Assembly (NCBI GenBank): GCA_017512705.1
Contig: JAFWEX010000030.1
Coordinates: 40,879-104,878, forward strand
DNA length: 64,000 nt
DNA from: Paenibacillus sp.
Lineage (GTDB): Bacteria > Bacillota > Bacilli > Paenibacillales > Paenibacillaceae
Reading direction: 5' to 3'
Below are positions 1 through 64,000 of this stretch, piece by piece; within the stretch, counting starts at the first letter, position 1; each line of letters starts with the position of its first letter. The translations under genes were made by a program, and so were the position numbers. Below the pieces are notes generated by a model. That model worked only from the letters and a program-made list of their open reading frames with translations. It searched no databases and was not told the origin of the DNA.

Positions 1-799
1 AAACGTCAGTATATTCCGGAATTTGATAATATTCATTTAGAACGACACGACCTTGTGGATCTTTGGTTACATCGAGTTCTTGAACCACTTTTACTGGTTG
101 AATCCCCGCTGTCCACACGACAGCATCCGTTGGAATCTGTTCATCGCGGTTGTAGATGGCATTCGGTTCAACTCGAGATATGGACATATGTCCCCGCGCT
201 TCAACCTGATGTTCGTTGAACCATTCGTGAACATAAGCAGATAGACGTTGAGGGAATGCGGATAATACACGTTCACCACGATCGAGAATGCTGATGTTCA
301 GATCGGGTCTGCTCTCTCGTAATTCAGCAGCCATCTCGACTCCACTTAAGCCGCCGCCGACAATATGAACCTGTCCGTAGGCTTTAACCTCATTAAGACG
401 AAGATATGTCTCGCGTGTTTTACTGAAACTTTGAATGGTACAGCTGTATTCCTCGGCACCTGGTGTGTTATGAAAACGATCGGTACACCCCAGTCCAATG
501 ACAAGCTTGTCATATTCAAGTGGCTCTTGGCCTTCGAATTCAATCTGACGCTGCTCCAGATTAATGGCAGTAACTTCACCGAAGCGGTGGGTTACTTTTT
601 CATTCACTGGAAAATGGATACGCAGGTCGTAATCGGATACCGTTCCTGCTGCGAGTGCGTAATATTCGGTCTTCAATCCCTGAAAGGGGCTGCGATCCAC
701 CAGTACGATCTGCGTATCTGACGGAATCTTACCTTCCAGAAGTTCCTTGATGATCGTGAGGCCGCCATAGCCGCCTCCAAGAATGACGAAATTTTTCAT
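1..799 (-). CDS. NAD(P)/FAD-dependent oxidoreductase, type II NADH dehydrogenase-like (3' end outside window)
   Basis: A minus-strand reading frame opens at ATG 799 and stays open to the window edge, about 266 codons. The N terminus reads MKNFVILGGGYGGL, the FAD-binding GxGxxG fold. A second dinucleotide fold near residue 165 reads HIVGGGLSGVEMAAEL, and AVVWTAGIQP follows, as in NDH-2 proteins. Members oxidise NADH and reduce quinone at the inner membrane face without pumping protons. A ribosome site (AAAGGA) lies about 10 nt upstream. A second, complete paralogue lies at 23180-24373. The C-terminal membrane-anchoring part is not visible, so quinone specificity cannot be judged. Confidence 0.85.
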   Translation of the reverse strand, partial: MKNFVILGGGYGGLTIIKELLEGKIPSDTQIVLVDRSPFQGLKTEYYALAAGTVSDYDLRIHFPVNEKVTHRFGEVTAINLEQRQIEFEGQEPLEYDKLVIGLGCTDRFHNTPGAEEYSCTIQSFSKTRETYLRLNEVKAYGQVHIVGGGLSGVEMAAELRESRPDLNISILDRGERVLSAFPQRLSAYVHEWFNEHQVEARGHMSISRVEPNAIYNRDEQIPTDAVVWTAGIQPVKVVQELDVTKDPQGRVVLNEYYQIPEYTDV

Positions 800-883
800 G
801 ACTCGGCTTCCTTTCTGCATCAGTCCCATGCTCTGGGGCTGTAACCTGTGAAACAGCCATGCATACACATCGCTGCTCCATTC

Positions 884-927
884 GTTGTTTTAGTTCTAAA
901 TGTTGTTTTAGTTCTAAAGATTAGAAA
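884..927. promoter_or_regulatory. Tandem operator-like repeats upstream of the NDH-2-like gene
   Basis: The 17-mer GTTGTTTTAGTTCTAAA occurs at 884-900 and again at 902-918, a period of 18 bp. Each copy holds the dyad TTTAG-N2-CTAAA, and a third related dyad (TTCTAA-N2-TTAGAA) ends at about 927. The block lies 85-128 bp upstream of the start at 799. Tandem short dyads of this kind are typical of MarR- or DUF24-type repressor sites. The regulator is not identified. Confidence 0.45.
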
Positions 928-964
928 AGAGAAAGTGTAAATTTGAGATATCCAGTCACAGCTA

Positions 965-1029
965 AGGCATCACTCATAGCCAAACGTTCCCTCCCGTTCA
1001 AGCAAGGTTCGTTTAGTTGAGTGATGCCT
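965..1029. repeat. Long inverted repeat between mqnE and the NDH-2-like gene
   Basis: AGGCATCACTCA (965-976) and its exact complement TGAGTGATGCCT (1018-1029) face each other. A nested arm AAACG/CGTTT (982-986, 1010-1014) lies inside. It sits just 3' of mqnE on the minus strand and could end that transcript, but no T tract follows in that direction. A protein-binding or RNA-processing hairpin is the alternative. Confidence 0.55.
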
Positions 1030-1068
1030 CCTATCTGCGATTGTGATCATACTCTAAATGCAAGCAGA

Positions 1069-2175
1069 CTATTCATATACTTGGATTTCGTTGTAGAATG
1101 TATCACGCTCTACAGGAATACGTCCTGCACCTTTGACAAGCCAGATCAGCTCTTTGCGTGTCAGCCCTTCCGGTGTTAGTGCGCCGGCAGCGTGACTGAT
1201 TTTTTCACGTACAATCGTACCATGCACGTCAGACGCACCAAAGCTCAGGGCAACTTGAGTAAGTTGTGGTCCGATGTTGATAAAGTAAGCCTTCACATGC
1301 TGGATGTTATCCAGCATCAGACGGCTGATTGCAATGGTTTTGAGGTCCTCATATGCCGAGTTACGGCGCATAATGCTGGCAGATTTACTCTTTGGCTGCA
1401 TGGACAGCGGAATGAACACCATGAATCCGTTGGTTTCATCTTGCAGCTCTCGAATCTGTACCATATGATTGACACGATCTTCATAAGATTCGATGGAGCC
1501 ATACAGCATCGTGGTATGTGTACGCATGCCCAGATTATGAGCCGTGCGGTGCACTTCGAGATAGCGGTCTACGTTCGCTTTGTCGACACGCATTTTTTTG
1601 CGATATTCATCCGACAGAATCTCAGCACCGCCACCTGTCAGAGATTTCAGGCCCGCTTTTTGCAGCTCTTGCAGTACTTCTTTGATGCTGAGACCGCTGA
1701 TGCGGGTGAAGAAATCAATCTCTGCCGCAGTGTAAGCTTTGAGCGTAACATCTGGATATTTTTCGTTTAAAGCACGTAGAGAATCGACATAATATTGAAA
1801 AGGAACATGGTTGTTATGTCCACCTACGATATGGAACTCACGCACGCCTGGATGAATATGCTGTTCCACATAGTCGATCATTTCCGGGCCGGATAATGTA
1901 TAGGAGCCTTCCTCACCCTGATCTTTGCGGAAGTTACAGAACGCGCAGCGAGCTTCGCATACGTTGGTGAAATAAAGGCTCATGTTCTCGATAAAGTATA
2001 CTTTTTTGCCGTTTTTACGCAGATTGGCCTCATTGGCCAGCTGGCCCAAAGTCAGCAGATCATCTGTTTGATACAGATATACGCCGTCTTCTACACTCAG
2101 CCTTACGCCGTTCTGCACTTTCTCAACGATTTCAGCCATTCTTTTGTCTGTGAACGGTGTTACCAATGTAGACAT
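1069..2175 (-). CDS. mqnE: Aminofutalosine synthase (menaquinone biosynthesis, radical SAM)
   Basis: The protein has 368 residues. Cys73, Cys77 and Cys80 form the radical-SAM CX3CX2C motif (CEARCAFC), followed by HIVGGHNNHVPF and TAAEI stretches typical of the MqnE/MqnC family. MqnE joins the product of MqnA to adenosylmethionine-derived adenosine to give aminofutalosine, in the futalosine route to menaquinone. An AGGAGG site lies 6-8 nt before ATG 2175. The other mqn genes are not next to it. MqnC is the main alternative, but the length and the CEARCAFC context favour MqnE. Confidence 0.88.
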   Translation of the reverse strand: MSTLVTPFTDKRMAEIVEKVQNGVRLSVEDGVYLYQTDDLLTLGQLANEANLRKNGKKVYFIENMSLYFTNVCEARCAFCNFRKDQGEEGSYTLSGPEMIDYVEQHIHPGVREFHIVGGHNNHVPFQYYVDSLRALNEKYPDVTLKAYTAAEIDFFTRISGLSIKEVLQELQKAGLKSLTGGGAEILSDEYRKKMRVDKANVDRYLEVHRTAHNLGMRTHTTMLYGSIESYEDRVNHMVQIRELQDETNGFMVFIPLSMQPKSKSASIMRRNSAYEDLKTIAISRLMLDNIQHVKAYFINIGPQLTQVALSFGASDVHGTIVREKISHAAGALTPEGLTRKELIWLVKGAGRIPVERDTFYNEIQVYE

Positions 2176-2555
2176 GCTGTTTCCTCCTGTTCTTTACCGG
2201 AATTCGAGTTGTAATGTGTAGGACTTCGAAGCAGAACTACATAACAAAGACGCGGTCAATTGCCGCCTTCTTGTGGAAAGACTAACTCTTATTACCCGGT
2301 GCAGCGTATGCTGCATGCAAAAGTTTCTTTTTTCAAAAGGAGTCGAACGACTCTATATGCATTGGGGACTGAGAACCAGTCTCGAAATGTGAAAAAAATT
2401 ACAACTCCATATGCGACCAATTCTAAACAAGTCATGGCAAAATATTGACAATTTTAGAGTGACCACCTATCCATTATAAACCTCGTGTCTCGGGGGTTCA
2501 ATACACTGGGAAGAAAAAGGAGTACAGGGAAGCGCGCAAAGAGGGCAAACATGAC
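2176..2555. other. Intergenic region with three consecutive short hairpins
   Basis: Three perfect short stems follow one another: TGCAGC/GCTGCA (2300-2315), GAGTCG/CGACTC (2340-2353) and GACTG/CAGTC (2367-2381). No ORF here has a ribosome site or a recognisable product. The hairpins may belong to a small structured RNA or to the 5' regions of the divergent genes. No known RNA family was recognised. Confidence 0.35.
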
Positions 2556-2584
2556 TTGAGACCCTTGACGGGGTGGAGTATAAT
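2556..2584 (+). promoter_or_regulatory. Sigma-A type promoter of the HesB-like gene
   Basis: TTGAGA (2556-2561), a 17-bp spacer and a perfect TATAAT (2579-2584) lie just before the coding region at 2621. The predicted start of transcription near 2591 leaves a short leader with ribosome site AAAAGGAG. Confidence 0.75.
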
Positions 2585-2620
2585 TTAAAGAAGAGTTAAC
2601 GAAAAGGAGAGTGACCTGGC

Positions 2621-2977
2621 ATGATTAATATCAGCGAGACGGCTGCTGACCGATTGAAAGAAATGCTTGCACAGCAAGAGACACCTGGTATGTTCCTGCG
2701 TCTTGGCGTAGCACCTGGTGGTTGCACCGGATTTTCTTACGCCATGGGCTTTGACGATAAAGAGTCCGATGAGGACTTGTTTTTGGATATTCAAGATATG
2801 AAGGTTGTTGTAGAGAAGGAAAACGTGAAATATCTGAATGGACTTGAAATTGATTTTGAAGAATCCGGCATGTCCGGCGGCTTCACCATTCATAACCCGA
2901 ACGCAGTAGCGACATGCGGCTGTGGCTCTTCGTTCCGTACGCGTGAAGAAGCGGGCGTACCGGATAAAGATTGTTAA
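2621..2977 (+). CDS. HesB/IscA/ErpA-family iron-sulfur cluster carrier
   Basis: The 118-residue A-type carrier has the three family cysteines at Cys35 (GGCTGF), Cys99 and Cys101 (CGCGSSF). Such proteins bind a [2Fe-2S] or [4Fe-4S] cluster and pass it to target enzymes in the cytoplasm. The start follows an AAAAGGAGAG site, and the gene has its own promoter and terminator, so it is probably monocistronic. The length matches the family. The last residue is also a cysteine. The sequence alone does not show which apo-proteins it serves. Confidence 0.9.
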   Translation: MINISETAADRLKEMLAQQETPGMFLRLGVAPGGCTGFSYAMGFDDKESDEDLFLDIQDMKVVVEKENVKYLNGLEIDFEESGMSGGFTIHNPNAVATCGCGSSFRTREEAGVPDKDC

Positions 2978-3037
2978 TTTGATGCCGGTTTGAGCGTGAC
3001 TTCATATTTATAACGATATAGAAGAGACGTATGTCAG

Positions 3038-3085
3038 GGCGCATTTCCAGCGAAGAGGCTTCGCTAGGGAGTGTGCCTTTTTTTT
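3038..3085 (+). terminator. Intrinsic terminator of the HesB-like gene
   Basis: Stem GGCGCA/TGTGCC encloses a second stem AGCGAAG/CTTCGCT, followed by eight T residues (3078-3085). Confidence 0.85.
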
Positions 3086-3156
3086 GTGCTTGTAAAATTA
3101 CTTGTGGTCTGGACTAGTGGAATGACGTCGTAAGCTCAAATGACGCTTTTTTAGTA

Positions 3157-3186
3157 TTGACAATTTGTTCCATATGTAGGTATATT
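3157..3186 (+). promoter_or_regulatory. Promoter of the amylase-like gene
   Basis: A perfect TTGACA (3157-3162), an 18-bp spacer and TATATT (3181-3186) predict transcription from about 3193. This gives a leader of about 285 nt before the start codon at 3479. Confidence 0.75.
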
Positions 3187-3193
3187 GTTTTTG

Positions 3194-3302
3194 TGCAAAC
3201 GTTTGCAAAACATGGGCTGTTTACAGGTTCCCTTTCGTATTAGAACGATAAGAAAGGCCGGTGTAGACAATATAGGGCATTCTTTGTATGTGCAAACGTT
3301 TG
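3194..3302. promoter_or_regulatory. Pair of LacI-family operators
   Basis: TGCAAACGTTTGCA (3194-3207) is a perfect 14-bp palindrome lying on the predicted transcription start. A second site, TGCAAACGTTTGA, has core palindrome CAAACGTTTG at 3293-3302, 97 bp further on. This central-CG palindrome is the LacI/GalR/CcpA class, and two in-range operators would permit looping. A sugar-responsive repressor or CcpA is inferred. The rest of the 3208-3478 leader shows no other clear feature. Confidence 0.7.
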
Positions 3303-3478
3303 AATAAAAGGTGTCATATGGCGACTCTGTATCAGGTACGGGATCAGACCAAGTGTGACAAGAGGAGAGGGGGAGAAAGTATAGGATAGCCATCCATAAT
3401 TGCAGATTGGTTCATTAAGCAGCAAGTTCAATCAAAAATACGGGTCCCCACAGGGGCAACAGATAAGGGAGGAAAAAC

Positions 3479-6400
3479 ATGAAACTTGTGCGCAGGCTTG
3501 GCGCATTTCTGTTGGCATTATCCATTGTCATTTCCACACAACCCTCAGCAGCGTATGCTGAAATCTCCGCTTCCCATGTGTACCATAACCATATGCCGAA
3601 CTTCTGGGCTTACTATGACACATCCAAGTATGCTACCACACCTGTAGGATCACCAATTCGATACACCTATGACGGGCAAGTGATTGATCTGAAAAAGAAC
3701 CCTCCGGCTGGTTATCCGTATTTTCTACCTGGTGGCTCACCTATGCCTCACGATGATCTGGTCGCGTATTACACGCATCATGCCAAAACAGGGGCCTATC
3801 TCAGCTGGCCTTGGCAAGTCGCAGGCGATCTCAAGAACAACCATCCGGCTGCCGGCATGCAGGTTACGATGTCAGGCTCATTACTGAACAATGTGGACAG
3901 CTTTATGTATACAAACAATGTAAACGATTACAACGATAAAGCTTGGGGTGCTCCTTGGAAGAACGCCTATAACAATCTGAGAACGACCAATGGAGAACGA
4001 ACGATGGACCTCATTCATTTTTCGGGACATCACTCCATGGGGCCTTTGGCAGGCAACGAATATTTGCTTAAGGATCTGATCTACCAAAATGCTGTAATGG
4101 CGCAGCCCTTTTTCCTGGGGGATAGCTTCAAATCTTCCAAAGGATTTTTCCCGACCGAGCTTGGATTCTCGGAGCGCATTATTCCGGTGCTGGATCAACT
4201 CGGCATTGAGTGGTCCGTAATTGGTAATAATCATTTTTCGCGAACACTCAAGGATTACCCGCTGTTAAACGATCCGGGCAAGGATACGATGGTGTCTCCA
4301 CCTAACCGTGCCGATCTGCAAAACACCAGTAATGTTGGATCATGGGTGTCTGCACCGATGTTTAACGAGAAACAGGTGGTATACAACAAATACCCGTTTG
4401 CTTCTACACCCCACTGGGTGCGCCATGTCAATCCCGAAACGGGAGTAGAGAAGAAGATTGTTGGCATTCCTGTCGCCCAGGCGGAATCCTGGGAAGAAGG
4501 ATATCAAGGCTCAGTGAAGGCAGATGCACTTAAACCTTTTGAAGGCATGGTAGACCAGAAGCAGTTTTTTGTCATTGCCCATGATGGAGATAATTCCTCA
4601 GGTCGTGCAGGGTCCGAGGACACATGGCGGAATGCAGGAAATGTAACCTATTCACAGCCTGGTGTAAAAGGGGAAAGCATCAACGAATACTTACGCACCA
4701 ATAGACCCCAAGCCGATGATGTAGTCCATGTACAGGATGGCTCTTGGATTGATACGCGGGATTCCTCATCCGATCCGACATGGTATCACTGGCGTCTTCC
4801 TTTTGGCATCTGGAAGGGGCAGTTTGATGCGTTCAACAAGGCTACAGGTCTGAATCTGGAACCGAAGAAGAATCTGGATGGGGTTCAGGAAGGTATGACG
4901 GTGTCATTCGAATATGGTTATCACTATCTGGAGCGTAATTTTGCCTTGGAGCAAGCGGCGCTGAATTATGCCAAGACAGCAGAACAGATGTGGCTGGATG
5001 CCAACCCGAATCACTGGAAACCTACTACAGCGTTGGATAGGGAGATTACCTATGAAGGCAATCAGCTCAATCCATGGATGATGGCTTATCCGGTCAAGGG
5101 AGACCCGGCGAACAATTATAAGGGCGGAGCGAATCCGGCAGAACTGAGTTGGTATTTCCTATTGCCTGCGCTGGATTCCGGTTTTGGATATTATGATGAA
5201 AATGTGGATGACGGCGTGAAGCCGACACTGTCATTCAATCAGTCTCTGTTTTTCTCCAAGCCTTATGTGAACGGGCAGCTGGCCAAGGATCGCACAGGTC
5301 CATCGGTATGGTGGCCGCAGCGTTATCCGTACAACCCAGGTAGTGCTAATGTCAGTAAGGCTGAAGGATGGACGCTTCATTATTTTGACAATACATTTGG
5401 TATCTATACCTACGCTTATGATGTGAGCGGTATCAGGGATATCAAAGTAAAGGTGCGGACTCACCGAGATAAACAGGCGGATGCGAAGGACAACACCTTC
5501 CGTGTATATGATCCAGCAGCGCTCAAAGCCAAAGGTGTGTCCAACATTGATCCGGCTAAAGTCAGCAGTTGGCAGGAGTACCCGATGACCAAACGCGATC
5601 TGAAACCAGATATCAACGGGGTCGCTTGGCAGCCGAGCAGTACAGATATGTTCAAACGTGTACCAGCACAGGAGATCGGAGATATGTATTACACCTATTT
5701 CAACGATTTCCGGGATCAACTGGTCGATTATTATATTGAGGCTGTAGACGGTAACGGCAATGTGACTCGGAGTGAGATTCAGACGGTATACGTAGGTACG
5801 GGAAAATATAAGAAAGATGCCTCTGGTAAAGTGGTTGAGGATGCGAATGGAACAATTCAGGGAACACACCCATTCCTCGTGGTCGATCAAACTCCACCTT
5901 CGGTTCCAACTGGAGTGAAAGCCTCACGTGTAACAGATCGCAGTGTCACCCTCCAGTGGACGGCAGCTACGGATAATGTGGGTGTCGATGGGTATGACAT
6001 TTATCGGAATGGTACTAAGGTGGGGAGTTCTCCTGCGTCGGAATATACAGACAACGGACTTGAACCGATGAAAACCTATACGTACAGTGTCAAGGCGAGA
6101 GATAAGGCAAACAACATCTCAGCTGCCAGTCAGACCGTACAGGTACGAACACTTCCTGCTGATACCGAACCACCAACAGCGCCAGCGAATGTTAAGGTGC
6201 AAGATTCAACTTCGTCTGCGGTCACGCTGGTATGGACCGCGAGTCAGGATAATTACGGAGTTGCGAGATACGAGATCTACCGTGATGGAAGTAAGGTTGG
6301 TGAATCAACTCAGTTAACGTATACGGATTCATCCCTTGCTCCGGCAACCCAATATGTGTACACCATCAAAGCTGTAGACGCGGCAGGGAATATCTCGGCA

Positions 6401-7387
6401 GCAAGTGAGCCGGTCACGGTAAAGACCAAAGAAGGTAATGTAGTTACGATTTATTACAAACAGGGTTATGCTACTCCATATATTCATTATCGTCCAGCGG
6501 GCGGGACCTGGACGACAGCACCAGGTGTACAGATGCCGGCAGCGGAAATGCCAGGCTACACTAAAATAACTGTGAATGTGGGCACAGCCACTGGACTGGA
6601 AGCCGTTTTTAACAATGGCAGTGGCACTTGGGATAATAACGGAGGTAAAAACTATCTGTTCCCACTAGGAGTCAATACGTTTAATGCAGGGGTCATCACC
6701 CAAGATGCACCACAAGTGGATACCACTCTGCCAAGTGTACCTACAAATCTGATAGTAACTTCGAAAGCTTCGGATCGTGTGACAATTGCTTGGAATCCAT
6801 CGACGGATAACACAAGTGTAGCTGGATATGAGGTGTTCCGGGATGGCGTCAAAATTGGTACAACCACAACACCTGCATATACGGACTCTAATCTGAAGGC
6901 TGCTACAGACTATGCATACTATGTTGTTGCTTATGATGCAGCACAGAACAAATCGGCAGCAAGTGCGGAACTCCGTGTGACGACAGATGCTGCCCCAATA
7001 AGCAATCGTGTCACACTCTACTATAAGCAGGGATATGCACAGCCCAACATCCATTATCGCCCGGTAGGGGGGACGTGGACGACATCTCCTGGTATTCCGA
7101 TTCCTGCGTCTGAGCTGCCCGGGTATAACAAGATTACCATCGACGTGGGTACAGTCACTGGATTGGAGGCCGTTTTCAACAATGGTAGTGGTACTTGGGA
7201 TAATAATGGGGGACGCAACTATGTATTCCCTCTAGGGGTAAGCACCTATAGTAATGGTATCATCACACCGGGTGCTCCTCAGGGAAGCACAGTTCCAAGT
7301 ACTACTGAGAATCCAGAGGAAGCGGCATTTTTACCAATAGAATTCAATCGCATTTCAGCATGGGGAACGGGACGTAAAAGCGCCTGA
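3479..7387 (+). CDS. Secreted GH119-type alpha-amylase with Fn3 and starch-binding modules
   Basis: The 1302-residue exoenzyme begins with a signal peptide (residues 1-27, cut near AYA). The catalytic part (about 30-800) carries HNHMPNFW, FFPTELGFSE and IAHDGDN. Glu227 and Asp369 are 142 residues apart, the same separation I recall for the proposed GH119 pair Glu231/Asp373 of Bacillus circulans IgtZ. GH119 is the sister of GH57. Three Fn3 domains follow (about 803-893, 897-985, 1082-1170), each leading into or separated by two starch-binding modules of the CBM25/26 kind (about 988-1075, 1178-1265), which share VFNNGSGTWDNNGG. It should cut starch outside the cell. The promoter carries LacI-type operators. 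GH57 is the alternative family. Confidence 0.82.
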   Translation: MKLVRRLGAFLLALSIVISTQPSAAYAEISASHVYHNHMPNFWAYYDTSKYATTPVGSPIRYTYDGQVIDLKKNPPAGYPYFLPGGSPMPHDDLVAYYTHHAKTGAYLSWPWQVAGDLKNNHPAAGMQVTMSGSLLNNVDSFMYTNNVNDYNDKAWGAPWKNAYNNLRTTNGERTMDLIHFSGHHSMGPLAGNEYLLKDLIYQNAVMAQPFFLGDSFKSSKGFFPTELGFSERIIPVLDQLGIEWSVIGNNHFSRTLKDYPLLNDPGKDTMVSPPNRADLQNTSNVGSWVSAPMFNEKQVVYNKYPFASTPHWVRHVNPETGVEKKIVGIPVAQAESWEEGYQGSVKADALKPFEGMVDQKQFFVIAHDGDNSSGRAGSEDTWRNAGNVTYSQPGVKGESINEYLRTNRPQADDVVHVQDGSWIDTRDSSSDPTWYHWRLPFGIWKGQFDAFNKATGLNLEPKKNLDGVQEGMTVSFEYGYHYLERNFALEQAALNYAKTAEQMWLDANPNHWKPTTALDREITYEGNQLNPWMMAYPVKGDPANNYKGGANPAELSWYFLLPALDSGFGYYDENVDDGVKPTLSFNQSLFFSKPYVNGQLAKDRTGPSVWWPQRYPYNPGSANVSKAEGWTLHYFDNTFGIYTYAYDVSGIRDIKVKVRTHRDKQADAKDNTFRVYDPAALKAKGVSNIDPAKVSSWQEYPMTKRDLKPDINGVAWQPSSTDMFKRVPAQEIGDMYYTYFNDFRDQLVDYYIEAVDGNGNVTRSEIQTVYVGTGKYKKDASGKVVEDANGTIQGTHPFLVVDQTPPSVPTGVKASRVTDRSVTLQWTAATDNVGVDGYDIYRNGTKVGSSPASEYTDNGLEPMKTYTYSVKARDKANNISAASQTVQVRTLPADTEPPTAPANVKVQDSTSSAVTLVWTASQDNYGVARYEIYRDGSKVGESTQLTYTDSSLAPATQYVYTIKAVDAAGNISAASEPVTVKTKEGNVVTIYYKQGYATPYIHYRPAGGTWTTAPGVQMPAAEMPGYTKITVNVGTATGLEAVFNNGSGTWDNNGGKNYLFPLGVNTFNAGVITQDAPQVDTTLPSVPTNLIVTSKASDRVTIAWNPSTDNTSVAGYEVFRDGVKIGTTTTPAYTDSNLKAATDYAYYVVAYDAAQNKSAASAELRVTTDAAPISNRVTLYYKQGYAQPNIHYRPVGGTWTTSPGIPIPASELPGYNKITIDVGTVTGLEAVFNNGSGTWDNNGGRNYVFPLGVSTYSNGIITPGAPQGSTVPSTTENPEEAAFLPIEFNRISAWGTGRKSA

Positions 7388-7438
7388 AAGGAAGAAAAAT
7401 ATACGAAGGGTGCGCTCAAAATCCAAGTGTTTTCCTAA

Positions 7439-7486
7439 GGCAAAGCCAAAGCCAAAGCCAAAGCTAAATCCAAATCTAAGGCCAAT
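7439..7486. repeat. Short AAAGCC-type hexanucleotide repeat
   Basis: About seven hexamers of the form AAAGCC or AAATCC lie 50 bp after the amylase stop codon. They could slip in replication. Read in the amylase frame they give alternating Lys-Ala or Lys-Ser, but two stop codons separate them from the gene. Confidence 0.6.
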
Positions 7487-7563
7487 GCCCTGTACATGTC
7501 TAAAAGGTAAGTGTAAGCTCCTTTTTAGGGTATGGATTGTGGTGTCAGATGAAGGAAACACCG

Positions 7564-7595
7564 AGAGCTCTGTTCATATATGAACAGGGCTCTTT
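7564..7595 (+). terminator. Terminator-like hairpin after the amylase gene
   Basis: Arms AGAGC-CTGTTCA and TGAACAG-GCTCT form a stem with a short AT loop. The following T tract is brief, so termination may be partial. Confidence 0.5.
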
Positions 7596-7617
7596 ACTAT
7601 GGAATGAGAAGTAGGAA

Positions 7618-7655
7618 TTGAAATAGCAATAGAAATAGAAACAGAAATAGAGGTG
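7618..7655. repeat. GAAATA-type hexamer repeat
   Basis: Five to six imperfect copies of a purine-rich hexamer (AATAGA, AACAGA and similar) lie in the gap between the amylase and the reductase. No function is apparent. Confidence 0.5.
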
Positions 7656-7704
7656 TCCGGCGGTGGTTCATTGGAAGGCATGGTTATCAAAATAAGGGAA
7701 CATG

Positions 7705-7736
7705 TTGACAAATTAAGTTGTAACTTATATAGTTAC
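7705..7736 (+). promoter_or_regulatory. Promoter with overlapping palindromic operator
   Basis: TTGACA (7705-7710), a 17-bp spacer and TATAGT (7728-7733) form a strong promoter. The dyad GTAACT-N5-AGTTAC (7720-7736) covers the -10 box, so a bound protein would block RNA polymerase. HxlR- or MarR-type regulators often control such reductase genes, but none is adjacent. Confidence 0.6.
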
Positions 7737-7800
7737 ATTATGAAATATAGAAACAATCACATACACAACAAATAAAAACCTGAATCTAAAGGAGAGATTG

Positions 7801-8445
7801 ATGATGAATATTGCAATTATTGGTGCAACGGGTAAAGCTGGTAAGTTGATTCTGAAAGAAGCAGCAGATCGGGGACATAACGTTACTGCCATTGTACGTA
7901 ATGCATCCAAATTAGAAGACAAGAGCCTGAATGTATTGGAAAAAGACGTATTGGATCTAACCGTTTCGGATATTGAAGGCTTTGATGTCGTTGTTAATGC
8001 TTTTGGTGCACCGGCTGGCAAAGAGAATCTGCATGTGGAAGTGGGACAAGCTCTGATCGCTATTCTCAAAGATGCTCCGAATACACGCCTAATTGTTGTG
8101 GGTGGTGCAGGAAGCTTGTTCACGGATGAGTCCAAAACACTACGCCTTGTGGATTCTCCTGGCTTCCCGGATGAGTACAAAGCAACGGCAATGAATCAAG
8201 GGCAAAACTTGCAGGATCTGCAAGCCACCTCTGGTATCCAGTGGACGTTTCTGAGCCCGGCAGCATTCTTCAATCCAGAGGGAGCACGTACTGGCACATA
8301 CCAGTCTGGTCAGGATGTCATGATTATGAACAGTGAAGGCAATAGTTATATCAGCTACGCGGACTATGCCATTGCCCTCGTGGATGAAATTGAGAATGCA
8401 AAACACAAAAACGAGCGCTTTACTGTAGTAGGCGAGGCAAAATAA
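7801..8445 (+). CDS. NAD(P)-binding reductase, NmrA/SDR-like
   Basis: The protein of about 214 residues starts NIAIIGATGKAGKLIL, the GxxGxxG dinucleotide-binding motif of atypical short-chain reductases. The VVGGAGS and TFLSPAAFF stretches fit the YwnB/NAD(P)H-binding group. Members reduce quinones or carbonyls, or sense NADP. An AAAGGAGAG site 5-6 nt upstream supports ATG 7801 over the TTG just before it. The gene has its own promoter, operator and terminator. Its substrate cannot be inferred. Confidence 0.85.
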   Translation: MMNIAIIGATGKAGKLILKEAADRGHNVTAIVRNASKLEDKSLNVLEKDVLDLTVSDIEGFDVVVNAFGAPAGKENLHVEVGQALIAILKDAPNTRLIVVGGAGSLFTDESKTLRLVDSPGFPDEYKATAMNQGQNLQDLQATSGIQWTFLSPAAFFNPEGARTGTYQSGQDVMIMNSEGNSYISYADYAIALVDEIENAKHKNERFTVVGEAK

Positions 8446-8462
8446 ACTATATTACGATCATT

Positions 8463-8515
8463 TAGGTTATTAACCTAGCAATGAACGCTGGTCGAAACGG
8501 ATCAGCGTTTTTTTT
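8463..8515 (+). terminator. Terminator of the reductase gene
   Basis: Arms AACGCTG (8484-8490) and CAGCGTT (8503-8509) are followed by a run of T to 8515. A separate perfect palindrome, TAGGTTA-T-TAACCTA (8463-8477), lies directly before it. Confidence 0.8.
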
Positions 8516-8583
8516 ATTGCAACTAAATTCCATCTCAGAACGTTAATCTAACGAATTGCTATTCTAGGTGAAAAAGGTGGATT

Positions 8584-10029
8584 ATGATGAGAGTGAAAAC
8601 GAATTGGTGTTTTAAATTAATACCGGTTTTTATGTTATTTGTTGTCATTGTCTTTAGTCTTCCTCATCGGATACAAGCGGGAGAATCTAATGCTTATCAA
8701 GCAAAACGATTGTCTAATGTGACTGTTGTTGCGGCAGGTGAAAGATCGGTTTATGCCATTAAAGAAGATGGAACCGTATGGGCATGGGGTGGGTGGAAGA
8801 GAAGCGGCTTGCTAGGTAATGGTTATCCTGTGCAATCCGTATCTCCTGTACAAATGAAAATAAGTGATGCACATGATGTTGCTAGTGGCACAGGGCACAC
8901 TCTCCTTTTAAAAAAGGACGGTACTGTTTGGGCAACGGGATCTAATGAGGATGGACAACTGGGTCTAGGTACAGCTTCTAACGAAATTGTTCTAGCGCCT
9001 GTGCGGATCGAAGGTTTGAATAATATTAAGGCAATTGTTGCTGATGGTAATCAGAGCCTTGCATTAAAATCAGACGGCACAGTATGGCAATGGGGACGGA
9101 CAGACCGTGTAAATATACCTTCATCTACACCGGTGCGAGTAGAAGGGCTCCCGGCAGGTGTATCCATTGCGGCGGGTTCTGGGTCAGCAATGATGCTGGA
9201 TGTCGAAGGAAATGTATATGTATGGGGCACTGTGCTTACGGAGACGAATCCTGACAAAATAAGAAAACCTACGAGGGTAAGCGGACTGAAGAAATCTACA
9301 GCAATTGCGGCATCGGGTAAAAGAGCTGCAGCTTTAGCGGAAGATGGAACCGTATGGACGTGGAACAACTCCAAGTTGTATCCGACTCCAGGACAGTTAT
9401 TGCATCCAACGAAAGTGCTACAAGCAGAAGGCGTTCAGCATATTACTGGGGGAGGCGGGTCTTCATTTGGTCTGACCAAAAAGGACGGTACCGTATGGAT
9501 GTGGTACAGTTACTGGGATCAGCCAGCCTATACAGCTGTACAAATACGAGGAATTCATGATGCATCACATATGGCGAGCAGTCAAGTTTGGGGGAATTAT
9601 GCATTACTCAAGAATGGAACGCTGATGACATGGGAGATGGATACGCTAGGGCAATTTTCGAAGCCGGAACCTGTACAAGCACCGATTCAGATCCAATTAA
9701 ATGGTGAAGTCATCCCTTTGGTCATTCCGCCCGTTATCATAAATAACGTTAGTTATGTACCATTGAGAGGAGTCTTTGAACCCATTGGTGCTACGATCGA
9801 GTGGAATCAAGGTAACTTTACCGGTAAAGTTAAAAAAGGAAATACAGTGATTGAAATATATGCCGCAGCAGAGAAGCTTTCATTGAATGGTCAGTTTGTA
9901 CCTGATGAGTTCAATCCAAAGATGTTCCATGGTGTAACCATAGTACCTCTTCGGTTTATCTCTGAAAAATTAGGGGCAGAAGTGAAATGGAATGCTGCTG
10001 ACTATACCGTTCATATCAATATTCAATAG
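8584..10029 (+). CDS. Secreted RCC1-repeat protein with copper amine oxidase N-like domain
   Basis: The 481-residue protein begins with a signal peptide ending near residue 32 (HRIQAGES). Residues about 45-345 hold five or six RCC1-type repeats, seen as recurrent AAGxxxxxAxxxDGTVWxWG. These should fold as a beta-propeller. Residues about 365-480 match the Copper amine oxidase N-terminal-like domain common in Paenibacillus exoproteins (VPLRGVFEPIGATIEW, VPLRFISEKLGAEVKW), which is usually a cell-surface or ligand module and not an enzyme. The likely role is extracellular binding. No partner is known. Confidence 0.82.
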   Translation: MMRVKTNWCFKLIPVFMLFVVIVFSLPHRIQAGESNAYQAKRLSNVTVVAAGERSVYAIKEDGTVWAWGGWKRSGLLGNGYPVQSVSPVQMKISDAHDVASGTGHTLLLKKDGTVWATGSNEDGQLGLGTASNEIVLAPVRIEGLNNIKAIVADGNQSLALKSDGTVWQWGRTDRVNIPSSTPVRVEGLPAGVSIAAGSGSAMMLDVEGNVYVWGTVLTETNPDKIRKPTRVSGLKKSTAIAASGKRAAALAEDGTVWTWNNSKLYPTPGQLLHPTKVLQAEGVQHITGGGGSSFGLTKKDGTVWMWYSYWDQPAYTAVQIRGIHDASHMASSQVWGNYALLKNGTLMTWEMDTLGQFSKPEPVQAPIQIQLNGEVIPLVIPPVIINNVSYVPLRGVFEPIGATIEWNQGNFTGKVKKGNTVIEIYAAAEKLSLNGQFVPDEFNPKMFHGVTIVPLRFISEKLGAEVKWNAADYTVHINIQ

Positions 10030-10143
10030 AAGTACTTCTTTACTTGTATAAGGAACGAGGCGTATAATCCGTTGATGTATTAGACAATTCGATACAAGCT
10101 CAGATTCTTACACCAAGAGAGATGACAAAGAGAGGATATGTTG

Positions 10144-11022
10144 ATGAACAACGGATTAATTAATGCCATTATTGCTTATATCATGTGGGGAGTGCTACCA
10201 CTTTATTGGAAGCTGTTTGATGACGTGCCCGCAGGAGAAATTTTATCTCATCGGGTAGTTTGGTCATTTGTATTTATGGGGATTTTAGTAGCGATTCAGC
10301 GCCGCTGGAGCGATGTAAAACGAATCTGGACCAGTCGTTCGCTGTTACTGTCGCTCGCGGCCAGCGGACTTCTCATTGCGGTCAACTGGCTGATCTTTAT
10401 CTGGGCAGTCAACAATGGCCATGTGGTAGAGAGTAGCCTTGGCTATTACTTGAACCCCTTGCTTAACGTGCTGCTTGCCGTTGTATTCCTTCATGAGAAA
10501 CCAAACCGAGGTCAATGGCTAGCGGTTGCTATTGCAGCCGTTGCGGTGCTCATTATTGCAATCGACTACGGACGTTTCCCGTGGATTTCGATTTCGCTTG
10601 CTGCATCCTTTGGTTTATATGGCCTTGCGAAGAAAAAGATTAAACAAGATGCTTCCGTAGGCTTGCTGTCAGAGACTGCCGTTGTCCTGCCTGTTGCATT
10701 AGGCTACTGGATTTATCTTGGCATTATGGGCAAAACAACAGCTTGGACTCTGCCAGCGCCTACGTTTTTTGAACTGCTGTTTTCCGGCGTTGTAACGGCA
10801 TTGCCGCTGTTATTTTTTGCAAGGGCAGCTGCCCGCATGTCGCTGTCTACGCTCGGGTTTGTTCAATATATCGGACCAACCATTATGCTAATTCTGAGCA
10901 TATTTGTGTTTAAGGAATCTGTTTCACCTGTGTTGCTGGTTGGTTTTGCTTTGATCTGGACAGCGCTTGTTGTCTATGCGGTGGCATCCATGCGTGCTAC
11001 CAAACTGGTAAAGTCGATGTAA
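10144..11022 (+). CDS. rarD: RarD-type EamA/DMT permease
   Basis: The protein of about 292 residues has roughly ten hydrophobic segments and the RarD signature near its start (AYIMWGVLPLYWKLF, EILSHRVVWS). RarD proteins are drug/metabolite-superfamily permeases of the cytoplasmic membrane whose substrate is generally unproven. GAGG at 10132-10135 is too close to ATG 10138 but well placed (8 nt) for ATG 10144. The gene stands alone. Confidence 0.88.
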   Translation: MNNGLINAIIAYIMWGVLPLYWKLFDDVPAGEILSHRVVWSFVFMGILVAIQRRWSDVKRIWTSRSLLLSLAASGLLIAVNWLIFIWAVNNGHVVESSLGYYLNPLLNVLLAVVFLHEKPNRGQWLAVAIAAVAVLIIAIDYGRFPWISISLAASFGLYGLAKKKIKQDASVGLLSETAVVLPVALGYWIYLGIMGKTTAWTLPAPTFFELLFSGVVTALPLLFFARAAARMSLSTLGFVQYIGPTIMLILSIFVFKESVSPVLLVGFALIWTALVVYAVASMRATKLVKSM

Positions 11023-11060
11023 CCTGAAATCGATGTAATACCTGAAGTCGATGTAATACT
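11010..11060. repeat. Small tandem triplication over the rarD stop codon
   Basis: The unit A(A)TCGATGTAATACCTGA occurs three times with slight variation, the first copy providing the rarD stop codon. Each later copy carries another in-frame-like TAA. This looks like a local duplication by slippage. Confidence 0.6.
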
Positions 11061-11106
11061 TTTAAATCGCTGAAAGATCAGAGTTAATCTGCTCTTTTTG
11101 CTTGTA

Positions 11107-11146
11107 AGGGCCCTATCCAACCCGCGAGAGGTGGAGGGCTCTTTTT
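11107..11146 (+). terminator. Terminator after rarD
   Basis: GGGCCCT pairs with AGGGCTC (one G-U pair), with further pairing CC/GG inside, then TTTTT. Confidence 0.7.
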
Positions 11147-11259
11147 ACTTCCGTGTGAAGTTGAAATGGAAACGTAAAGGATTCTTTCATTTACAAATTA
11201 AGGAACGAATGTTCTAATTATAGAAGTTTAGTTTTTTTGAAAGGTGGTGGAGATTTGCA

Positions 11260-11715
11260 ATGAAGGAGCAACAGGGAATTGTATTCGTTGTGAGTGTTAC
11301 GATCGTACATAAGGATAAAGTGCTTATCATTAAGGAGAACAAGACATCTGTCCGGAACAGATGGAATTACCCCTCAGGCAGAGTGGAATATGGGGAAGAT
11401 ATTATGGATGCGGCCCGGCGAGAAGCCAAAGAAGAGACGGGATATGACATTAGTCTGACCTCAACGACAGGCGTTTACAATTTCACAAGCAGTACCAAGC
11501 AACAAGTAGTTTTGTTTCATTTCATGGGTGAAATCATCGGTGGTTCTCTGCAACTGGATACAACAGAAATTGCAGACGCGTGCTGGATTTTACCCGGCGA
11601 ATTGTCTAATTCAGATGTACTGGAACTGCGGGACAGGGAAGTGATGATGCAGATTACAAATAATGTGATATCTAAAAAAGTGTATCCCTTAACGCTTTTC
11701 CACAGTAAGCTATAG
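11260..11715 (+). CDS. Nudix hydrolase
   Basis: The 151-residue protein has a complete Nudix box from Gly40 to Ile64, with Glu46, Arg54-Glu55 and Glu58-Glu59 (GRVEYGE...REAKEETG) binding the divalent metal. Such enzymes cleave nucleoside diphosphates linked to another moiety. The substrate is not evident. GGTGGAG before ATG 11260 is the ribosome site. The MFS gene starts about 17 bp downstream, so the two are probably cotranscribed. Confidence 0.87.
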   Translation: MKEQQGIVFVVSVTIVHKDKVLIIKENKTSVRNRWNYPSGRVEYGEDIMDAARREAKEETGYDISLTSTTGVYNFTSSTKQQVVLFHFMGEIIGGSLQLDTTEIADACWILPGELSNSDVLELRDREVMMQITNNVISKKVYPLTLFHSKL

Positions 11716-11732
11716 AAACGGAGAACATGTTC

Positions 11733-13010
11733 ATGAGGTCTAATTATTTAACTCGAGCTTTTTATTATCTTTGGACAACTCAGACGGCTGCAAACGCCGC
11801 GGATGTTCTGTATATTATGGCTCTGACCGTGATGGTGCTGGATCGTACGAATTCGCTAGTGTCTGCAGCGCTTCTACCCTTGTTACGCAGTGGAGCTCAA
11901 TTGTTGAGTAGCCTTGCTGCACCGCTGCTCATTCAGCGTTTCAAGTTGTCCAGTCTGCTCTTTATGTCACAAACCGGGCAGTTTCTGCTGTTTATCTGCC
12001 TGGCTGTATATCTACATATGAATGGAGATGCATCTTCATTATTGCTCGTATTCTCACTTGTATTTGTCATGTCTTTCCTCGATGGCTGGACCACCCCAGC
12101 TCGTAATGCACTGATCCCGCGACTGGTTACTCATGAACAAGGCTTACTAAAAGCCAATGGTCTCATGAGCGTCAGTGACCAAGTTGTACAATTTGCAGGT
12201 TGGGGTCTGAGCGGAGTAATCGTTGCATGGATCGGATCGAGCTCAACCTTGTTAATTACAGCAGTAATTTATGGCTTGGCAGCCACATTTACACTTGGTG
12301 TCAAAGAGCCAGTCCATGGAGGTATATCAGAGAAACATGTGAATGCATCTACTGATATTGCACCTGATCTTGACACAAGCAGATGGCATACGTTGACCGA
12401 AGGCTGGAAAATGATATGGAAGACACCCCGCCTGCGGGTGCTTACGTTCATGGATATGATCGATATGCTTGGCGGATCTATTTGGGTAGGCGCTTTTACG
12501 CTGGCTTTTGTTCAAGTGGCACTTGGTCAAGGAGAAGACTGGTGGGGCTTTATCAACGCAGCTTATTTTGCCGGAACCATTGGTGGTGGTTTGCTGGTAC
12601 TTGCATTAGCCAGAATCATTGGCAGCCGTTATTTTGCAGTCATGATGGTGGGGATGGCAGGATATGGCGTATTGACCGCAGTCTATGCATTGAACTCACA
12701 GCCATTTGTGGCGTTGATCCTTGTCATGTTGATGGGGCCTTTTGCTGAACTTGCTATGATTAACCGTCGTACATTGATTCAGAGTAGTGTATCTAATCGA
12801 ATGCTGCCTAAGGTTTTGTCGGCTCAAGCCTCGATGATGCATCTCGTATTTTGCGTTTCATTGCTAGGCATGGCTTGGCTTGCTGAGTATATTGGTATCG
12901 TGAACCTCTATTTATTTGCAGCTGGACTAACTATTCTGGCAATCATTGCTGGCTTACTGAATTACAGGGCTTTTCAGGATAAAACGGTTCGTTGTCAAAC
13001 GATGACTTAG
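11733..13010 (+). CDS. Major facilitator superfamily transporter
   Basis: The protein of about 425 residues has around twelve hydrophobic segments and the N-terminal pattern (YLWTTQTAANAADVLYIMALTVMV) seen in MFS exporters related to macrolide-efflux proteins. The GGAG at 11720-11723 favours ATG 11733 (8-nt spacing) over ATG 11727. It follows the Nudix gene closely, and its stop codon overlaps the ribosome site of the next small gene. The substrate is unknown. Confidence 0.82.
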   Translation: MRSNYLTRAFYYLWTTQTAANAADVLYIMALTVMVLDRTNSLVSAALLPLLRSGAQLLSSLAAPLLIQRFKLSSLLFMSQTGQFLLFICLAVYLHMNGDASSLLLVFSLVFVMSFLDGWTTPARNALIPRLVTHEQGLLKANGLMSVSDQVVQFAGWGLSGVIVAWIGSSSTLLITAVIYGLAATFTLGVKEPVHGGISEKHVNASTDIAPDLDTSRWHTLTEGWKMIWKTPRLRVLTFMDMIDMLGGSIWVGAFTLAFVQVALGQGEDWWGFINAAYFAGTIGGGLLVLALARIIGSRYFAVMMVGMAGYGVLTAVYALNSQPFVALILVMLMGPFAELAMINRRTLIQSSVSNRMLPKVLSAQASMMHLVFCVSLLGMAWLAEYIGIVNLYLFAAGLTILAIIAGLLNYRAFQDKTVRCQTMT

Positions 13011-13023
13011 GAGGATGATGATA

Positions 13024-13251
13024 ATGGTTAAAGATCATTCATTGCACCAGAAGCGTAGTCATTTTCTTTCGCAAAGAGATCGGATTCGTTTCATATCCCC
13101 ATTTCTTTTTTCAGTAATCATTGGTATGGCTTATACGTGGTTATTCGTTAATGAAACGACAAACGGATATCTTGGCAGAATATTGCCAAGCACAGATGGT
13201 CCGGATCTGCATCAATATCTTCCGGTGATTCTTCCGGCATTTGTGTATTAG
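13024..13251 (+). CDS. Small membrane protein of unknown function
   Basis: The 75-residue protein is not recognised. A perfect AGGAGG at 13009-13014, built into the end of the MFS gene, gives 9-nt spacing to ATG 13024. A basic N terminus (HQKRSHFLSQRDRIRF) precedes one hydrophobic segment (SPFLFSVIIGMAYTWLFV). It is probably translated together with the transporter and may be its partner, which is inference from spacing only. Confidence 0.55.
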   Translation: MVKDHSLHQKRSHFLSQRDRIRFISPFLFSVIIGMAYTWLFVNETTNGYLGRILPSTDGPDLHQYLPVILPAFVY

Positions 13252-13272
13252 TATGTTGTACAGAGGAAACAC

Positions 13273-13371
13273 ATGATTCTGATCGAAAATATATCATTTA
13301 GCTGTATTCAAGCGATTATTGCGTTCCTCAGTCTTTTTGCATCTCTTATCGTTGTGATGGTGTTTATGTAA
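13273..13371 (+). CDS. Very short hydrophobic peptide, toxin-like
   Basis: A 32-codon frame starts at ATG 13273 after an AGAGGAAA site. After MILIENISFS the rest is one membrane helix (AIIAFLSLFASLIVVMVF). Size, single helix and position resemble holin-like type I toxins of Firmicutes (TxpA-like), but the family motif is not certain and no antisense RNA promoter was established. It could also be the tail of the transporter operon. Confidence 0.35.
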   Translation: MILIENISFSCIQAIIAFLSLFASLIVVMVFM

Positions 13372-13435
13372 GTTTCTAAGCAGTCTTCTTTGAAAAATAA
13401 TGTACTTCTAAACTATAAGTACTTCTTTCACAGAT

Positions 13436-13467
13436 AAAAGGCGCTATCCCCCAGGGTAGCGCCTTTT
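13436..13467. terminator. Bidirectional terminator ending the Nudix-MFS operon
   Basis: AAAAGGCGCTA (13436-13446) and TAGCGCCTTTT (13457-13467) form an 11-bp stem with A and T tracts on its two sides. Confidence 0.88.
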
Positions 13468-13470
13468 ATA

Positions 13471-14133
13471 GTTTCCCCCTGCTCCCGTGAAAAACCAAAG
13501 CGTGTTTTAGAAGCATGTCCCCAAGGAGCAGCGCGTAGTGGAGGAGGTGAGATCAATTCTATAGAAGCGAAGCGTTCGCGTTTGTCACCGGATGTTTCCC
13601 TATGAAGGGAAATTCCAAAACCATCCGAGGACAACCAGCGATCGAAAGAACGACTCACCGCCGGAACGCCCACCGCAGCTCCCTCCCTCGAGGTTTTCCC
13701 CCTGCTCCCGTGAAAAACCAAAGCATGTTTTAGAAGCATATCCCCGAGGAGTAGCGCGTAGTGGAGGAGGAGAGATCGATTCTGAAGAAGCGAAGCGTTC
13801 GCGTTTGTCACCGGTTTCCCTATGAAGGGGAAAATCCCAAATCATCCGGGGACAACTAGCGATCGAAAGAACGACTCACCGCCGGAACGCCCACCGCAGC
13901 TCCCTCACTCGAGTTTTTCCCCCTGCTCCTGTGAAAAACCTAAGCGTGTTTTAGAAGCATATCCCCGAGGAGTAGCGCGTAGTGGAGGAGGAGAGATCGA
14001 TTCTGAAGAAGCGAAGCGTTCGCGTTTGTCACCGGATGTTTCCCTATGAAGGGAAATTCCAAAACCATCCGGGGACAACCAGCGATCGAAAGAACGACTC
14101 ACCGCCGGAACGCCCACCGCAGCTCCCTCCGAA
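13471..14133 (+). repeat. Three tandem copies of a ~221-bp dispersed structured element
   Basis: Units start near 13471, 13693 and 13914 (periods 223 and 221 bp) and differ by few substitutions. Each holds a core (13567-13650, 13790-13870, 14011-14090) with hairpin GCGAA-GCG-TTCGC, then TTGTC-A-CCGGATG pairing with CATCCG-RGGACAA around an inner CCC/GGG hairpin, then AGCGATCGAAAG. The core recurs at 24671, 31447 and 41821. Open frames inside are fortuitous: they have no ribosome site and repeat with the unit. The 787-bp gap 13372-14158 holds only this and the terminator before it. Confidence 0.85.
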
Positions 14134-14158
14134 AGATGATGGCTTCTAACTTCCATGC

Positions 14159-15217
14159 TTAGTCAATGAACCCTTCCATGGTAGCCGTCGGCATCATATT
14201 CGACTGCCAAGCGCCTTTGCCGTATCCACCGTTATAGCCTGGGGTAGCTTGCGGCTCCCAGTAAAATACACCTTTCCCTTTTCCACTCGGCAAATTACGA
14301 ATCTGATTTTTCATCGCTGCAACAAAGGCTTTACCTGCTGCCGCCTGATTATTGTCCATGCCAATTTCAGATATCATAATTTCTTTACCATAACGATTGA
14401 TCAGATCCTTCGCATTATTCACTGTGTTGGTTACCGCGGTATTCCAGCCGGAAGCGGAAGGATAGAGGGACATGGCGATCATATCAAAATTAGCTCCGTT
14501 GTTGATCAGTCCACCGATGTTCCAAACAAACAGGGCATTATCATCGCCACCAGCCAGATGTACAATCGTTTTCGTGCCGCTGCTGATGGATTTTACAGCA
14601 TTATGTCCAGTGTTCACGAGCCATGCATAGTTCTTCATGTTCGTTGAAGCTTTGCCATCGTCCCATAACATGCCGTTACTGGTTTCGTTACCAATCTGTA
14701 CCCAATCCGGGGTTACACCCTTGCTTTGCATAGCGGTCATGACTTCACGAGTGTGATTCCAGACAGCATCCATTAATTGCTGGAACGTATAGTTTTTCCA
14801 AGCCGCCGGTTTGGTTTGTTTGCCTGGATCTGCCCAGGAATCGCTGTAATGGAGCGTCAGCATAACACTCATGCCTGCGTTTTTGGCGCGTTGTGCGAGA
14901 GAAGCAGCGCGGTCTTTATTCATGTAACCGTTACCATAATCATTCGATGGATTAACGAAAACCCGGATTCGAACGGAGTTAATCTGGTAATCTTTTTTCA
15001 GAATATCAATGATGTCTCGTTGTACTCCGTTTTTATCTTTCCACTTGTAGCCTTGAGCTTCCATACCGGGAACCCAACTGATGTCGGCCCCTTTGGCAAA
15101 ACTGGGTGCAGCGCTGGCGTGCTGGCTTGAGGGCAGTAAGATGGAAGTGAAAGTGAATACCATGACCCAAGCCAGCAGAATGCTTATTCTTTTGAAAACC
15201 CTTACATTTTTGGACAT
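14159..15217 (-). CDS. Secreted GH53 arabinogalactan endo-beta-1,4-galactanase
   Basis: The 352-residue protein has a signal peptide ending near Ala37 (SSQHASAA). The GH53 fold is marked by KGADISWVPGMEAQG, HYSDSWADPGKQ, the acid/base Glu178 in QIGNE and the nucleophile Glu284 in ISEIGM, with FYWEPQA near the end. It cuts beta-1,4-galactan side chains of pectin outside the cell. GAGGAGG lies 9 nt upstream of ATG 15217. No ganSPQ transport genes are adjacent. Plant-polymer use fits the GH119 enzyme nearby. Confidence 0.92.
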   Translation of the reverse strand: MSKNVRVFKRISILLAWVMVFTFTSILLPSSQHASAAPSFAKGADISWVPGMEAQGYKWKDKNGVQRDIIDILKKDYQINSVRIRVFVNPSNDYGNGYMNKDRAASLAQRAKNAGMSVMLTLHYSDSWADPGKQTKPAAWKNYTFQQLMDAVWNHTREVMTAMQSKGVTPDWVQIGNETSNGMLWDDGKASTNMKNYAWLVNTGHNAVKSISSGTKTIVHLAGGDDNALFVWNIGGLINNGANFDMIAMSLYPSASGWNTAVTNTVNNAKDLINRYGKEIMISEIGMDNNQAAAGKAFVAAMKNQIRNLPSGKGKGVFYWEPQATPGYNGGYGKGAWQSNMMPTATMEGFID

Positions 15218-15376
15218 TACGACATGCCTCCTCGATATAAGTTGAGATGCATCCTCATTATAGTCTTATGAGATCATACGGCTAAAGGGTCAATTTCCAA
15301 TATTTTGGTTGTTTTCTTAACCTCTAAAATCATTATGTTCAATAGGTATATTTCGATTAAATATAAAAGACAAAAC

Positions 15377-15401
15377 AAAAAGCCGTCCGAAGACGGCTTT
15401 T
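15377..15401. terminator. Strong bidirectional hairpin terminator
   Basis: AAAAAGCCGTC and GACGGCTTTT flank a CGAA tetraloop. On the minus strand it lies after the gene at 15598-15825 and about 160 bp upstream of the galactanase. Confidence 0.88.
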
Positions 15402-15560
15402 CTACCCGTGGCGCTTTTTTAAACATTGATCCGTATCCCGCGCCTCCATCATCAACCAAATTATTTGGAAGTTGTGGATCGGGTAAGGGACACGTTCAAC
15501 ATGACATTAGAAATGTTGACGCACCTCCTTTCCTTGTGGGAAGAGTATACAACATACTAT
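15402..15560 (-). other. Leader-like stretch with strong ribosome site and hairpin
   Basis: On the minus strand an AAGGAGGTG site near 15525 is followed at once by hairpin CAACAT/ATGTTG and a tiny frame (MLNVSLTRSTTSK), then the 15377 terminator. Layout resembles an attenuator or leader-peptide unit upstream of the galactanase, but no known RNA class or peptide was recognised. The rest of the 15218-15597 gap shows nothing else. Confidence 0.3.
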
Positions 15561-15597
15561 TTCGAAATACTAGTCTTTTTTTCGTATTTATGCAAAA

Positions 15598-15825
15598 TTA
15601 TTTTTCGGTTTGAAACATGGTTGTTTCCCTTGCATAATGGCTCTTCGTTCCGTTTTCGTTGCGAATCCGCACGAGGTCATCACTGATCTGCTCGACAATG
15701 CCGCGGCCGACTTCACAGTATACACCGGCAGGATCTTCTTGCCATGCAATGACTACACATTGCGATAGAGCTGCAGTGAAAAATTCGATGTTTTTTTGCA
15801 ATGTTCTAGGTTTGTTCGATTTCAT
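15598..15825 (-). CDS. Conserved-looking small protein of unknown function
   Basis: The 75-residue soluble protein is not recognised. AAAGGAG lies 6 nt before ATG 15825, a strong site. The middle reads CVVIAWQEDPAGVYCEVGRGIVEQISDDLVRIRN, a likely small beta-barrel-like stretch with two cysteines. It has no close partner and is followed by the 15377 terminator. No function is proposed. Confidence 0.6.
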   Translation of the reverse strand: MKSNKPRTLQKNIEFFTAALSQCVVIAWQEDPAGVYCEVGRGIVEQISDDLVRIRNENGTKSHYARETTMFQTEK

Positions 15826-15955
15826 GAGATACTCCTTTAAAATAGCTTAAAATTTGGAATAAAAACGACAGCCGATCAAATCACACTGTAGTTCACTTTA
15901 CCTTGTCTATTGTTCTTTGTAAAGGGATGGAAAAAGTTGCGCTCATGAGTTATCA

Positions 15956-15983
15956 TTTACATAAATTTAACAATACGTTAACA
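15956..15983 (+). promoter_or_regulatory. Pho box upstream of ppk
   Basis: TTTACA (15956), TTAACA (15967) and TTAACA (15978) recur with an exact 11-bp period. This is the direct-repeat PhoP recognition pattern of Bacillus (TTAACA separated by 5 bp). It lies about 95 bp upstream of the ppk start, so phosphate-starvation activation of ppk is inferred. Confidence 0.72.
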
Positions 15984-16078
15984 TTCCGATGACGCTTGGA
16001 GTCGATTACGAATAGTACAATTATAGTAGAGTTCGAATTGGAATTGGAATTGACATGCATCACATTCGGAGGCCATAC

Positions 16079-18160
16079 ATGCATAAGGATATTAGAACGG
16101 GCAATTATGTTAATCGTGATTTAAGTTGGGTTGAATTTAATCGGCGTGTGCTTCAGGAGGCTCAAGATCCGACTACACCGATGCTGGAGCGAATGAGGTT
16201 CCTTGGTATCGTTGCCAGCAATCTGGATGAGTTTGTCAGTGTACGACTTGCAGAGACTAAAGAAAAGATTAAGGCTGGATTCACGCAAAAAGATTTTACA
16301 GGATACACTCCTTCAGGGCTGTATCGCAGATTGATTAAACGAACCGGGGCTATGGTCGCGGAGCAGTATAAAACGTACCGTGAGCTCATTCGCCTTCTCG
16401 CGAAGAAGGGTGTGCACATCCAGGAGTATGTGGACCTTAACGTGACACAGCAAAAGGCTATGGACCAATACTATCATGACATTATTTTTCCGGTACTTAC
16501 ACCCATGGCCATCGACCAGAGTCGGCCGTTCCCGCTGGTTCACAACAAGTCGGTGTATCTTTCGATTATGCTGCAAAAAGAAGATGAACAGAAAGATGAG
16601 CCATTTATGGCCATCGTGCAGGTACCATCCAATCTTCCTCGGATCGTGAAGGTGCCCCTGCGGGCCAACAGCAAGAAAAAAACATTCATTCTAATTGAAG
16701 ATTTAATTAAACATCATGTGCATACCCTGTTTAGCGGATACGTATCGCTGGCTGTACAGGAGTTCAGGGTGACCCGCAACGCGGATCTCTCCATTAATGA
16801 AGAGGAAGCGGAAGACTTGCTGGAAGCCATTGAAAAAGAATTGCGCCGCAGACGCCGCGGGGCCCCTGTCAGACTGGAAGTGTGCAAGGATTTCCGTAGT
16901 GACGCACTGAAGGAGCTGCAAGACGAATTTGAGATTCAGGACCCGATCTTTGAAATCGACGGACCACTTGATCTCAGCTTCCTGGGCGGATTTGTAGATA
17001 GCCTTGAAGGCTTCTCTCATCTAAAATACAGTCCTGTACAACCAGTGTATCCGCCTGAGTTTCTGCCAAGGGAGAGTCATTTTGAGTTGCTGCGCAGACG
17101 GGATGTTTTGGTCCATCACCCCTACGAATCCTTTGAACCGGTAACGGATTTTATTCTGGAAGCTTCGGAAGATCCACAAGTATTAGCCATTAAGATGACG
17201 CTCTACCGAGTGAATGGTGATTCTCGACTTATTCCGGCGCTCGCTCTTGCAGCAGAGAGTGGCAAGCAGGTTACCGTCGTTGTAGAGCTAAAAGCCCGAT
17301 TTGATGAAGAACGGAATATTGCTTGGGCACGCAAATTGGAGAAAGCAGGTTGTCATGTTGTCTATGGTCTGGTTGGGCTGAAAACACATGCCAAGATCAT
17401 CCTCGTTGTACGCCGGGAGCAGCAAGGACTGCGACGTTACGTTCACGTCGGAACGGGCAATTACAACGAAAGCACGGCTAAAGTGTATACGGATGTGGGT
17501 CTGTTCACCTCTAACCCGATCATCGGGGAAGATGCCTCTGAACTGTTTAACGAGATTACCGGTTATTCCGGTCCGAAGGCATTGCAAGCATTTCGGGTGG
17601 CCCCAGACGGGATGAAGGACGAGCTCTTTGCGCTGATTCAGCGGGAGACAGAGCATGCCTTACAAGGTAAACGTTCCCGTATCATTGCCAAGATCAACTC
17701 CCTATCTCATCAGGATATGATTGATCAACTATATGTTGCCTCTCAAGCAGGGGTGCAGATTGATTTGATTGTCCGTGGGGTGTGCTGCCTACGTCCTGGT
17801 GTCGAAGGGCTTAGTGAGAATATTCGCGTAATTAGCATCGTAGATCGCTTCCTTGAGCATTCACGGTTGTTCTATTTCGAAAATGGGGGCACCCCGGACG
17901 TCTTCATTTCTAGCGCAGACTGGATGTCGCGGAACTTGAACCGACGTATTGAGCTAATGTGTCCCGTATTCGACCCTTCATTAAAAAAGATGCTGGTGGA
18001 TATTTTGAATCTGTCTCTGAATGATAATGTGAAGGCCAGACAGCTTATGCCAAACGGTAATTATATATTTGTAGAAAATGAAAAACCCCCGCTGAGAAGT
18101 CAGACGGAGGCGATGGGTATTATCCCTTGGAAGCCTGCTGAATGGAGTGTTTTAACGTAA
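16079..18160 (+). CDS. ppk: Polyphosphate kinase 1
   Basis: The protein of 693 residues polymerises the gamma phosphate of ATP into polyphosphate, reversibly. The N-terminal YVNRDLSWVEFNRRVLQEA, ASNLDEF and the phospholipase-D-like motifs fit PPK1. His437 (LKTHAKI) and His594 (FLEHSR) sit at the places of the E. coli autophosphorylation residues His435 and His592. GGAGG 7 nt upstream selects ATG 16079 over ATG 16055. A Pho box lies upstream. The 3' end overlaps the convergent ppx gene by 41 bp. Length is normal for the family. Confidence 0.95.
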   Translation: MHKDIRTGNYVNRDLSWVEFNRRVLQEAQDPTTPMLERMRFLGIVASNLDEFVSVRLAETKEKIKAGFTQKDFTGYTPSGLYRRLIKRTGAMVAEQYKTYRELIRLLAKKGVHIQEYVDLNVTQQKAMDQYYHDIIFPVLTPMAIDQSRPFPLVHNKSVYLSIMLQKEDEQKDEPFMAIVQVPSNLPRIVKVPLRANSKKKTFILIEDLIKHHVHTLFSGYVSLAVQEFRVTRNADLSINEEEAEDLLEAIEKELRRRRRGAPVRLEVCKDFRSDALKELQDEFEIQDPIFEIDGPLDLSFLGGFVDSLEGFSHLKYSPVQPVYPPEFLPRESHFELLRRRDVLVHHPYESFEPVTDFILEASEDPQVLAIKMTLYRVNGDSRLIPALALAAESGKQVTVVVELKARFDEERNIAWARKLEKAGCHVVYGLVGLKTHAKIILVVRREQQGLRRYVHVGTGNYNESTAKVYTDVGLFTSNPIIGEDASELFNEITGYSGPKALQAFRVAPDGMKDELFALIQRETEHALQGKRSRIIAKINSLSHQDMIDQLYVASQAGVQIDLIVRGVCCLRPGVEGLSENIRVISIVDRFLEHSRLFYFENGGTPDVFISSADWMSRNLNRRIELMCPVFDPSLKKMLVDILNLSLNDNVKARQLMPNGNYIFVENEKPPLRSQTEAMGIIPWKPAEWSVLT

Positions 18161-19646
18161 CTCCCCAGGCTTCCTGCAGATCTTTGATGGCATCTTCTAA
18201 GCCGTTCAGTTCCAATAAAGGCTCGTCTGTACAGGTCAATGTGACCTGCAGCGAGTCTTTTTCTCTGACCGCATGAATGGCGGTAATGCTCTCCGCACGG
18301 TTGATCGCTTCGGCTGCACGCAGCAGAGAGCCAATACGATGAGCATGCTGCTCGTCGGAATCTTTTAGAATGTCCGCATGCTTTTGCAGCAATTGAGGTG
18401 TTCTTTTTTTCGGATGATAGTCGGCCGCAATGGCACTAAGAATGGTTTCTCTATGGGAGAGACCATAAATACTTGCATTCATAATCCAGTATGCTGAATG
18501 CTGTGTGTATCTGAAGTAGTTAATCTGTTTGCCAGCCATGTGCAGCATGGAGGAGGCGTACAGGATTCGCTCGTCGGATGGGTCAGGAACAGCCTCCTGC
18601 AAGGCGGTGTATAGAATCACTGTATCCTGATGGATCCGGTTCAGACGTTTTTCTGGAATGGGCGGACCGTAATGAAGAAAATTACGGATGCTGTCCTTCA
18701 GTGCATCTGGTGCTGAAGGTTGACCTGATGCTAGATAATCCCTCAGTAACCCGTCACGAAGTCCTGCTCCGCTGACAACATAACGATCGCCTTGGATGAT
18801 GCGGAAGATCGTTCGCAGAATCAGCACGCCCGGTACAATAATATCAGCTCGATCCTTGGCAAGACCAGGGACCTTTTTGCGTTGAGCAGAAGTAAGAGAT
18901 GGCAGGGAACGAGCGATATTTTCCATTGCTTCTTCTCCCATTTCATAATGATGTGTCACAGGAAGAGAATATTGTGTTCGCTTTTGCTCTACTTTTGCAA
19001 GTGTACGCATCGTCCCACCTAGTCCAATCAACGGCAGGCCCGGGTGTTCTCCGATCCAATCCAGTCCGTGTAATGCTTCAGTGACGTCCCTGCACAGTGC
19101 ATCTTGATTTGCTTCTGACCATTGATCCTCGCCTCCATAACGGGCATGTGAGTTCACGGCACCGATCGGCAAGGAAACGCTATGTAATCTTTCGCGATTG
19201 CGGAATACGGTGATCTCCGTGCTACCACCCCCGATATCAACCACAAATCCATCCGTTAGATCAATGGACTGAACGACGCCCAAAAATCCATAGTAAGCTT
19301 CCCGATCACCAGAAACACATTCGATCGTAAGTCCAGTTGCACTCTCCAGCCATGCTATAATCTGTGCCGCATTGGTCGCATTACGAATTGCTGCGGTCGC
19401 TGCAGCACGAATCAGCTCGGTCTCATATGCCTCACAGATGGCTTTGAATTGCCGCAAGATAGTAATCGTCGTCGTTAAGGACGACTTCGGAATAGAGCCA
19501 TCCTGTTCCACAACTCCACTAAGCCGAGCAGCATATTTGTCTTCATGAATAATGCGGTACGCTCCATCGTTATTCACTTCATAGATCACTAGACGGATGG
19601 AGTTCGAGCCAATATCAACAATTCCAAGTGTTTTATTTCGTGTCAT
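18120..19646 (-). CDS. ppx: Exopolyphosphatase / Ppx-GppA phosphatase
   Basis: The protein of 508 residues begins LGIVDIGSNSIRLVIYEV, the ASKHA phosphate-1 motif, and has FVVDIGGGSTE as phosphate-2. The C-terminal third (from about 320) is the HD-like helical domain of longer Ppx proteins. It releases phosphate from polyphosphate ends or hydrolyses pppGpp. AAGGAG selects ATG 19646. It is convergent with ppk, overlapping it by 41 bp, so the synthesising and degrading enzymes face each other. The small gene at 19673 lies 26 bp upstream and probably shares its transcript. Confidence 0.92.
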   Translation of the reverse strand: MTRNKTLGIVDIGSNSIRLVIYEVNNDGAYRIIHEDKYAARLSGVVEQDGSIPKSSLTTTITILRQFKAICEAYETELIRAAATAAIRNATNAAQIIAWLESATGLTIECVSGDREAYYGFLGVVQSIDLTDGFVVDIGGGSTEITVFRNRERLHSVSLPIGAVNSHARYGGEDQWSEANQDALCRDVTEALHGLDWIGEHPGLPLIGLGGTMRTLAKVEQKRTQYSLPVTHHYEMGEEAMENIARSLPSLTSAQRKKVPGLAKDRADIIVPGVLILRTIFRIIQGDRYVVSGAGLRDGLLRDYLASGQPSAPDALKDSIRNFLHYGPPIPEKRLNRIHQDTVILYTALQEAVPDPSDERILYASSMLHMAGKQINYFRYTQHSAYWIMNASIYGLSHRETILSAIAADYHPKKRTPQLLQKHADILKDSDEQHAHRIGSLLRAAEAINRAESITAIHAVREKDSLQVTLTCTDEPLLELNGLEDAIKDLQEAWGVTLKHSIQQASKG

Positions 19647-19672
19647 AAGCATCTCCTTCTACAGAGGTTCAT

Positions 19673-19927
19673 TTAGCCGTAGCGCAGCAGGGCAGCCATG
19701 GCTTCTGGTGAGCCCGGAGGCGTGGCAGAGAAGGGCGTTGTCAACAAAACGACGATGATAAAGACGATGAAACATGCAAATATAATACAACTCAGGGCGA
19801 AGCCGCGATTGCGTTTTTGGATAAACAGACGAATACCAGTCACGAAGAGCAGTGCCGTCACCGCGACGAGTACAATAGATATTGCGACATAGGCTACACC
19901 GTAAAGTGATTTAAAAAATGCTTCCAT
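19673..19927 (-). CDS. Small two-helix membrane protein
   Basis: The 84-residue protein has two long hydrophobic segments (about 8-34 and 43-64) joined by the basic loop QKRNRG. It is not recognised. It precedes ppx on the same strand with a gap of 26 bp, which suggests cotranscription. A membrane role near polyphosphate metabolism would be speculation. The 210-bp gap upstream to the next gene shows nothing clear. Confidence 0.6.
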   Translation of the reverse strand: MEAFFKSLYGVAYVAISIVLVAVTALLFVTGIRLFIQKRNRGFALSCIIFACFIVFIIVVLLTTPFSATPPGSPEAMAALLRYG

Positions 19928-20140
19928 GTCCTCTGAACGCTCCTTAGATCTTCATTTTTTGCCAATACAAATCATTCTTTAGTAGCATACGACAGATTGA
20001 AGCGTTTGAAAAGCAGACCACCTACTGTCCTCAATTGCTTCTAATGAAGCGGGACATGTTCCATAGAAAAGAGGCCCCTGCCTTGGACAATCATCCAAGA
20101 ATACCATCCATGGGTTGAGTATGTATAAGGAAGGACGATG

Positions 20141-20824
20141 ATGTTGAGAGAGGAGATCAACCCCATGTCGAGACAGTTAGCAAGTAAATGGAGAAAGACC
20201 GCTGCGTTGATGAAATATCCGGTGGCTGCTGTTCATATTCCACAAACAAAGACATTTAATTCAAGGAATCTGTTGTACATGCTGCAGCGTCATGGAATGG
20301 TATTTATTAAACCCATTGTAGGCGGCGGAGGATATGGCGTGATCAGAGTATCCAGAAGCGGCAATGTCTACAGGTATACACATATGCAGGTGAATCGTTC
20401 ATTCACAAGCTTTAGACAAATGTATCGTTCCCTGGTGAGGGTAAAGGCCAGAAGGAAATATTTGATTCAGCAAGGGATTCATCTTGCGAGCATCGATGGT
20501 AGACCTGTGGATTACAGAGTCAAGGTGGTTAAAACTGAGCATGGCTGGGTATTCCGCTCGTTGGTCGGAAGGCTTGCGCGTCCGGGATTATGTGTAACGA
20601 ATCTGAGCAAAGGAGGTACGATGCTGTCCGGTAAAAAAGCACTGGCTTTATCGCTACCACACGTTGCTAACCGATATAAGCGACAAGAGATGCGCTCGTT
20701 AACTTTGAATTGCACACACATTATGGAAAGCCAGTTCCCGGGGATAGGCCAGCTGGGATTCGATTATGGACTGGATCACTCGGGCAGAATTTGGATTTTG
20801 GAAGTGAACACGAGACCACAATGA
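20141..20824 (+). CDS. YheC/YheD-family ATP-grasp-like protein
   Basis: The protein of about 227 residues matches the C-terminal part of YheC/YheD spore-coat-associated proteins: FIKPIVGGGGYGVIRV (ATP-grasp phosphate loop), VDYRVKV, and the end GQLGFDYGLDHSGRIWILEVNTRP. The family has an ATP-grasp fold and in Bacillus the proteins localise to the spore. AAGGAAGG precedes ATG 20141, while AGAGGAG precedes the alternative ATG 20165. It is shorter than the 376-residue paralogue at 59207-60337 and lacks its N-terminal domain. Confidence 0.8.
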   Translation: MLREEINPMSRQLASKWRKTAALMKYPVAAVHIPQTKTFNSRNLLYMLQRHGMVFIKPIVGGGGYGVIRVSRSGNVYRYTHMQVNRSFTSFRQMYRSLVRVKARRKYLIQQGIHLASIDGRPVDYRVKVVKTEHGWVFRSLVGRLARPGLCVTNLSKGGTMLSGKKALALSLPHVANRYKRQEMRSLTLNCTHIMESQFPGIGQLGFDYGLDHSGRIWILEVNTRPQ

Positions 20825-21004
20825 AGATGACTGGAAAACTAAAGAAATAACAGGAAAAACCGATAGTATAAACAAGGAGAATTGCAGGGAAGTGTTTGAG
20901 ACATCTGAGCTATGGGTAATTGTATTGGAGTATTCTTGGAAAATATGAAAATGGATTGTAAAAAAATATTTATTCATTGTTCTAGTAGGATAATTACAAG
21001 GTCC

Positions 21005-21105
21005 TGTGTATAAATAATATCCACATTATCCACTGTTATATATTCTAAGTTTTTTCCAATTATCAACAAACTATACACAGGATTTCCACATATTGCTGTG
21101 GATAA
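21005..21105. promoter_or_regulatory. DnaA-box cluster upstream of sda
   Basis: Two consensus TTATNCACA boxes lie on the minus strand (21005-21013, TTATACACA; 21097-21105, TTATCCACA). One-mismatch boxes on the plus strand are at 21017-21025, 21026-21034, 21060-21068 and 21071-21079, with a weaker one at 21082-21090. Seven sites in 101 bp abut the sda promoter. In Bacillus subtilis sda is known to be transcribed under DnaA control through such boxes. Confidence 0.85.
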
Positions 21106-21114
21106 GAGGAACGC

Positions 21115-21143
21115 TTGTTCTCTTTAAGGATCTCTGATATGAT
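21115..21143 (+). promoter_or_regulatory. Promoter of sda
   Basis: TTGTTC (21115-21120), a 17-bp spacer and TATGAT (21138-21143) start 10 bp after the last DnaA box. The leader to ATG 21181 is about 30 nt. Confidence 0.65.
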
Positions 21144-21180
21144 TGTTTTGAGGAAAATAAAGGAAAGGTTGTGGCGGGAA

Positions 21181-21324
21181 ATGGCTATGTTATCCGATGA
21201 GATGTTGTTGGATTCCTACCATAAAGCGATCGAACTGGATCTCGAGCGAGATTTCATCGCGCTGCTTTTGGCAGAAATTCATAAGCGCAAACTGGATACC
21301 AACGTATCTGCCATTCTTCACTAG
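21181..21324 (+). CDS. sda: Sporulation histidine-kinase inhibitor Sda
   Basis: The 47-residue helical hairpin reads MAMLSDEMLLDSY...ERDFIALLLAEIHKRKL and aligns over its whole core with B. subtilis Sda (LSDELLIESY, NRDFIELIENEIKRRSL). Sda blocks the sporulation kinase KinA when replication is active or DNA is damaged, so that sporulation does not begin with an incomplete chromosome. The start at 21181 matches the family N terminus. AAAGGAAAGG lies 12-13 nt upstream. The DnaA-box cluster before the promoter supports the known replication-linked control. Confidence 0.92.
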   Translation: MAMLSDEMLLDSYHKAIELDLERDFIALLLAEIHKRKLDTNVSAILH

Positions 21325-21345
21325 AGATCCTCATTGCAGGCAATG

Positions 21346-21597
21346 TTACTCTTTTCCGGACAAGTCCCATAAAGATACAGGCAGCAGCAAGCTCGTCTGA
21401 CAATGGTGACAATACATCAAGTGATTACAGATGCTCTTGGTTTCGTCTGTCATGTCAGAGGAGACTTGAAGTTCATAAGGGCTGTATGGTCCGGTGTAGT
21501 CGTCCAATTTGCCGCATTCTGAAAGTCCCTGAAGGCAGTGGGGACAAGCCTGCTCCGGTACAACCAGACCGTTACACAGCGGGCATATATAAGACAA
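21346..21597 (-). CDS. Small zinc-ribbon protein
   Basis: The 83-residue protein has three metal-binding-like cysteine pairs: CPLC (5-8), CPHC (18-21) and CHHC (63-66), plus single Cys residues. The first two pairs would make one zinc ribbon. No wider family is recognised. Translation starts at TTG 21597, 7-8 nt after AGGAGGG. That ribosome site lies inside a 14-bp hairpin. The FNR gene is upstream on the same strand with a 77-bp gap. Confidence 0.68.
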   Translation of the reverse strand: MSYICPLCNGLVVPEQACPHCLQGLSECGKLDDYTGPYSPYELQVSSDMTDETKSICNHLMYCHHCQTSLLLPVSLWDLSGKE

Positions 21598-21647
21598 GGG
21601 TATCCCTCCTGATCATGAATTTGTTCAGGAGTAAGATACCCTTTTTT
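21598..21647. terminator. Hairpin that covers the zinc-ribbon ribosome site
   Basis: GGGTATC (21598-21604) pairs with GATACCC (21635-21641) and CTCCTGA (21606-21612) with TCAGGAG (21625-21631). T6 follows on the plus strand, making an intrinsic terminator in that direction. On the minus strand the stem contains the AGGAGGG site of the downstream gene and would mask it. Confidence 0.75.
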
Positions 21648-21674
21648 GTATCATTTTATCGTATCGTTTTCCAA

Positions 21675-22679
21675 TTAGCGCTTCATGTTACTGCTATGTC
21701 CAGGTGATAACTTGGCATCTGGATCGAAGTATACCTTCGCATTGTTCACCGCAGTTGGAGCTTCACCGAATCCAACAGCGATCAGTTTCAATTTGCCAGG
21801 ATATGTAGTTATATCGCCAGCAGCAAAAATGCCAGGAATAGACGTTTCCATGCGGGAGTCCACGACGATGGAATTATTCTCGATCTCAATTCCCCACTCC
21901 GCAATCGGCCCGAGGGATGATACGAAACCAAAGTTAACAATAACATCATCGACTTCAATTTCTTGCGTTTCTTTGGTTTTTACATGAGCAAGAGTGACTT
22001 TCGTGATGGTGTCATCTCCGTGAAGTTCCGTAATTTCGGTTGGGGTTACAACGTTAACTTTGGAATTCATCAGGTTTTCTACACTGTGCTCATGCGCACG
22101 GAACTTGTCCCGGCGGTGAATCAGTGTCACTTGCTCTGCAATTGGCTCCAACATAAGAGCCCAGTCTACAGCGGAATCTCCACCACCACTGATCAGAACT
22201 TTTCTACCAGCAAAAGCGTTTAAATCATTGATGAAGTAATGCAGATTGGTTTTCTCGAACTTCGCTGCACCATCAAGTTCAAGGCGGCGAGGTTCAAAAG
22301 CGCCAACCCCAGCCGTAATGATGACGGCTTTGGCATGATATTCATTCTCATCGGTCTTTACGATGAAATGCTGTTCTTCTTTTTTCTCTACAGACACCAC
22401 TTTCTCTTCCAAGCGGATGTTTGGATTGAAATGGTTCATTTGCTCCATCAGGTTATTGACCAGTTCCTGAGCAGTGACTTTAGGGAAACCAGCCACATCG
22501 TAAATGTATTTTTCGGGGTAAAGAGCAGCAAGCTGTCCACCAAGCTGTGGCATACTTTCAACAATTGTAACAGACGCTTGACGCATACCTCCGTAAAATG
22601 CAGCGAACAGGCCCGCAGGACCGCCGCCAATAATAAGCAAATCGGTCATTTCATGAGCGGAATTCTGTGCAGTCAACAA
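21675..22679 (-). CDS. Ferredoxin/flavodoxin-NADP+ reductase, YumC type
   Basis: The 334-residue protein resembles thioredoxin reductase without the CxxC pair: FAD motif [33 protein letters not shown] motif [15 protein letters not shown], and IFAAGDI near the end. This is the bacterial type 2 FNR (B. subtilis YumC), a homodimer moving electrons between NADPH and ferredoxin or flavodoxin. Translation begins at TTG 22679 after AAAGGTG. It has its own promoter at 22774-22801. An NDH-2 gene is divergent from it, as yumB neighbours yumC in Bacillus. Confidence 0.92.
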
Positions 22680-22773
22680 TCAACAACACCTTTCTTATTT
22701 TAATAGGTAGAGACCAGAATTTATTTTGCAAATTACGTCAAATAATCTGCATAGTGCTCAAACTGTCTTTCCT

Positions 22774-22801
22774 ATTATAAACGGTGTAATCTGGGTTGCA
22801 A
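22774..22801 (-). promoter_or_regulatory. Promoter of the FNR gene
   Basis: On the minus strand TTGCAA (22801-22796), a 16-bp spacer and perfect TATAAT (22779-22774) precede the gene by about 90 bp. Confidence 0.7.
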
Positions 22802-23179
22802 AGTTAGCTGGGTCACGAAATCAAGAATAAATGATGAAGTTCTGGTGAGAAAAGGATGAAATTGGAAATGAAAGGTTATGAAAAATAACAAAAACTCTTG
22901 ATCTTTGCGAGAAATACAGATATCCTTGACCTGTACTATGTGTAATTTTGGTCCATTTAAAATGATGATGTTAGGTTCAGACAAACCCTGCGCTTTGTGG
23001 AAACTTGTGGTTAATTTCACAACTAAAAGCGATGATATGCGGATAAAAGCTCTAAACCATACATGAAGTTTACAATTTTCGTCATAATGGATAAGACCTC
23101 CACAATACTTGTAAGTAAGAGCAATTTGCATTCCATCTGATCCAGAGGGGAAGCGAGCGAAACCGGAAGGAGTACAGAT
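22802..23179. other. Intergenic region between divergent FNR and NDH-2 genes
   Basis: No hairpin, repeat or convincing ORF is visible. Minus-strand frames here lack ribosome sites and recognisable sequence. A promoter for the NDH-2 gene must lie here but was not assigned. Confidence 0.5.
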
Positions 23180-24373
23180 ATGAGCAGCATTCCCAAAATT
23201 GTCATTCTCGGAGCGGGATATGGCGGGATTCTGACAGCCCAGCGGCTGCAGAAGGAGCTAAATTACAACGAAGCTGATGTCACATTAGTGAATCGGCATG
23301 ATTACCACTATATTACAACCCATCTACATATGCCGGCAGCAGGCACGGATAAAATAGAACACGCAAGAGTGTCTATTTCCAAACTGATTGATGAGTTCAA
23401 GATTGATCTCGTGAAATCGTCAGTGAAAGAAATACGTCTTCAGGACCGTAAGGTCATTCTGGAGGACGGGACGTTATCCTATGATTACTTAATTATTGGA
23501 CTGGGCGGGGAGCCCGAGACCTTCGGTATACCCGGGATGCTTGATTATGCGATGACCATTCGCAGCATCAATTCCGTGAGGCTGATTCGAGAACACATTG
23601 AATATCAATTTGCAATGTACAAAAATGATAATAAACGAAATCGTATTCGTTTTGTAGTAGGCGGAGCTGGCTTCAGTGGAGTTGAGTTTGTCGCTGAACT
23701 AGCTGATCGTATTCCGCAGTTGTGCAAGGAATTCGATGTTGATCCAAAACATGTGCATATTTATAACGTCGAAGCTGCACCTTCTGCACTACCAGGGTTT
23801 GATCCGGAGCTTGTGGAGCATGCAATGAGTGTGTTGAAGAAAAAAGGCGTGACATTTAAAATCGGTGTTCCGATCAAGCAATGTCTTCCAGATGGCGTTA
23901 TTATTGGTGAAGGCGAAAAGATTGAAGCGGCCACTGTGGTATGGACTGGTGGTATTCGCGGGAATTCTTTACTTGAACAGGCTGGTCTTGAAGTGATGCG
24001 TGGCCGTGTGAAGGTGGATGAATATTTACGTGCTCCTGGGCATGAACATGTGTATGTCATTGGGGACAATTCTCTTGTATTTAACAAGGAAGGCAAACCT
24101 TATCCACCGACAGCACAGATTGCGATGCAGCAGGGTGTGAATTGTGCCAAAAATATTGTGGCTGCCATTCGTAACAAGCAACCTCAACCTTTCGAATTTA
24201 CCAGCAAAGGTACCGTAGCTTCTCTGGGTAGAGGGGAAGCCATTGCCGTCGTTGGCGATAAGAAGTACAAGGGCTGGAAGGCAGCTCAGCTGAAAAAGCT
24301 AGTGGATCTGCGCTACTTGTTCATTATCGGAGGTATTCCGCTAGTCCTGAGGAAAGGACGGTTTTTCGGATGA
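23180..24373 (+). CDS. Type II NADH dehydrogenase (NADH:menaquinone oxidoreductase)
   Basis: The 397-residue protein has IVILGAGYGGILTAQRL at its start, the second fold IRFVVGGAGFSGVEFVAEL near residue 160, AATVVWTGGIRGN, VYVIGDNS and the AQIAMQQG motif of NDH-2. The C-terminal helix region (VDLRYLFIIGGIPLVLRKGRFF) anchors it to the membrane. It feeds electrons from NADH to menaquinone without proton pumping. Its B. subtilis counterpart would be YumB. GGAAGGAG lies about 9 nt upstream. The stop codon overlaps the next start by 4 bp. Confidence 0.92.
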   Translation: MSSIPKIVILGAGYGGILTAQRLQKELNYNEADVTLVNRHDYHYITTHLHMPAAGTDKIEHARVSISKLIDEFKIDLVKSSVKEIRLQDRKVILEDGTLSYDYLIIGLGGEPETFGIPGMLDYAMTIRSINSVRLIREHIEYQFAMYKNDNKRNRIRFVVGGAGFSGVEFVAELADRIPQLCKEFDVDPKHVHIYNVEAAPSALPGFDPELVEHAMSVLKKKGVTFKIGVPIKQCLPDGVIIGEGEKIEAATVVWTGGIRGNSLLEQAGLEVMRGRVKVDEYLRAPGHEHVYVIGDNSLVFNKEGKPYPPTAQIAMQQGVNCAKNIVAAIRNKQPQPFEFTSKGTVASLGRGEAIAVVGDKKYKGWKAAQLKKLVDLRYLFIIGGIPLVLRKGRFFG

Positions 24374-24624
24374 GACATTGTAGTGTTCAGGTTCGCGGGT
24401 TATTAACACGTGAGGAACTGGATCGATATAATGGTTTGATGCAAGTAGGGGGTTATTTGGAGGAACAGAATCAATATGACCTGGCCTACATCGTACAGAA
24501 AGAAGTAGATATTCTCATTCTACCCGCAATTGAGCGGCTGAAAGAGAAGGGGCGCGACCGTGATCGTGCAACTGCCGAGTTTCTGGAATCTCTGAAAGCG
24601 GTTGATGAAGAGGAGCAGGATTGA
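24370..24624 (+). CDS. Small protein translationally coupled to NDH-2
   Basis: The 84-residue soluble protein starts inside the NDH-2 stop region (ATGA overlap), a sign of translational coupling. It is charged and probably helical, with EELDRYNGLMQVGGYLEEQNQYDLAYIVQKEVDILI (shown here in parts: EELDRYNGLMQ, YDLAYIVQKEVDIL). It is not recognised as a known family. A role with NADH dehydrogenase is inferred only from coupling. Confidence 0.7.
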   Translation: MRHCSVQVRGLLTREELDRYNGLMQVGGYLEEQNQYDLAYIVQKEVDILILPAIERLKEKGRDRDRATAEFLESLKAVDEEEQD

Positions 24625-24670
24625 GACTTCAGTTAGGTTGTAAAAAGAGTTTACACTTATACACTTCAAT

Positions 24671-24803
24671 AACAGAATAATCTTTCAATCGCTGTTATCC
24701 CCAGATTTTTTGGATTCCCTTTTGTTAAAGGGGAAAATTCGGTGATAAGCGTATGCTTCCGATGTAGCTCTCTTGCAGAAAGCTTTTAGGCGACCGCTTC
24801 GCT
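24671..24803 (-). repeat. Dispersed structured element, copy 4
   Basis: Read on the minus strand, TTATCACCGAATTTT pairs with AAAATCTGGGGATAA around an inner CCC/GGG hairpin and is followed by CAGCGATTGAAAG. The GCGA-AGCGG-TCGC hairpin is present at 24791-24803 but separated from the main stem by an extra 30-40 nt. The tail GATTATTCTGTTATTGAAG is close to that of the 31.4-kb copy (GGTTGTTCTGTCATTGGAG). Confidence 0.78.
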
Positions 24804-24903
24804 TTTCTAGTTTATTTCTGTCCTCTCCGTTTTTGTGTAAACATTAAACAATTCAACTTATATAGATCCTAATCAAGCTTGAAGTAGGTAATATTGAAAA
24901 ACT

Positions 24904-24947
24904 AAAAAAATCACCGCGGAGCAATATATCCGACGGTGATTTTTTTG
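24904..24947. terminator. Bidirectional terminator after the NDH-2 operon
   Basis: ATCACCG (24910-24916) and CGGTGAT (24934-24940) pair, with A7 before and T7 after. Confidence 0.85.
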
Positions 24948-24956
24948 CTGCCCTGA

Positions 24957-25006
24957 AAATAAAAAAATCGTCCAGCCTGCCTCATATAGAAGGCAAGTTG
25001 GACGAT
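24957..25006 (-). terminator. Terminator of hemQ
   Basis: On the minus strand ATCGTCCA and TGGACGAT (25006-24999, 24974-24967) pair, with inner GCC/GGC pairing, followed by a long T run. Confidence 0.88.
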
Positions 25007-25031
25007 CCTTGCATGGATTGGATGAAACAAA

Positions 25032-25778
25032 TTACAGCTTCAGCATCTCTTCCAGTGAACTCTCATTCAGCAGGCTACCTACGTAGAACGAGCCGAATTC
25101 GCCATAGCGTGCACTTACTTCATCAAAACGCATCTCATACACCAGTTTCTTGAATTGAAGTGCATCATCTGCAAACAGAGTAACGCCCCATTCCCAATCA
25201 TCTAATCCGACGGAGCCGGTAATGATCTGTTTCACTTTACCTGCATAGCTGCGACCGATCATGCCATGACTACGCATCATGGTGCGGCGCTCGTCCATAG
25301 ACAGCATGTACCAGTTGTCCGTCAACTCACGCTTTTTGTTCATCGGGTAGAAACAGATGTATTGACGCTGTGGCAGCACGGGTTTAAGACGGGCAATAAT
25401 TTCCGGATTTTGCATCGGATCCTCGCCCTCTTTACCGAGATAATTACTCAGTTCAACGACACTCACATACGAATAAGCTTTAGTTGTATATTTAGCAAAC
25501 GTTGTTTTATTGAAAGCGTTCTCTACTGCTTTTAGATCTTCCAGCGTCTCGCGCAGATGCATCATGACAAAGTCCGCTTTCTGGCCTACTACTGTATAGA
25601 CAACGGTACTGCCTTGGGAATTTTCCTCAACGTTTTTCCATTCGTTCCAAAACTCCTGAAGCTCGTCTAGAGCAACAGCACGCTCTTCATCATCCGCCGC
25701 TTTCCAGGCAGTCCAGTTCATCGAGCGGAAATCATGCAGGGCATACCAGCCCTCTAGGGTTGATGCAGCTTCGTTCAT
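25032..25778 (-). CDS. hemQ: Hydrogen peroxide-dependent heme synthase (coproheme decarboxylase)
   Basis: The protein of 248 residues is the chlorite dismutase-like HemQ of Gram-positive bacteria. It converts coproheme III to heme b with peroxide in the coproporphyrin-dependent pathway. Family stretches are [14 protein letters not shown] at the start, [12 protein letters not shown], and [17 protein letters not shown], which contains the proximal heme histidine, then [19 protein letters not shown] 9 nt upstream selects ATG 25778 over an in-frame upstream start. No hem genes are adjacent. Confidence 0.93.
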
Positions 25779-26004
25779 GGATATTATTCCTCCTGCAGGT
25801 TGTATTTCCATATCCCGGTAGGGATGGGTTAGTGCTTTATCGTTATATTGTATCCCATCATGAAGCAGAAGGGCAAATGATCTTCTCATGAAAACAATGA
25901 GATTGGTCTAGAAAGTTCGTTGCTTCGCCACATTTTTTGCGGTAAACTTACTACTATCCAGAAGAGAAAACCGAAAGTGTGAAAGAAGAGGTGATCGTTA
26001 GCCG

Positions 26005-26298
26005 ATGCAGTTTATACCTGTCCTCGTATTAATGGTTTTATTCTTTGTTATGATGTTTGGTATCGGTTTCATTTTGAATATGCTGATGAAGACCACTTGG
26101 TTTCCTTCCTATTTGTTCGTGATCGTTATTTTGCCTGTGGTGGTATACTCCTTGTGGGATCATTCGTCTACGCTGGTGTCACATCTAGGGTCATTTCAGC
26201 TGGTGGATTATATGACAGGGGTTGCAGGTCTCGCGGGCGCAGTGATCAGCGGCTGGACGATTCAGAAGTTGCGTCTGGGTGGATATCGTATGTTCTAA
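26005..26298 (+). CDS. yuiB: YuiB-like membrane protein
   Basis: The 97-residue protein has three hydrophobic segments (about 3-26, 32-50, 68-85). The start (FFVMMFGIGFILNMLMKTTW) and the end (AGLAGAVISGWTIQKLRLGGYRMF, in parts AGLAGAVISG and LRLGGYRMF) match the YuiB family, whose function is unknown. AAGAGGTGAT precedes ATG 26005. It is divergent from hemQ and alone on its transcript. Confidence 0.75.
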   Translation: MQFIPVLVLMVLFFVMMFGIGFILNMLMKTTWFPSYLFVIVILPVVVYSLWDHSSTLVSHLGSFQLVDYMTGVAGLAGAVISGWTIQKLRLGGYRMF

Positions 26299-26331
26299 TG
26301 GCTGGAAAGTGAAGGCATATGCTGCACTAAC

Positions 26332-26430
26332 TTGAAAAAAGTCTTGTCTTGACGCAAGCGCTTACGCGTGCAGAAGGAAGGCTTTTTTTGCTGTGAAGAA
26401 CGTTGGGTGGACATGTTTGTCCACTTTTTT
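26332..26430 (+). terminator. Two consecutive terminators after yuiB
   Basis: The first is an imperfect AAGTCTT/AAGGCTT-type stem with GCAAGCGCTT in its loop, followed by T7 near 26387. The second, GTGGACA-N3-TGTCCAC (26407-26424), is perfect and followed by T6. Confidence 0.75.
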
Positions 26431-26682
26431 CATATGTATAGATCAGGACAGATTAAGTGATTTGCGCTTGTAATCTCCGACTGCAGCTTTTATAGTATTC
26501 TAGCAACTCTGTGGAATGATTCACTAGAAAATTCGCCCAACTCTGCGAAAACGTGAACGATGTCGACCTAGGACGAAACGGAGCGAGAACGGGGACGTTT
26601 TTTACCTGTTTTTGAGCATTTGAGGATCAGACATTTATGATAGAATAGAAAAACAACCTTTGGGGAAGAAGGAGATCAGGCT
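26431..26682 (+). promoter_or_regulatory. Region upstream of dnaB with a probable promoter
   Basis: TTTGAG at about 26618 and TAGAAT at about 26640 with a 16-bp gap form a moderate promoter 40 bp before dnaB. The stretch 26520-26600 contains repeated GAACG/ACG motifs but no clear known site. Confidence 0.4.
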
Positions 26683-28218
26683 ATGCGCATGAAGAATTTA
26701 CATCATTATACTGAACATCATCGCTACTGCGTATACAGGGAGTTTGGACTAAGCGCCCTGGACGATCGCATGCTTACAGGAGCTTACCAGCCTATGGTAG
26801 GTGCTTTTGCGATTGGCTTGTATCGGCTGTTATTTCAGCATCTTCCCGGGGAACAGGTCGGTTACTCCACGCTTGAACAGCAACGGAGGTTATTCATGAC
26901 ATTGGGGCTGGAACCCAGTGAGAAAGGCCGTAAATATTTAGTCGAACAGGCGTCCAAGCTGGAGGCAGTTGGCCTCCTTCAGACGTCTCGGGTTTATACT
27001 CCTGAAAATGATGATTATATCTATGAGTATGAGCTGCAGCCGCCGCTCTCGCCAGCAGAGTTTTTCCGCACACAGCATTTGACATTGCTGCTCCGAGACA
27101 AAATCGGCAAGTTTGCCGTGCTTTCCCTGAGAGCTGGCTTCTCGGCAGTTGAGAACGGGGACGCGCCTTATGTCGCAGCGAATAAAGAGAATATTTCAGT
27201 TCCGTTTTACGATATATTTGAGCTCAATACCCATGTCATCGACTATGAGCTGGAGCAGGCATTATCCGAAGTGTCTACCTCCGCACAGCGAACAGGAACA
27301 AATGATGCGGCCGAAGAGAACACACTGAATTACGCCGATATCATTTTACGATTCCCGCGTGAGTCTGTGAACCGTCGTTATGTAGAACAGCTTCGCTTTG
27401 ATCACGAGCAGCTCGGGATCGTCAATTATGTGGTGAATAAGTATAATCTCAGTGTGCAGGATGTATGTCGCTTGCTTGATGAGGATGGTGTCTTTAGCCC
27501 GCAAGGGCAGCTACTGCTGGATGATCTGCAACACAAGGCGAGTATGCAATTCAGACAGACGAAGAGACGTCAGGAACAGCAGACGGTACAAGCCGCCAAG
27601 GTGGTTGCTCTTCGGCAACATATGGAGGAGCCGCAATCAATGGCGGAATCTGGTGAGCCGCCAGTGGAGCACGTTGTACAGATGGAATATTATGTCGAGG
27701 TTCCGCCGCAATTTGCAACCAAGTGTGATATTCATCAATACAATATGATGCTGCGTAATGAGCCGTATACACGATTGTTGCAGACCTTTTTTCCAGGAGC
27801 TGTACCGGATAATCTGGTTGATATGTTTGAGAAAATTGATTTGAGCTACAAACTGCCCGGTGAAGTCATCAACGTATTGATTCATTATCTGATGGCATTG
27901 CTTGTATCAGGTGGAGAGCAACGGATTAACCGTAACTTTGTAGAGGCGATTGCTTCTAATATGTTGTTAAAGCAAGTGAATACGTATGAGAAAGCTGTGC
28001 AATATATTCGTGATCAGGCGAAAGTGAAAGGCAAACAGGCTGCAGGATCAGCTGGAACCCGTACCCGTACATACGGCAAAGGAACCAAAGCCAAACCTGA
28101 AATTCCGATTGTACAAGACATAATCCAAGATGGAGACGACGTCTCGGAGGAAGAATTCGAAGCGATGATGCGTTTTGCTCAGGAGATGCAAGCAAGCAAG
28201 CAAAAAGGCACATTATAG
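26683..28218 (+). CDS. dnaB: Replication initiation and membrane attachment protein DnaB
   Basis: The 511-residue protein has the N-terminal winged-helix part of Firmicute DnaB (YREFGLSALDDRMLTGAYQPMVG) and the DnaD-like second domain near 340-450 (FFPGAVPDNLVDMFEKIDLSYKLPGEVINVLIHY, here in parts PDNLVDMFEKI and LPGEVINVLIHY). With DnaD and DnaI it loads the replicative helicase DnaC at oriC. AGAAGGAG lies 8-9 nt before ATG 26683. The basic C-terminal tail is low complexity. dnaI follows after one inserted gene. Confidence 0.92.
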   Translation: MRMKNLHHYTEHHRYCVYREFGLSALDDRMLTGAYQPMVGAFAIGLYRLLFQHLPGEQVGYSTLEQQRRLFMTLGLEPSEKGRKYLVEQASKLEAVGLLQTSRVYTPENDDYIYEYELQPPLSPAEFFRTQHLTLLLRDKIGKFAVLSLRAGFSAVENGDAPYVAANKENISVPFYDIFELNTHVIDYELEQALSEVSTSAQRTGTNDAAEENTLNYADIILRFPRESVNRRYVEQLRFDHEQLGIVNYVVNKYNLSVQDVCRLLDEDGVFSPQGQLLLDDLQHKASMQFRQTKRRQEQQTVQAAKVVALRQHMEEPQSMAESGEPPVEHVVQMEYYVEVPPQFATKCDIHQYNMMLRNEPYTRLLQTFFPGAVPDNLVDMFEKIDLSYKLPGEVINVLIHYLMALLVSGGEQRINRNFVEAIASNMLLKQVNTYEKAVQYIRDQAKVKGKQAAGSAGTRTRTYGKGTKAKPEIPIVQDIIQDGDDVSEEEFEAMMRFAQEMQASKQKGTL

Positions 28219-28241
28219 TTAAGTTATCGTATACGTCATAC

Positions 28242-28277
28242 AGGCGGGTCCCTTGTGAGAGGCGACTCGCCTTTTTG
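28242..28277 (+). terminator. Terminator after dnaB
   Basis: AGGCGGGTC pairs with GACTCGCCT (one G-U pair), followed by TTTTT. It separates dnaB from the TPR gene and dnaI. Confidence 0.75.
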
Positions 28278-28342
28278 ACCATCGATGTAAGGGAAGCTCA
28301 TCAAATCAGAGGCAAAAGTTATTAATAGAGGTAGAGAGGACA

Positions 28343-29263
28343 ATGGAATTGAGTATAAATCAGCAAGCAATGGATTGTCTCGAAAATAATGATTACGAAG
28401 CAGCCTTGGCTTTATTGGAAAAAGCGTTGAAAGAATCCAGGGACGTTCAGTCTTTGACGAATCTGGCCTGGATCTACTATCACGAAGAGGGCGATGTCGA
28501 AGCGGCTATAGCCTTGGCTCAAGAAGCAGTGGAATGGAATCCAACCTCCCATGTCCCTTATAGCCTGCTGGGCGAAATGCTTGTTGTGAAGGAGAAATGG
28601 GAGGAAGCTTCAGTCGTACTATCAAACTCTATTAGCATCCAGCCATCCACAGAAGCCTATAATAACCTCGCTGTCGCCAAATATCATCTCGGAGAATGGG
28701 AACAAGCTTCAGCTTTATTTTTGAAAAGTGCCAAGCCTTCTGATTATGCGATGTACAGTCATGTTCACTGTTTAATTCAATCGGGCCAGACGACTGAAGC
28801 CAAACATAAACTGACTTCCTTTTCAGAGAGTGATGATGATTTTGTAGGAGAAGTGTATGTCGCTGAGTTGTACTTAGAGTTGAAATGTTTTCTCGAAGCG
28901 GTGGATTGGTTTGAAAAATCATGGGATACATACTACAAGACGCCGGATTGGGTATGTAGATATATTTATGCTTTAGTTCAGATAGAGGCCATGGACCGTG
29001 CAGTTGAAATTACAGAAGAATCCATTCGACTTAAGCAAGAAGACATTGAGGAAGAACAGGCAGAAGAATGTGATGAGAGTTGGACAGAAAGCGATAAAGC
29101 CGTTTACCTGTCTCAACTACAACATGAGAAGCAGGCGTATGACCAGATACTTGAACAGATATCCTCGGGTTATGTTCCGCCGTTTGAATTTGAGACATCT
29201 TTAAGTACAAGATGTTACTTGTTTGGCTGCCTAAGACATAATCATCTGGAATATACGGATTAG
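28343..29263 (+). CDS. Tetratricopeptide-repeat protein between dnaB and dnaI
   Basis: The 306-residue cytoplasmic protein has tandem TPR units in its first 130 residues: YEAALALLEKALKES, TNLAWIYYHEEGDVEAAI, YSLLGEMLVVKEKWEEA and YNNLAVAKYHLGEWEQA. The C-terminal half is acidic (EDIEEEQAEECDE) and less regular. TPRs mediate protein contacts. AGGTAGAGAGGA precedes ATG 28343. Its place between dnaB and dnaI is unusual, since these two adjoin in Bacillus. A link to helicase loading is possible but not shown. Confidence 0.8.
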   Translation: MELSINQQAMDCLENNDYEAALALLEKALKESRDVQSLTNLAWIYYHEEGDVEAAIALAQEAVEWNPTSHVPYSLLGEMLVVKEKWEEASVVLSNSISIQPSTEAYNNLAVAKYHLGEWEQASALFLKSAKPSDYAMYSHVHCLIQSGQTTEAKHKLTSFSESDDDFVGEVYVAELYLELKCFLEAVDWFEKSWDTYYKTPDWVCRYIYALVQIEAMDRAVEITEESIRLKQEDIEEEQAEECDESWTESDKAVYLSQLQHEKQAYDQILEQISSGYVPPFEFETSLSTRCYLFGCLRHNHLEYTD

Positions 29264-29421
29264 GACAGTAATTCGCTGGACACACAGTGTTTTTCCAAAT
29301 CTATCAGTTGAGTTATTGTCTGCTTTTCTATAGAATGAACATTACGAATGATTGAACATTAGGCGGATAAGGATGTCCCATATTCAATGATATCGATTAC
29401 TTCAAAAGGGGGCTTGAAGCC

Positions 29422-30372
29422 ATGGAATCCTTGGGAGGACTGCTTCAGCAGCTGAACCCTTCCTTTCGTGAGCAGTCGAAGCGAATTATGGCGGATTTGC
29501 TGGAAGACCCATATGTGCGTGAGTTCCGTGCAGGTCATCCCGAACTGAAAGATGCACAGCTCATGCCTGATCTGAGCAAGCTGTTTCAGTATGCCAAAGA
29601 TTCGAAGAACTGCGCGAATTGTCCGGGACTGGACAACTGTCCCAATGATTTTCAGGGTCATTTTTGCAAACTGGAAGTAGAGAACTTCAACGGTAAACCC
29701 GAAATTATAGATATAAAAGCACCTTGTTCCAAACAGATTGCTAGGCAGAACGAACATATGATCAAGCAGCGAATACGCAGTTTCTATGTGGATGAGCGTG
29801 CACTTAGTACCGGATATAATGATGTGGAGATTATGGGCAAGGATCGCATGCGTGCGCCAGCAGTTAACCAAGTGCTTCGTTATATCAGCGAGACTAAGGC
29901 TAACGGACTTTCAACGCAAGGGCTATATCTGGAAGGTTCATTTGGAACCGGCAAAACGTTTCTCATGTGTTATCTGCTACACGAACTCGCGGTTGCAGGT
30001 CATACAGGTGTCATCATATATATGCCTGACTTTGTAGAAGATTTGAAGTCCATGATCAGTGAGGGACAGAAGCTGAAAGAAATGACAGACATTTTGAAAA
30101 GCTGCGATCTGCTCATTTTTGATGATATTGGTGCGGAGAACCTTAACCCGTGGGTACGGGATCATGTCATGGGTTCCATTCTCAACTATAGGATGAATCG
30201 CAAGCCAACGTTTTATACGTCCAACTACAACCTTGAAGGGTTGGAGAAACATCTGAGCTTCACGAATCGGGATGGCGAGGAAACAAACAAAGGCCAGCGT
30301 CTGATGGATCGAATTCGCCCATTTGTCGATGTGATCCAAGTTCGCGGAGAGAATCAGCGGGGCAAACGTTAA
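29422..30372 (+). CDS. dnaI: Primosomal helicase loader DnaI
   Basis: The 316-residue AAA+ ATPase loads replicative helicase. The N-terminal helicase-binding domain carries a cysteine cluster (CANC, then CP, C and C up to about residue 100) that would bind zinc. Walker A is GSFGTGKT (173-180) and Walker B LLIFDDIG (about 230-237), with sensor-like YTSNYN. The family length is about 310. GGGGGCTT is the weak ribosome site before ATG 29422. Confidence 0.93.
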   Translation: MESLGGLLQQLNPSFREQSKRIMADLLEDPYVREFRAGHPELKDAQLMPDLSKLFQYAKDSKNCANCPGLDNCPNDFQGHFCKLEVENFNGKPEIIDIKAPCSKQIARQNEHMIKQRIRSFYVDERALSTGYNDVEIMGKDRMRAPAVNQVLRYISETKANGLSTQGLYLEGSFGTGKTFLMCYLLHELAVAGHTGVIIYMPDFVEDLKSMISEGQKLKEMTDILKSCDLLIFDDIGAENLNPWVRDHVMGSILNYRMNRKPTFYTSNYNLEGLEKHLSFTNRDGEETNKGQRLMDRIRPFVDVIQVRGENQRGKR

Positions 30373-30480
30373 GATATCGAAGATTATTGTTTTTTTCTCA
30401 ATATCGATGCCTATAATTGCTCAAAAAAAGGACTCTCGATGAGTCGCATTCATGCAACGTATTGAATTATCTTTGAATCA

Positions 30481-30520
30481 AAAAAGCCTGGCTTTCGTAT
30501 TATGCGAAAGCCGGGCTTTT
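30481..30520. terminator. Terminator after dnaI
   Basis: AAAAGCC-GGCTTTCG and CGAAAGCC-GGCTTTT make a long stem with one mismatch, with A and T tracts on both sides. It also serves the minus-strand gene at 30557. Confidence 0.88.
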
Positions 30521-30556
30521 CTGGTGTGCGGAGCCTGAGTACGAACTCTGAACATC

Positions 30557-30712
30557 CTATTCGGTCAGGAATTTGAAAATAACCATACCAAAGAAGATGA
30601 CAGTCATCAGACCGCCCATACCGACAACGCCCATAATCAGATCGAAGAGATCGTTACGAGGCTCCTCGTTCACATGTTCACGCGGGTCGGTCATCCGAAT
30701 ATTAGCGTCCAT
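30557..30712 (-). CDS. Small single-helix membrane protein
   Basis: The 51-residue protein starts at ATG 30712 after AGGAGG with 7-nt spacing. An acidic, hydrophilic N terminus (TDPREHVNEEPRNDLFD) precedes a helix (LIMGVVGMGGLMTVIFFGMVIF). It is not recognised. The strong ribosome site and own terminator support expression. The gene is convergent with dnaI and divergent from trxA. Confidence 0.65.
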   Translation of the reverse strand: MDANIRMTDPREHVNEEPRNDLFDLIMGVVGMGGLMTVIFFGMVIFKFLTE

Positions 30713-30860
30713 CGTATTGCCTCCTTTGAAGATTGACAGCTTGGCCTGCAAGCAGGGCTACAATCTGGAGTAATTTTAGTATACTTGGAAAAGAAAGCGT
30801 TTGTAAAGAAGTTGCAGAAGGCTGCTTAAGCTGTAATTGTGAAGATTTCATGTTGGGAAG

Positions 30861-30910
30861 ATGAACATTAGTCTGTTCATTTCACAAGTTTAACGCACAT
30901 GTGTTATACT
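30861..30910 (+). promoter_or_regulatory. trxA promoter with inverted repeat
   Basis: TTCACA (30881-30886), an 18-bp spacer and TATACT (30905-30910) form the promoter. A perfect inverted repeat ATGAACA-N6-TGTTCAT (30861-30880) sits directly upstream of the -35 box, where an activator would bind. Confidence 0.55.
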
Positions 30911-30977
30911 GGAAGTGTCGTTCGCGACGTTACAGGTTAAAATAAATTCGTACGTACTATATAAGGAGGACAATTTC

Positions 30978-31295
30978 ATGGCTATTGTTAACGTATCCGA
31001 TCAATCCTTTAACACTGAAGTCGAAGGAGAAGGAACGGTTTTGGTTGATTTTTGGGCGCCTTGGTGTGGTCCTTGTAAAATGCTTGCGCCAATCTTGGAA
31101 GAATTGTCCGCAGAAGTTGGCGATTCCGTAAAAATTGCAAAAGTGAACGTGGATGAGAATCCAGAATCTGCTTCCCGTTTTGGTGTAATGAGTATTCCAA
31201 CATTGATCTTCTTCAAAGATGGTCAACCGGTAGATAAAGTGGTTGGTCTGAACTCGAAAGAAGCACTCAAAGGTATCATCGAAAAACATCAATAA
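30978..31295 (+). CDS. trxA: Thioredoxin
   Basis: The 105-residue protein has the WCGPC active site (DFWAPWCGPCKMLAP) and the cis-proline region MSIPTLIFFKDG. It reduces disulfides in cytoplasmic proteins with electrons from thioredoxin reductase. AAGGAGG 9 nt upstream selects ATG 30978. uvrC follows after a terminator and a dispersed repeat. The trxA-uvrC pairing is conserved with Bacillus. Confidence 0.97.
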   Translation: MAIVNVSDQSFNTEVEGEGTVLVDFWAPWCGPCKMLAPILEELSAEVGDSVKIAKVNVDENPESASRFGVMSIPTLIFFKDGQPVDKVVGLNSKEALKGIIEKHQ

Positions 31296-31312
31296 GATGT
31301 AGGCTGACACAT

Positions 31313-31343
31313 CGCCTCCGGTTTACATGCCGGGGGCGTTTTG
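31313..31343 (+). terminator. Terminator after trxA
   Basis: CGCCTCCGG pairs with CCGGGGGCG (one G-U pair), followed by TTTT. Confidence 0.8.
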
Positions 31344-31419
31344 CGTCGAAAAGTGCTATGTAGGACAATATAAAAGTAAAACTAATTTTTGCAACATACT
31401 TGAACCATTCACACAATAA

Positions 31420-31560
31420 CGAAAAGGACAGAGAAAACCTGAAAAAGCGAAGCGTTCGCCTTTATCACCGGATTTTCCCTTTTAAAAGGGAGTCAAAAAA
31501 TCTGGGGATAACAGCGATTGGAAGGTTGTTCTGTCATTGGAGTGGCGAGTGTGAATTCTA
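31420..31560 (+). repeat. Dispersed structured element, copy 5, upstream of uvrC
   Basis: The core starts with GCGAA-GCG-TTCGC (31447-31459). TTATCACCGGATTTT pairs with AAAATCTGGGGATAA around CCCTTTTAAAAGGG, then CAGCGATTGGAAGG. The tail resembles the 24.7-kb copy. The element lies between the trxA terminator and uvrC, so it should be in the uvrC leader or just upstream of its promoter. Nothing else was seen in 31344-31610. Confidence 0.82.
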
Positions 31561-31610
31561 TTGTGTAACCATTATTTTTACTTTTTTCGGGAGGGAGGAA
31601 CCACCGAATT

Positions 31611-33665
31611 ATGGACCCATTTTTGGAGAAGTTAGAAGAGCAGGAGAAGGCACTCGAGCAGATTCGTCACAAACTTGCACTGCTTCCGGATATGCCGGGC
31701 TGTTACTTGATGAAGAACAGTGAGGGTACGATTATTTATGTCGGTAAAGCCAAAGTGTTGAAAAACCGTGTGCGATCTTATTTTATTGGTAGTCATAACG
31801 GAAAGACGCAGCGACTTGTTTCTGAGATTCGTGATTTTGAATATATTGTCACGGGCAGCAACATGGAAGCACTCATTCTGGAGTGTAACCTGATTAAAAA
31901 ACACATGCCTCGATATAATGTTTTGCTCAAAGATGATAAGACTTTCCCTTATCTTAAAATAACGAATGAAAAACATCCACGGCTCGAAGTGACCCGACGT
32001 GTGCTGAAAGATAAAGCCAAATACTTCGGACCTTATCCGAACTCGTATGCAGCACACCAGACCAAAAAACTACTGGATCGTATGTATCCACTCCGCAAAT
32101 GTGGTGTAATGCCAAAGGAAGTTTGCCTGTATTACCATATGGGGCAATGCCTCGCTCCTTGTGTGAAAGAAGTGAACAAAGAGCAATATGATGAGATTTC
32201 TCAGGAAATCGGATCATTTCTAAGTGGTGGGCATGAGGAGATTAAGAAGGATTTGCAGCGTAAGATGCAGGAAGCGGCTGAAGACTTGTATTTTGAACGT
32301 GCCAAAGAGCTACGTGATCAAGTAATTGCCATTGATGCCATCATGGAAAAACAGAAAATTACGATGGCGGATGCCAGAGACCGCGACGTCTTTGGATTTG
32401 CGATTGATAAAGGCTGGATGTGTGTCCAGATTCTATATATGCGTCAGGGAAAAATGATTGAACGTCACGTGTCGACCTTTCCGTTTTACGGAGAGCCTTA
32501 CAATGATTTTATGTCCTATGTAACTCAATATTACAGTGACAATCCGGCTTTGCCGCAGGAAATTTTGCTGCCAGAGATGCCCAAAGAGCTGATCACTGAC
32601 GAAGACACGAACATTACGTCAAATGCTGATGAAGCTAACCCTTCAGACCATGTTCATGCTGTAGTAACGGCTGAATCTACTCAGGAGGAGATGCAAGTTG
32701 GAATGGATCAAACGGCTGCCTCCTTGCCACTTGTTGCCGAGACTCGTACAGCCTATACAACCGAAGCACCAGATGCGTCAGGAGCCAAACTGCCATCCGA
32801 GATGGAAGATCCGTCACAGATGGCTGCATCCCTACAGGAGTGGTTGGAGATTAAGGTACACATTCCGCAACGTGGGTTGAAGCGTCAGATGATTACGATG
32901 GCACTCGACAATGCAAGAGTCGCTTTGGAGGAGAAGTTCCGTCTTATTGAACGTAATGAAGAACGGACATCCAAAGCTTCCGAGGGACTCGGACGCTGGA
33001 TTGGCCTGGAGCAGTTGCGCCGGATTGAGGCTTTCGATAACTCGAACATTCAGGGAACGAACCCGGTATCGGCGATGATTGTCTTTACAGATGGTAAACC
33101 GGACAAGAAGGAATACCGCAAATATAAGGTACGTTCTGTTGAAGGGCCGGACGATTATGAAACGATGCGAGAAGTGATTCGCCGTCGTTATGAACGTGTG
33201 CTTAAAGAAAATCTCACCCAGCCAGACCTGATTGTAGTCGATGGTGGTAAAGGTCAGATTTCAGCTGCTGTGGATGTGCTTGAAAACGAGCTGGGGCTCT
33301 TTATTCCAGTTTGCGGATTGGTGAAGGATGCTAAACACAAAACGTCACAGTTGATGATCGGTAATCCGCCAGAGGTTATTAACTTGCCGCGGGATAGTCA
33401 GGAGTTTTATCTGCTTCAACGGATTCAAGAAGAGGTTCACCGGTTTGCAATCTCGTTTCACCGTGAGCAGCGAGGTAAATCCATGGTTACTTCCCGGCTG
33501 GATTCCATTCCAGGCATCGGAGAGAAGCGACGCAAACTTTTACTGAAGCATTTTGGCTCTTTACGCAAAATTAAAGAGGCCAGTGTCGAAGACTTCCGGC
33601 CTCTATCCATTGGTGATAAATTGGCAAAACAAATTATTGCAGCACTTCGTGATGAGGAGTCGTGA
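31611..33665 (+). CDS. uvrC: Excinuclease ABC subunit C
   Basis: UvrC makes both incisions in nucleotide excision repair. The 684 residues include the GIY-YIG domain ([31 protein letters not shown]), the UVR motif region ([17 protein letters not shown]), the RNase H-like nuclease ([28 protein letters not shown]) and C-terminal helix-hairpin-helix motifs ([18 protein letters not shown]). About 84 extra residues (roughly 325-408) form an acidic, Thr/Ser/Ala-rich linker before the nuclease. Without it the length is the usual ~600. GGGAGGGAGG precedes ATG 31611. The 3' end overlaps the convergent protease gene by 32 bp. Confidence 0.95.
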
Positions 33666-35331
33666 CATACGGCTTCTCTTTTTCTTTTGGATTGAAACGG
33701 TAGATCACATATCCAACAATGGCTGGCAGTACAATCCAGAAGATGCCGGCGCCCATGTTCAGTGCGTCTCCCATGAAAATCAAGCTTAGTCCCATCAGTA
33801 GGCTGTCGAAGATGACATGTGCGAAAACGACCGCAATGAAGCCGTGACGCAACATGATCAGACTGAACAGCAGTCCGATGACCGTTAACTCGATCGGGCG
33901 GGAAATGACCGGATAGATTGGGTACAACGTATGTCCAAGTGCCCATATAATCGTTGGGATCAAGCAGGCGATAAAGGTGTTCCGTACGACCTTTTGCATC
34001 ATACGAATACCGAACAACCGATAGACCGCTTCTTCGCCAATTCCGGCCATCCAGGCCATAATGGGGAAGATCCAGGCATACGTCATGTTATATGTCGATT
34101 GCTCCGCCGAAGTAGTAGACCATGTACCGATGCTGCGCTCCAGAACAAAGAACAGAACGGACTGTACACCCAGCAGAATGAATGCCCACAGGTAGCCAGA
34201 ATACATGCTGTGCAGTACATATTTACCATAACCGGGCTCTTTGGCCCGAGGCCACGGATTAAATCCGAGTTTGCGCCACATGCCGTCGCCTGCGACAAGC
34301 GACAGATAGATGGAGGCACTCATCACGAGTGTAACACCTGTTTGAATGAGCAAAAGGAACACCAGAATGAAATTGGAAAGTCCTTGTGCCTGAAAGACAG
34401 GTAACATGTTCAGTGTGCCGATCATGGAAGCTGCAAAGTACACTAGCGATAACATGACACCGCGTTTGAACGACGTATGAGTACGAGTCAGAATGCTGTA
34501 TATAATCGCAAGCACCCCAAGAATAAATGTCAGGAATGCGTAACCACCGTAAGTCATCCAATTGGCTAGCTTGGTCTGATCCTTGACATAATTCGTGTGA
34601 GATTGAGGAACAGAGAACCCGGGATCGAAAGAACGAACAGCTCCATCTTCAAAAGTGAATTTCAATTCAAGATTGGAGTTGCCAATCGTTTTATTCGCAT
34701 CGGTATACTTCAGACCTGGTTCGTCATCCCTTGTCTCCAGTTGAAGCGCATTGACGTCATAGCCGAAGTGTTGGAGAACCCCTGCAGCCAGTTCTTCTTT
34801 TTTATCCAATGCCATGTTACCCTCTGCAAGAGACTCAGAAGTGCTTTGCAGTCCCTGCTCTTGCTCCGCTTCAACGGCTGTATAGAGGGAGGAAGGGAGT
34901 ACACGTTTGAAAGCCACTACCTTCCCTGTTTTCATATGTACGTCAACATTCAAGTAGCCACCTCTGTCCTCATCAGGCAAACGCACACGATAGACATCGT
35001 AAGGATAGGTTGTTTCCCATTTTTTATTATATGCATCAAGTTGTTTTGTCTTCGCCATATATCCATAAACATCAGAATGAGTCTGATACGTTACAAGGGG
35101 TTTGATGTCATTGCTCGGAAGCATGTAGTCATCTATAGAAACCGCGAATGAACGTGCAGATTCGATTGCTTGCTCCTTGCTGATGGGGATTGTCGAAGAA
35201 ATTTCGGTCGTTTGTGAAGAAGTTGCAGGAAAGATCTGAAAGACAAAAAATAAAATCAGGCCGATCACCGCAAGCAAGCCTAAACGCTTGAAGTTAGCCT
35301 TTAGTTGCAAAGGCTGCCCTAAGGGATTCAT
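33634..35331 (-). CDS. CPBP-family intramembrane glutamic protease
   Basis: The 565-residue membrane protein begins with one helix (about 17-33), then a long extracytoplasmic part (about 35-260) resembling PepSY-like repeats, then about eight helices. The abortive-infection/CAAX protease motifs are [10 protein letters not shown] (EExxxR), ALGHTLYP and FAHVIFD. Such proteases cut substrates within the membrane; its target is unknown. AAAGGAGG lies 11 nt before ATG 35331. It overlaps uvrC tail-to-tail. Confidence 0.85.
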
Positions 35332-35515
35332 AGAATGGTGTTCCTCCTTTATTCAATTACATATTAAAGTAAAGATAGCACAGGGGATGCACTTAATGCC
35401 AATTACAACACGAAAAAAGGTGCAAAACTTTGAAAATGAATGAAAATGTTCGAAAGAATCGGATCTTGTTACCTGGGACTGAGCGTTTTTCCCGTTTTGA
35501 ACGAATACGATGTTA

Positions 35516-35543
35516 TTTACACAAAATTCGTTTTGTTTATAAT
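35516..35543 (+). promoter_or_regulatory. Promoter of ktrBA
   Basis: TTTACA (35516-35521), a 16-bp spacer and perfect TATAAT (35538-35543) give a leader of about 195 nt before ktrB. Confidence 0.7.
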
Positions 35544-35549
35544 CGCTGT

Positions 35550-35743
35550 AGCGCTTATAATTTTGAAGCAAATATGCAAAAATTCGCATGTCCAGGGCTT
35601 AACAAGGGAACGAATAGAACGAGCATAGCTATTAATGTAAATAGGAAACGTTCAACTTCCAATATATGATGCTTTTTTTTGATTTATACATGAGCTCCAC
35701 CCGGTGGAGTTATTTTCTTTTTAGTAGAGGTGGATGGTACTGA
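35550..35743 (+). other. ktrB leader with terminator-like hairpin
   Basis: The leader contains ATGC-N8-GCAT (near 35575) and, just before ktrB, CTCCAC-CCG-GTGGAG (35695-35709) followed by a T-rich stretch. That layout fits transcription attenuation. The known ydaO-type c-di-AMP riboswitch motifs, common before ktr genes, were looked for and not found. Confidence 0.4.
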
Positions 35744-37084
35744 GTGAAAGTCAATATTCAACGGATGCGATTATCGCCACCCCGTATTCTGGTGCTAGGA
35801 TTCGCTGGTATTATTATGATCGGCACACTGCTGCTAATGCTTCCGATCTCCACTCGAAGTGGTGACAGCCTGGCATTTATCGATGCACTCTTCACGGCAA
35901 CGTCGGCAGTCAGTGTAACAGGGTTGGTTGTCGTGGACACAGGAACTTACTTTTCTGTGCTGGGTCAGGTGATTATTGCGATTCTAATTCAAATTGGCGG
36001 GCTGGGATTCATGACGATGTCTACGCTCGTTGCGATTGCATTCAAACGGAAAATCTCGCTCAAAGAGCGTTTAATATTACAGGAAGCGATGAACCAGACC
36101 ACCATGGAGGGGATCGTGCGGTTAATCCGCAAAGTTGTAATTTACTCCCTGATTCTGGAGGGGATCTGTGGTACATTGTTTGCACTGCGCTGGTCGTTTG
36201 ATATGCCGATTGGTCAGGCCATATATTATGGGTACTGGCATGCAATCTCTTTGTTTAACAATGCAGGCTTCGATATGTTTGGTGATTTCAGCAGTCTGAC
36301 CGATTACGTCAATGATCCGCTCGTTAATTTTACCGCCATGTTCCTGATTGTTACCGGAGGGATTGGCTTCGTGGTGCTGTCGGATCTGGTGGACTATCAT
36401 AAAACGAAAAAGCTATCATTACACTCCAAAGTTGTATTGTTGATAACCGCTTTATTAATTGTGATTGGTGCGCTCGTCATTTTTGTGTTTGAGTTCAGCA
36501 ATCCGCGCACGTTAGGCGGTCTGAACTGGGGCGGTAAATTGCTCGGCTCATTCTTCCAGTCCGTAACACCACGTACAGCCGGTGCCAATTCAGTGGATAT
36601 TGCCGGACTGAGGCAGGCCACGCAATTTTTCATGATTATATTGATGTTTATCGGTGCATCCCCTGGTTCAACCGGAGGGGGGATCAAAACAACAACGTTT
36701 ATGATTATGGCGGGAGCAGTGATTGCCATGATGCGTGGGCGAGAAGACATCGTCTTTTTCCGCTATCGACGTTTGCAGGAACGTATTTTCAAGGCGCTTA
36801 CGATTACGCTGCTAGCACTGCTATTCATTATTACAGTAACGATGATATTGAGTACGACAGAGGATAGTGGTTTTTTAATGATATTATTTGAAACGACATC
36901 TGCTTTTGGAACGGTAGGACTCTCCCTTGGTCTTACACTTAAGTTGACCACATTTGGTAAGTTGATGATTTGTTTTACGATGTTTGCTGGACGACTTGGA
37001 CCGATTACGCTGGCGTATGCACTGGGGCAGAAAAAGGGTAAAGACTTATACAGGTATCCCGAAGGTAAAATGATTATTGGATAG
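35744..37084 (+). CDS. ktrB: Potassium channel subunit KtrB/TrkH family
   Basis: The 446-residue membrane protein has four pore repeats with filter glycines: SAVSVTGLVVVD, NNAGFDMFG, TARTAGANS-like (VTPRTAGANSVDI) and FGTVGLSLG. It conducts K+ (often with Na+) under control of the cytoplasmic KtrA ring. Translation starts at GTG 35744 after AGAGGTGG. ktrA overlaps the end of the gene region, so the pair forms an operon. Confidence 0.92.
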   Translation: MKVNIQRMRLSPPRILVLGFAGIIMIGTLLLMLPISTRSGDSLAFIDALFTATSAVSVTGLVVVDTGTYFSVLGQVIIAILIQIGGLGFMTMSTLVAIAFKRKISLKERLILQEAMNQTTMEGIVRLIRKVVIYSLILEGICGTLFALRWSFDMPIGQAIYYGYWHAISLFNNAGFDMFGDFSSLTDYVNDPLVNFTAMFLIVTGGIGFVVLSDLVDYHKTKKLSLHSKVVLLITALLIVIGALVIFVFEFSNPRTLGGLNWGGKLLGSFFQSVTPRTAGANSVDIAGLRQATQFFMIILMFIGASPGSTGGGIKTTTFMIMAGAVIAMMRGREDIVFFRYRRLQERIFKALTITLLALLFIITVTMILSTTEDSGFLMILFETTSAFGTVGLSLGLTLKLTTFGKLMICFTMFAGRLGPITLAYALGQKKGKDLYRYPEGKMIIG

Positions 37085-37103
37085 AGGGGTTCGTGAGGAT
37101 AGA

Positions 37104-37775
37104 ATGAGAAAACAGCAGTTTGCGGTAATTGGTCTTGGACGGTTCGGATCGAGTCTGGCGCAAGAGCTAATGGAACAAGGTTATGAGGTACTTGGTATTG
37201 ATAAAAATGAAGAGCTTGTGGAAGACATGAGAGACTTGGTCACTCATGCTGTCGTGGCGGATGCTACCGATGAGGAAGTGCTTCGTTCACTGGGTATCCG
37301 CAATTTTGACTGTGGAATCGTCGCTATTGGCGCCGATATCCAGACGAGCATCCTCACCGCCATTTTGCTCAAAGAACTGGGTGTCAAGACGGTCGTGGCC
37401 AAGGCAATCTCTGTTCTTCACGGACGGGCACTTGATAAACTAGGCATTGACCGAGTGGTTTACCCTGAACGTGATATGGGCATTCGAGTGGCTCACCAAT
37501 TGGTTACACCCAACCTGCTGGATTACATCGAATTGTCCAATGATTACAGCATCGTAGAGATGAAGGTGCCCGCCTGTCTGCACAATAAAACCCTCTCTAC
37601 GCTCAATGCCCGTGTACGCTTCAACTGCAGTATTGTAGCACTGCAAAAAGAAGCCGGGGTCATTATTGCCCCGACCGCGATGGATTCGCTGCAAGCAGGT
37701 GATATTATGGTCATTATTGGGAATAATGATGATATTGAACGTTTTGAGGAAGAGGTCATAAGTCAGGAAAACTGA
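37104..37775 (+). CDS. ktrA: Potassium uptake regulator KtrA/TrkA family
   Basis: The protein of 223 residues has an N-terminal RCK domain (FAVIGLGRFGSSLAQEL, GxGxxG, binding ATP/ADP or NAD) and a C-terminal RCK_C domain (about 140-222), which in KtrA binds c-di-AMP. It forms an octameric ring gating KtrB. GAGG 7 nt upstream selects ATG 37104. It follows ktrB by 19 bp. Confidence 0.93.
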   Translation: MRKQQFAVIGLGRFGSSLAQELMEQGYEVLGIDKNEELVEDMRDLVTHAVVADATDEEVLRSLGIRNFDCGIVAIGADIQTSILTAILLKELGVKTVVAKAISVLHGRALDKLGIDRVVYPERDMGIRVAHQLVTPNLLDYIELSNDYSIVEMKVPACLHNKTLSTLNARVRFNCSIVALQKEAGVIIAPTAMDSLQAGDIMVIIGNNDDIERFEEEVISQEN

Positions 37776-37815
37776 GCCAATTCGCTGTTAGCAGTGATGG
37801 CCGTTAAAAGATCGA

Positions 37816-38739
37816 TCAAGGCGCTGTCGCCCTCCGTGAAGGCAATGGCGCCTTTGCTGTAAAAAATGCAGTCGTCTCCCTGATCCATTGTCTGGAGGTT
37901 TCGCTGAGGTCTTCCTTTTCCCCATAGATCATGCAAGTTGTTCTTCGGGTCTGCTTCAACTGAGGGAGATGCACAGCAACAAGATCATTATCTGCCAGCA
38001 GCTGCGGACGAAGATAGGATTTGGGAAGCAGGGCAGCGGCTTTGCAGGTAGGCAGCAGCCGGATAATCGCTTCAAATGAATCGATTTCCATTCGAATATC
38101 AGGCATCACGGTACAACGTTGGAAAAGGTCGTCTGTTAGTTTGCGGTACCATGTTCCTTTGGAGAACGTAATCATTGGCATATCTTGCAAATGCTCCATA
38201 TCGGCTTCTTTGCCTGCAAGCGGATGTGTAAGTGGCACGACGAGCTCCAGATGATCATCAAACAGGGGGATACAGTTGAGCCCCGTTTCGCTAATGGACG
38301 AAGCAACGATGCCAACATCGGCTTTTTTGTCACGTACAAAAGAAACGATCTCATGTGTCTTGCCTGTTAACAGCTTTAGCTCGGTATTCGGATGTTTCTC
38401 CATAAAAGTATTAACCAGCGGGGGCAGGGTCGTCTGAAGTGTCGTTAGACTGGCTCCGAGGGTAATAATGCTCTGTTCCTCGTCTTTGTACTGAGACAAC
38501 ATGGTGAGAAATTTCTGCTGTTGCTGTTTTTGCTCAACGGCGAAGGTATAGGCAAGCTGACCTACGCTGGTTAATTCCAGCCGTTTGCCCCGGCGATGGA
38601 ACAGCGAAACCCCAAGTTCATCCTCAAGCTTGGAGATTTTACGTGAGAGCGCAGGCTGAGACAGGTTTAGCAACTTGGAAGCACGATTCAGGCTGGATTG
38701 TTCCACCACTGCCGCAAATGCATTTAGATCTTCGAACAT
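37816..38739 (-). CDS. LysR-family transcriptional regulator
   Basis: The protein of 307 residues has the winged helix-turn-helix at 1-60 (AAVVEQSSLNRASKLLNLSQPALSRKISKLE) and a LysR substrate-binding domain. (Recognition helix: SQPALSRKISKLE.) AGAGGTC precedes ATG 38739. It is transcribed away from sdhCAB, the usual arrangement for a LysR protein that controls its divergent neighbour. CcpC-like control of a TCA enzyme is possible but unproven. Confidence 0.9.
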   Translation of the reverse strand: MFEDLNAFAAVVEQSSLNRASKLLNLSQPALSRKISKLEDELGVSLFHRRGKRLELTSVGQLAYTFAVEQKQQQQKFLTMLSQYKDEEQSIITLGASLTTLQTTLPPLVNTFMEKHPNTELKLLTGKTHEIVSFVRDKKADVGIVASSISETGLNCIPLFDDHLELVVPLTHPLAGKEADMEHLQDMPMITFSKGTWYRKLTDDLFQRCTVMPDIRMEIDSFEAIIRLLPTCKAAALLPKSYLRPQLLADNDLVAVHLPQLKQTRRTTCMIYGEKEDLSETSRQWIRETTAFFTAKAPLPSRRATAP

Positions 38740-38859
38740 GAACACAGACCTCTTTTCTTATGGATGTGATTCTTGCCCTTGATTAATGGTTTGATCTATT
38801 GTAAGCCAGATAAAGCTGTTGTTTTGATTTTATAACGTGTAAAAAGGTTGAATTTAATG

Positions 38860-38912
38860 CTTATACCTATAAGTTATAACATTTAATAATTATATTGCAA
38901 TTCCCTTATAAG
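38860..38912. promoter_or_regulatory. Palindromes between lysR and sdhC
   Basis: CTTATA-CC-TATAAG (38860-38873) and CTTATAAG (38905-38912) share the same half-site, about 42 bp apart, in an AT-rich stretch. These are plausible sites for the divergent LysR protein. Confidence 0.45.
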
Positions 38913-38927
38913 AAAAAAAGGAGTAAC

Positions 38928-39023
38928 ATGAATTGTGACACAAGTTGTTCACACCTGATGAAATCGGAACAATTTGTCGAACCTTCTCATGCAAGAAGGA
39001 ATTTTGTCATGATATACGAATAG
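38928..39023 (+). CDS. Possible 31-residue leader peptide before sdhC
   Basis: ATG 38928 follows AAAGGAGT at 5-6 nt and opens a 31-codon frame (MNCDTSCSHLMKSEQ...). It contains two cysteines and no helix. It ends 43 bp before sdhC. A hairpin CCTTCT/AGAAGG lies within it. It may be a leader peptide or a fortuitous frame. Confidence 0.3.
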   Translation: MNCDTSCSHLMKSEQFVEPSHARRNFVMIYE

Positions 39024-39066
39024 TTTTATGAAAACGTTGTATTTAGCGAAAGGGGATCGACATTTT

Positions 39067-39735
39067 ATGAAAGGGTTTTACTCCAGAAAGCTGCACTCCT
39101 TGCTCGGCGTCATTCCGCTCAGTCTGTTCTTTGTAGAGCACTTGGTGACGAACTTCACAGCAGTTGAAGGCGGCAAAGAAGCTTTTTATGGTGCCGTTGC
39201 ATTTCTAAACGGTCTGCCTCTTGTTATTGTTATTGAGGCGCTCCTCATCTGGTTGCCGCTGTTCTATCACGGTGTATACGGTCTGTATATTGCTTATCAG
39301 GCTAAGCCTAACGTGGGACGTTACGGCAATGAGCGCAACTGGCGCTATACCCTGCAAAGAATCAGCGGGATTATCACATTTGTTTTCGTGATCTGGCATG
39401 TATGGGAGACGCGTGTACAAATTGCTTTGGGTAATGTAACACATGAAGAGATTGGCGGCGTCATTCATAATGCTGTGACGAATCCGATAACCTTTGCGAT
39501 CTATATGATCAGTGTGGTTGCGGCGTCATATCACTTTGCGAATGGTCTCTGGTCGTTCCTCGTTAGCTGGGGAATTACGGTTGGACCTCGTGCGCAGCGC
39601 GTATCGTCTTATGTGTGCATGAGCCTGTTCGCACTGGTTTCCATTATGTTTATCGCTTCATTGTTTGCTTTCCGGAACGTTGATTTCCAGACAGCGACTT
39701 CAATGATCGACACGGTAAAATCGATTTTGGTCTAA
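39067..39735 (+). CDS. sdhC: Succinate dehydrogenase cytochrome b558 subunit
   Basis: The protein of 222 residues starts MKGFYSRKLHSLLGVIPLSLF, as in B. subtilis SdhC, and has five membrane helices with the heme-ligand histidines (RRLHSLLG-type His, HLVTNF, YHGVYGLYI, WHVWETR, SYHFANGLW). It anchors SdhAB and passes electrons to menaquinone through two b hemes. AAAGGGGAT 10 nt upstream selects ATG 39067 over ATG 39028. Confidence 0.94.
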   Translation: MKGFYSRKLHSLLGVIPLSLFFVEHLVTNFTAVEGGKEAFYGAVAFLNGLPLVIVIEALLIWLPLFYHGVYGLYIAYQAKPNVGRYGNERNWRYTLQRISGIITFVFVIWHVWETRVQIALGNVTHEEIGGVIHNAVTNPITFAIYMISVVAASYHFANGLWSFLVSWGITVGPRAQRVSSYVCMSLFALVSIMFIASLFAFRNVDFQTATSMIDTVKSILV

Positions 39736-39866
39736 AATCGGCGAATGAACGCTTTATAATATTAATTTAAATTTATGTATTCATGCTTATTGGTTTAGTC
39801 ATTTGTAATTCATGCTTACAGATTAAATCTTAAGATTAATGCTTACTTAGAGGGAGTGAACTAGCA

Positions 39867-41609
39867 ATGGCATCATCGAATGTAATTATTGTGGGCGGCG
39901 GTCTCGCGGGATTGATGGCGGCGATCAAATCGGCTGAAGCCGGAGTCCATGTTCATTTATTTTCACTGGTTCCTGTAAAAAGATCACACTCCGTATGTGC
40001 CCAAGGCGGTATCAACGGTGCGGTAAATACCAAAGGGGAAGGCGACTCCCCATGGGTACACTTTGACGATACGGTATACGGAGGAGACTTCCTCGCCAAC
40101 CAGCCGCCAGTTAAAGCGATGTGTGAAGCAGCACCTGGCATTATCCACCTGATGGACCGGATGGGTGTAATGTTTAACCGTACACCGGAAGGTTTGCTGG
40201 ATTTCCGTCGTTTCGGGGGTACCAAGCATCACCGTACTGCGTTTGCTGGCGCGACAACGGGCCAACAGTTGCTCTATGCACTGGATGAGCAAGTACGCCG
40301 CTGGGAAGCAGCAGGCCTCGTGACCAAGTATGAGAACTGGGAGTTCCTGCAGGCTGTTATCGATGATGAAGGCGTATGCCGTGGTATTGTGGCACAGGAT
40401 CTCAAAACAATGAAAGTTCAGACCTTCCCTGCAGAAGCCGTTATTTTGGCAAGCGGTGGTCCGGGTATCATTTTTGGTAAAACGACAAACTCCGTTATCA
40501 ACACGGGTACAGCGGCAAGTGCGGTATACCAGCAAGGTGTGAATTACGCGAATGGAGAGTTCATCCAGATTCACCCTACAGCGATTCCGGGAGACGACAA
40601 GCTGCGTCTGATGTCTGAATCTGCTCGTGGTGAAGGTGGTCGGATCTGGACGTACAAAGACGGTAAACCTTGGTACTTCCTTGAGGAGAAATATCCATCC
40701 TACGGTAACCTTGTACCGCGTGATATCGCAACACGTGAAATCTTCAGTGTCTGCGTAGACATGGGACTGGGTGTGAATGGCGAGAATATGGTCTATCTTG
40801 ACCTTTCTCACAAAGATCCGAAGGAACTGGATGTTAAACTGGGCGGAATTATCGAAATCTATGAGAAGTTCATGGGTGACGACCCGCGTAAAATTCCGAT
40901 GAAAATCTTCCCCGCAGTTCACTATTCGATGGGCGGTATGTGGGTAGATTATAACCAAATGACGAACATCCCTGGCTTGTTTGCAGCTGGCGAATGCGAA
41001 TATCAATATCATGGTGCGAACCGTTTGGGTGCAAACTCACTCGTATCCGCCATCTATGGTGGGATGGTAGCTGGACCGAAAGCTGCTGAATATATCAAAG
41101 GACTGAAGAAATCATCGGCAGATATCTCTTCTTCCGTATTCGATGGTTATACAAAACGCCAAACCGAGAAATACGAAGGCATCCTAAAAATGCAAGGTAC
41201 CGAGAATGCTTACGTAATTCACAAAGAGTTGGGCGAATGGATGACAGCCAATATGACCGTGGTTCGTTACAACGACAAGCTTGAAGCAACCATTGGCAAA
41301 ATCAAGGAACTGAAAGAGCGTTATGGCAAAATCAATATGTACGACAACTCGGGTTGGAACAACCCTGGTGCGGCATTTACCCGCCAATTGTGGAATATGC
41401 TTGAGCTTGCAGAAGCAATGACCCTTGGTGCGTTGCTCCGTAACGAAAGTCGCGGTGCACACTACAAGCCGGAATTCACTGAGCGTAACGATGAGGAGTT
41501 CCTGAAAACGACCATCGCAAGCTGGACGAAGGAAGGCCCGCAGATCTCGTACGAGCCAGTGGATGTATCCCTGATTCCACCGCGTATCCGGGACTACTCG
41601 AAAGACTAA
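39867..41609 (+). CDS. sdhA: Succinate dehydrogenase flavoprotein subunit
   Basis: The 580-residue subunit oxidises succinate to fumarate with covalent FAD. It shows the FAD fold VIIVGGGLAGLMAAIKSAEAG (glycines at about 8-13), HSVCAQGGINGA with the flavin-linked histidine region, HPTAIPGDD, the active-site RGEGGRIW, and HYSMGGMWVD. GAGGGAGTG precedes ATG 39867. The operon order is C-A-B. A dispersed repeat separates it from sdhB by 386 bp. Confidence 0.97.
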   Translation: MASSNVIIVGGGLAGLMAAIKSAEAGVHVHLFSLVPVKRSHSVCAQGGINGAVNTKGEGDSPWVHFDDTVYGGDFLANQPPVKAMCEAAPGIIHLMDRMGVMFNRTPEGLLDFRRFGGTKHHRTAFAGATTGQQLLYALDEQVRRWEAAGLVTKYENWEFLQAVIDDEGVCRGIVAQDLKTMKVQTFPAEAVILASGGPGIIFGKTTNSVINTGTAASAVYQQGVNYANGEFIQIHPTAIPGDDKLRLMSESARGEGGRIWTYKDGKPWYFLEEKYPSYGNLVPRDIATREIFSVCVDMGLGVNGENMVYLDLSHKDPKELDVKLGGIIEIYEKFMGDDPRKIPMKIFPAVHYSMGGMWVDYNQMTNIPGLFAAGECEYQYHGANRLGANSLVSAIYGGMVAGPKAAEYIKGLKKSSADISSSVFDGYTKRQTEKYEGILKMQGTENAYVIHKELGEWMTANMTVVRYNDKLEATIGKIKELKERYGKINMYDNSGWNNPGAAFTRQLWNMLELAEAMTLGALLRNESRGAHYKPEFTERNDEEFLKTTIASWTKEGPQISYEPVDVSLIPPRIRDYSKD

Positions 41610-41631
41610 GCTGAAGATAGTAATGGCGATC

Positions 41632-41950
41632 CGAAGGGCGTTCCGCAATCGGAACATCCATCCGATCACCAACACTGCTTTGTCACTTTTTAATTCAGGA
41701 AGCCTAGCATCAGCAGGCTTCTACCAAAAATATAGCAAACCAGCATGAATGGATTGAGCTTCCAGCAAAGCAGCACGAGGTGCAAAGGCGTAGCGTAGGG
41801 AGCGGAAATGCCCGAAAGAAGCGAAGTGCTCGCCTTTATCACCGAATTTTAACCCTGCAAAGGGTTGATCAAGGAAATTCGGGGATAACAGCGATCCAAA
41901 GGGCATTCCGCGACCGAAGCGTTTATCCCGGCACCAATACCAATGCTTTG
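41632..41950 (+). repeat. Dispersed structured element, copy 6, inside the sdh operon
   Basis: The core (41821-41910) has GCGA-AGTGC-TCGC, then TTATCACCGAATTT pairing with AAATTCGGGGATAA around AACCC/GGGTT, then CAGCGATCCAAAGG. The 3' flank GCGATCCAAAGGGCATTCCG (41892-41911) is duplicated at 41636-41655 as GCGATCCGAAGGGCGTTCCG, so the element is bounded by ~60-bp imperfect direct repeats. It fills most of the sdhA-sdhB gap. Confidence 0.82.
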
Positions 41951-41995
41951 CGCACTAGCAATACAATCATCGTCACCAGAGGAGGGGACAACGAT

Positions 41996-42760
41996 ATGGC
42001 GGAACAAGCAACAGCGAGCAAAACCGTCAAGTTTATTATTACCCGTCAAGACAGCCCGGAGTCATCTTCTTATACCGAAGAGTTTGAACTTCCGTACCGC
42101 CCGAATATGAACGTGATCAGCGCCCTGATGGAGATTCAGCGGAACCCGGTGAACAAGGATGGCAAGTCCATCGCTCCAGTATGCTGGGAATCCAACTGTC
42201 TTGAAGAAGTATGTGGTGCCTGCTCCATGATTATTAATGGCAAACCGCGTCAAGCGTGTGCTGCCTTGATCGACAAGCTTGAACAGCCAGTACGTATCGA
42301 ACCGATGAAAACGTTCCCGGTTGTACGTGACCTGGTCATTGACCGTACACGGATGTTTAACGCTCTAAAACGCGTTAAAGCGTGGATTCCAATTGATGGC
42401 ACCTATGACCTTGGTCCAGGACCAAGGATGCCTGAGAAGAAACGTCAATGGGCTTATGAGCTGTCCAAGTGTATGACATGTGGTGTATGCCTCGAGGCTT
42501 GTCCTAACGTGAACGAGAAAACGGACTTTATTGGGCCGGCTGCTCTGTCTCAGGTTCGTCTGTTCAATGCTCACCCAACAGGTGAGATGAACGCTGAAGA
42601 ACGTTTGGAAGCACTGATGGAAGATGGCGGTATTGAAGGATGCGGTAACTCGCAGAACTGTGTGCGTTCATGTCCAAAAGGCATTCCACTCACTACTTCA
42701 ATCGCGGAAATGAATAAACAAACCACCAAGCACATGTTCAAACGTTGGCTGGGTGTATAA
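41996..42760 (+). CDS. sdhB: Succinate dehydrogenase iron-sulfur subunit
   Basis: The protein of 254 residues carries [2Fe-2S] cysteines (CWESNCLEEVCGACSM), then C-terminal ferredoxin motifs CMTCGVCLEACP and NCVRSCPKG for the [4Fe-4S] and [3Fe-4S] clusters. It links SdhA to SdhC. GGAGGGG selects ATG 41996. An in-frame extension upstream to 41780 would run through the dispersed repeat and is not credible. Confidence 0.96.
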   Translation: MAEQATASKTVKFIITRQDSPESSSYTEEFELPYRPNMNVISALMEIQRNPVNKDGKSIAPVCWESNCLEEVCGACSMIINGKPRQACAALIDKLEQPVRIEPMKTFPVVRDLVIDRTRMFNALKRVKAWIPIDGTYDLGPGPRMPEKKRQWAYELSKCMTCGVCLEACPNVNEKTDFIGPAALSQVRLFNAHPTGEMNAEERLEALMEDGGIEGCGNSQNCVRSCPKGIPLTTSIAEMNKQTTKHMFKRWLGV

Positions 42761-42800
42761 CCAAAATAGTAACGCATAAGCAGAGATGACTCTGCTGCTC

Positions 42801-42852
42801 GAAGAAGTCGTGGATCCCTGTGCAGTATCTGACAGGGGCACGGCTTCTTTTG
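42801..42852 (+). terminator. Terminator of the sdh operon
   Basis: GAAGAAGTCGTG and CACGGCTTCTTTT pair (one G-U), with an inner CCCTGT/ACAGGG stem. Confidence 0.85.
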
Positions 42853-42976
42853 TCGTCAGCCGAAGGAACCAGGCATCCCATACAGAATATGGTATACTAC
42901 AGTATTACAAGCGCGAATAAATGTAGACGGAGCACAGCTTTTCATTTTTAAGTCATACGATTCGAGGAGGAAAGAG

Positions 42977-43918
42977 ATGGGGAAGACACCACGTTCGAAC
43001 AACAATAGCTCAACGTTCCAACCCCCGAGCAAAACGTACAATTCGAAAAAACCTCTTTTTCCTGGTGAAGAAAAGGATCATGACCCTTCTCGTCGAATGG
43101 TTCAATTACGAAAAATATTAATGACAATAGGGGCTAGTGTATTGACGTTGGGGTACGCTCTGTGGGAGCCAAGACGATTGCAAATCAACCACGTACATCT
43201 TGATCTTCCTTTATTTCCAAAAACGTTTGACGGATTGCGGATCGTTCATTTCAGCGATGTGCATCTAGGTTTTCATACGGGGGTAAAAGAATTAAGGAAG
43301 TTGTCGGTACGGATTAAGGAGCAGCATCCTGATCTTATCTGCTTTACTGGAGATATTGTAGAGAGAATGGCAGAGCCAATGCGCGAATGTGTGCCTGTTC
43401 TGGCATCCATGGAAGCGAAATACGGGAAATTTGCTGTTTTGGGGAATCATGACTATCGTGGACGCCAACAAAAAGATGTACAGAATATGTTTCGTGAAGC
43501 GGGCTTTACGTTACTATGCAATCAGCATGTTGTTATAGAAGAAGAAGGAGACCAAATCGCCGTAGTGGGATTAGATGATGCTCTGACAGGCAATCCGGAG
43601 CCGGCAAAAGCGGTTGAAGGACTACAAGAGAGCATATGGAAGATGCTGCTGGTGCATGAACCGGATTATGCGGATTATGCAGCTCCACACGGTTTCGGAT
43701 TACAGCTCTCGGGTCACAGTCACGGGGGGCAAGTTCGTTTTCCCTGGCTTGGAGCGATGACAACACCTCGGGGATCACGTAAATATATACAGGGATTACA
43801 CTACACTTCTCCATACCAGATGCCACTATATGTGAATCGGGGGTTCGGCATGACACAGCTACCCATTCGCTTTCTGTGCAGACCGGAGCTTACGGTGCTC
43901 CACTTGAGATCGAAATAA
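42977..43918 (+). CDS. Membrane-anchored metallophosphoesterase
   Basis: The 313-residue protein has one N-terminal helix (about 48-65) after a basic segment, then a calcineurin-like domain with all metal motifs: FSDVHLG, FTGDIVE, GNHDYRG, LLVHEPDYAD and SGHSHGGQ. It resembles the YkuE/YpbG group of Bacillus, which act on cell-surface or nucleotide phosphates. GGAGGAAAGAG precedes ATG 42977. The second phosphoesterase follows by 59 bp. Confidence 0.88.
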   Translation: MGKTPRSNNNSSTFQPPSKTYNSKKPLFPGEEKDHDPSRRMVQLRKILMTIGASVLTLGYALWEPRRLQINHVHLDLPLFPKTFDGLRIVHFSDVHLGFHTGVKELRKLSVRIKEQHPDLICFTGDIVERMAEPMRECVPVLASMEAKYGKFAVLGNHDYRGRQQKDVQNMFREAGFTLLCNQHVVIEEEGDQIAVVGLDDALTGNPEPAKAVEGLQESIWKMLLVHEPDYADYAAPHGFGLQLSGHSHGGQVRFPWLGAMTTPRGSRKYIQGLHYTSPYQMPLYVNRGFGMTQLPIRFLCRPELTVLHLRSK

Positions 43919-43977
43919 GATATAGGAAATTGAATTGCATTGATAAATACGATGTGGACATGAATGGGGGGGACCAG

Positions 43978-44709
43978 ATGGAACGAATAGCAATTGTATC
44001 CGACATTCATGGTAACATGACTGCCTGGGAAGCTGTATGGAAAGACATTCAACGTCGCGGTGTAGACCGAATCTTTTGTCTCGGAGACCTCGTAGGTAAG
44101 GGGCCACAACCAGCCGAAGTCGTTGACCAGATCAGATCGGTATGTGAGGTCGTCATTCGTGGCAACTGGGACGAACTTGTTGCTGTAAATCAGGATGTCG
44201 TGGATTTCACATGGCAAGCAGAACAACTAGGCGCAGAGCGAGTGGCTTATTTGGCGAGCCTTCCCTTCAGTTATGAATTTAAAATAAGTGGCCGACTCGT
44301 AAGGTTAGTGCACGCTTCGCCACAGAGCGTATATCACCGCGTGCAGCCTTGGGATGATATGGACAGGCGACTGGCGATGTTCGATCCTCCAACGAAAGAC
44401 TCGGGGACAGGGGTCGCTGATATTGTGGGTTATGGGGATGTGCATAATGCGTTTCTACAATATCTGAATGGGAAAATGTTGTTTAATACAGGAAGTGTGG
44501 GTAATCCGCTTGATCTTCCTCAGGCCTCTTATTGCATCCTCGAAGGCGAGCGGAACGACGATATCCAAAAGCCAATCAACCTTCAGTTTGTCCGGGTTCC
44601 TTACGATATTGAACATGAAGTGCAAATTGCTCAGAGAGCAAAAGTTCCAGCACTTGATGCTTATGTTCGTGAGATCCGTTTGGGGATCTATCGTGGTTTG
44701 CAGGAATAG
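43978..44709 (+). CDS. Cytosolic metallophosphoesterase (calcineurin-like)
   Basis: The protein of 243 residues shows IAIVSDIHGNMTAWEAV, FCLGDLVGKGPQP, IRGNWDE and GYGDVHNAF, the compact YfcE/ApaH-like phosphoesterase set. GGGGGGA 6-7 nt upstream favours ATG 43978 over ATG 43963. It lies just behind another phosphoesterase gene, likely in one transcript. The substrate is unknown. Confidence 0.88.
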   Translation: MERIAIVSDIHGNMTAWEAVWKDIQRRGVDRIFCLGDLVGKGPQPAEVVDQIRSVCEVVIRGNWDELVAVNQDVVDFTWQAEQLGAERVAYLASLPFSYEFKISGRLVRLVHASPQSVYHRVQPWDDMDRRLAMFDPPTKDSGTGVADIVGYGDVHNAFLQYLNGKMLFNTGSVGNPLDLPQASYCILEGERNDDIQKPINLQFVRVPYDIEHEVQIAQRAKVPALDAYVREIRLGIYRGLQE

Positions 44710-44850
44710 AATGTCTTCACAGTATTAAGCTGATTCAAGGGTGGACATACTACAGCTTATGTCATCGGATGAGTGATATGATGCCGAATCATCTATAGAG
44801 CATGCTTGTCTTACCGGACTAAAAACCGTTTAGGCAAAGGAGTGATTGTC

Positions 44851-45492
44851 ATGCTTACCCGAAACATGCTGATACAAGGCCTGCCTGCCCTATGGACGGA
44901 ACGTCTTGTACTAAGGTCATTACGCCAGAGTGATTACATCACTTTATCTGATCTGTTATCCGATCCACAAGTCATTCGCTACGTTAATCGTGGAACTCAG
45001 CCTGCCCCTATTCGAGCAAGGAAACTGTTGCATCAGATTCGAAGCAGTAGTACCAAGTTAGATTCGCTGCATTACGGCATCTGCTGGAAAGACAGAGAAC
45101 AAGTGATCGGCATAACCTCTTTCCAGCAGTGGAATGACCAAAAAGGGACAGCACAGATCGGTTACATCCTGAACAAGTCGTGTTGGGGTAAAGGTATAGC
45201 GACGGAAGCCGTTCACCGCCTGCTCACATTCGGATTTGATGATCTTCATCTATGGAGAGTGGAAGCACGGTGTTATGAGGCTAACGGTTCCTCGGAGCGA
45301 GTACTACTTAAAATGGGTATGACCTATGAGCGCATTCTTCCTTCATTCGGACTGAATACTGGAGAGGATGAGGCAGCAGGATGCTCGATGGATGTTAAGG
45401 TGTATGGGATGTACCGCGAGCAGTTTCAACATGACATCTTCAGAAAGAGCGTATATACCCAAGCATCGAACAAGCCTGGAATTTCTTCATAA
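44851..45492 (+). CDS. GNAT-family N-acetyltransferase
   Basis: The protein of 213 residues matches RimJ/RimL-type acetyltransferases: TERLVLRSLRQSDYITLSDLLSDPQV, IGYILNKSCWGKGIATEAVHRLL (here in parts IGYILNKSCWGKG and ATEAVHRLLTF), and VEARCYEANGSSERVLLKMGM. Acetyl-CoA binds at the GKGIATEA loop. The C-terminal 40 residues are extra. AAAGGAGTG selects ATG 44851. The acceptor is not known. Confidence 0.88.
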   Translation: MLTRNMLIQGLPALWTERLVLRSLRQSDYITLSDLLSDPQVIRYVNRGTQPAPIRARKLLHQIRSSSTKLDSLHYGICWKDREQVIGITSFQQWNDQKGTAQIGYILNKSCWGKGIATEAVHRLLTFGFDDLHLWRVEARCYEANGSSERVLLKMGMTYERILPSFGLNTGEDEAAGCSMDVKVYGMYREQFQHDIFRKSVYTQASNKPGISS

Positions 45493-45625
45493 AATAGCAA
45501 ACAGAGGGTTGAAACATTTCTCATGCTTTTTGTTACACAATTGAAATATTGTTGCAATTGAACTCTAACAGACAAGGGGTAAACTTATCTCATGACCCCC
45601 TTTTTGATAATAGATCATGCTGTTG

Positions 45626-45656
45626 GGACCCGCACATCGCGGGTCCATTTTTTTTT
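45626..45656 (+). terminator. Terminator after the GNAT gene
   Basis: GGACCCG (45626-45632) and CGGGTCC (45640-45646) are followed by a T9 run. Confidence 0.85.
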
Positions 45657-45749
45657 GAGCAGATAGGTTAAAATGTTTGTTGAAACGGCAAAAGAAAAAG
45701 ATCCCCACGTATCTATGTATCTACACGGAAGATCTTTTTATCACTGCTT

Positions 45750-46559
45750 CTATAACGGCACAATCTGCATCTGTTTTTGTTTGAAATACACCCATTCCGA
45801 AAAACCGATCTCTCGCAAACGTGTGCGTACATTGTCTAACTCATCCGCTACTCGCTCAGGGATATGAGCATCTGAACCGAAGGTAACTTTTACACCGTAA
45901 TGATTCGCACGTTCCAAAATGGCATCGGATGGGTACCAACCACCACTGAGTTTGGTTTTGCCTGAAGTGTTGATTTCGATGGCAACGTTCGCATCAGCGA
46001 TCACCTGGAGCGTTTCGTCAATCGCATGGTCAGCAACAATCTCGGAGAATGGTGGATAATTACCTTTCATGGCATCAATATGTCCAAGAATCTGGAACAT
46101 GCCGCTGCGAGCTGATTGCGCGATTAACGCATAGTAGCCTTCTTTCACTTCAATTTTACGAGCAGAGCTTAGTCCGTTCCAGCGGGTTTTATTAAAAATA
46201 CTGACGTCCTCTGTATGATGAACAGAACCAATAATATAGTCGAACGGATACTGTCCCAGCGTCGAACGATACAGTTCAGCATGCTTCGGAAAGAAGTCAG
46301 ATTCAATACCGAGCAGGACATCAATTTTACCGGCATATTCCTCTTTTAACGCGACCACTTCAGCGACATAATGTTGCAATTCAGATTTACCCATCGCAAT
46401 TCGTGGATACGCCTGCTCCAGTTCACTGCCAAAGTAAGGGGTGTGATCGGAGATTCCGATGGCCTGAAGCCCCGCCTCAATGCCTGCTTCGATGTAATCC
46501 CGAATATTACCGTCCGCATGACCACAACGGAAATGGTGTGTATGTAGATCAAATTTCAT
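45750..46559 (-). CDS. PHP-family histidinol-phosphatase-like protein
   Basis: The 269-residue protein has PHP metal motifs MKFDLHTHHFRCGHADG, GISDHTPYF, GIESDFFP, GSVHHTED, LGHIDAMKG, EINTSGK and FGSDAH. It fits HisK/HisJ-type histidinol-phosphatase (L-histidinol phosphate to histidinol). No his operon is nearby, so a broader phosphoesterase role is possible. GGTAGGGAT precedes ATG 46559. LysR lies 31 bp upstream on the same strand. Confidence 0.85.
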   Translation of the reverse strand: MKFDLHTHHFRCGHADGNIRDYIEAGIEAGLQAIGISDHTPYFGSELEQAYPRIAMGKSELQHYVAEVVALKEEYAGKIDVLLGIESDFFPKHAELYRSTLGQYPFDYIIGSVHHTEDVSIFNKTRWNGLSSARKIEVKEGYYALIAQSARSGMFQILGHIDAMKGNYPPFSEIVADHAIDETLQVIADANVAIEINTSGKTKLSGGWYPSDAILERANHYGVKVTFGSDAHIPERVADELDNVRTRLREIGFSEWVYFKQKQMQIVPL

Positions 46560-46590
46560 TGGAATCCCTACCCTTTCTTCTCATCTATTT

Positions 46591-47493
46591 TTATTCCGAG
46601 CTAATAAATTGTGTTTCTGGCATACCCTTGAGATCACTCAAAAATTGATGCATCGCTGAGTTGAGATAACGACTGGATTTGTAGATGACACCTACAGGAT
46701 GGCTGACCTCCAGTTCACTTAAAGGAATCATGCGCAAAGTGCCCTGCCGCAATTCCTGTGCTACGGATTGTTTGGAGATAATCGCAGCACCAAGGTCGAT
46801 CTCCACCATTCGTTTCACTTCTTCACTGCTCGATAATTCCATGACGACATTGGGTTCGATGTTGTACTTTTTGAAAACAGCTTCTGTAAACCTGCGTCCG
46901 ACCGTATCTGGTGACAGTAGAATGAGTGGTGTGCTCCGCAGTACGTCGACTGCCGCATGCTTTTTCTTCGCCAGTGGATGGGAAGGAGATACAACAAGTT
47001 CGAAGGTGTCATAATACAAAACTGATGTACTCAGATTAGGATTCCGCTCCGTCAGGTATCCGATTCCAACGTCCACGATACCGTTCTCGACCTGGGTATA
47101 AATTTGGGAAGAAGGAAGCGACTGGATACTCGTTTTGATGAGTGGGAATTGATCCTGAAAGTACGAAAGAACCCTCGGTAAAATCTGGATTGCTATGGAT
47201 GTGGTTGTACCAAGTACAATGCGTCCTTGCGGTGTTTCATCCAAGTCAGACAGCTTTTGTTTTAGTTCATCCACAATGTCTAGCATCCGCACAGCATGTT
47301 CCAGAAAAACCTGTCCGCGATCTGTGAGTGTTACAGGTTGATTCCGATCCACAAGAACGGTATTGAATTCGTCTTCTAAGCTTTTGATCTGGGCCGAAAC
47401 AGCCGGCTGGGTCAGGTTGAGAAGTTCACCCGCTTTACGAAAACTCATTGTTTTGGAAATGGTAATTAGCGTTTCCAATTGGCTGATATTCAT
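46591..47493 (-). CDS. LysR-family transcriptional regulator
   Basis: The protein of 300 residues has an N-terminal helix-turn-helix (SFRKAGELLNLTQPAVSAQI) and a LysR effector domain. AAGGAGG 6-7 nt upstream selects ATG 47493 over an upstream GTG/ATG frame. The PHP phosphatase follows after a 31-bp gap and is probably cotranscribed. Effector and targets are unknown. Confidence 0.9.
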   Translation of the reverse strand: MNISQLETLITISKTMSFRKAGELLNLTQPAVSAQIKSLEDEFNTVLVDRNQPVTLTDRGQVFLEHAVRMLDIVDELKQKLSDLDETPQGRIVLGTTTSIAIQILPRVLSYFQDQFPLIKTSIQSLPSSQIYTQVENGIVDVGIGYLTERNPNLSTSVLYYDTFELVVSPSHPLAKKKHAAVDVLRSTPLILLSPDTVGRRFTEAVFKKYNIEPNVVMELSSSEEVKRMVEIDLGAAIISKQSVAQELRQGTLRMIPLSELEVSHPVGVIYKSSRYLNSAMHQFLSDLKGMPETQFISSE

Positions 47494-47573
47494 ATACGGC
47501 CTCCTTGCGGCAAATATCCTCTGTATGTCATGTGTCATGCTTAGAATTCCGTGACGTGTACAGTTTCTCTTAT

Positions 47574-47710
47574 CTATAAATTATAGGGGATTACGGAGAC
47601 TAGAGCAATGAAGGCAGATAGGTCATATTTTGAGTAGGTCAACGGACTGATAAATATGAGATGGTTTATTATTTCAAAAAAGTTGACCATGTACAAAAAG
47701 ATAGTATAAA
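47574..47710. promoter_or_regulatory. Intergenic control sites between lysR and cheX
   Basis: CTATAA-A-TTATAG (47574-47586) is a perfect dyad 80 bp upstream of lysR and may be its autoregulatory site. On the plus strand TTGACC (47683-47688), a 16-bp spacer and TATAAA (47705-47710) form a possible cheX promoter with a ~225-nt leader. Nothing else was seen in 47494-47939. Confidence 0.45.
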
Positions 47711-47939
47711 AGTCCCTATCTTCTTGATCCCTCGTTTAGATGGAAAATATTTTGTTCAAAGAAGTGAAATGCAGATCAGATCAGCTATAAACAATTGCTA
47801 TTCGAATGACGATAAATTATAGTGCACATTATTTTCTGGATTTTTAATGAATTCTCGTACGTGATAAAGTATAATTAAATCATTGAATATGGGACTTTTG
47901 GTATGTGACCAATAACCCAGTGTGAGGAGGACATAGACA

Positions 47940-48398
47940 GTGAAAGCGGAAGTGATCAATCCATTCCTGGAATCGGCACGTAACGTATTTGAACAGCTCA
48001 TCCAGGTTTCGCCTTCCACCGGGAGTCTCGGCGTGAAGAATGTTGAGTACATTGCTGACCATGTCTGGATCGTGATTGGGATGACTGGACAGTTGAGCGG
48101 AAATATTGTTTTTGGTATACAAGAATCGGTTGCTTTGAAAATTGTTTCGGCCATGATGGGTGGTTTTGTTATTACGGAGTTGGACGAAATGAGTAAAAGT
48201 GCAATCTCAGAACTGGGTAATATGATCAGCGGTAATGCAAGTACAATTTTGTCTAATCAGGGCGTCGTCGTGGATATTACTCCACCGCAAGTGATGCAAT
48301 CTGAGCATATAACCACCCTTAACGCAACGAAAGCGTTGAGCATTCCTTTGTTGATGGACGGAATTGGCGAGATGGATATTCAAGTGATGATCTCGTAA
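47940..48398 (+). CDS. cheX: Chemotaxis protein CheX-like
   Basis: The 152-residue protein belongs to the CheC/CheX/FliY phosphatases, which dephosphorylate CheY-P. The catalytic helix motif E-x2-N is seen in ISELGNMISGNAS. It has one such site, the CheX pattern. Translation starts at GTG 47940 after GGAGGAC. No chemotaxis cluster adjoins, which is common for cheX in this group. The SDR gene starts 55 bp downstream. Confidence 0.87.
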   Translation: MKAEVINPFLESARNVFEQLIQVSPSTGSLGVKNVEYIADHVWIVIGMTGQLSGNIVFGIQESVALKIVSAMMGGFVITELDEMSKSAISELGNMISGNASTILSNQGVVVDITPPQVMQSEHITTLNATKALSIPLLMDGIGEMDIQVMIS

Positions 48399-48453
48399 AA
48401 TAAAAACATAGGCCAATAAAGGCCAATGTGTTTATTACGGGAGGACATCAACC

Positions 48454-49227
48454 ATGCTGAAAGATCAGGTTGTTTTTATAACAGGGGCATCGAGCGGAAT
48501 CGGTGCGCTTTGTGCGCAAATGCTGATTGAAGAAGGAGCTATCCCGATTCTTGCTGCTCGTTCGTCGGACAAGCTGAAACAGATTGGTGCTTCACTACAG
48601 GGACAGCATGAGCTGCTTACACTGGATGTTACAGACAGTGAGCAGGTTCAGACAGCTGTAGACGCCATGTTACATAAATACGGACGAATCGACATCCTAC
48701 TCAATAATGCCGGTTACGGAAAATTTGCCGCGATGACAGACATGTCCGTGCAGGAATTTGACGAGATGATGGACGTGAATTATATGGGAATAGTCCGGTG
48801 CACCAAAGCAGTTCTTCCACAGATGCTAGAAAGGGGCAAAGGCCAGATTATAAACGTTGCTTCGATGGCTGGTAAGATTGGGACGGCCAAATCAGCTTCT
48901 TACACGGCCACGAAGCATGCGGTACTCGGATTTAGCAACGCGTTGCGGCAAGAACTGCGCAAGACGGGCATTACCGTTACTACGATTAATCCAGGTCCTA
49001 TTGATACTCCGTTTTTTGACCGTGCAGACCCCTCGGGACATTATGTAAACAACGTGCGTTGGATGATGCTGACACCACAGAAAGTAGCAGGCCACATGAT
49101 CCGAGCTATGAAAAGACGCAAAGAAGAAGTGAATCTGCCGCGCATTGCATCAGCTGGTATGTGGTTGTACCAGTTATCCCCACGGCTTGCTGATCGACTG
49201 TCACACGGTATAATGAATCAGAAGTAG
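48454..49227 (+). CDS. Short-chain dehydrogenase/reductase
   Basis: The 257-residue classical SDR has the cofactor motif TGASSGIG (10-17), NNAGYG, the catalytic Ser (NVASMAGKIG) and YTATK, and the PGPIDT loop. Likely NADPH-dependent. A C-terminal 40-residue extension is basic and may touch membrane. GGGAGGAC precedes ATG 48454. It resembles B. subtilis YqjQ. The substrate is unknown. Confidence 0.9.
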   Translation: MLKDQVVFITGASSGIGALCAQMLIEEGAIPILAARSSDKLKQIGASLQGQHELLTLDVTDSEQVQTAVDAMLHKYGRIDILLNNAGYGKFAAMTDMSVQEFDEMMDVNYMGIVRCTKAVLPQMLERGKGQIINVASMAGKIGTAKSASYTATKHAVLGFSNALRQELRKTGITVTTINPGPIDTPFFDRADPSGHYVNNVRWMMLTPQKVAGHMIRAMKRRKEEVNLPRIASAGMWLYQLSPRLADRLSHGIMNQK

Positions 49228-49257
49228 GATGTAACAAGTGCATCATATATCGGATGA

Positions 49258-49296
49258 AGAAGAGCTCCGTGGAGGGGCTTTTCTTTTTTTTTTTTG
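49258..49296 (+). terminator. Terminator after the SDR gene
   Basis: AAGAGCTCC and GGAGGGGCTT pair imperfectly and are followed by a very long T tract. Confidence 0.7.
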
Positions 49297-49407
49297 CTGA
49301 TTTGAACATTTTGAATTAAGATTTGGTACGCAGGCTTTTTTGGCATATAATGAAAAGTAATATGGTGTCAGGCTTTTTTTACGAAATCAATTTAAAGGAT
49401 GGAATAC

Positions 49408-50781
49408 ATGACGAATCAAACTTTTGCATCAATAGGTATTGCACAGGATCTGGAGACGTTACTGGCTCAACACGGCATTAACCAGCCTTCTCCGGTACAG
49501 GCACAGACCATTCCGGTTATTTTGGAAGGTAAGGATGTGGTGTCCAAATCCCAGACGGGAACCGGGAAAACGCTGGCTTATCTGCTGCCTCTGTTGCAAT
49601 CCATTAAGAATGACATAAAAGGAACCCAGAAGCTGATCATAGCGCCTACGCAGGAACTTGCGATGCAAATTGTACGCGAGGCACAGCGTTATGGTGCGGA
49701 TCGCGGCATTGGTGTGCAGGGACTGATTGGTGGTGCGGCTGTCAAACGTCAGATTGAGAAGCTCCGAGAGCACCCCGAACTCGTTGTGGGTACACCAGGA
49801 CGGTTGAAGGAACTGATCACACTCAAAAAGTTGAAGATGCACAATATATCCACCATTGTTATTGATGAAGCGGATCAGGTGTTCCAGCTCGGCGGCGTAA
49901 GTGACGTGGAGTTTGTGTTGAAAAGCGCCCTACGTGACCGTCAGTTAATCTTCCTGTCCGCTACAATTGACGAACATACAGCGCTACTTGCGAAGCGCGA
50001 GATGAAAGAACCTGTGCAGATCGGGATCGAACCAGACCGCGCGACGGCTGCCGGACTTGAACATTATTACTTTGTAGAAGAGAACCGTAACAAGATTGAT
50101 ATGCTTCGTCGTCTGGTCAGACAATACAAGCCGGATCGGGCCATTGTCTTTGTGAATGCAACAGAGGACATCGGTGAGGTTGAGGCAAAAATGAATCACC
50201 TCGGGCTGCCAGCAGCAGCATTGTATGGAGATGCTGACAAAGTGACTCGCAGCAACGTACTGGCTGCCTTCCGTAACGGCAAAATCCAATTGCTGATCGC
50301 CTCCGAAGTAGCAGCAAGAGGACTGGACATCGAGGGATTGCCAATGGTTATCAATTACGATCCAGCCTTTGACTCAGAGCACTACGTTCACCGTGCAGGT
50401 CGGACAGGCCGAATGGGGCGTTCAGGGATCGTATTATCTATCGTTGATGAAACGCAAATTTTCATTATGCGTAAATTCGCACGGGAACTTGGCATTGAGT
50501 TGCAGGAACGTGTTCTGTTTGGTGGCAAAGTTCTTGAGGCTGATCCACGGCCAGATACTCGCCCGGAAGGACATTCGTTTTCTCGCAAACCGGGAAAGTC
50601 CAGTGATCACAAGCCTGCTTTAAACGGCAAAACAACAGGTGCAAGGGCGAACCCTTCAGCGCAGAGATCGGCAGGCAGTAAGCCATCTGGTCATACAAGT
50701 CGCTCGGACCGCGACCAGAATCGTAAAAACAAGGGAGCACCCAAGTGGAGTAAAGACAGAGCACCGCGCTCTGAGGAATAA
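49408..50781 (+). CDS. DEAD-box ATP-dependent RNA helicase
   Basis: The protein of about 457 residues has all helicase motifs: Q motif (FASIGIAQDLETLL...PSPVQAQTIP), I SQTGTGKT, Ia PTQELA, Ib GTPGR, II VIDEADQ, III SAT, and HRAGRTGRMGR (VI). After about residue 370 a basic, low-complexity RNA-binding tail follows (KPGKSSDHKP, RDQNRKNKGAPK). It remodels RNA, as CshA/CshB-type helicases do in cold or ribosome assembly. AAAGGATGG favours ATG 49408 over ATG 49399. Confidence 0.92.
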   Translation: MTNQTFASIGIAQDLETLLAQHGINQPSPVQAQTIPVILEGKDVVSKSQTGTGKTLAYLLPLLQSIKNDIKGTQKLIIAPTQELAMQIVREAQRYGADRGIGVQGLIGGAAVKRQIEKLREHPELVVGTPGRLKELITLKKLKMHNISTIVIDEADQVFQLGGVSDVEFVLKSALRDRQLIFLSATIDEHTALLAKREMKEPVQIGIEPDRATAAGLEHYYFVEENRNKIDMLRRLVRQYKPDRAIVFVNATEDIGEVEAKMNHLGLPAAALYGDADKVTRSNVLAAFRNGKIQLLIASEVAARGLDIEGLPMVINYDPAFDSEHYVHRAGRTGRMGRSGIVLSIVDETQIFIMRKFARELGIELQERVLFGGKVLEADPRPDTRPEGHSFSRKPGKSSDHKPALNGKTTGARANPSAQRSAGSKPSGHTSRSDRDQNRKNKGAPKWSKDRAPRSEE

Positions 50782-50806
50782 TTGGATGAAAGGGGTGCAG
50801 CGATAG

Positions 50807-51559
50807 ATGGAGAACGTTCAATCGCCTGTGCTGCAAATCAGCGGGCTTAGTGGAGGATATAGTGCCAAACGGCCGGTGCTTCATGGCATTAATCTGGAGG
50901 TTGGACGCGGAGAGATGGTCGGACTAATCGGACTAAACGGCGCTGGCAAAAGCACAACCATGAAACACATTCTTGGACTGATGACTCCGCAGCAGGGAGA
51001 GGTTCGGGTGATGGGGAAAAAGCGGGATGAGGACGCACAGATTTATCAATCCGCGATGGCCTTTGTCCCGGAATCTCCCGAGTTATATGATGAAATGACG
51101 GTCATGGAACACTTGGAGTTTACAGCCAGAGCGTATAATGTGTCCGAAGCAGATTTCAAACAACGGACAGAGAAGCTGCTGAAATTGTTCCGCATGGATG
51201 AGAAAAGCACAAGTCTGTCCACGCACCTGTCCAAAGGGATGCGGCAAAAGGTCATGATTATGTGTGCGTTTGTCGCGGGCCCGCCACTCTATATTATAGA
51301 TGAGCCTTTTCTGGGGCTAGACCCTCTGGGTATTCGTTCCCTGCTTGATTTTATGCTGGAGATGAAAGCAGCCGGGTCTTCCATTTTGCTGAGTTCACAC
51401 ATTTTGTCTACGATTGAAAATTATTGTGATCGTTTTGTTGTGTTGCATCGTGGACATGTGATTGCACAAGGTACACTGAATGAATTACGCACGCAGTTCG
51501 GGGAGTCTGACACACCGCTGGAGCATATGTTCTATTCCCTCGTACAAGGCAGGGATTAG
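50807..51559 (+). CDS. ecsA: ABC transporter ATP-binding protein, EcsA type
   Basis: The 250-residue ATPase has Walker A GLNGAGKST, Q-loop region, a signature LSKGMRQKVMIM (LSxGM form) and Walker B LYIIDEPFLGLDP. The form and the partner gene fit EcsA of the EcsAB exporter, which in Bacillus influences secretion and membrane proteolysis (RasP activity). AAAGGGGTG lies before ATG 50807. The permease starts 2 bp after its stop codon. Confidence 0.88.
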   Translation: MENVQSPVLQISGLSGGYSAKRPVLHGINLEVGRGEMVGLIGLNGAGKSTTMKHILGLMTPQQGEVRVMGKKRDEDAQIYQSAMAFVPESPELYDEMTVMEHLEFTARAYNVSEADFKQRTEKLLKLFRMDEKSTSLSTHLSKGMRQKVMIMCAFVAGPPLYIIDEPFLGLDPLGIRSLLDFMLEMKAAGSSILLSSHILSTIENYCDRFVVLHRGHVIAQGTLNELRTQFGESDTPLEHMFYSLVQGRD

Positions 51560-51560
51560 T

Positions 51561-52778
51561 ATGGATCTCAAGCTGTTATGGAAGCAACGTCGGACAGGTT
51601 TCTGGAATGGAATTCTTCCTTATCTGGGCTATGTCATCCAGAGTGGTGTAGCGATGGTCTTTTTGTTTCTGATCATTGCTTTCTCTGCTTGGTATACATC
51701 GTTTGTACAGAACATTCCTGCTGGATTTCCGATTCGCTGGATTGCTCTGGTGCTGCTGGCACCCCTTGTTCTGCTAAGTAGTTACCGTACATATCTGCTT
51801 CCTGCAGATATTGTCTTCCTGCGGCCGCAGGAGTACCGGATGCAGGACTATTTGAAGAACAGCTTTGTTCGGGGCGTTATTTATAAAATGCTGGGACTGC
51901 TGCTCGTTTTTCTTACGTTGTGGCCGCTATATGTAAGGGCAGATGCAGAGGCCAAGCCGTTAGGCTGGTCGATTCTGTTTCTCGCAGTATGGAAAGTGCT
52001 CTCCAGTTATGGGGCTTGGCAAGAGCTAAGGATGGTTCAGGCAGGAGCCTACAAAGGGTATCGGATACTTCGCTGGGCACTGGCCATTCTGGCTGTTGCG
52101 GCTTGGTTATGGCAGCCTCCGCTACGTAGCCTGTGGTTCCTGTTGCTACTAGCTGCCGTCTATATCGTTGCGCTGCGTGTACCGGTTAAACATCGGATCG
52201 CCTGGGAACGTCTCATTCAGGTGGAGCAGACACAGGCGGGCAGAGTGATGAGGACACTTGGCTGGTTCGTAGATGTGCCTTCGTCTGGACAGAAAGTAAG
52301 CGCCCGACGCTGGCTCAGCAAATGGGGAAATGGCCTTCCGTGGAATGCAGGGCAAGCCTATCGATACCTCATGACCAAAACGTTTATTCGAACAGAAGTA
52401 TTCACTATTGTACTGCGTCTGATCGTTCTTGGTATGCTGTTGTCCTGGTGGACGGCAGGTAGTTACTTCGGGGCTGGAGTATTTCTGTTCTTCCTGCTGC
52501 TTACAGGTGTACAGCTTGGGGTACTGCGCCGTAGCCACGGTGAATCCTTCTGGATTATGATCTACCCGATCTCAGGAGAAAGCCGGCGTTCACAGGTGCT
52601 CGGTTTCATCTTCCAGCTTCATATCATAGCTTTGTTCCTCATGTGGCTTCCGATGCTTGCTGCAGGAATAGAAGGACTTAGGGTAACAGGTAGTGCACTC
52701 ATACTCGGTGTGCTGGTAGTTGTGTTGATGCGCCGCTCTCAGGGCAGCAAGTGGCTAAAAGAAGAAGAGGATGAGTAG
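51561..52778 (+). CDS. ecsB: ABC transporter permease, EcsB type
   Basis: The protein of 405 residues has about nine hydrophobic segments and starts MDLKLLWKQRRTGFWNGILPYLGYV. AGGGAT and the TAGTATG junction with ecsA set ATG 51561. It matches the EcsB permease family, partner of EcsA. A third gene (ecsC) is not present. The terminator at 52825 closes the operon. Confidence 0.87.
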   Translation: MDLKLLWKQRRTGFWNGILPYLGYVIQSGVAMVFLFLIIAFSAWYTSFVQNIPAGFPIRWIALVLLAPLVLLSSYRTYLLPADIVFLRPQEYRMQDYLKNSFVRGVIYKMLGLLLVFLTLWPLYVRADAEAKPLGWSILFLAVWKVLSSYGAWQELRMVQAGAYKGYRILRWALAILAVAAWLWQPPLRSLWFLLLLAAVYIVALRVPVKHRIAWERLIQVEQTQAGRVMRTLGWFVDVPSSGQKVSARRWLSKWGNGLPWNAGQAYRYLMTKTFIRTEVFTIVLRLIVLGMLLSWWTAGSYFGAGVFLFFLLLTGVQLGVLRRSHGESFWIMIYPISGESRRSQVLGFIFQLHIIALFLMWLPMLAAGIEGLRVTGSALILGVLVVVLMRRSQGSKWLKEEEDE

Positions 52779-52824
52779 AGCAGAATGTCATGCATCACAT
52801 ATGATCTGTTCCTCATTGTACATC

Positions 52825-52869
52825 AAAAGAAGGGGATTTCCGGATATAGCCCGGAAATGCCCTTCTTTT
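52825..52869. terminator. Terminator of the ecsAB operon
   Basis: AAAAGAAGGG-ATTTCCGG pairs with CCGGAAAT-CCCTTCTTTT, with A and T tracts on both sides, so it may serve both flanking genes. Confidence 0.88.
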
Positions 52870-52922
52870 GGGTTTAGGTTATGTGAACTCATGATGTAGG
52901 GGGTGTAACCATAGATGGCTTA

Positions 52923-53048
52923 TTAGTAGAGGAATGATTTTGTGATGATTACGAGCAAGATGAACAGTACCAGAATGGCACCAATGTTTGTGAATCCTCC
53001 AACGCCGCAGTATCCGTATCCGCCTCTTGTATCTTCAACTTGGGACAT
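52923..53048 (-). CDS. YjcZ-family sporulation peptide
   Basis: This 41-residue peptide starts at ATG 53048 after AAAGGGG. A Gly/Tyr-rich head (TRGGYGYCGVGGFTN) leads into one helix (GAILVLFILLVIITKSFL). This is the YjcZ/YwrJ-like pattern of small spore-associated membrane peptides in Bacillales. Function is unknown. It is easily missed because of its size. Confidence 0.82.
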   Translation of the reverse strand: MSQVEDTRGGYGYCGVGGFTNIGAILVLFILLVIITKSFLY

Positions 53049-53254
53049 GGGTCATACCCCTTTCGAATGATGGTTTGGCACGCCCTTGCGTACATCGTAT
53101 ATTATGTGCTTTGGAGTTAGGCTGATTGGGCCTCAGCCCGTTCATTTGTGTTTTGGGCTTCTGTCCGGGAAAAGATATAGATGCCATGGCGAAAACGATA
53201 AGAAGTACATAACACTTGCCTTAAAAAGGTTGTAATGTAGGCAAGAAAGAGCGG

Positions 53255-53305
53255 AAAAACCCTTTGGAGCTGAGACTGCGTTCGCAGTAGGCTCCAAAGG
53301 GTTTT
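53255..53305. terminator. Strong bidirectional terminator
   Basis: AAAACCCTTTGGAGC and GCTCCAAAGGGTTTT make a 15-bp stem with an inner CTGCG/CGCAG hairpin. It ends the minus-strand aminotransferase gene. Confidence 0.9.
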
Positions 53306-53339
53306 ATTCTTAAAACCGTCTAGTATAGACGGTAATCAT

Positions 53340-54638
53340 TTAGTTGTTTTGCAGATCCTGCACGCCCTGGTAGACCGTATCAAACAATTCTTCCAGATTG
53401 TTTTCTTCAATGCAGGAGAAGGCAATCCGAAGATCAGACTCACCCAGTGCGATCGTACCTACGCCATATTGATGCAGCAAATGGCTGCGGAGTTCTTCAG
53501 CACCTACGTGTTTCAACTTCAGACACATAAAGTAACCGGAGTTAAACGGATAGTAATCCCATACTTCTCCATACTTACCGCTGTCAAGAATTGCTTTAAC
53601 TTTGTTAGCGCGGCCTTTCATAATCTCGAACTTCTCTTGCTTCTGAGCTTCAAACTCAGGTGCTTTTAGTGCATCCAGAACAAATGTCTGTGAAGGATGT
53701 GGTCCACTAGAGATCGTTGCACGAATGATGCCAAGCGCTTTTTGTTCCAAAGCACGCAGTACATCAGCATCCTCATGGGCGAATGTAATGAAACCAACTC
53801 GGAAGCCCCACACAAACTCTTCTTTCGTTGCTCCGTCAATCTTCACCGTTAATACACGCGGATGAATGTTGGCCAGCTTGCCGAATAGAGACTCATGAAT
53901 GGAATCTTCGAAGAACAGACCAAAATAGGCATCGTCCGTAACGGCAACCACATTTACACCTGCTTCCGCGGCTTGACGAATAGCATCTACGATGGCATCT
54001 GCTTCAGCAGCACCAGGCGTGTAACCGGTCGGGTTGTTCGGGAAGTTGAGCAGTACAATAGCTTTACCTTTGTCCTTCTGTGCAAGCAAGGCTTCAAGCA
54101 GTCCGTTACTATTAAAGTTCATCTGCTCATCGAACAATGGATAATGAATCAACTGGCCATGACGGCGAATTCCGAAAGTCAGCTCGTAATTTTCCCAGTT
54201 TTTATCCGGATATATAACAGCGTCGCCTTCATCAGTAAACAGATCAGCTACGATACTTAGTCCATGAGTTAATGCATTCGTTACAATCGGGTTACCGAAT
54301 GACTTACCTTCAAGTGAAGGGGTTTCCTTCAACATTTTGTCTCTCCATACAGTCCGCAATTCAGGTTTACCAGCAGGCGGAGCATAAGGATACAGATCTT
54401 TTGGCTGGAATGCAGATAACTTCTCTTGAATTACAGGAAGATGCATCGGTACACCACCCTCTAGGGCGATACCAATCGTTGCATTATAGGTCTTGGCTAG
54501 GCTTGCTGCTTCCGCAGATTGACTTAAAATACCTTCTTTAGGAAAATAAATTTCTTTGCCGAGTTGTGACAGCATGGAGTAAACGTGACTGCTGCCGCTC
54601 TGAATACTTTCGTTCAACTGTTCAGCCAGTGTATTCAT
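53340..54638 (-). CDS. Aminotransferase class I/II (PLP-dependent)
   Basis: The protein of about 432 residues has fold type I aminotransferase motifs: LLNFPNNPTGY, VTDDAYFGLFFED, and VKIDGATKEEFVWGFRVGF, in which the Lys of ATKEE binds PLP and the Arg of GFRVG binds the carboxylate. The DGATKEEF context differs from aspartate aminotransferases and fits a smaller group of uncharacterised bacterial enzymes. GGAAGG selects ATG 54638. Substrate is not known. Confidence 0.85.
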   Translation of the reverse strand: MNTLAEQLNESIQSGSSHVYSMLSQLGKEIYFPKEGILSQSAEAASLAKTYNATIGIALEGGVPMHLPVIQEKLSAFQPKDLYPYAPPAGKPELRTVWRDKMLKETPSLEGKSFGNPIVTNALTHGLSIVADLFTDEGDAVIYPDKNWENYELTFGIRRHGQLIHYPLFDEQMNFNSNGLLEALLAQKDKGKAIVLLNFPNNPTGYTPGAAEADAIVDAIRQAAEAGVNVVAVTDDAYFGLFFEDSIHESLFGKLANIHPRVLTVKIDGATKEEFVWGFRVGFITFAHEDADVLRALEQKALGIIRATISSGPHPSQTFVLDALKAPEFEAQKQEKFEIMKGRANKVKAILDSGKYGEVWDYYPFNSGYFMCLKLKHVGAEELRSHLLHQYGVGTIALGESDLRIAFSCIEENNLEELFDTVYQGVQDLQNN

Positions 54639-54805
54639 TCTTTTCATCCTTCCAAGTCATTGTGATTCAACTGCCTAACATTATATCACCTTGACATAGC
54701 GGCGTCACGTAAATAACGCAACATGACAGTTATATTACTTCACCGCGTTGTTGTGAAAGGGGAAATATGGAATTAGAACAAATGATCTAACTCTGATTTT
54801 GCAGC

Positions 54806-55423
54806 TTACTGCTGGTGGAAAGGGCAATATTTTCGCATCATATCAACGGTCTCATGATCTCGGCCTTCGTTTCGTTTATGCAATTCACTACGGATATGAT
54901 CAAATCGTTCAGGTTGTAAATTTTGTCCAAATTTAAACTTGGCGCTGATCCGCTCTGGTACGATCCGCACGACAGCAACCGCTTTGAGCCTGCCCCTGTA
55001 ACGGTTGTCCGCCGCATCAATGGGGATATAACCACCTTGAGGCTGAAGTTTCTCCATAAAACGCTGTAACACCTTACTCTTCAGATCCAGATCCTCCACA
55101 GGCTCGGCCTGACCAGAAGCCATTACGCTTTTGAAGAAGGAGGTTGCCGGACAAGCCAGTTCGGGATCACTGAAAAAGGAAGGAATCAGCGAAAATTCCT
55201 CTGCCACGGTAAAGCTTACGGACGAATACTGTTTGATCTGTTTCATCTTTTCCCCAGCCAGACTGCCATGAAAGTAAAAACATCCATCCATATATAAAAA
55301 ATTCAACGGAGTTACTCTCGGTTCCCCGTCAGGGCCGACCGTTCCCAGAAAGCCGAAGGAACTCTGATTCAGAAATGTGATGATTTCCTGTTCCTCTTCT
55401 ATTGAAAATTCTTTGCGTCTCAT
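54806..55423 (-). CDS. Pyridoxamine 5'-phosphate oxidase-like flavin protein
   Basis: The 205-residue protein has the FMN split-barrel start (IITFLNQSSFGFLGTVGPDGEPRVTPLNF, in parts FGFLGTVGPDGEP and RVTPLNFLYMDG) and FYFHGSLAGEKMKQI, as in NimA-like nitroreductase-related proteins. It may bind FMN, heme or F420-like cofactors. It is divergent from a MocR regulator at 55620, which makes it that regulator's likely target. Its reaction is unknown. Confidence 0.82.
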   Translation of the reverse strand: MRRKEFSIEEEQEIITFLNQSSFGFLGTVGPDGEPRVTPLNFLYMDGCFYFHGSLAGEKMKQIKQYSSVSFTVAEEFSLIPSFFSDPELACPATSFFKSVMASGQAEPVEDLDLKSKVLQRFMEKLQPQGGYIPIDAADNRYRGRLKAVAVVRIVPERISAKFKFGQNLQPERFDHIRSELHKRNEGRDHETVDMMRKYCPFHQQ

Positions 55424-55619
55424 GTATTTCCCCCCAATATTTAAGATTAGAAGTGTTAGCGCATTGTATTGCGAAGTCGCTTATCATGGAAATAACTATA
55501 GAACGTATATTGACAGTAAAATAGATCCAATTTACATTCATTTTTATAGGCCAATTGTGATGAACGGTTGAACGATGGTCACATGGAATTGCAAAATACA
55601 GGAGAAGGGGGAGAGTCGT

Positions 55620-57077
55620 ATGGAATTGTGGCTACCACTTGACTCGTATGAGCTTCAACATCGTTATAAATATCTGGCGTTATATCATGCACTGCGGGAT
55701 GCAATTCATGCGGGTACACTGGAAGCAGGAGCACGACTGCCGTCTACACGTGTATTAGCAACACAGTACGACATGTCTCGGGGTTCAGTAGCCCAGGTAT
55801 ACGATATGCTGATGGCTGATGGGTATGTCCATGCTTATACGGGAAAAGGAACTTATGTTACGGAATCCCTGTCCTCACAGCATCACGTTCAAACTGAAGC
55901 GGTATTACCTTTATCTCCATGGGCTGAGCGGCTGCTGTCGCTAAGGGCAGAACAGGAGCGCTCCCGTGAAGAGGTTCAACCGGCTCATGAATCCGTCATT
56001 AATTTTCGGATGCAGCGCTTGCTCACAGAACACTTTCCTGCAGCCGAGTGGAAAAGCGCGCTGGCTGCGGTTCATCGCAGCGGTTGGCGGGAGCCAGAGG
56101 GTGCAGCTGGTGATCCAGAGCTGCGGGAAGCTATTGCTGCTCATCTCCGCTGGACACGCGGCATTCAGGCGGAGGCTTCTCAAATCGTGCTATTCAGTGG
56201 ATCAATCCAGGGCATTACCTTGTTGTGCCAGTTGCTGATTACTGAGGGCAACCCGGTTGTGCAGGAGAGTCCAGGTTATCAGGGCATCGTGCATGCAGTC
56301 AGATCCTGTGGCGGTCAGGTGATTCCAGCTGAAGTGGATGAGGGGGGCATTATTCCGCAGGATTGGAAGGCCCAAACGTTATTTGTTACACCGACTCGCC
56401 AGTTTCCGACAGGAGCTGTACTCGGGTTGGAACGAAGACGAGCGTTGCTATCCTGGGCGTCCAAACAAAATGCAGTTATTGTTGAAGATGATTACGATAG
56501 TGAGTTTCGCTGGGGAGGCCGACCGATCGAACCGCTCAAGGTACTTGACCGTGAGCAGCGTGTAATATACATCGGATCTTTCTCTCAAACGATGCCGGCT
56601 TCGTTCCGGTTAGGTTATGCAGTATTGCCGCGCAGTCTTGTGCAGCCTCTGCTCGCGGCCAAGGCATTGTATGAACCAGTGTCACCAGCACTATTGGAGC
56701 AGCGTGCACTCGCCAGGTTCATGACAAGAGGGGGATATATGCGGCATTTGCGGAGACTAACCCGATTGTATGGGGAACGGCATGATTTTTTTGTGGAGGA
56801 GATGAGACGTTGTCTACCGCAAGCGTTCACGATGCAACCTGGAGATTCCGGTCTCACGATCTATGCCGTCTGGAACGGAGATCAGGCAAGTTATGAACGA
56901 TTCACCCAACATGTTCATGAACAGGGTGTGTTGTTCCGGGATGTAGAGCAGTATCGATTGATGCCTGGACATGCTGCCATTTGTTTCGGGTTTGCTCATC
57001 TGGAACAAGCAGTGATCCGCGAAGGCATACAGCGAATGAGAGCTGCGTGGGAAAAGTGTACATTTTCGTTTCGGTAA
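55620..57077 (+). CDS. MocR/GabR-type regulator with altered PLP site
   Basis: The protein of 485 residues joins a GntR helix-turn-helix (about 15-75: GARLPSTRVLATQYDMSRGSV) to an aminotransferase-like domain (about 120-480). The usual FSKxxxPxLRLGY lysine motif reads FSQTMPASFRLGY, so residue 323 is Gln where PLP-binding Lys is expected. EDDYDSEF is kept. TPTRQFPTG also differs from the common TPSHQFPTG. GGGGGAGAG selects ATG 55620. It probably controls the divergent flavin protein gene. Confidence 0.9.
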   Translation: MELWLPLDSYELQHRYKYLALYHALRDAIHAGTLEAGARLPSTRVLATQYDMSRGSVAQVYDMLMADGYVHAYTGKGTYVTESLSSQHHVQTEAVLPLSPWAERLLSLRAEQERSREEVQPAHESVINFRMQRLLTEHFPAAEWKSALAAVHRSGWREPEGAAGDPELREAIAAHLRWTRGIQAEASQIVLFSGSIQGITLLCQLLITEGNPVVQESPGYQGIVHAVRSCGGQVIPAEVDEGGIIPQDWKAQTLFVTPTRQFPTGAVLGLERRRALLSWASKQNAVIVEDDYDSEFRWGGRPIEPLKVLDREQRVIYIGSFSQTMPASFRLGYAVLPRSLVQPLLAAKALYEPVSPALLEQRALARFMTRGGYMRHLRRLTRLYGERHDFFVEEMRRCLPQAFTMQPGDSGLTIYAVWNGDQASYERFTQHVHEQGVLFRDVEQYRLMPGHAAICFGFAHLEQAVIREGIQRMRAAWEKCTFSFR

Positions 57078-57137
57078 ATTCCACTGTATAATGGGATAAG
57101 CGTGTAAAGAGATTAATTGTCAAGGGGGAATGGCGAT

Positions 57138-57923
57138 ATGCTGCATGCATCGCCGTCATCATTTATTATTTTGCCCGCTGTCGCCAAGATCGTCTGTGAA
57201 CCAGGCTGGAGATGGCAGAAACGGGAAAAACCAATGCAAAATTATGATTTATTTTATGTGTGGAGTGGTGAAGGGACCGTTATTTTGAATGATCAGCCTT
57301 TCGAGGTAGGTAAAGGAAGCTGTTTCCTGTTCCGTCCCGGAGATCATACAAGTGCAACGCATAATAGGCAGAAACCACTTGTGCTGACGTATATTCACTT
57401 TGATGTGGACGGGCCCGTCGTTGACGTGCCTCAGTCTTATCGTGAACTGCAAGGGACGGTGGAATTCGAGCATTTGCTGGCACGGTACGTTCGGCTGTTT
57501 TTATCGGATGTGTATGGACGTGATGAGGAGAGTAAGCTGATTCTGAAGCAGTTGATGATTCATTTATTACGCGCGGATACGGAAGAGCCTGTTGAGAAAA
57601 AGGTGAGCAACCAGTTATCCGATGTCATTCAGGAGATTGCGAATTATGTTCGTCAACATCCAGGAATTACCCATCGTGTAGAAGATCTGGCAGCACGGGC
57701 CGGTCTGTCACCACGTTATTTTTCTATCAAGTTCAAAGAACTGGTTGGGTCATCTGTACAGTCTCATATTATTCGTATGCGCATCGAGCGGGCAGAACAT
57801 CTCTTAGTACATACCGGGATGAATGTGACAGAAGTTGCAGATGCATTAGGGTATCGGGACATCTTTTTCTTCAGTCGTCAGTTCAAGCAGTACACGGGTA
57901 AAAGTCCATCAGAGATTCGGTAA
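57138..57923 (+). CDS. AraC-family transcriptional regulator
   Basis: The protein of 261 residues has an N-terminal cupin-like domain (EPGWRWQKREKPMQNYDLFYVWSG region, about 15-95) and two helix-turn-helix motifs at the C terminus (RVEDLAARAGLSPRYFSIKFKE and VTEVADALGYRDIFFFSRQFKQ, each shown as a region about 190-260). It should bind a sugar and switch carbohydrate genes. AAGGGGGAA selects ATG 57138. No target is adjacent. Confidence 0.9.
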   Translation: MLHASPSSFIILPAVAKIVCEPGWRWQKREKPMQNYDLFYVWSGEGTVILNDQPFEVGKGSCFLFRPGDHTSATHNRQKPLVLTYIHFDVDGPVVDVPQSYRELQGTVEFEHLLARYVRLFLSDVYGRDEESKLILKQLMIHLLRADTEEPVEKKVSNQLSDVIQEIANYVRQHPGITHRVEDLAARAGLSPRYFSIKFKELVGSSVQSHIIRMRIERAEHLLVHTGMNVTEVADALGYRDIFFFSRQFKQYTGKSPSEIR

Positions 57924-58016
57924 TAACACATTCAAGCCAATATCACATCGTTTCAATGCTGGATAGCCTGGGTAAGTAACTAGCATTCCAGATGACCTTA
58001 GAAGGGGGAACATGTG

Positions 58017-58136
58017 ATGATCAGAAGAAAACGTCGGATCCGCAGCCGCAGAAATTCCATGAAGGGATACAGTGTTTATCGGAATCGTATGCGCCGACTG
58101 AGACCGGTGGAAGAACCTCAGGATGTATGGTTTTAA
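58017..58136 (+). CDS. Small arginine-rich protein
   Basis: This 39-residue peptide starts at ATG 58017 after GAAGGGGGA with 7-nt spacing. The head is very basic (MIRRKRRIRSRRNSMKGY) and the tail acidic (VEEPQDVWF). It may bind nucleic acid or polyanions, as small basic spore proteins do. It is not recognised, and the terminator at 58263 follows. Confidence 0.5.
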   Translation: MIRRKRRIRSRRNSMKGYSVYRNRMRRLRPVEEPQDVWF

Positions 58137-58262
58137 CGAGCTAATGACATGCCAATAAGGCGAAGTAAAGATTCGCCATGTCCGTATACATGAAGTTATA
58201 GTTAGCGCAGTATTTCATGAACGAACGTTAGATTGCAGTCATATAATTAATAAGGCATGAAT

Positions 58263-58309
58263 AAAGAGGATGGCGTTACACCTGATTAAGGTGCAGCGCC
58301 ATCCTCTTT
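58263..58309. terminator. Bidirectional terminator
   Basis: AAAGAGGATGGCG and CGCCATCCTCTTT form a 13-bp stem with an inner CACCT/AGGTG hairpin. It lies between the small basic gene and psd. Confidence 0.9.
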
Positions 58310-58330
58310 GTCTGCTTATACCAACAATGC

Positions 58331-59122
58331 TTAATGTTTGGATTTCAGACGACCTAGCAGAGTCCCCATTTTAACCGAATCACCTGGCTGTAGGTCTGGT
58401 GCCGGTTCGAAGGTGTCTGTTTGCATAAGAAGTACAACGGTAGAGCCGAACTCGAAGTAGGCGAGGTCATCACCTTGTGACCAGGAACTCGTATCGGTGT
58501 CTGCATATTGAATGCTACTAACATTCATTGCACCAACTTTGACGAGAGCCACCTCACCATAATCATGCTCAATATAGGTAATAAGCCGTTCGTTACGGCT
58601 GAGCACAGACTTCATATGAGTTAGCCCAAAGTCATTAACAGGATAAACTTTGCCTTTGACGTGCTCACTCTCGATTTTGCGACCGGTCACAGGTGCATGA
58701 ATGCGGTGATAGTCGCGAGGGCTAAGATAGAGCACAAATCCGTAACCGTGCTTATACTTCTCGAGATGAGGAGAATGGTTTAATAATTCAGCAAGTGTAT
58801 AATTTTGCCCCTTCACATTCAGGAGTGTTCCTGCTGATACCGGACCGGCAGCCGTAATTTTGGCGTCGACGGGACTAATCAGGGCGTGTTCTGAAAGGTC
58901 AAGCGGGCGCATCCCCGGTTTTAGTTTGCGGGTGAAGAAATCATTCAGCGAACGATATTCCTTCCAATCTTTCTCGGCTTCCTGTACAGGGATGTTGTAG
59001 GTCCGAACAAAATATGGGATAAATGCTTTGCTACCCCGGCTTTTGGAGAAAGCTCCCACGGTCCGGGAGATCCATTTGCGCGAAGAAAGCTCGGTCATTA
59101 ATCGCAACAGCGTTTTTGCCAT
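58331..59122 (-). CDS. psd: Phosphatidylserine decarboxylase proenzyme
   Basis: The protein of 263 residues makes phosphatidylethanolamine. The C-terminal self-cleavage motif is FEFGSTVVLL (GST, where Ser becomes the pyruvoyl group), a variant of LGST. ALISPVDAKITAAG, YHRIHAPVTG and GAMNVSSI are family stretches. AAGGGGGAT selects ATG 59122. It lies 84 bp after the YheC/YheD gene and may share its transcript. Confidence 0.93.
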   Translation of the reverse strand: MAKTLLRLMTELSSRKWISRTVGAFSKSRGSKAFIPYFVRTYNIPVQEAEKDWKEYRSLNDFFTRKLKPGMRPLDLSEHALISPVDAKITAAGPVSAGTLLNVKGQNYTLAELLNHSPHLEKYKHGYGFVLYLSPRDYHRIHAPVTGRKIESEHVKGKVYPVNDFGLTHMKSVLSRNERLITYIEHDYGEVALVKVGAMNVSSIQYADTDTSSWSQGDDLAYFEFGSTVVLLMQTDTFEPAPDLQPGDSVKMGTLLGRLKSKH

Positions 59123-59206
59123 GAATATCCCCCTTAGGGTTAATACAAACTTCAAGGTCGCCAAAGCGGCCATTCTGCATAATATTGACACAAATCCCGA
59201 ATGAAA

Positions 59207-60337
59207 TCAATATAATCCACGATCATAGGTCTGTGGCTGCCTTGGAATGATGGAATTTTGATCCAAGAGCAGACGTCCGTAAGCAATCGGTTTGTTATAC
59301 GTCGTCAGCCAATGATCCTTCATGCCAGCCTTCAGGAAGCCATACCGCTGATCCCGTCCGTTACACTCGATAAAAAACACCTGGCCGCTGCGCGTTATAC
59401 CCAGATCGAGCCCGAGATCGGCAAGATGCGGCAGGCTGGATGCCAGCGTTCGGGCAATGCGAAGTGCAACCATCCCAATGCGGGATTCTAGCTGAAACAG
59501 CTCCATACTTGGTGTAGTCAGACCCAAAGCTTCTGCAACGGTCATGACCTTACCGCCCTGTGCGATGTTAGTCACAAACGTATGGGCTGGTGCTGCTTTG
59601 GCAAACATGCCCGTGACACTCCATAACCCGTCCTCTCCACGTTGCACGGACACTCTCAGATCAATAGGCCTGCCTTCATGTCGAAGCAGCGGAATACGCT
59701 CTTCAATCAGATACGCCTGATGGAATATTCGCCGAAGTATAGCCGAGGGTAACTGTCCCCGGTTCAAGCGGAAAGTTGCCCAACCTTTGCGTGACGCCCT
59801 AGTTTCACAGGTCAGTTTCCAATGTCTGTTTTGCTGGAACAGCCGCATGATCCCATGACCGACGCTGCCGTTGCACGGTTTGATGATGAGATCCTTATAA
59901 TGTTCCATCATGTAAATGAGCGTTTCAGGATTGGCTTTGACGGCTTGAGGGAGGTGATCTTTTAAAAAAGGATCATGCCGTAGCATTTCATGTACATAAT
60001 CCTTGCGATAGCGATTACGCACGTTATATACCTGGATGCCTTGCAGCAGTAAGCGGGTAATCTGCCGTTGCTCTGTACCGCGAAGCTGGAGGGAGCGGTT
60101 ATGGATCACAGAAGGAAGTGACATACGTTCACGGACGTATCGACCTTCTTTTTTCACATAAGCCAGGCATGTCTTGTGATCCAAGTCAATATCCTCCAGC
60201 CTTAAAAAGCAAGGCGTTAATCCGTAACAGGCTGCCGCCTGCTCATAATTGGCGAGTGATTCCTGACCAGTCCTTCCGGCCGGTATCCCCCGGTACATGC
60301 GTGAATCGAACATAATACCGATCGTTTCTGGGAACAT
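59207..60337 (-). CDS. YheC/YheD-family spore-associated ATP-grasp protein
   Basis: The protein of 376 residues has the YheC/YheD N-terminal part (FPETIGIMFDSRMYRG) and the ATP-grasp half: DLIIKPCNGSVGHGIMRLF, PIDLRVSVQRG, LGLDLGITRSGQVFFIECNGRDQR (in parts DLGLDLGITRSG, FFIECNGRDQR). It fits the spore-coat-associated family. AAAGGAGG selects ATG 60337. A shorter paralogue is at 20141-20824. psd follows. Confidence 0.85.
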   Translation of the reverse strand: MFPETIGIMFDSRMYRGIPAGRTGQESLANYEQAAACYGLTPCFLRLEDIDLDHKTCLAYVKKEGRYVRERMSLPSVIHNRSLQLRGTEQRQITRLLLQGIQVYNVRNRYRKDYVHEMLRHDPFLKDHLPQAVKANPETLIYMMEHYKDLIIKPCNGSVGHGIMRLFQQNRHWKLTCETRASRKGWATFRLNRGQLPSAILRRIFHQAYLIEERIPLLRHEGRPIDLRVSVQRGEDGLWSVTGMFAKAAPAHTFVTNIAQGGKVMTVAEALGLTTPSMELFQLESRIGMVALRIARTLASSLPHLADLGLDLGITRSGQVFFIECNGRDQRYGFLKAGMKDHWLTTYNKPIAYGRLLLDQNSIIPRQPQTYDRGLY

Positions 60338-60689
60338 GACCGTTCCTCCTTTGTTGTTATCGCGCGACCATGAATCTATATTCCAGCACGCCGGCCCATC
60401 AATGCATGGCTCTAACATCGCGATAACGCAGACCGGTGTACAGATGTATTCCTATCCATTCGTTGATACTCAGACACCATATCCTATGAAATTAGCGGAA
60501 ATGGGGCGTGGACAGCTGCCTTGTTTCTAAGCTTTGTACAGCCTAATTAGACCAGGAGAGGTGTAACAGTTGCGTGAATTTAGAATGAATTGGATCAACG
60601 ATGTGTAAAAGTAGGGCCAAAAAAGTGGCAGATGCCCAGTTCAAAGCATATGATGCCGGAGATGAACGTTAGGGGAAGGAGCTGGCCTC
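60338..60689. other. Intergenic region before the repeat-protein gene
   Basis: Only very small frames are present: TTG 60570 after AGGAGAGGTG opens 12 codons, and ATG 60601 opens 23 codons (MCKSRAKKVADAQ...). Neither is convincing. No clear sigma-A promoter or hairpin is visible. Sporulation sigma promoters may be present but were not assigned. Confidence 0.4.
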
Positions 60690-63600
60690 ATGAGTAAAAA
60701 AGGCAGAAAAAAGATTGTTGCGCCTAAATTGCCTCATATTAGTCCGAAATTCAGGGAACTGGATCTGATGGATCGGCGAATGGAATATGCCAAGCCAGAA
60801 AAAACAGTGAAGCAGGAGGAGGTTCTGAATTCCACTCCGGCTACTCCTAAAGCAATTGAGGCTGATCCAACGGGGATAACAGAACAGACCTCATCCAATT
60901 CTCAGGTTAATCAACCCGAAGAAGTGATTGAAGTACAAGACGTTGGATTGGAGCAGCAAGTGACCTCATCGTTTGTAGAAGAAAAAAGCGTGGAAGATAA
61001 CAAGGTTGAAAAAGAGCTTCAGATTAGAAGCGTTGCCCAACTTCCACCGAAAGAACAGAATCATGAAAGCAAGTTAACGGGCAAGCAGCGGCTTGAACGC
61101 CTGAATCAAAACCAGATGCCTGGCCATGAGGGACAATATATTTATACGGATGATCTCAGTGAGTTCGCAGTTACGGAAAGCAAGATAGCTCCCTTCTCGG
61201 TGGACGCCTCCAAGCTGAAATCAGGTGCTGTAGGAAGTGAAGCTCTTCAGGATTATGCGGTAACGAGTATTCATATTGCGGATGGGGCTATTATATCGGC
61301 AAAACTAGCTGAGGCCTCCATTGCAGAAGAGCATCTGATTGATGGGGCAGTATCAGGTCACAAAATCAGGAATGCCTCCATCGCCGGAGACAAAATTCGG
61401 GATGGCAGCATTACTTCACAGAAGCTGGGCAATCAGGTGATAGATGCAGCTAAAATTGCGGATGGTTCGATTGGCACAAGACACCTGAGTCGTCTGCTGG
61501 TAACAGAGGAATTAATTCAGAATCAGGCGGTTACTGGAGAAAAAATAGCGATTAGCGGAGTCGAGACACGTCATTTATCAGGAGGTGCAGTCCATACCTC
61601 AAAACTGGCAGATGATGCAGTCACCAGTGCCAAAATTCGGGATGGAGCAGTGACAAGTAGTAAGATTGAAGAGCAATCCATCGATTCAAGCCATATTCAA
61701 GCTGGTTCGATCAAACAGTCTCATCTGGCTGAAGGATCCGTCGGACGTCATCAGTTGCTGGCGAGTAGCATCGGCAGTGAACAGATTGAAGATGGTTCGA
61801 TTCATACACGGCATATTGCGGAGCACACCTTGAATGGAAGACATTTGGTGGATGGGTCCATTGGATCTGCGCAGATTCGAGCTGCTGCTGTAGGTCGTGA
61901 ACAGATCGGTAATGCCGAAATCGGTAGTGAGCATCTGGTGGATGGAGCCGTTATCAGCAGTAAGCTGGCAGATCAATCCATAGGAACAGCCAAATTGCTG
62001 GAGCAGTCGGTGACGGCTTCCAAGCTGGCAGACCAGAGTGTAGTTGCTTCGAAGCTTGCAGATGAAGCTGTTCAGGGAAAACATCTGGTTAAGGGTTCAA
62101 TTCGCGGAGAACATATTGCTAATCGGGGAATCACACCGGTTCATATCGATAATGGTGCCATTCATTCTATACATCTCGCAAGCGGCAGTATTGAAGCTTC
62201 GCATCTATCTGAGGCGAGTGTCTCTTCAGATGCGTTGGCATCCGGTGTTGTGCAAGAATCGCATTTGGCAGAATCTTCGGTGGGATCATTCCAATTGCAG
62301 GATGAGGCCGTCTCAACGACCAAGCTTGCAGGGGAGAGTGTAACATCTGAAAAACTCGCGCCAGGTGCGGTGACAAGCAAAGCACTTTCTTCAGGCACGG
62401 TCAATTCATCTCATTTAGCACCTGGAGCTGTTACGACATCTCATCTCGCACCCGGTAGTGTTGGTTCTGAAGCACTTCGGCCGTACGCGGTGAAAAACGA
62501 ACATCTGACGGAGCATGCCGTAGGGGCACCTCATCTGCAACCGGGAAGTGTCCAGACCGACTCTATATCACGTGCAGCGATTACCACGGACAAAATAGCC
62601 CCAGGAAGTATTACTTCGCCCTTACTCGCCGGTGGGGCCATTTTTCCGCCACACCTTACAGATCATGCTGTGACATCACCCAAACTGTCGCCGGAAAGTG
62701 TCTCCACAGATAAGCTGGCTGATCTGTCAGTGACCTCAGCCAAACTGGCTGATGGTAGCATCACTTCCGCCAAAATTATGGCCGAAAGCATCGTTGCCAA
62801 ACATATCCCTGCTGAGACGATTCGTGGATACCATCTGAAGCAGCATACCATCGCATTGGAACATCTGTCTGATGAGATTCGCACGCCAGAATTGTTTGCC
62901 AATGGCAGCATCCCTGGCAGCAAGCTGCGCCAAGGAGCTGTTACGACAGAACATCTGGCCGCCGATTCGGTATCTGGAGAGAAGTTGCAGTACGGAGCAG
63001 TAGGCAGCGAGCATCTACAGCGAGCTGCTGTGGACTCCATGCATCTGGCTGAAGGGAGTGTAAAGGCAGACCATCTGGCTGCTCAGGCTGTGAATAGTAA
63101 TCATCTGAGAGAAGATGTGATTCGCAATGAGCACATAACAGAACAGGCGATTCATTCGCGTCACCTGATGGCTGGATCAGTGCAAACGGAACATCTGGCG
63201 CCTCTCTGTGTAACGGAAGCACACTTGCAGCCGGGACTGATCAGCGGACTGCATCTGCAATTAGAGTCACTGGGCGCCGCACATCTCCAGCAAGGTGCAG
63301 TTCAATCTCGTCATATCCAAGATGGCGCTGTGTTTTCCCACCATATTCAGGAGCGGAGCATTGGAACGGAACACCTGGAAGAAGAGTCTGTTCGTTCCGT
63401 CATTTTACAAGATGGTGCGGTCACAGCATCTAAGCTGGCAGATGACAGTGTGGATGGAAGCAAGCTGACGGAGTGTGCGGTAACCAGCGTTCATCTGTCC
63501 GAAGAGAGTGTGCAATCAGTTCATATTGCAGAAGGTGCCATCCACGCAGATCACATTGAAGATGGCAGCATCACGGGGAGCCATCTGAGTGATGAAACGG

Positions 63601-64000
63601 TAAGCACCGCTCATCTGCAAGAAGGTGCAGTGACGGCGTCTAAGCTGGCGGATGGTAGTGTGGATGGCAGCAAGCTGACGGAACGTGCGGTAACCAGCAT
63701 TCATCTGTCCGAAGAGAGTGTGCAATCAGTTCATATTGCAGAAGGTGCCATCCATGCGGATCACATTGGAGATGGCAGCATCATGGCCAGTCATCTGAGT
63801 GATAAAACGGTAAGCACCGCTCATCTGCAAGATGGTGCAGTGACGGCGTCTAAGCTGGCGGATGGCAGTGTGGATGGAAGCAAGTTGACGGAGCGAGCGG
63901 TAACCAGCATGCATTTGTCTGAAGAGAGTGTGCAATCTGTTCATATTGCAGAAGGTGCCATCCATGCGGATCACATTGGAGATGGCAGCATCACATCAAG
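60690..64000 (+). CDS. Giant decapeptide-repeat protein (5' part, runs off the window)
   Basis: ATG 60690 follows AAGGAG by 8 nt and the frame stays open for at least 1103 codons. The head (1-155) is basic (MSKKGRKKIVAPK) then acidic and shows no signal peptide. From about residue 158 on, nearly 95 ten-residue units follow with pattern [DE]GSVxSxHLA or GAVTxxKLA, hydrophobic at positions 4, 8 and 9. The regular 10-residue period suggests a beta-solenoid or fibre. Paenibacillus proteins with such arrays are annotated as WIAG-tail proteins; the tail itself is outside the window. A YheC/YheD gene is divergent, so a spore-surface role is possible. Confidence 0.85.
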   Translation, partial: MSKKGRKKIVAPKLPHISPKFRELDLMDRRMEYAKPEKTVKQEEVLNSTPATPKAIEADPTGITEQTSSNSQVNQPEEVIEVQDVGLEQQVTSSFVEEKSVEDNKVEKELQIRSVAQLPPKEQNHESKLTGKQRLERLNQNQMPGHEGQYIYTDDLSEFAVTESKIAPFSVDASKLKSGAVGSEALQDYAVTSIHIADGAIISAKLAEASIAEEHLIDGAVSGHKIRNASIAGDKIRDGSITSQKLGNQVIDAAKIADGSIGTRHLSRLLVTEELIQNQAVTGEKIAISGVETRHLSGGAVHTSKLADDAVTSAKIRDGAVTSSKIEEQSIDSSHIQAGSIKQSHLAEGSVGRHQLLASSIGSEQIEDGSIHTRHIAEHTLNGRHLVDGSIGSAQIRAAAVGREQIGNAEIGSEHLVDGAVISSKLADQSIGTAKLLEQSVTASKLADQSVVASKLADEAVQGKHLVKGSIRGEHIANRGITPVHIDNGAIHSIHLASGSIEASHLSEASVSSDALASGVVQESHLAESSVGSFQLQDEAVSTTKLAGESVTSEKLAPGAVTSKALSSGTVNSSHLAPGAVTTSHLAPGSVGSEALRPYAVKNEHLTEHAVGAPHLQPGSVQTDSISRAAITTDKIAPGSITSPLLAGGAIFPPHLTDHAVTSPKLSPESVSTDKLADLSVTSAKLADGSITSAKIMAESIVAKHIPAETIRGYHLKQHTIALEHLSDEIRTPELFANGSIPGSKLRQGAVTTEHLAADSVSGEKLQYGAVGSEHLQRAAVDSMHLAEGSVKADHLAAQAVNSNHLREDVIRNEHITEQAIHSRHLMAGSVQTEHLAPLCVTEAHLQPGLISGLHLQLESLGAAHLQQGAVQSRHIQDGAVFSHHIQERSIGTEHLEEESVRSVILQDGAVTASKLADDSVDGSKLTECAVTSVHLSEESVQSVHIAEGAIHADHIEDGSITGSHLSDETVSTAHLQEGAVTASKLADGSVDGSKLTERAVTSIHLSEESVQSVHIAEGAIHADHIGDGSIMASHLSDKTVSTAHLQDGAVTASKLADGSVDGSKLTERAVTSMHLSEESVQSVHIAEGAIHADHIGDGSITS
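63411..64000 (+). repeat. 210-bp higher-order tandem repeat within the decapeptide array
   Basis: Seven decapeptides (210 bp) are repeated almost exactly from 63411, 63621 and 63831, the third cut by the window end. Each copy starts GAVTASKLA and ends STAHLQ. The copies differ by a few substitutions and are much closer to each other than the rest of the array, so they are recent duplications. Confidence 0.9.

Follow-up and report, generated by a model that had tools for sequence, protein, structure and literature searches.

A large family of short repeats with covarying stems in the gene spacers of Paenibacillus and its order

Introduction

REP/BIME elements are linked to RAYT (Y1) transposases. 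Many of these extragenic palindromes occur per genome; the REPs are 20-40 bp long with GTAG or CGTC tags, and mRNA stabilisation is proposed for them in the accessible sections of PMC3733652. The NEMIS/Correia repeats of Neisseria and the ERIC repeats are short and are co-transcribed with genes. RNase III cuts at Correia ends, and insertion of ERIC is able to expose a site for RNase E (PMC10969869, accessible sections). In the Bacillus cereus group, bcr1-bcr18 are intergenic and multi-copy; bcr1-3 are MITE-like, and bcr10 and bcr18 have conserved RNA structure. These repeats often lie within UTRs or operon spacers, and mRNA contains 84 of the 165 copies in one strain and 62 of the 155 in another. 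In B. cereus, bcr3 goes with slower decay, whereas bcr1 and bcr2 show no correlation (PMC3446304, accessible sections).

The Paenibacillus repeat described here resembles the bcr repeats, as far as these sections describe them, in its intergenic, multi-copy character and in having MITE-like or RNA-structured counterparts among them. Compared by description, bcr1 is specific to the B. cereus group according to a cited title, whereas the Paenibacillus repeat spans many genera of one order. Orientation bias is counted below for the Paenibacillus repeat; no such statistic for bcr is met in the accessible sections of PMC3446304. Unlike NEMIS/Correia and ERIC, as described in the accessible sections of PMC10969869, the Paenibacillus repeat keeps an interior core and not only terminal repeats, its arms vary and covary, and no target duplication was found for it. 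It also differs from REP/BIME in its length (~195 bp) and in reaching high copy numbers in several genomes that lack the Y1 domain.

No Rfam family (release 15) matches the repeat; the original prediction, too, knew of no described family with this pattern. The whole window, that is the entire 64,000-nt stretch of Paenibacillus DNA analysed, has 0 matches at gathering score. At E <= 5 the six loci have six matches, all below gathering score and none near it. A literature search, with preprints and subscription papers outside its scope, listed no paper appearing to describe the repeat.

Results

Copies in the window

The six cores originally predicted are all located by cmsearch at the corresponding window coordinates (Table 1) and are copies of one folding repeat with a structured core of ~130 nt. 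The helices quoted for them, TTATC/GATAA (three copies), TTGTC/GACAA (three copies), CCGAATTT/AAATTCGG, CCGGATTTT/AAAATCTGG and CCGGATG/CATCCG, are found in the sequence. However, the three copies at 13.5-14.1 kb form one tandem array with a unit of ~221 bp, so the window alone contains fewer than six independent copies, and the genus and the order supply the support.

Table 1. Copies of the repeat and associated features in the window
Feature	Position	Core	Strand	Details
Inverted repeat, 16 nt	13434..13469		+	94% complementary; directly 5' of array; terminator-like by eye
Array unit 1	13472..13686	13537-13668	+	cmsearch core; outer arms GGAGC...GCTCC; P1 GTGAG.TC.ATTCT/AGAACGACTCAC; P3 TTGTC-A-CCGGATG/CATCCG-A-GGACAA
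Array unit 2	13695..13909	13761-13889	+	P3 5' strand short by 3 nt
Array unit 3	13916..14130	13982-14112	+	cmsearch core
84-aa ORF	24370-24624		+	convergent neighbour of 24.7-kb copy
24.7-kb copy with CTATATAAGTTGAA left end	24627..24865	24662-24831	-	cmsearch core
39-nt insert in 24.7-kb copy	24749..24787		-	same site: without insert in G069 and G087, with insert in G020
Chlorite-dismutase-like gene	25032-25889		-	convergent neighbour of 24.7-kb copy
Copy		31418..31544	+	spacer between thioredoxin-like (30915-31295) and uvrC-like (31611-33665) genes
Copy		41792..41921	+	spacer between sdhA-like (39867-41609) and sdhB-like (41996-42760) genes

The 24.7-kb copy has its 5' end at 24865 and a degenerate 3' end, placed by reading at about 24627. 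The original prediction is silent on its 39-nt insert. A terminator-like hairpin (31313-31338) precedes the copy upstream of the uvrC-like gene. At the site of this copy in G069 the core is deleted. The sdhA-sdhB spacer holds three tandem copies in G020, two in G087 and one in G069, and simple scans of this spacer show no promoter- or terminator-like site.

Size and reach of the family

The source genome contains about 55 copies of the repeat. At least 56 model matches are present at E <= 0.01 (top 5e-34) among the 150 candidates scored of 1809 from a first look; among these 56, one is a weak match that overlaps another copy in antisense and two are core-deleted forms of ~65 nt. Exact GGGGAYAACAGCGAT sites number 26, versus 0 for the reversed control. 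These counts and the model matches exclude chance as the origin of the repeat. At least 103 matches occur in G020 (150 candidates scored); G003 has 78 copies, G004 has 64 and G008 at least 88.

The covariance-model search finds the family throughout the order, in 230 of 296 genomes and 30 of 48 genera of an order-wide sample. In a phylum sample, 7 of 398 genomes have matches, all from the family Paenibacillaceae. At most 150, 88, 11 or 8 candidates were scored per genome, so these copy numbers and the phylum result are lower bounds. Core-deleted and half copies are common, and relatives differ by presence or absence of the whole element, by tandem arrays and by core deletions. These short DNA repeats form a large family, present in Paenibacillus and elsewhere in its order.

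Fold and covariation

The stems covary far above both controls, as the matched substitutions first noticed in the window had indicated. In a diverse alignment of 72 sequences, fitted to the covariance model, 89.8% of cells are paired, versus 74.0% in shuffled and at most 51.2% in slid alignments. Two-sided changes occur in 29 of 34 pairs, and such cells number 394 (105.7 shuffled; <=107 slid). Sixteen copies from the source genome alone have two-sided changes in 18 of 34 pairs, with 88.2% of cells paired (79.2% shuffled; 58.0% at most slid). RNAalifold, applied to 26 of 45 selected full-length copies, predicts a single rod of 47 pairs that includes the C[GGA]G/C[GRA]G loop and the arms except for the outermost 8 columns. 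A single long rod is the best reading of the fold; when transcribed, it would be an imperfect RNA hairpin.

Two internal loops of this predicted rod are conserved across the order: a symmetric one, C[GGA]G/C[GRA]G, and a large asymmetric one with AGAAGCG on its 5' side. The unpaired AGAAGCG is almost invariant, while the stems vary freely. Among 93 rows, one opposition in P3 is A-G in 43, C-G in 38 and T-A in 7. The strand as drawn has 64 G-U pairs versus 19 A-C mismatches. This excess, with the tendency of copies to follow transcription (below), makes a folded RNA more likely than a DNA hairpin but is not proof.

The GCGA-rich hairpin originally proposed is not the best-supported pairing. TCGC pairs better with the downstream GCGA of CAGCGAT(C/T) (P2', complete in 67 of 71 rows, with 4 two-sided cells in 3 pairs) than with the upstream GCGA (P2). 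The latter is complete in only 51 of 71 rows, and its single two-sided cell, in L397, is compatible with P2' too; P2 was rejected as the main pairing and may be an alternative state.

At orthologous sites, 17 of 18 double changes in P3 keep pairing, where 2.9 doubles are expected if the sides were independent. Single changes in P1 and P3 together break a pair 107 times and keep it 83 times, and 28 of 69 double changes in P1 are broken. Many copies therefore drift, a behaviour better explained by a mobile element in decay than by a regulator under maintenance.

Ends and mobility

One subfamily has sharp ends and a length of ~190-198 bp, or 231-236 bp with the 39-nt insert. As expected of a MITE, it carries terminal inverted repeats (CTATATAAGTTGAAC/GTTCAACTTATATAG) at sharp edges. 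Both ends are found at 9 of 11 letters in 47 of 313 distinct elements and at 12 of 17 letters in 53 copies. Copies outside this subfamily have arms of different sequence. The outer ends also covary: GTTGAAC/GTTCAAC is swapped in L225, and L216 has ATATAAGATCAAC/GTTGATCTTATAT.

Presence and absence at orthologous sites is likewise as in MITEs. The element is missing in 95 of 1045 flank comparisons, a redundant and biased sample. Whole-element differences at 94-96% flank identity (L249/L181, L147/L194 and L216/L198) are not polarised as gain or loss. In the 53 copies with both ends, direct repeats of 2-9 nt beyond the ends are not above shuffled sequence; a TA or TATATA duplication could still be concealed within the ends. 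No known transposon is matched, in keeping with the original prediction, but the sharp inverted-repeat ends of one subfamily and the whole-element presence and absence make the repeat transposon-like as well.

The end sequences match at 54 places in the source genome and G020. Twelve of these loci, checked for end and core positions and in 6 cases read letter by letter, are lone ends, truncated copies or ordinary copies, and no larger partner with the same ends was found within 3 kb of them. An autonomous version with a gene inside was rejected, as no orphan half among the loci examined pointed to one. The Y1 domain (PF01797, RAYT) is present in 9 of 20 genomes searched and was not found in the source genome, G003, G004 or G008. 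Its absence from several high-copy genomes speaks against RAYT/IS200-type mobilisation as the general cause. Among IMG/VR stretches with the motif, 23 of 30 have a full or short copy. With one copy as query, INPHARED records gave no match and plasmid records gave two, both from P. cellulosilyticus. No sign of phage-driven spread emerges from these comparisons.

Orientation and genomic setting

Copies between co-directional genes, as called by a custom script, lie in sense in 46 of 54 cases in G020 (regions of 86 of the 103 matches, chosen non-randomly from the match list) and in 46 of 50 on the named contigs (80 of 118 loci used, gathered through the exact 3' motif, which biases conservation there in A3). 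Copies in G020 do follow the replichores, but gene direction accounts for this. Copies are co-directional with replication in 42 of 49 cases with leading genes, against 1 of 5 with lagging genes (Fisher p 0.005), so that gene direction, not replication, predicts copy orientation. Between convergent or divergent genes, 11 of 15 copies run with replication (p 0.12).

By position, copies occupy the transcribed strand downstream of genes, between the genes of operons and upstream of genes. In G020, 9 of 71 clusters lie between divergent genes and 8 are antisense; on the named contigs these numbers are 10 of 89 and 4. The copy inspected in each of five low-copy genomes, which have 1, 1, 1, 4 and 6 matches, is in sense between co-directional genes; these copies represent four different sites. 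The downstream genes named, for a subset of copies, include sdhB, uvrC, phage tail tube and chaperone, type IV leader peptidase, acyl-CoA dehydrogenase, response regulator and fucosidase, and no shared class was found among them. Two copies scanned on their own strand contain no promoter- or terminator-like site.

Discussion

The repeat is best read as a lineage-specific, MITE-like interspersed element of the order to which Paenibacillus belongs. That it also acts in cis in transcripts, on their processing or stability as bcr, NEMIS and ERIC do, has about an even chance of being right. A transcribed copy would fold as a rod, and a general RNA-binding or RNA-processing factor may recognise it, RNase III being the obvious candidate for a long helix. 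The rod would then set the stability or processing of its host transcript, so that sense copies would be tolerated or kept and antisense copies lost. Copies would spread through a trans-acting system. This explanation is supported by the covariation, the RNAalifold rod, the G-U excess, the sense bias and the sense sites of low-copy genomes. Further support comes from the sdhA-sdhB spacer, which lacks its own promoter- or terminator-like site, from the sharp ends and presence and absence of elements, from the P3 double changes that keep pairing, and from the bcr precedent (PMC3446304, accessible sections). Drift at orthologous sites, core-deleted and half copies, named neighbours that share no function, and divergent and antisense clusters count against it. 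So does the correlation of bcr3, but not bcr1 or bcr2, with decay in the same sections.

A lesser though appreciable chance attaches to purely selfish DNA. The fold would be needed only as DNA, as an extruded cruciform or single strand, for transposition; the covariation would come from mobile master copies, and the sense bias would arise because antisense copies are lost or because insertion takes place where DNA is transcribed or single-stranded. The sharp inverted ends, the polymorphic sites, the decay through single changes at orthologous sites and the covariation of the outer ends in L225 and L216 are all consistent with this. Against it, the copies with both ends show no target duplication outside them, the transposase search, directed at the Y1 family, is negative in four high-copy genomes, and free stem variation stands beside near-invariant unpaired loops, with G-U preferred on one strand.

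It is unlikely, but conceivable, that the folded RNA is itself the unit of selection: an order-wide structured class spreading as an RNA-recognised or RNA-templated repeat, inserted in sense without target duplication, with end stems of many sequences as long as they pair. Such an element would belong neither to the classical MITEs nor to any known class of RNA. Slightly more doubtful still is a trans-acting or ligand-binding RNA, a multi-copy small RNA or riboswitch-like element spread by duplication. Its unpaired nucleotides are near-invariant, and TCGC, with its two competing partners, could form a switch; yet copy numbers above 50 to 100 in a genome, named neighbours without a common function and the lack of promoter- or terminator-like sites in the two copies scanned argue otherwise. 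Quasi-palindrome correction, in which template switching at hairpins creates apparent covariation without selection, is highly improbable as the main cause, since despite the long fold-back arms and the tandem and partial duplications that show replication errors at the hairpin, it would erase conserved mismatches, yet internal loops persist across the order and the P3 opposition is mostly A-G or C-G.

In Paenibacillus, the gene spacers of a genome contain as many as about 100 or more copies of a single RNA-like fold, also within an apparent sdhA-sdhB operon. Their ends covary, duplication is not evident, and their mode of spread has no enzyme assigned to it. If overlooked, the repeat can mislead the analysis of transcriptomes, assemblies and regulatory annotation. 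With its many natural replicates, in which the same structured element sits in different transcripts, the family allows a direct test of the old question of whether intergenic repeats act on mRNA.

Copies of the Rod Repeat and Their Fold

The original prediction of six covarying intergenic cores in the window is borne out, and a covariance model sets the limits of each. The cores belong to a family of short structured intergenic repeats that would fold as one long RNA hairpin, or rod, with helices P1 and P3 and an inner hairpin (P4). The three cores at 13.5–14.1 kb form a tandem array with a unit of ~221 bp. Window positions 63408–64000 give several alignments to the same-species genome G069 at 480-bp steps, and this repeated unit is unrelated to the rod-repeat family.

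Rod-repeat cores and the 39-nt module in the window
Feature	Position	Strand	Basis	Context
Core, array copy 1	13537–13668	+	covariance model	
Core, array copy 2	13761–13889	+	covariance model	
Core, array copy 3	13982–14112	+	covariance model	
Core, 24.7-kb copy	24662–24831	-	covariance model	flanking genes convergent
39-nt module	24749–24787	-		within the 24.7-kb copy
Core, 31.4-kb copy	31418–31544	+	covariance model	thioredoxin-like / uvrC-like spacer, 3' of a terminator-like hairpin
Core, 41.8-kb copy	41792–41921	+	covariance model	sdhA-like / sdhB-like spacer

Among 16 copies from the own genome (G000), 18 of 34 pairs change on both sides. In 72 order-wide sequences, whose alignment was fitted to the model and therefore favours structure, 29 of 34 pairs do so, with 394 two-sided cells (105.7 shuffled, 107 at most slid) and 89.8% of cells paired (74.0% shuffled, 51.2% at most slid). 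P4 is weak, pairing in 66.5% of cells. Conserved in the consensus are AGAAGCG, AGCG.TCGC, CTTT and AACAGCGATCG. On the drawn strand there are 64 G-U pairs vs 19 A-C mismatches (shuffled, 186 vs 145). The copies L208:4472–4593, L368, L387 and L089 have an inner stem that is wholly different in sequence yet paired, and the flanking unpaired motifs are largely kept.

The GCGA-rich hairpin of the original prediction requires revision. Full pairing of TCGC is seen in 67 of 71 rows with the downstream GCGA and in 51 of 71 with the upstream GCGA. Two-sided cells number four for the downstream pairing, spread over three pairs (TCCC/GGGA, CCGC/GCGG, and TTGC/GCAA twice), and one for the upstream pairing, in a row compatible with both. 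RNAalifold, run on 26 of 45 selected full-length copies, also chose the downstream pairing and returned a single rod of 47 pairs, 11 of which show two-sided changes.

Distribution of the Family

A 15-mer from the core has 26 exact sites in the own genome, against none for the reversed control. A covariance model built from the 16 own-genome copies gave 56 matches there at E <= 0.01 and 103 in genome G020 (150 candidates scored in each). It matched all 24 genomes in the genus sample and 3 of 15 other genomes of the order. Across the order, 230 of 296 genomes and 30 of 48 genera were matched. A phylum sample with stricter filters and eight candidates scored per genome gave matches in 7 of 398 genomes, all in the own family and four in the own genus. 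Among the matches listed, the loci found by the exact 3' motif number at least 118, 117 of them titled Paenibacillus and one titled 'Bacillus sp. FJAT-27264'.

Ends, Arrays and Differences between Relatives

In one subfamily, both flanks are conserved as far as CTATATAAGTTGAAC and GTTCAACTTATATAG and fall to background level beyond. Most of the 53 two-ended copies are either 190–198 bp (28) or, with the 39-nt insert, 231–236 bp (22); the others are 182, 203 and 227 bp. No direct repeats above the shuffled level lie beside the ends of these 53 copies. The end stems covary in some copies. The 39-nt module, AAAAGCTTTCTG..GAAGCATATGC, is a small, hairpin-rich insert within the repeat. At the 24.7-kb site G000 and G020 have it; G069 and G087 lack it. 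It also occurs in own-genome copies L014, L021, L031 and L033. Many copies carry it, at one or the other of two neighbouring points, and close relatives differ in its presence.

Two to four copies stand in tandem in 10 of 71 G020 clusters, and observed periods are 200–271 bp. Copy number in the sdhA-sdhB spacer varies: G000 and G069 have one each, G087 has two and G020 has three. Core-deleted remnants (for example, the 31.4-kb site in G069) and solo outer palindromes also exist. In L412, L416 and L085, the 3' part alone is tandemly repeated directly behind the element, which hints at slippage or template-directed copying.

Comparison of flanks yielded 1045 placements, of which 950 have the element and 95 lack it; these counts include redundant comparisons and carry a bias, since the loci had been chosen for having the element. 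Ten comparisons without it were inspected by reading. Three pairs differ by a whole element at 94–96% flank identity (L249/L181, L147/L194 and L216/L198, the copy of this last pair being itself core-deleted), and four further whole-element-like differences have flank identities of 83–92%. The remainder are two partial deletions in prophages and one array difference. The IMG/VR prophage-like contigs L268, L269 and L273 each carry two copies ~660 bp apart, one of which is absent or truncated in related contigs.

Of 109 orthologous copy pairs, the 105 below 99% flank identity were tallied. P3 has 18 double changes, where 2.9 would be expected with independent sides, and 17 of them keep pairing; P1 and P3 together have 58 kept and 29 broken doubles (13.6 expected); the copy pairs are not mutually independent, and inter-copy conversion and P1 alignment shifts can imitate double changes. 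The 41.8-kb copy offers a clean compensated case: a P1 pair that is C-G in G000 is T-A in G069. Single changes in P1 and P3 (83 kept, 107 broken) point to partial decay of copies.

Orientation and Gene Context

Under a codon-based gene call, most copies between co-directional genes are in the sense orientation. The 71 G020 clusters (86 elements) comprise 46 sense, 8 antisense, 6 convergent, 9 divergent and 2 within called genes. The 89 clusters (80 loci) on the exact-motif contigs comprise 46 sense, 4 antisense, 19 convergent, 10 divergent and 10 not callable. With a simpler call the figures were 39 sense and 6 antisense in G020 (71 clusters) and 42 and 5 on the exact-motif contigs (93 elements). 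G020 copies also run with replication, but gene direction predicts their orientation: where genes lag, 4 of 5 copies follow the gene and 1 of 5 follows replication, vs 42 of 49 following both where gene and replication agree (Fisher p 0.005).

In each of five low-copy genomes, the copy inspected is sense with co-directional neighbours. These copies lie 5' of a type IV leader peptidase gene (the upstream gene is read as pilin-like, with no Pfam hit), in a thiolase / acyl-CoA dehydrogenase spacer (two genomes), in a solute-binding protein / response regulator spacer and in a ROK / fucosidase spacer. L273 has two sense copies in spacers of tail sheath, tail tube and XkdN-like genes.

Interpretation

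Points in favour of a mobile repeat are its sharp ends, polymorphism, tandem arrays and decay. Y1 transposases are excluded as a general mobilising cause, the domain being missing from the high-copy genomes G000, G003, G004 and G008. Three features favour a role at the RNA level within the host transcript: a rod in which loops are near-invariant and stems free, the preference for one strand, and the sense bias. A mobile repeat and an RNA-level role are compatible, as bcr, Correia and ERIC elements illustrate. Of the bcr repeats, 40–51% of copies were within mRNA in two strains, and bcr3 alone correlated with decay (a table row of 3.6 vs 2.5, read as half-lives; PMC3446304). Correia and ERIC elements are acted on by RNase III or RNase E (PMC10969869). 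RNase III may act on the rod repeat of the Paenibacillus order.

The family has no match in Rfam at gathering score, over the window or on six loci, and the literature searches made gave no paper describing it. It is rated as belonging to a known kind, the structured intergenic mobile repeat, and as unusual within that kind in how widely it is spread through the order, in the conservation of its core and in its sense bias.
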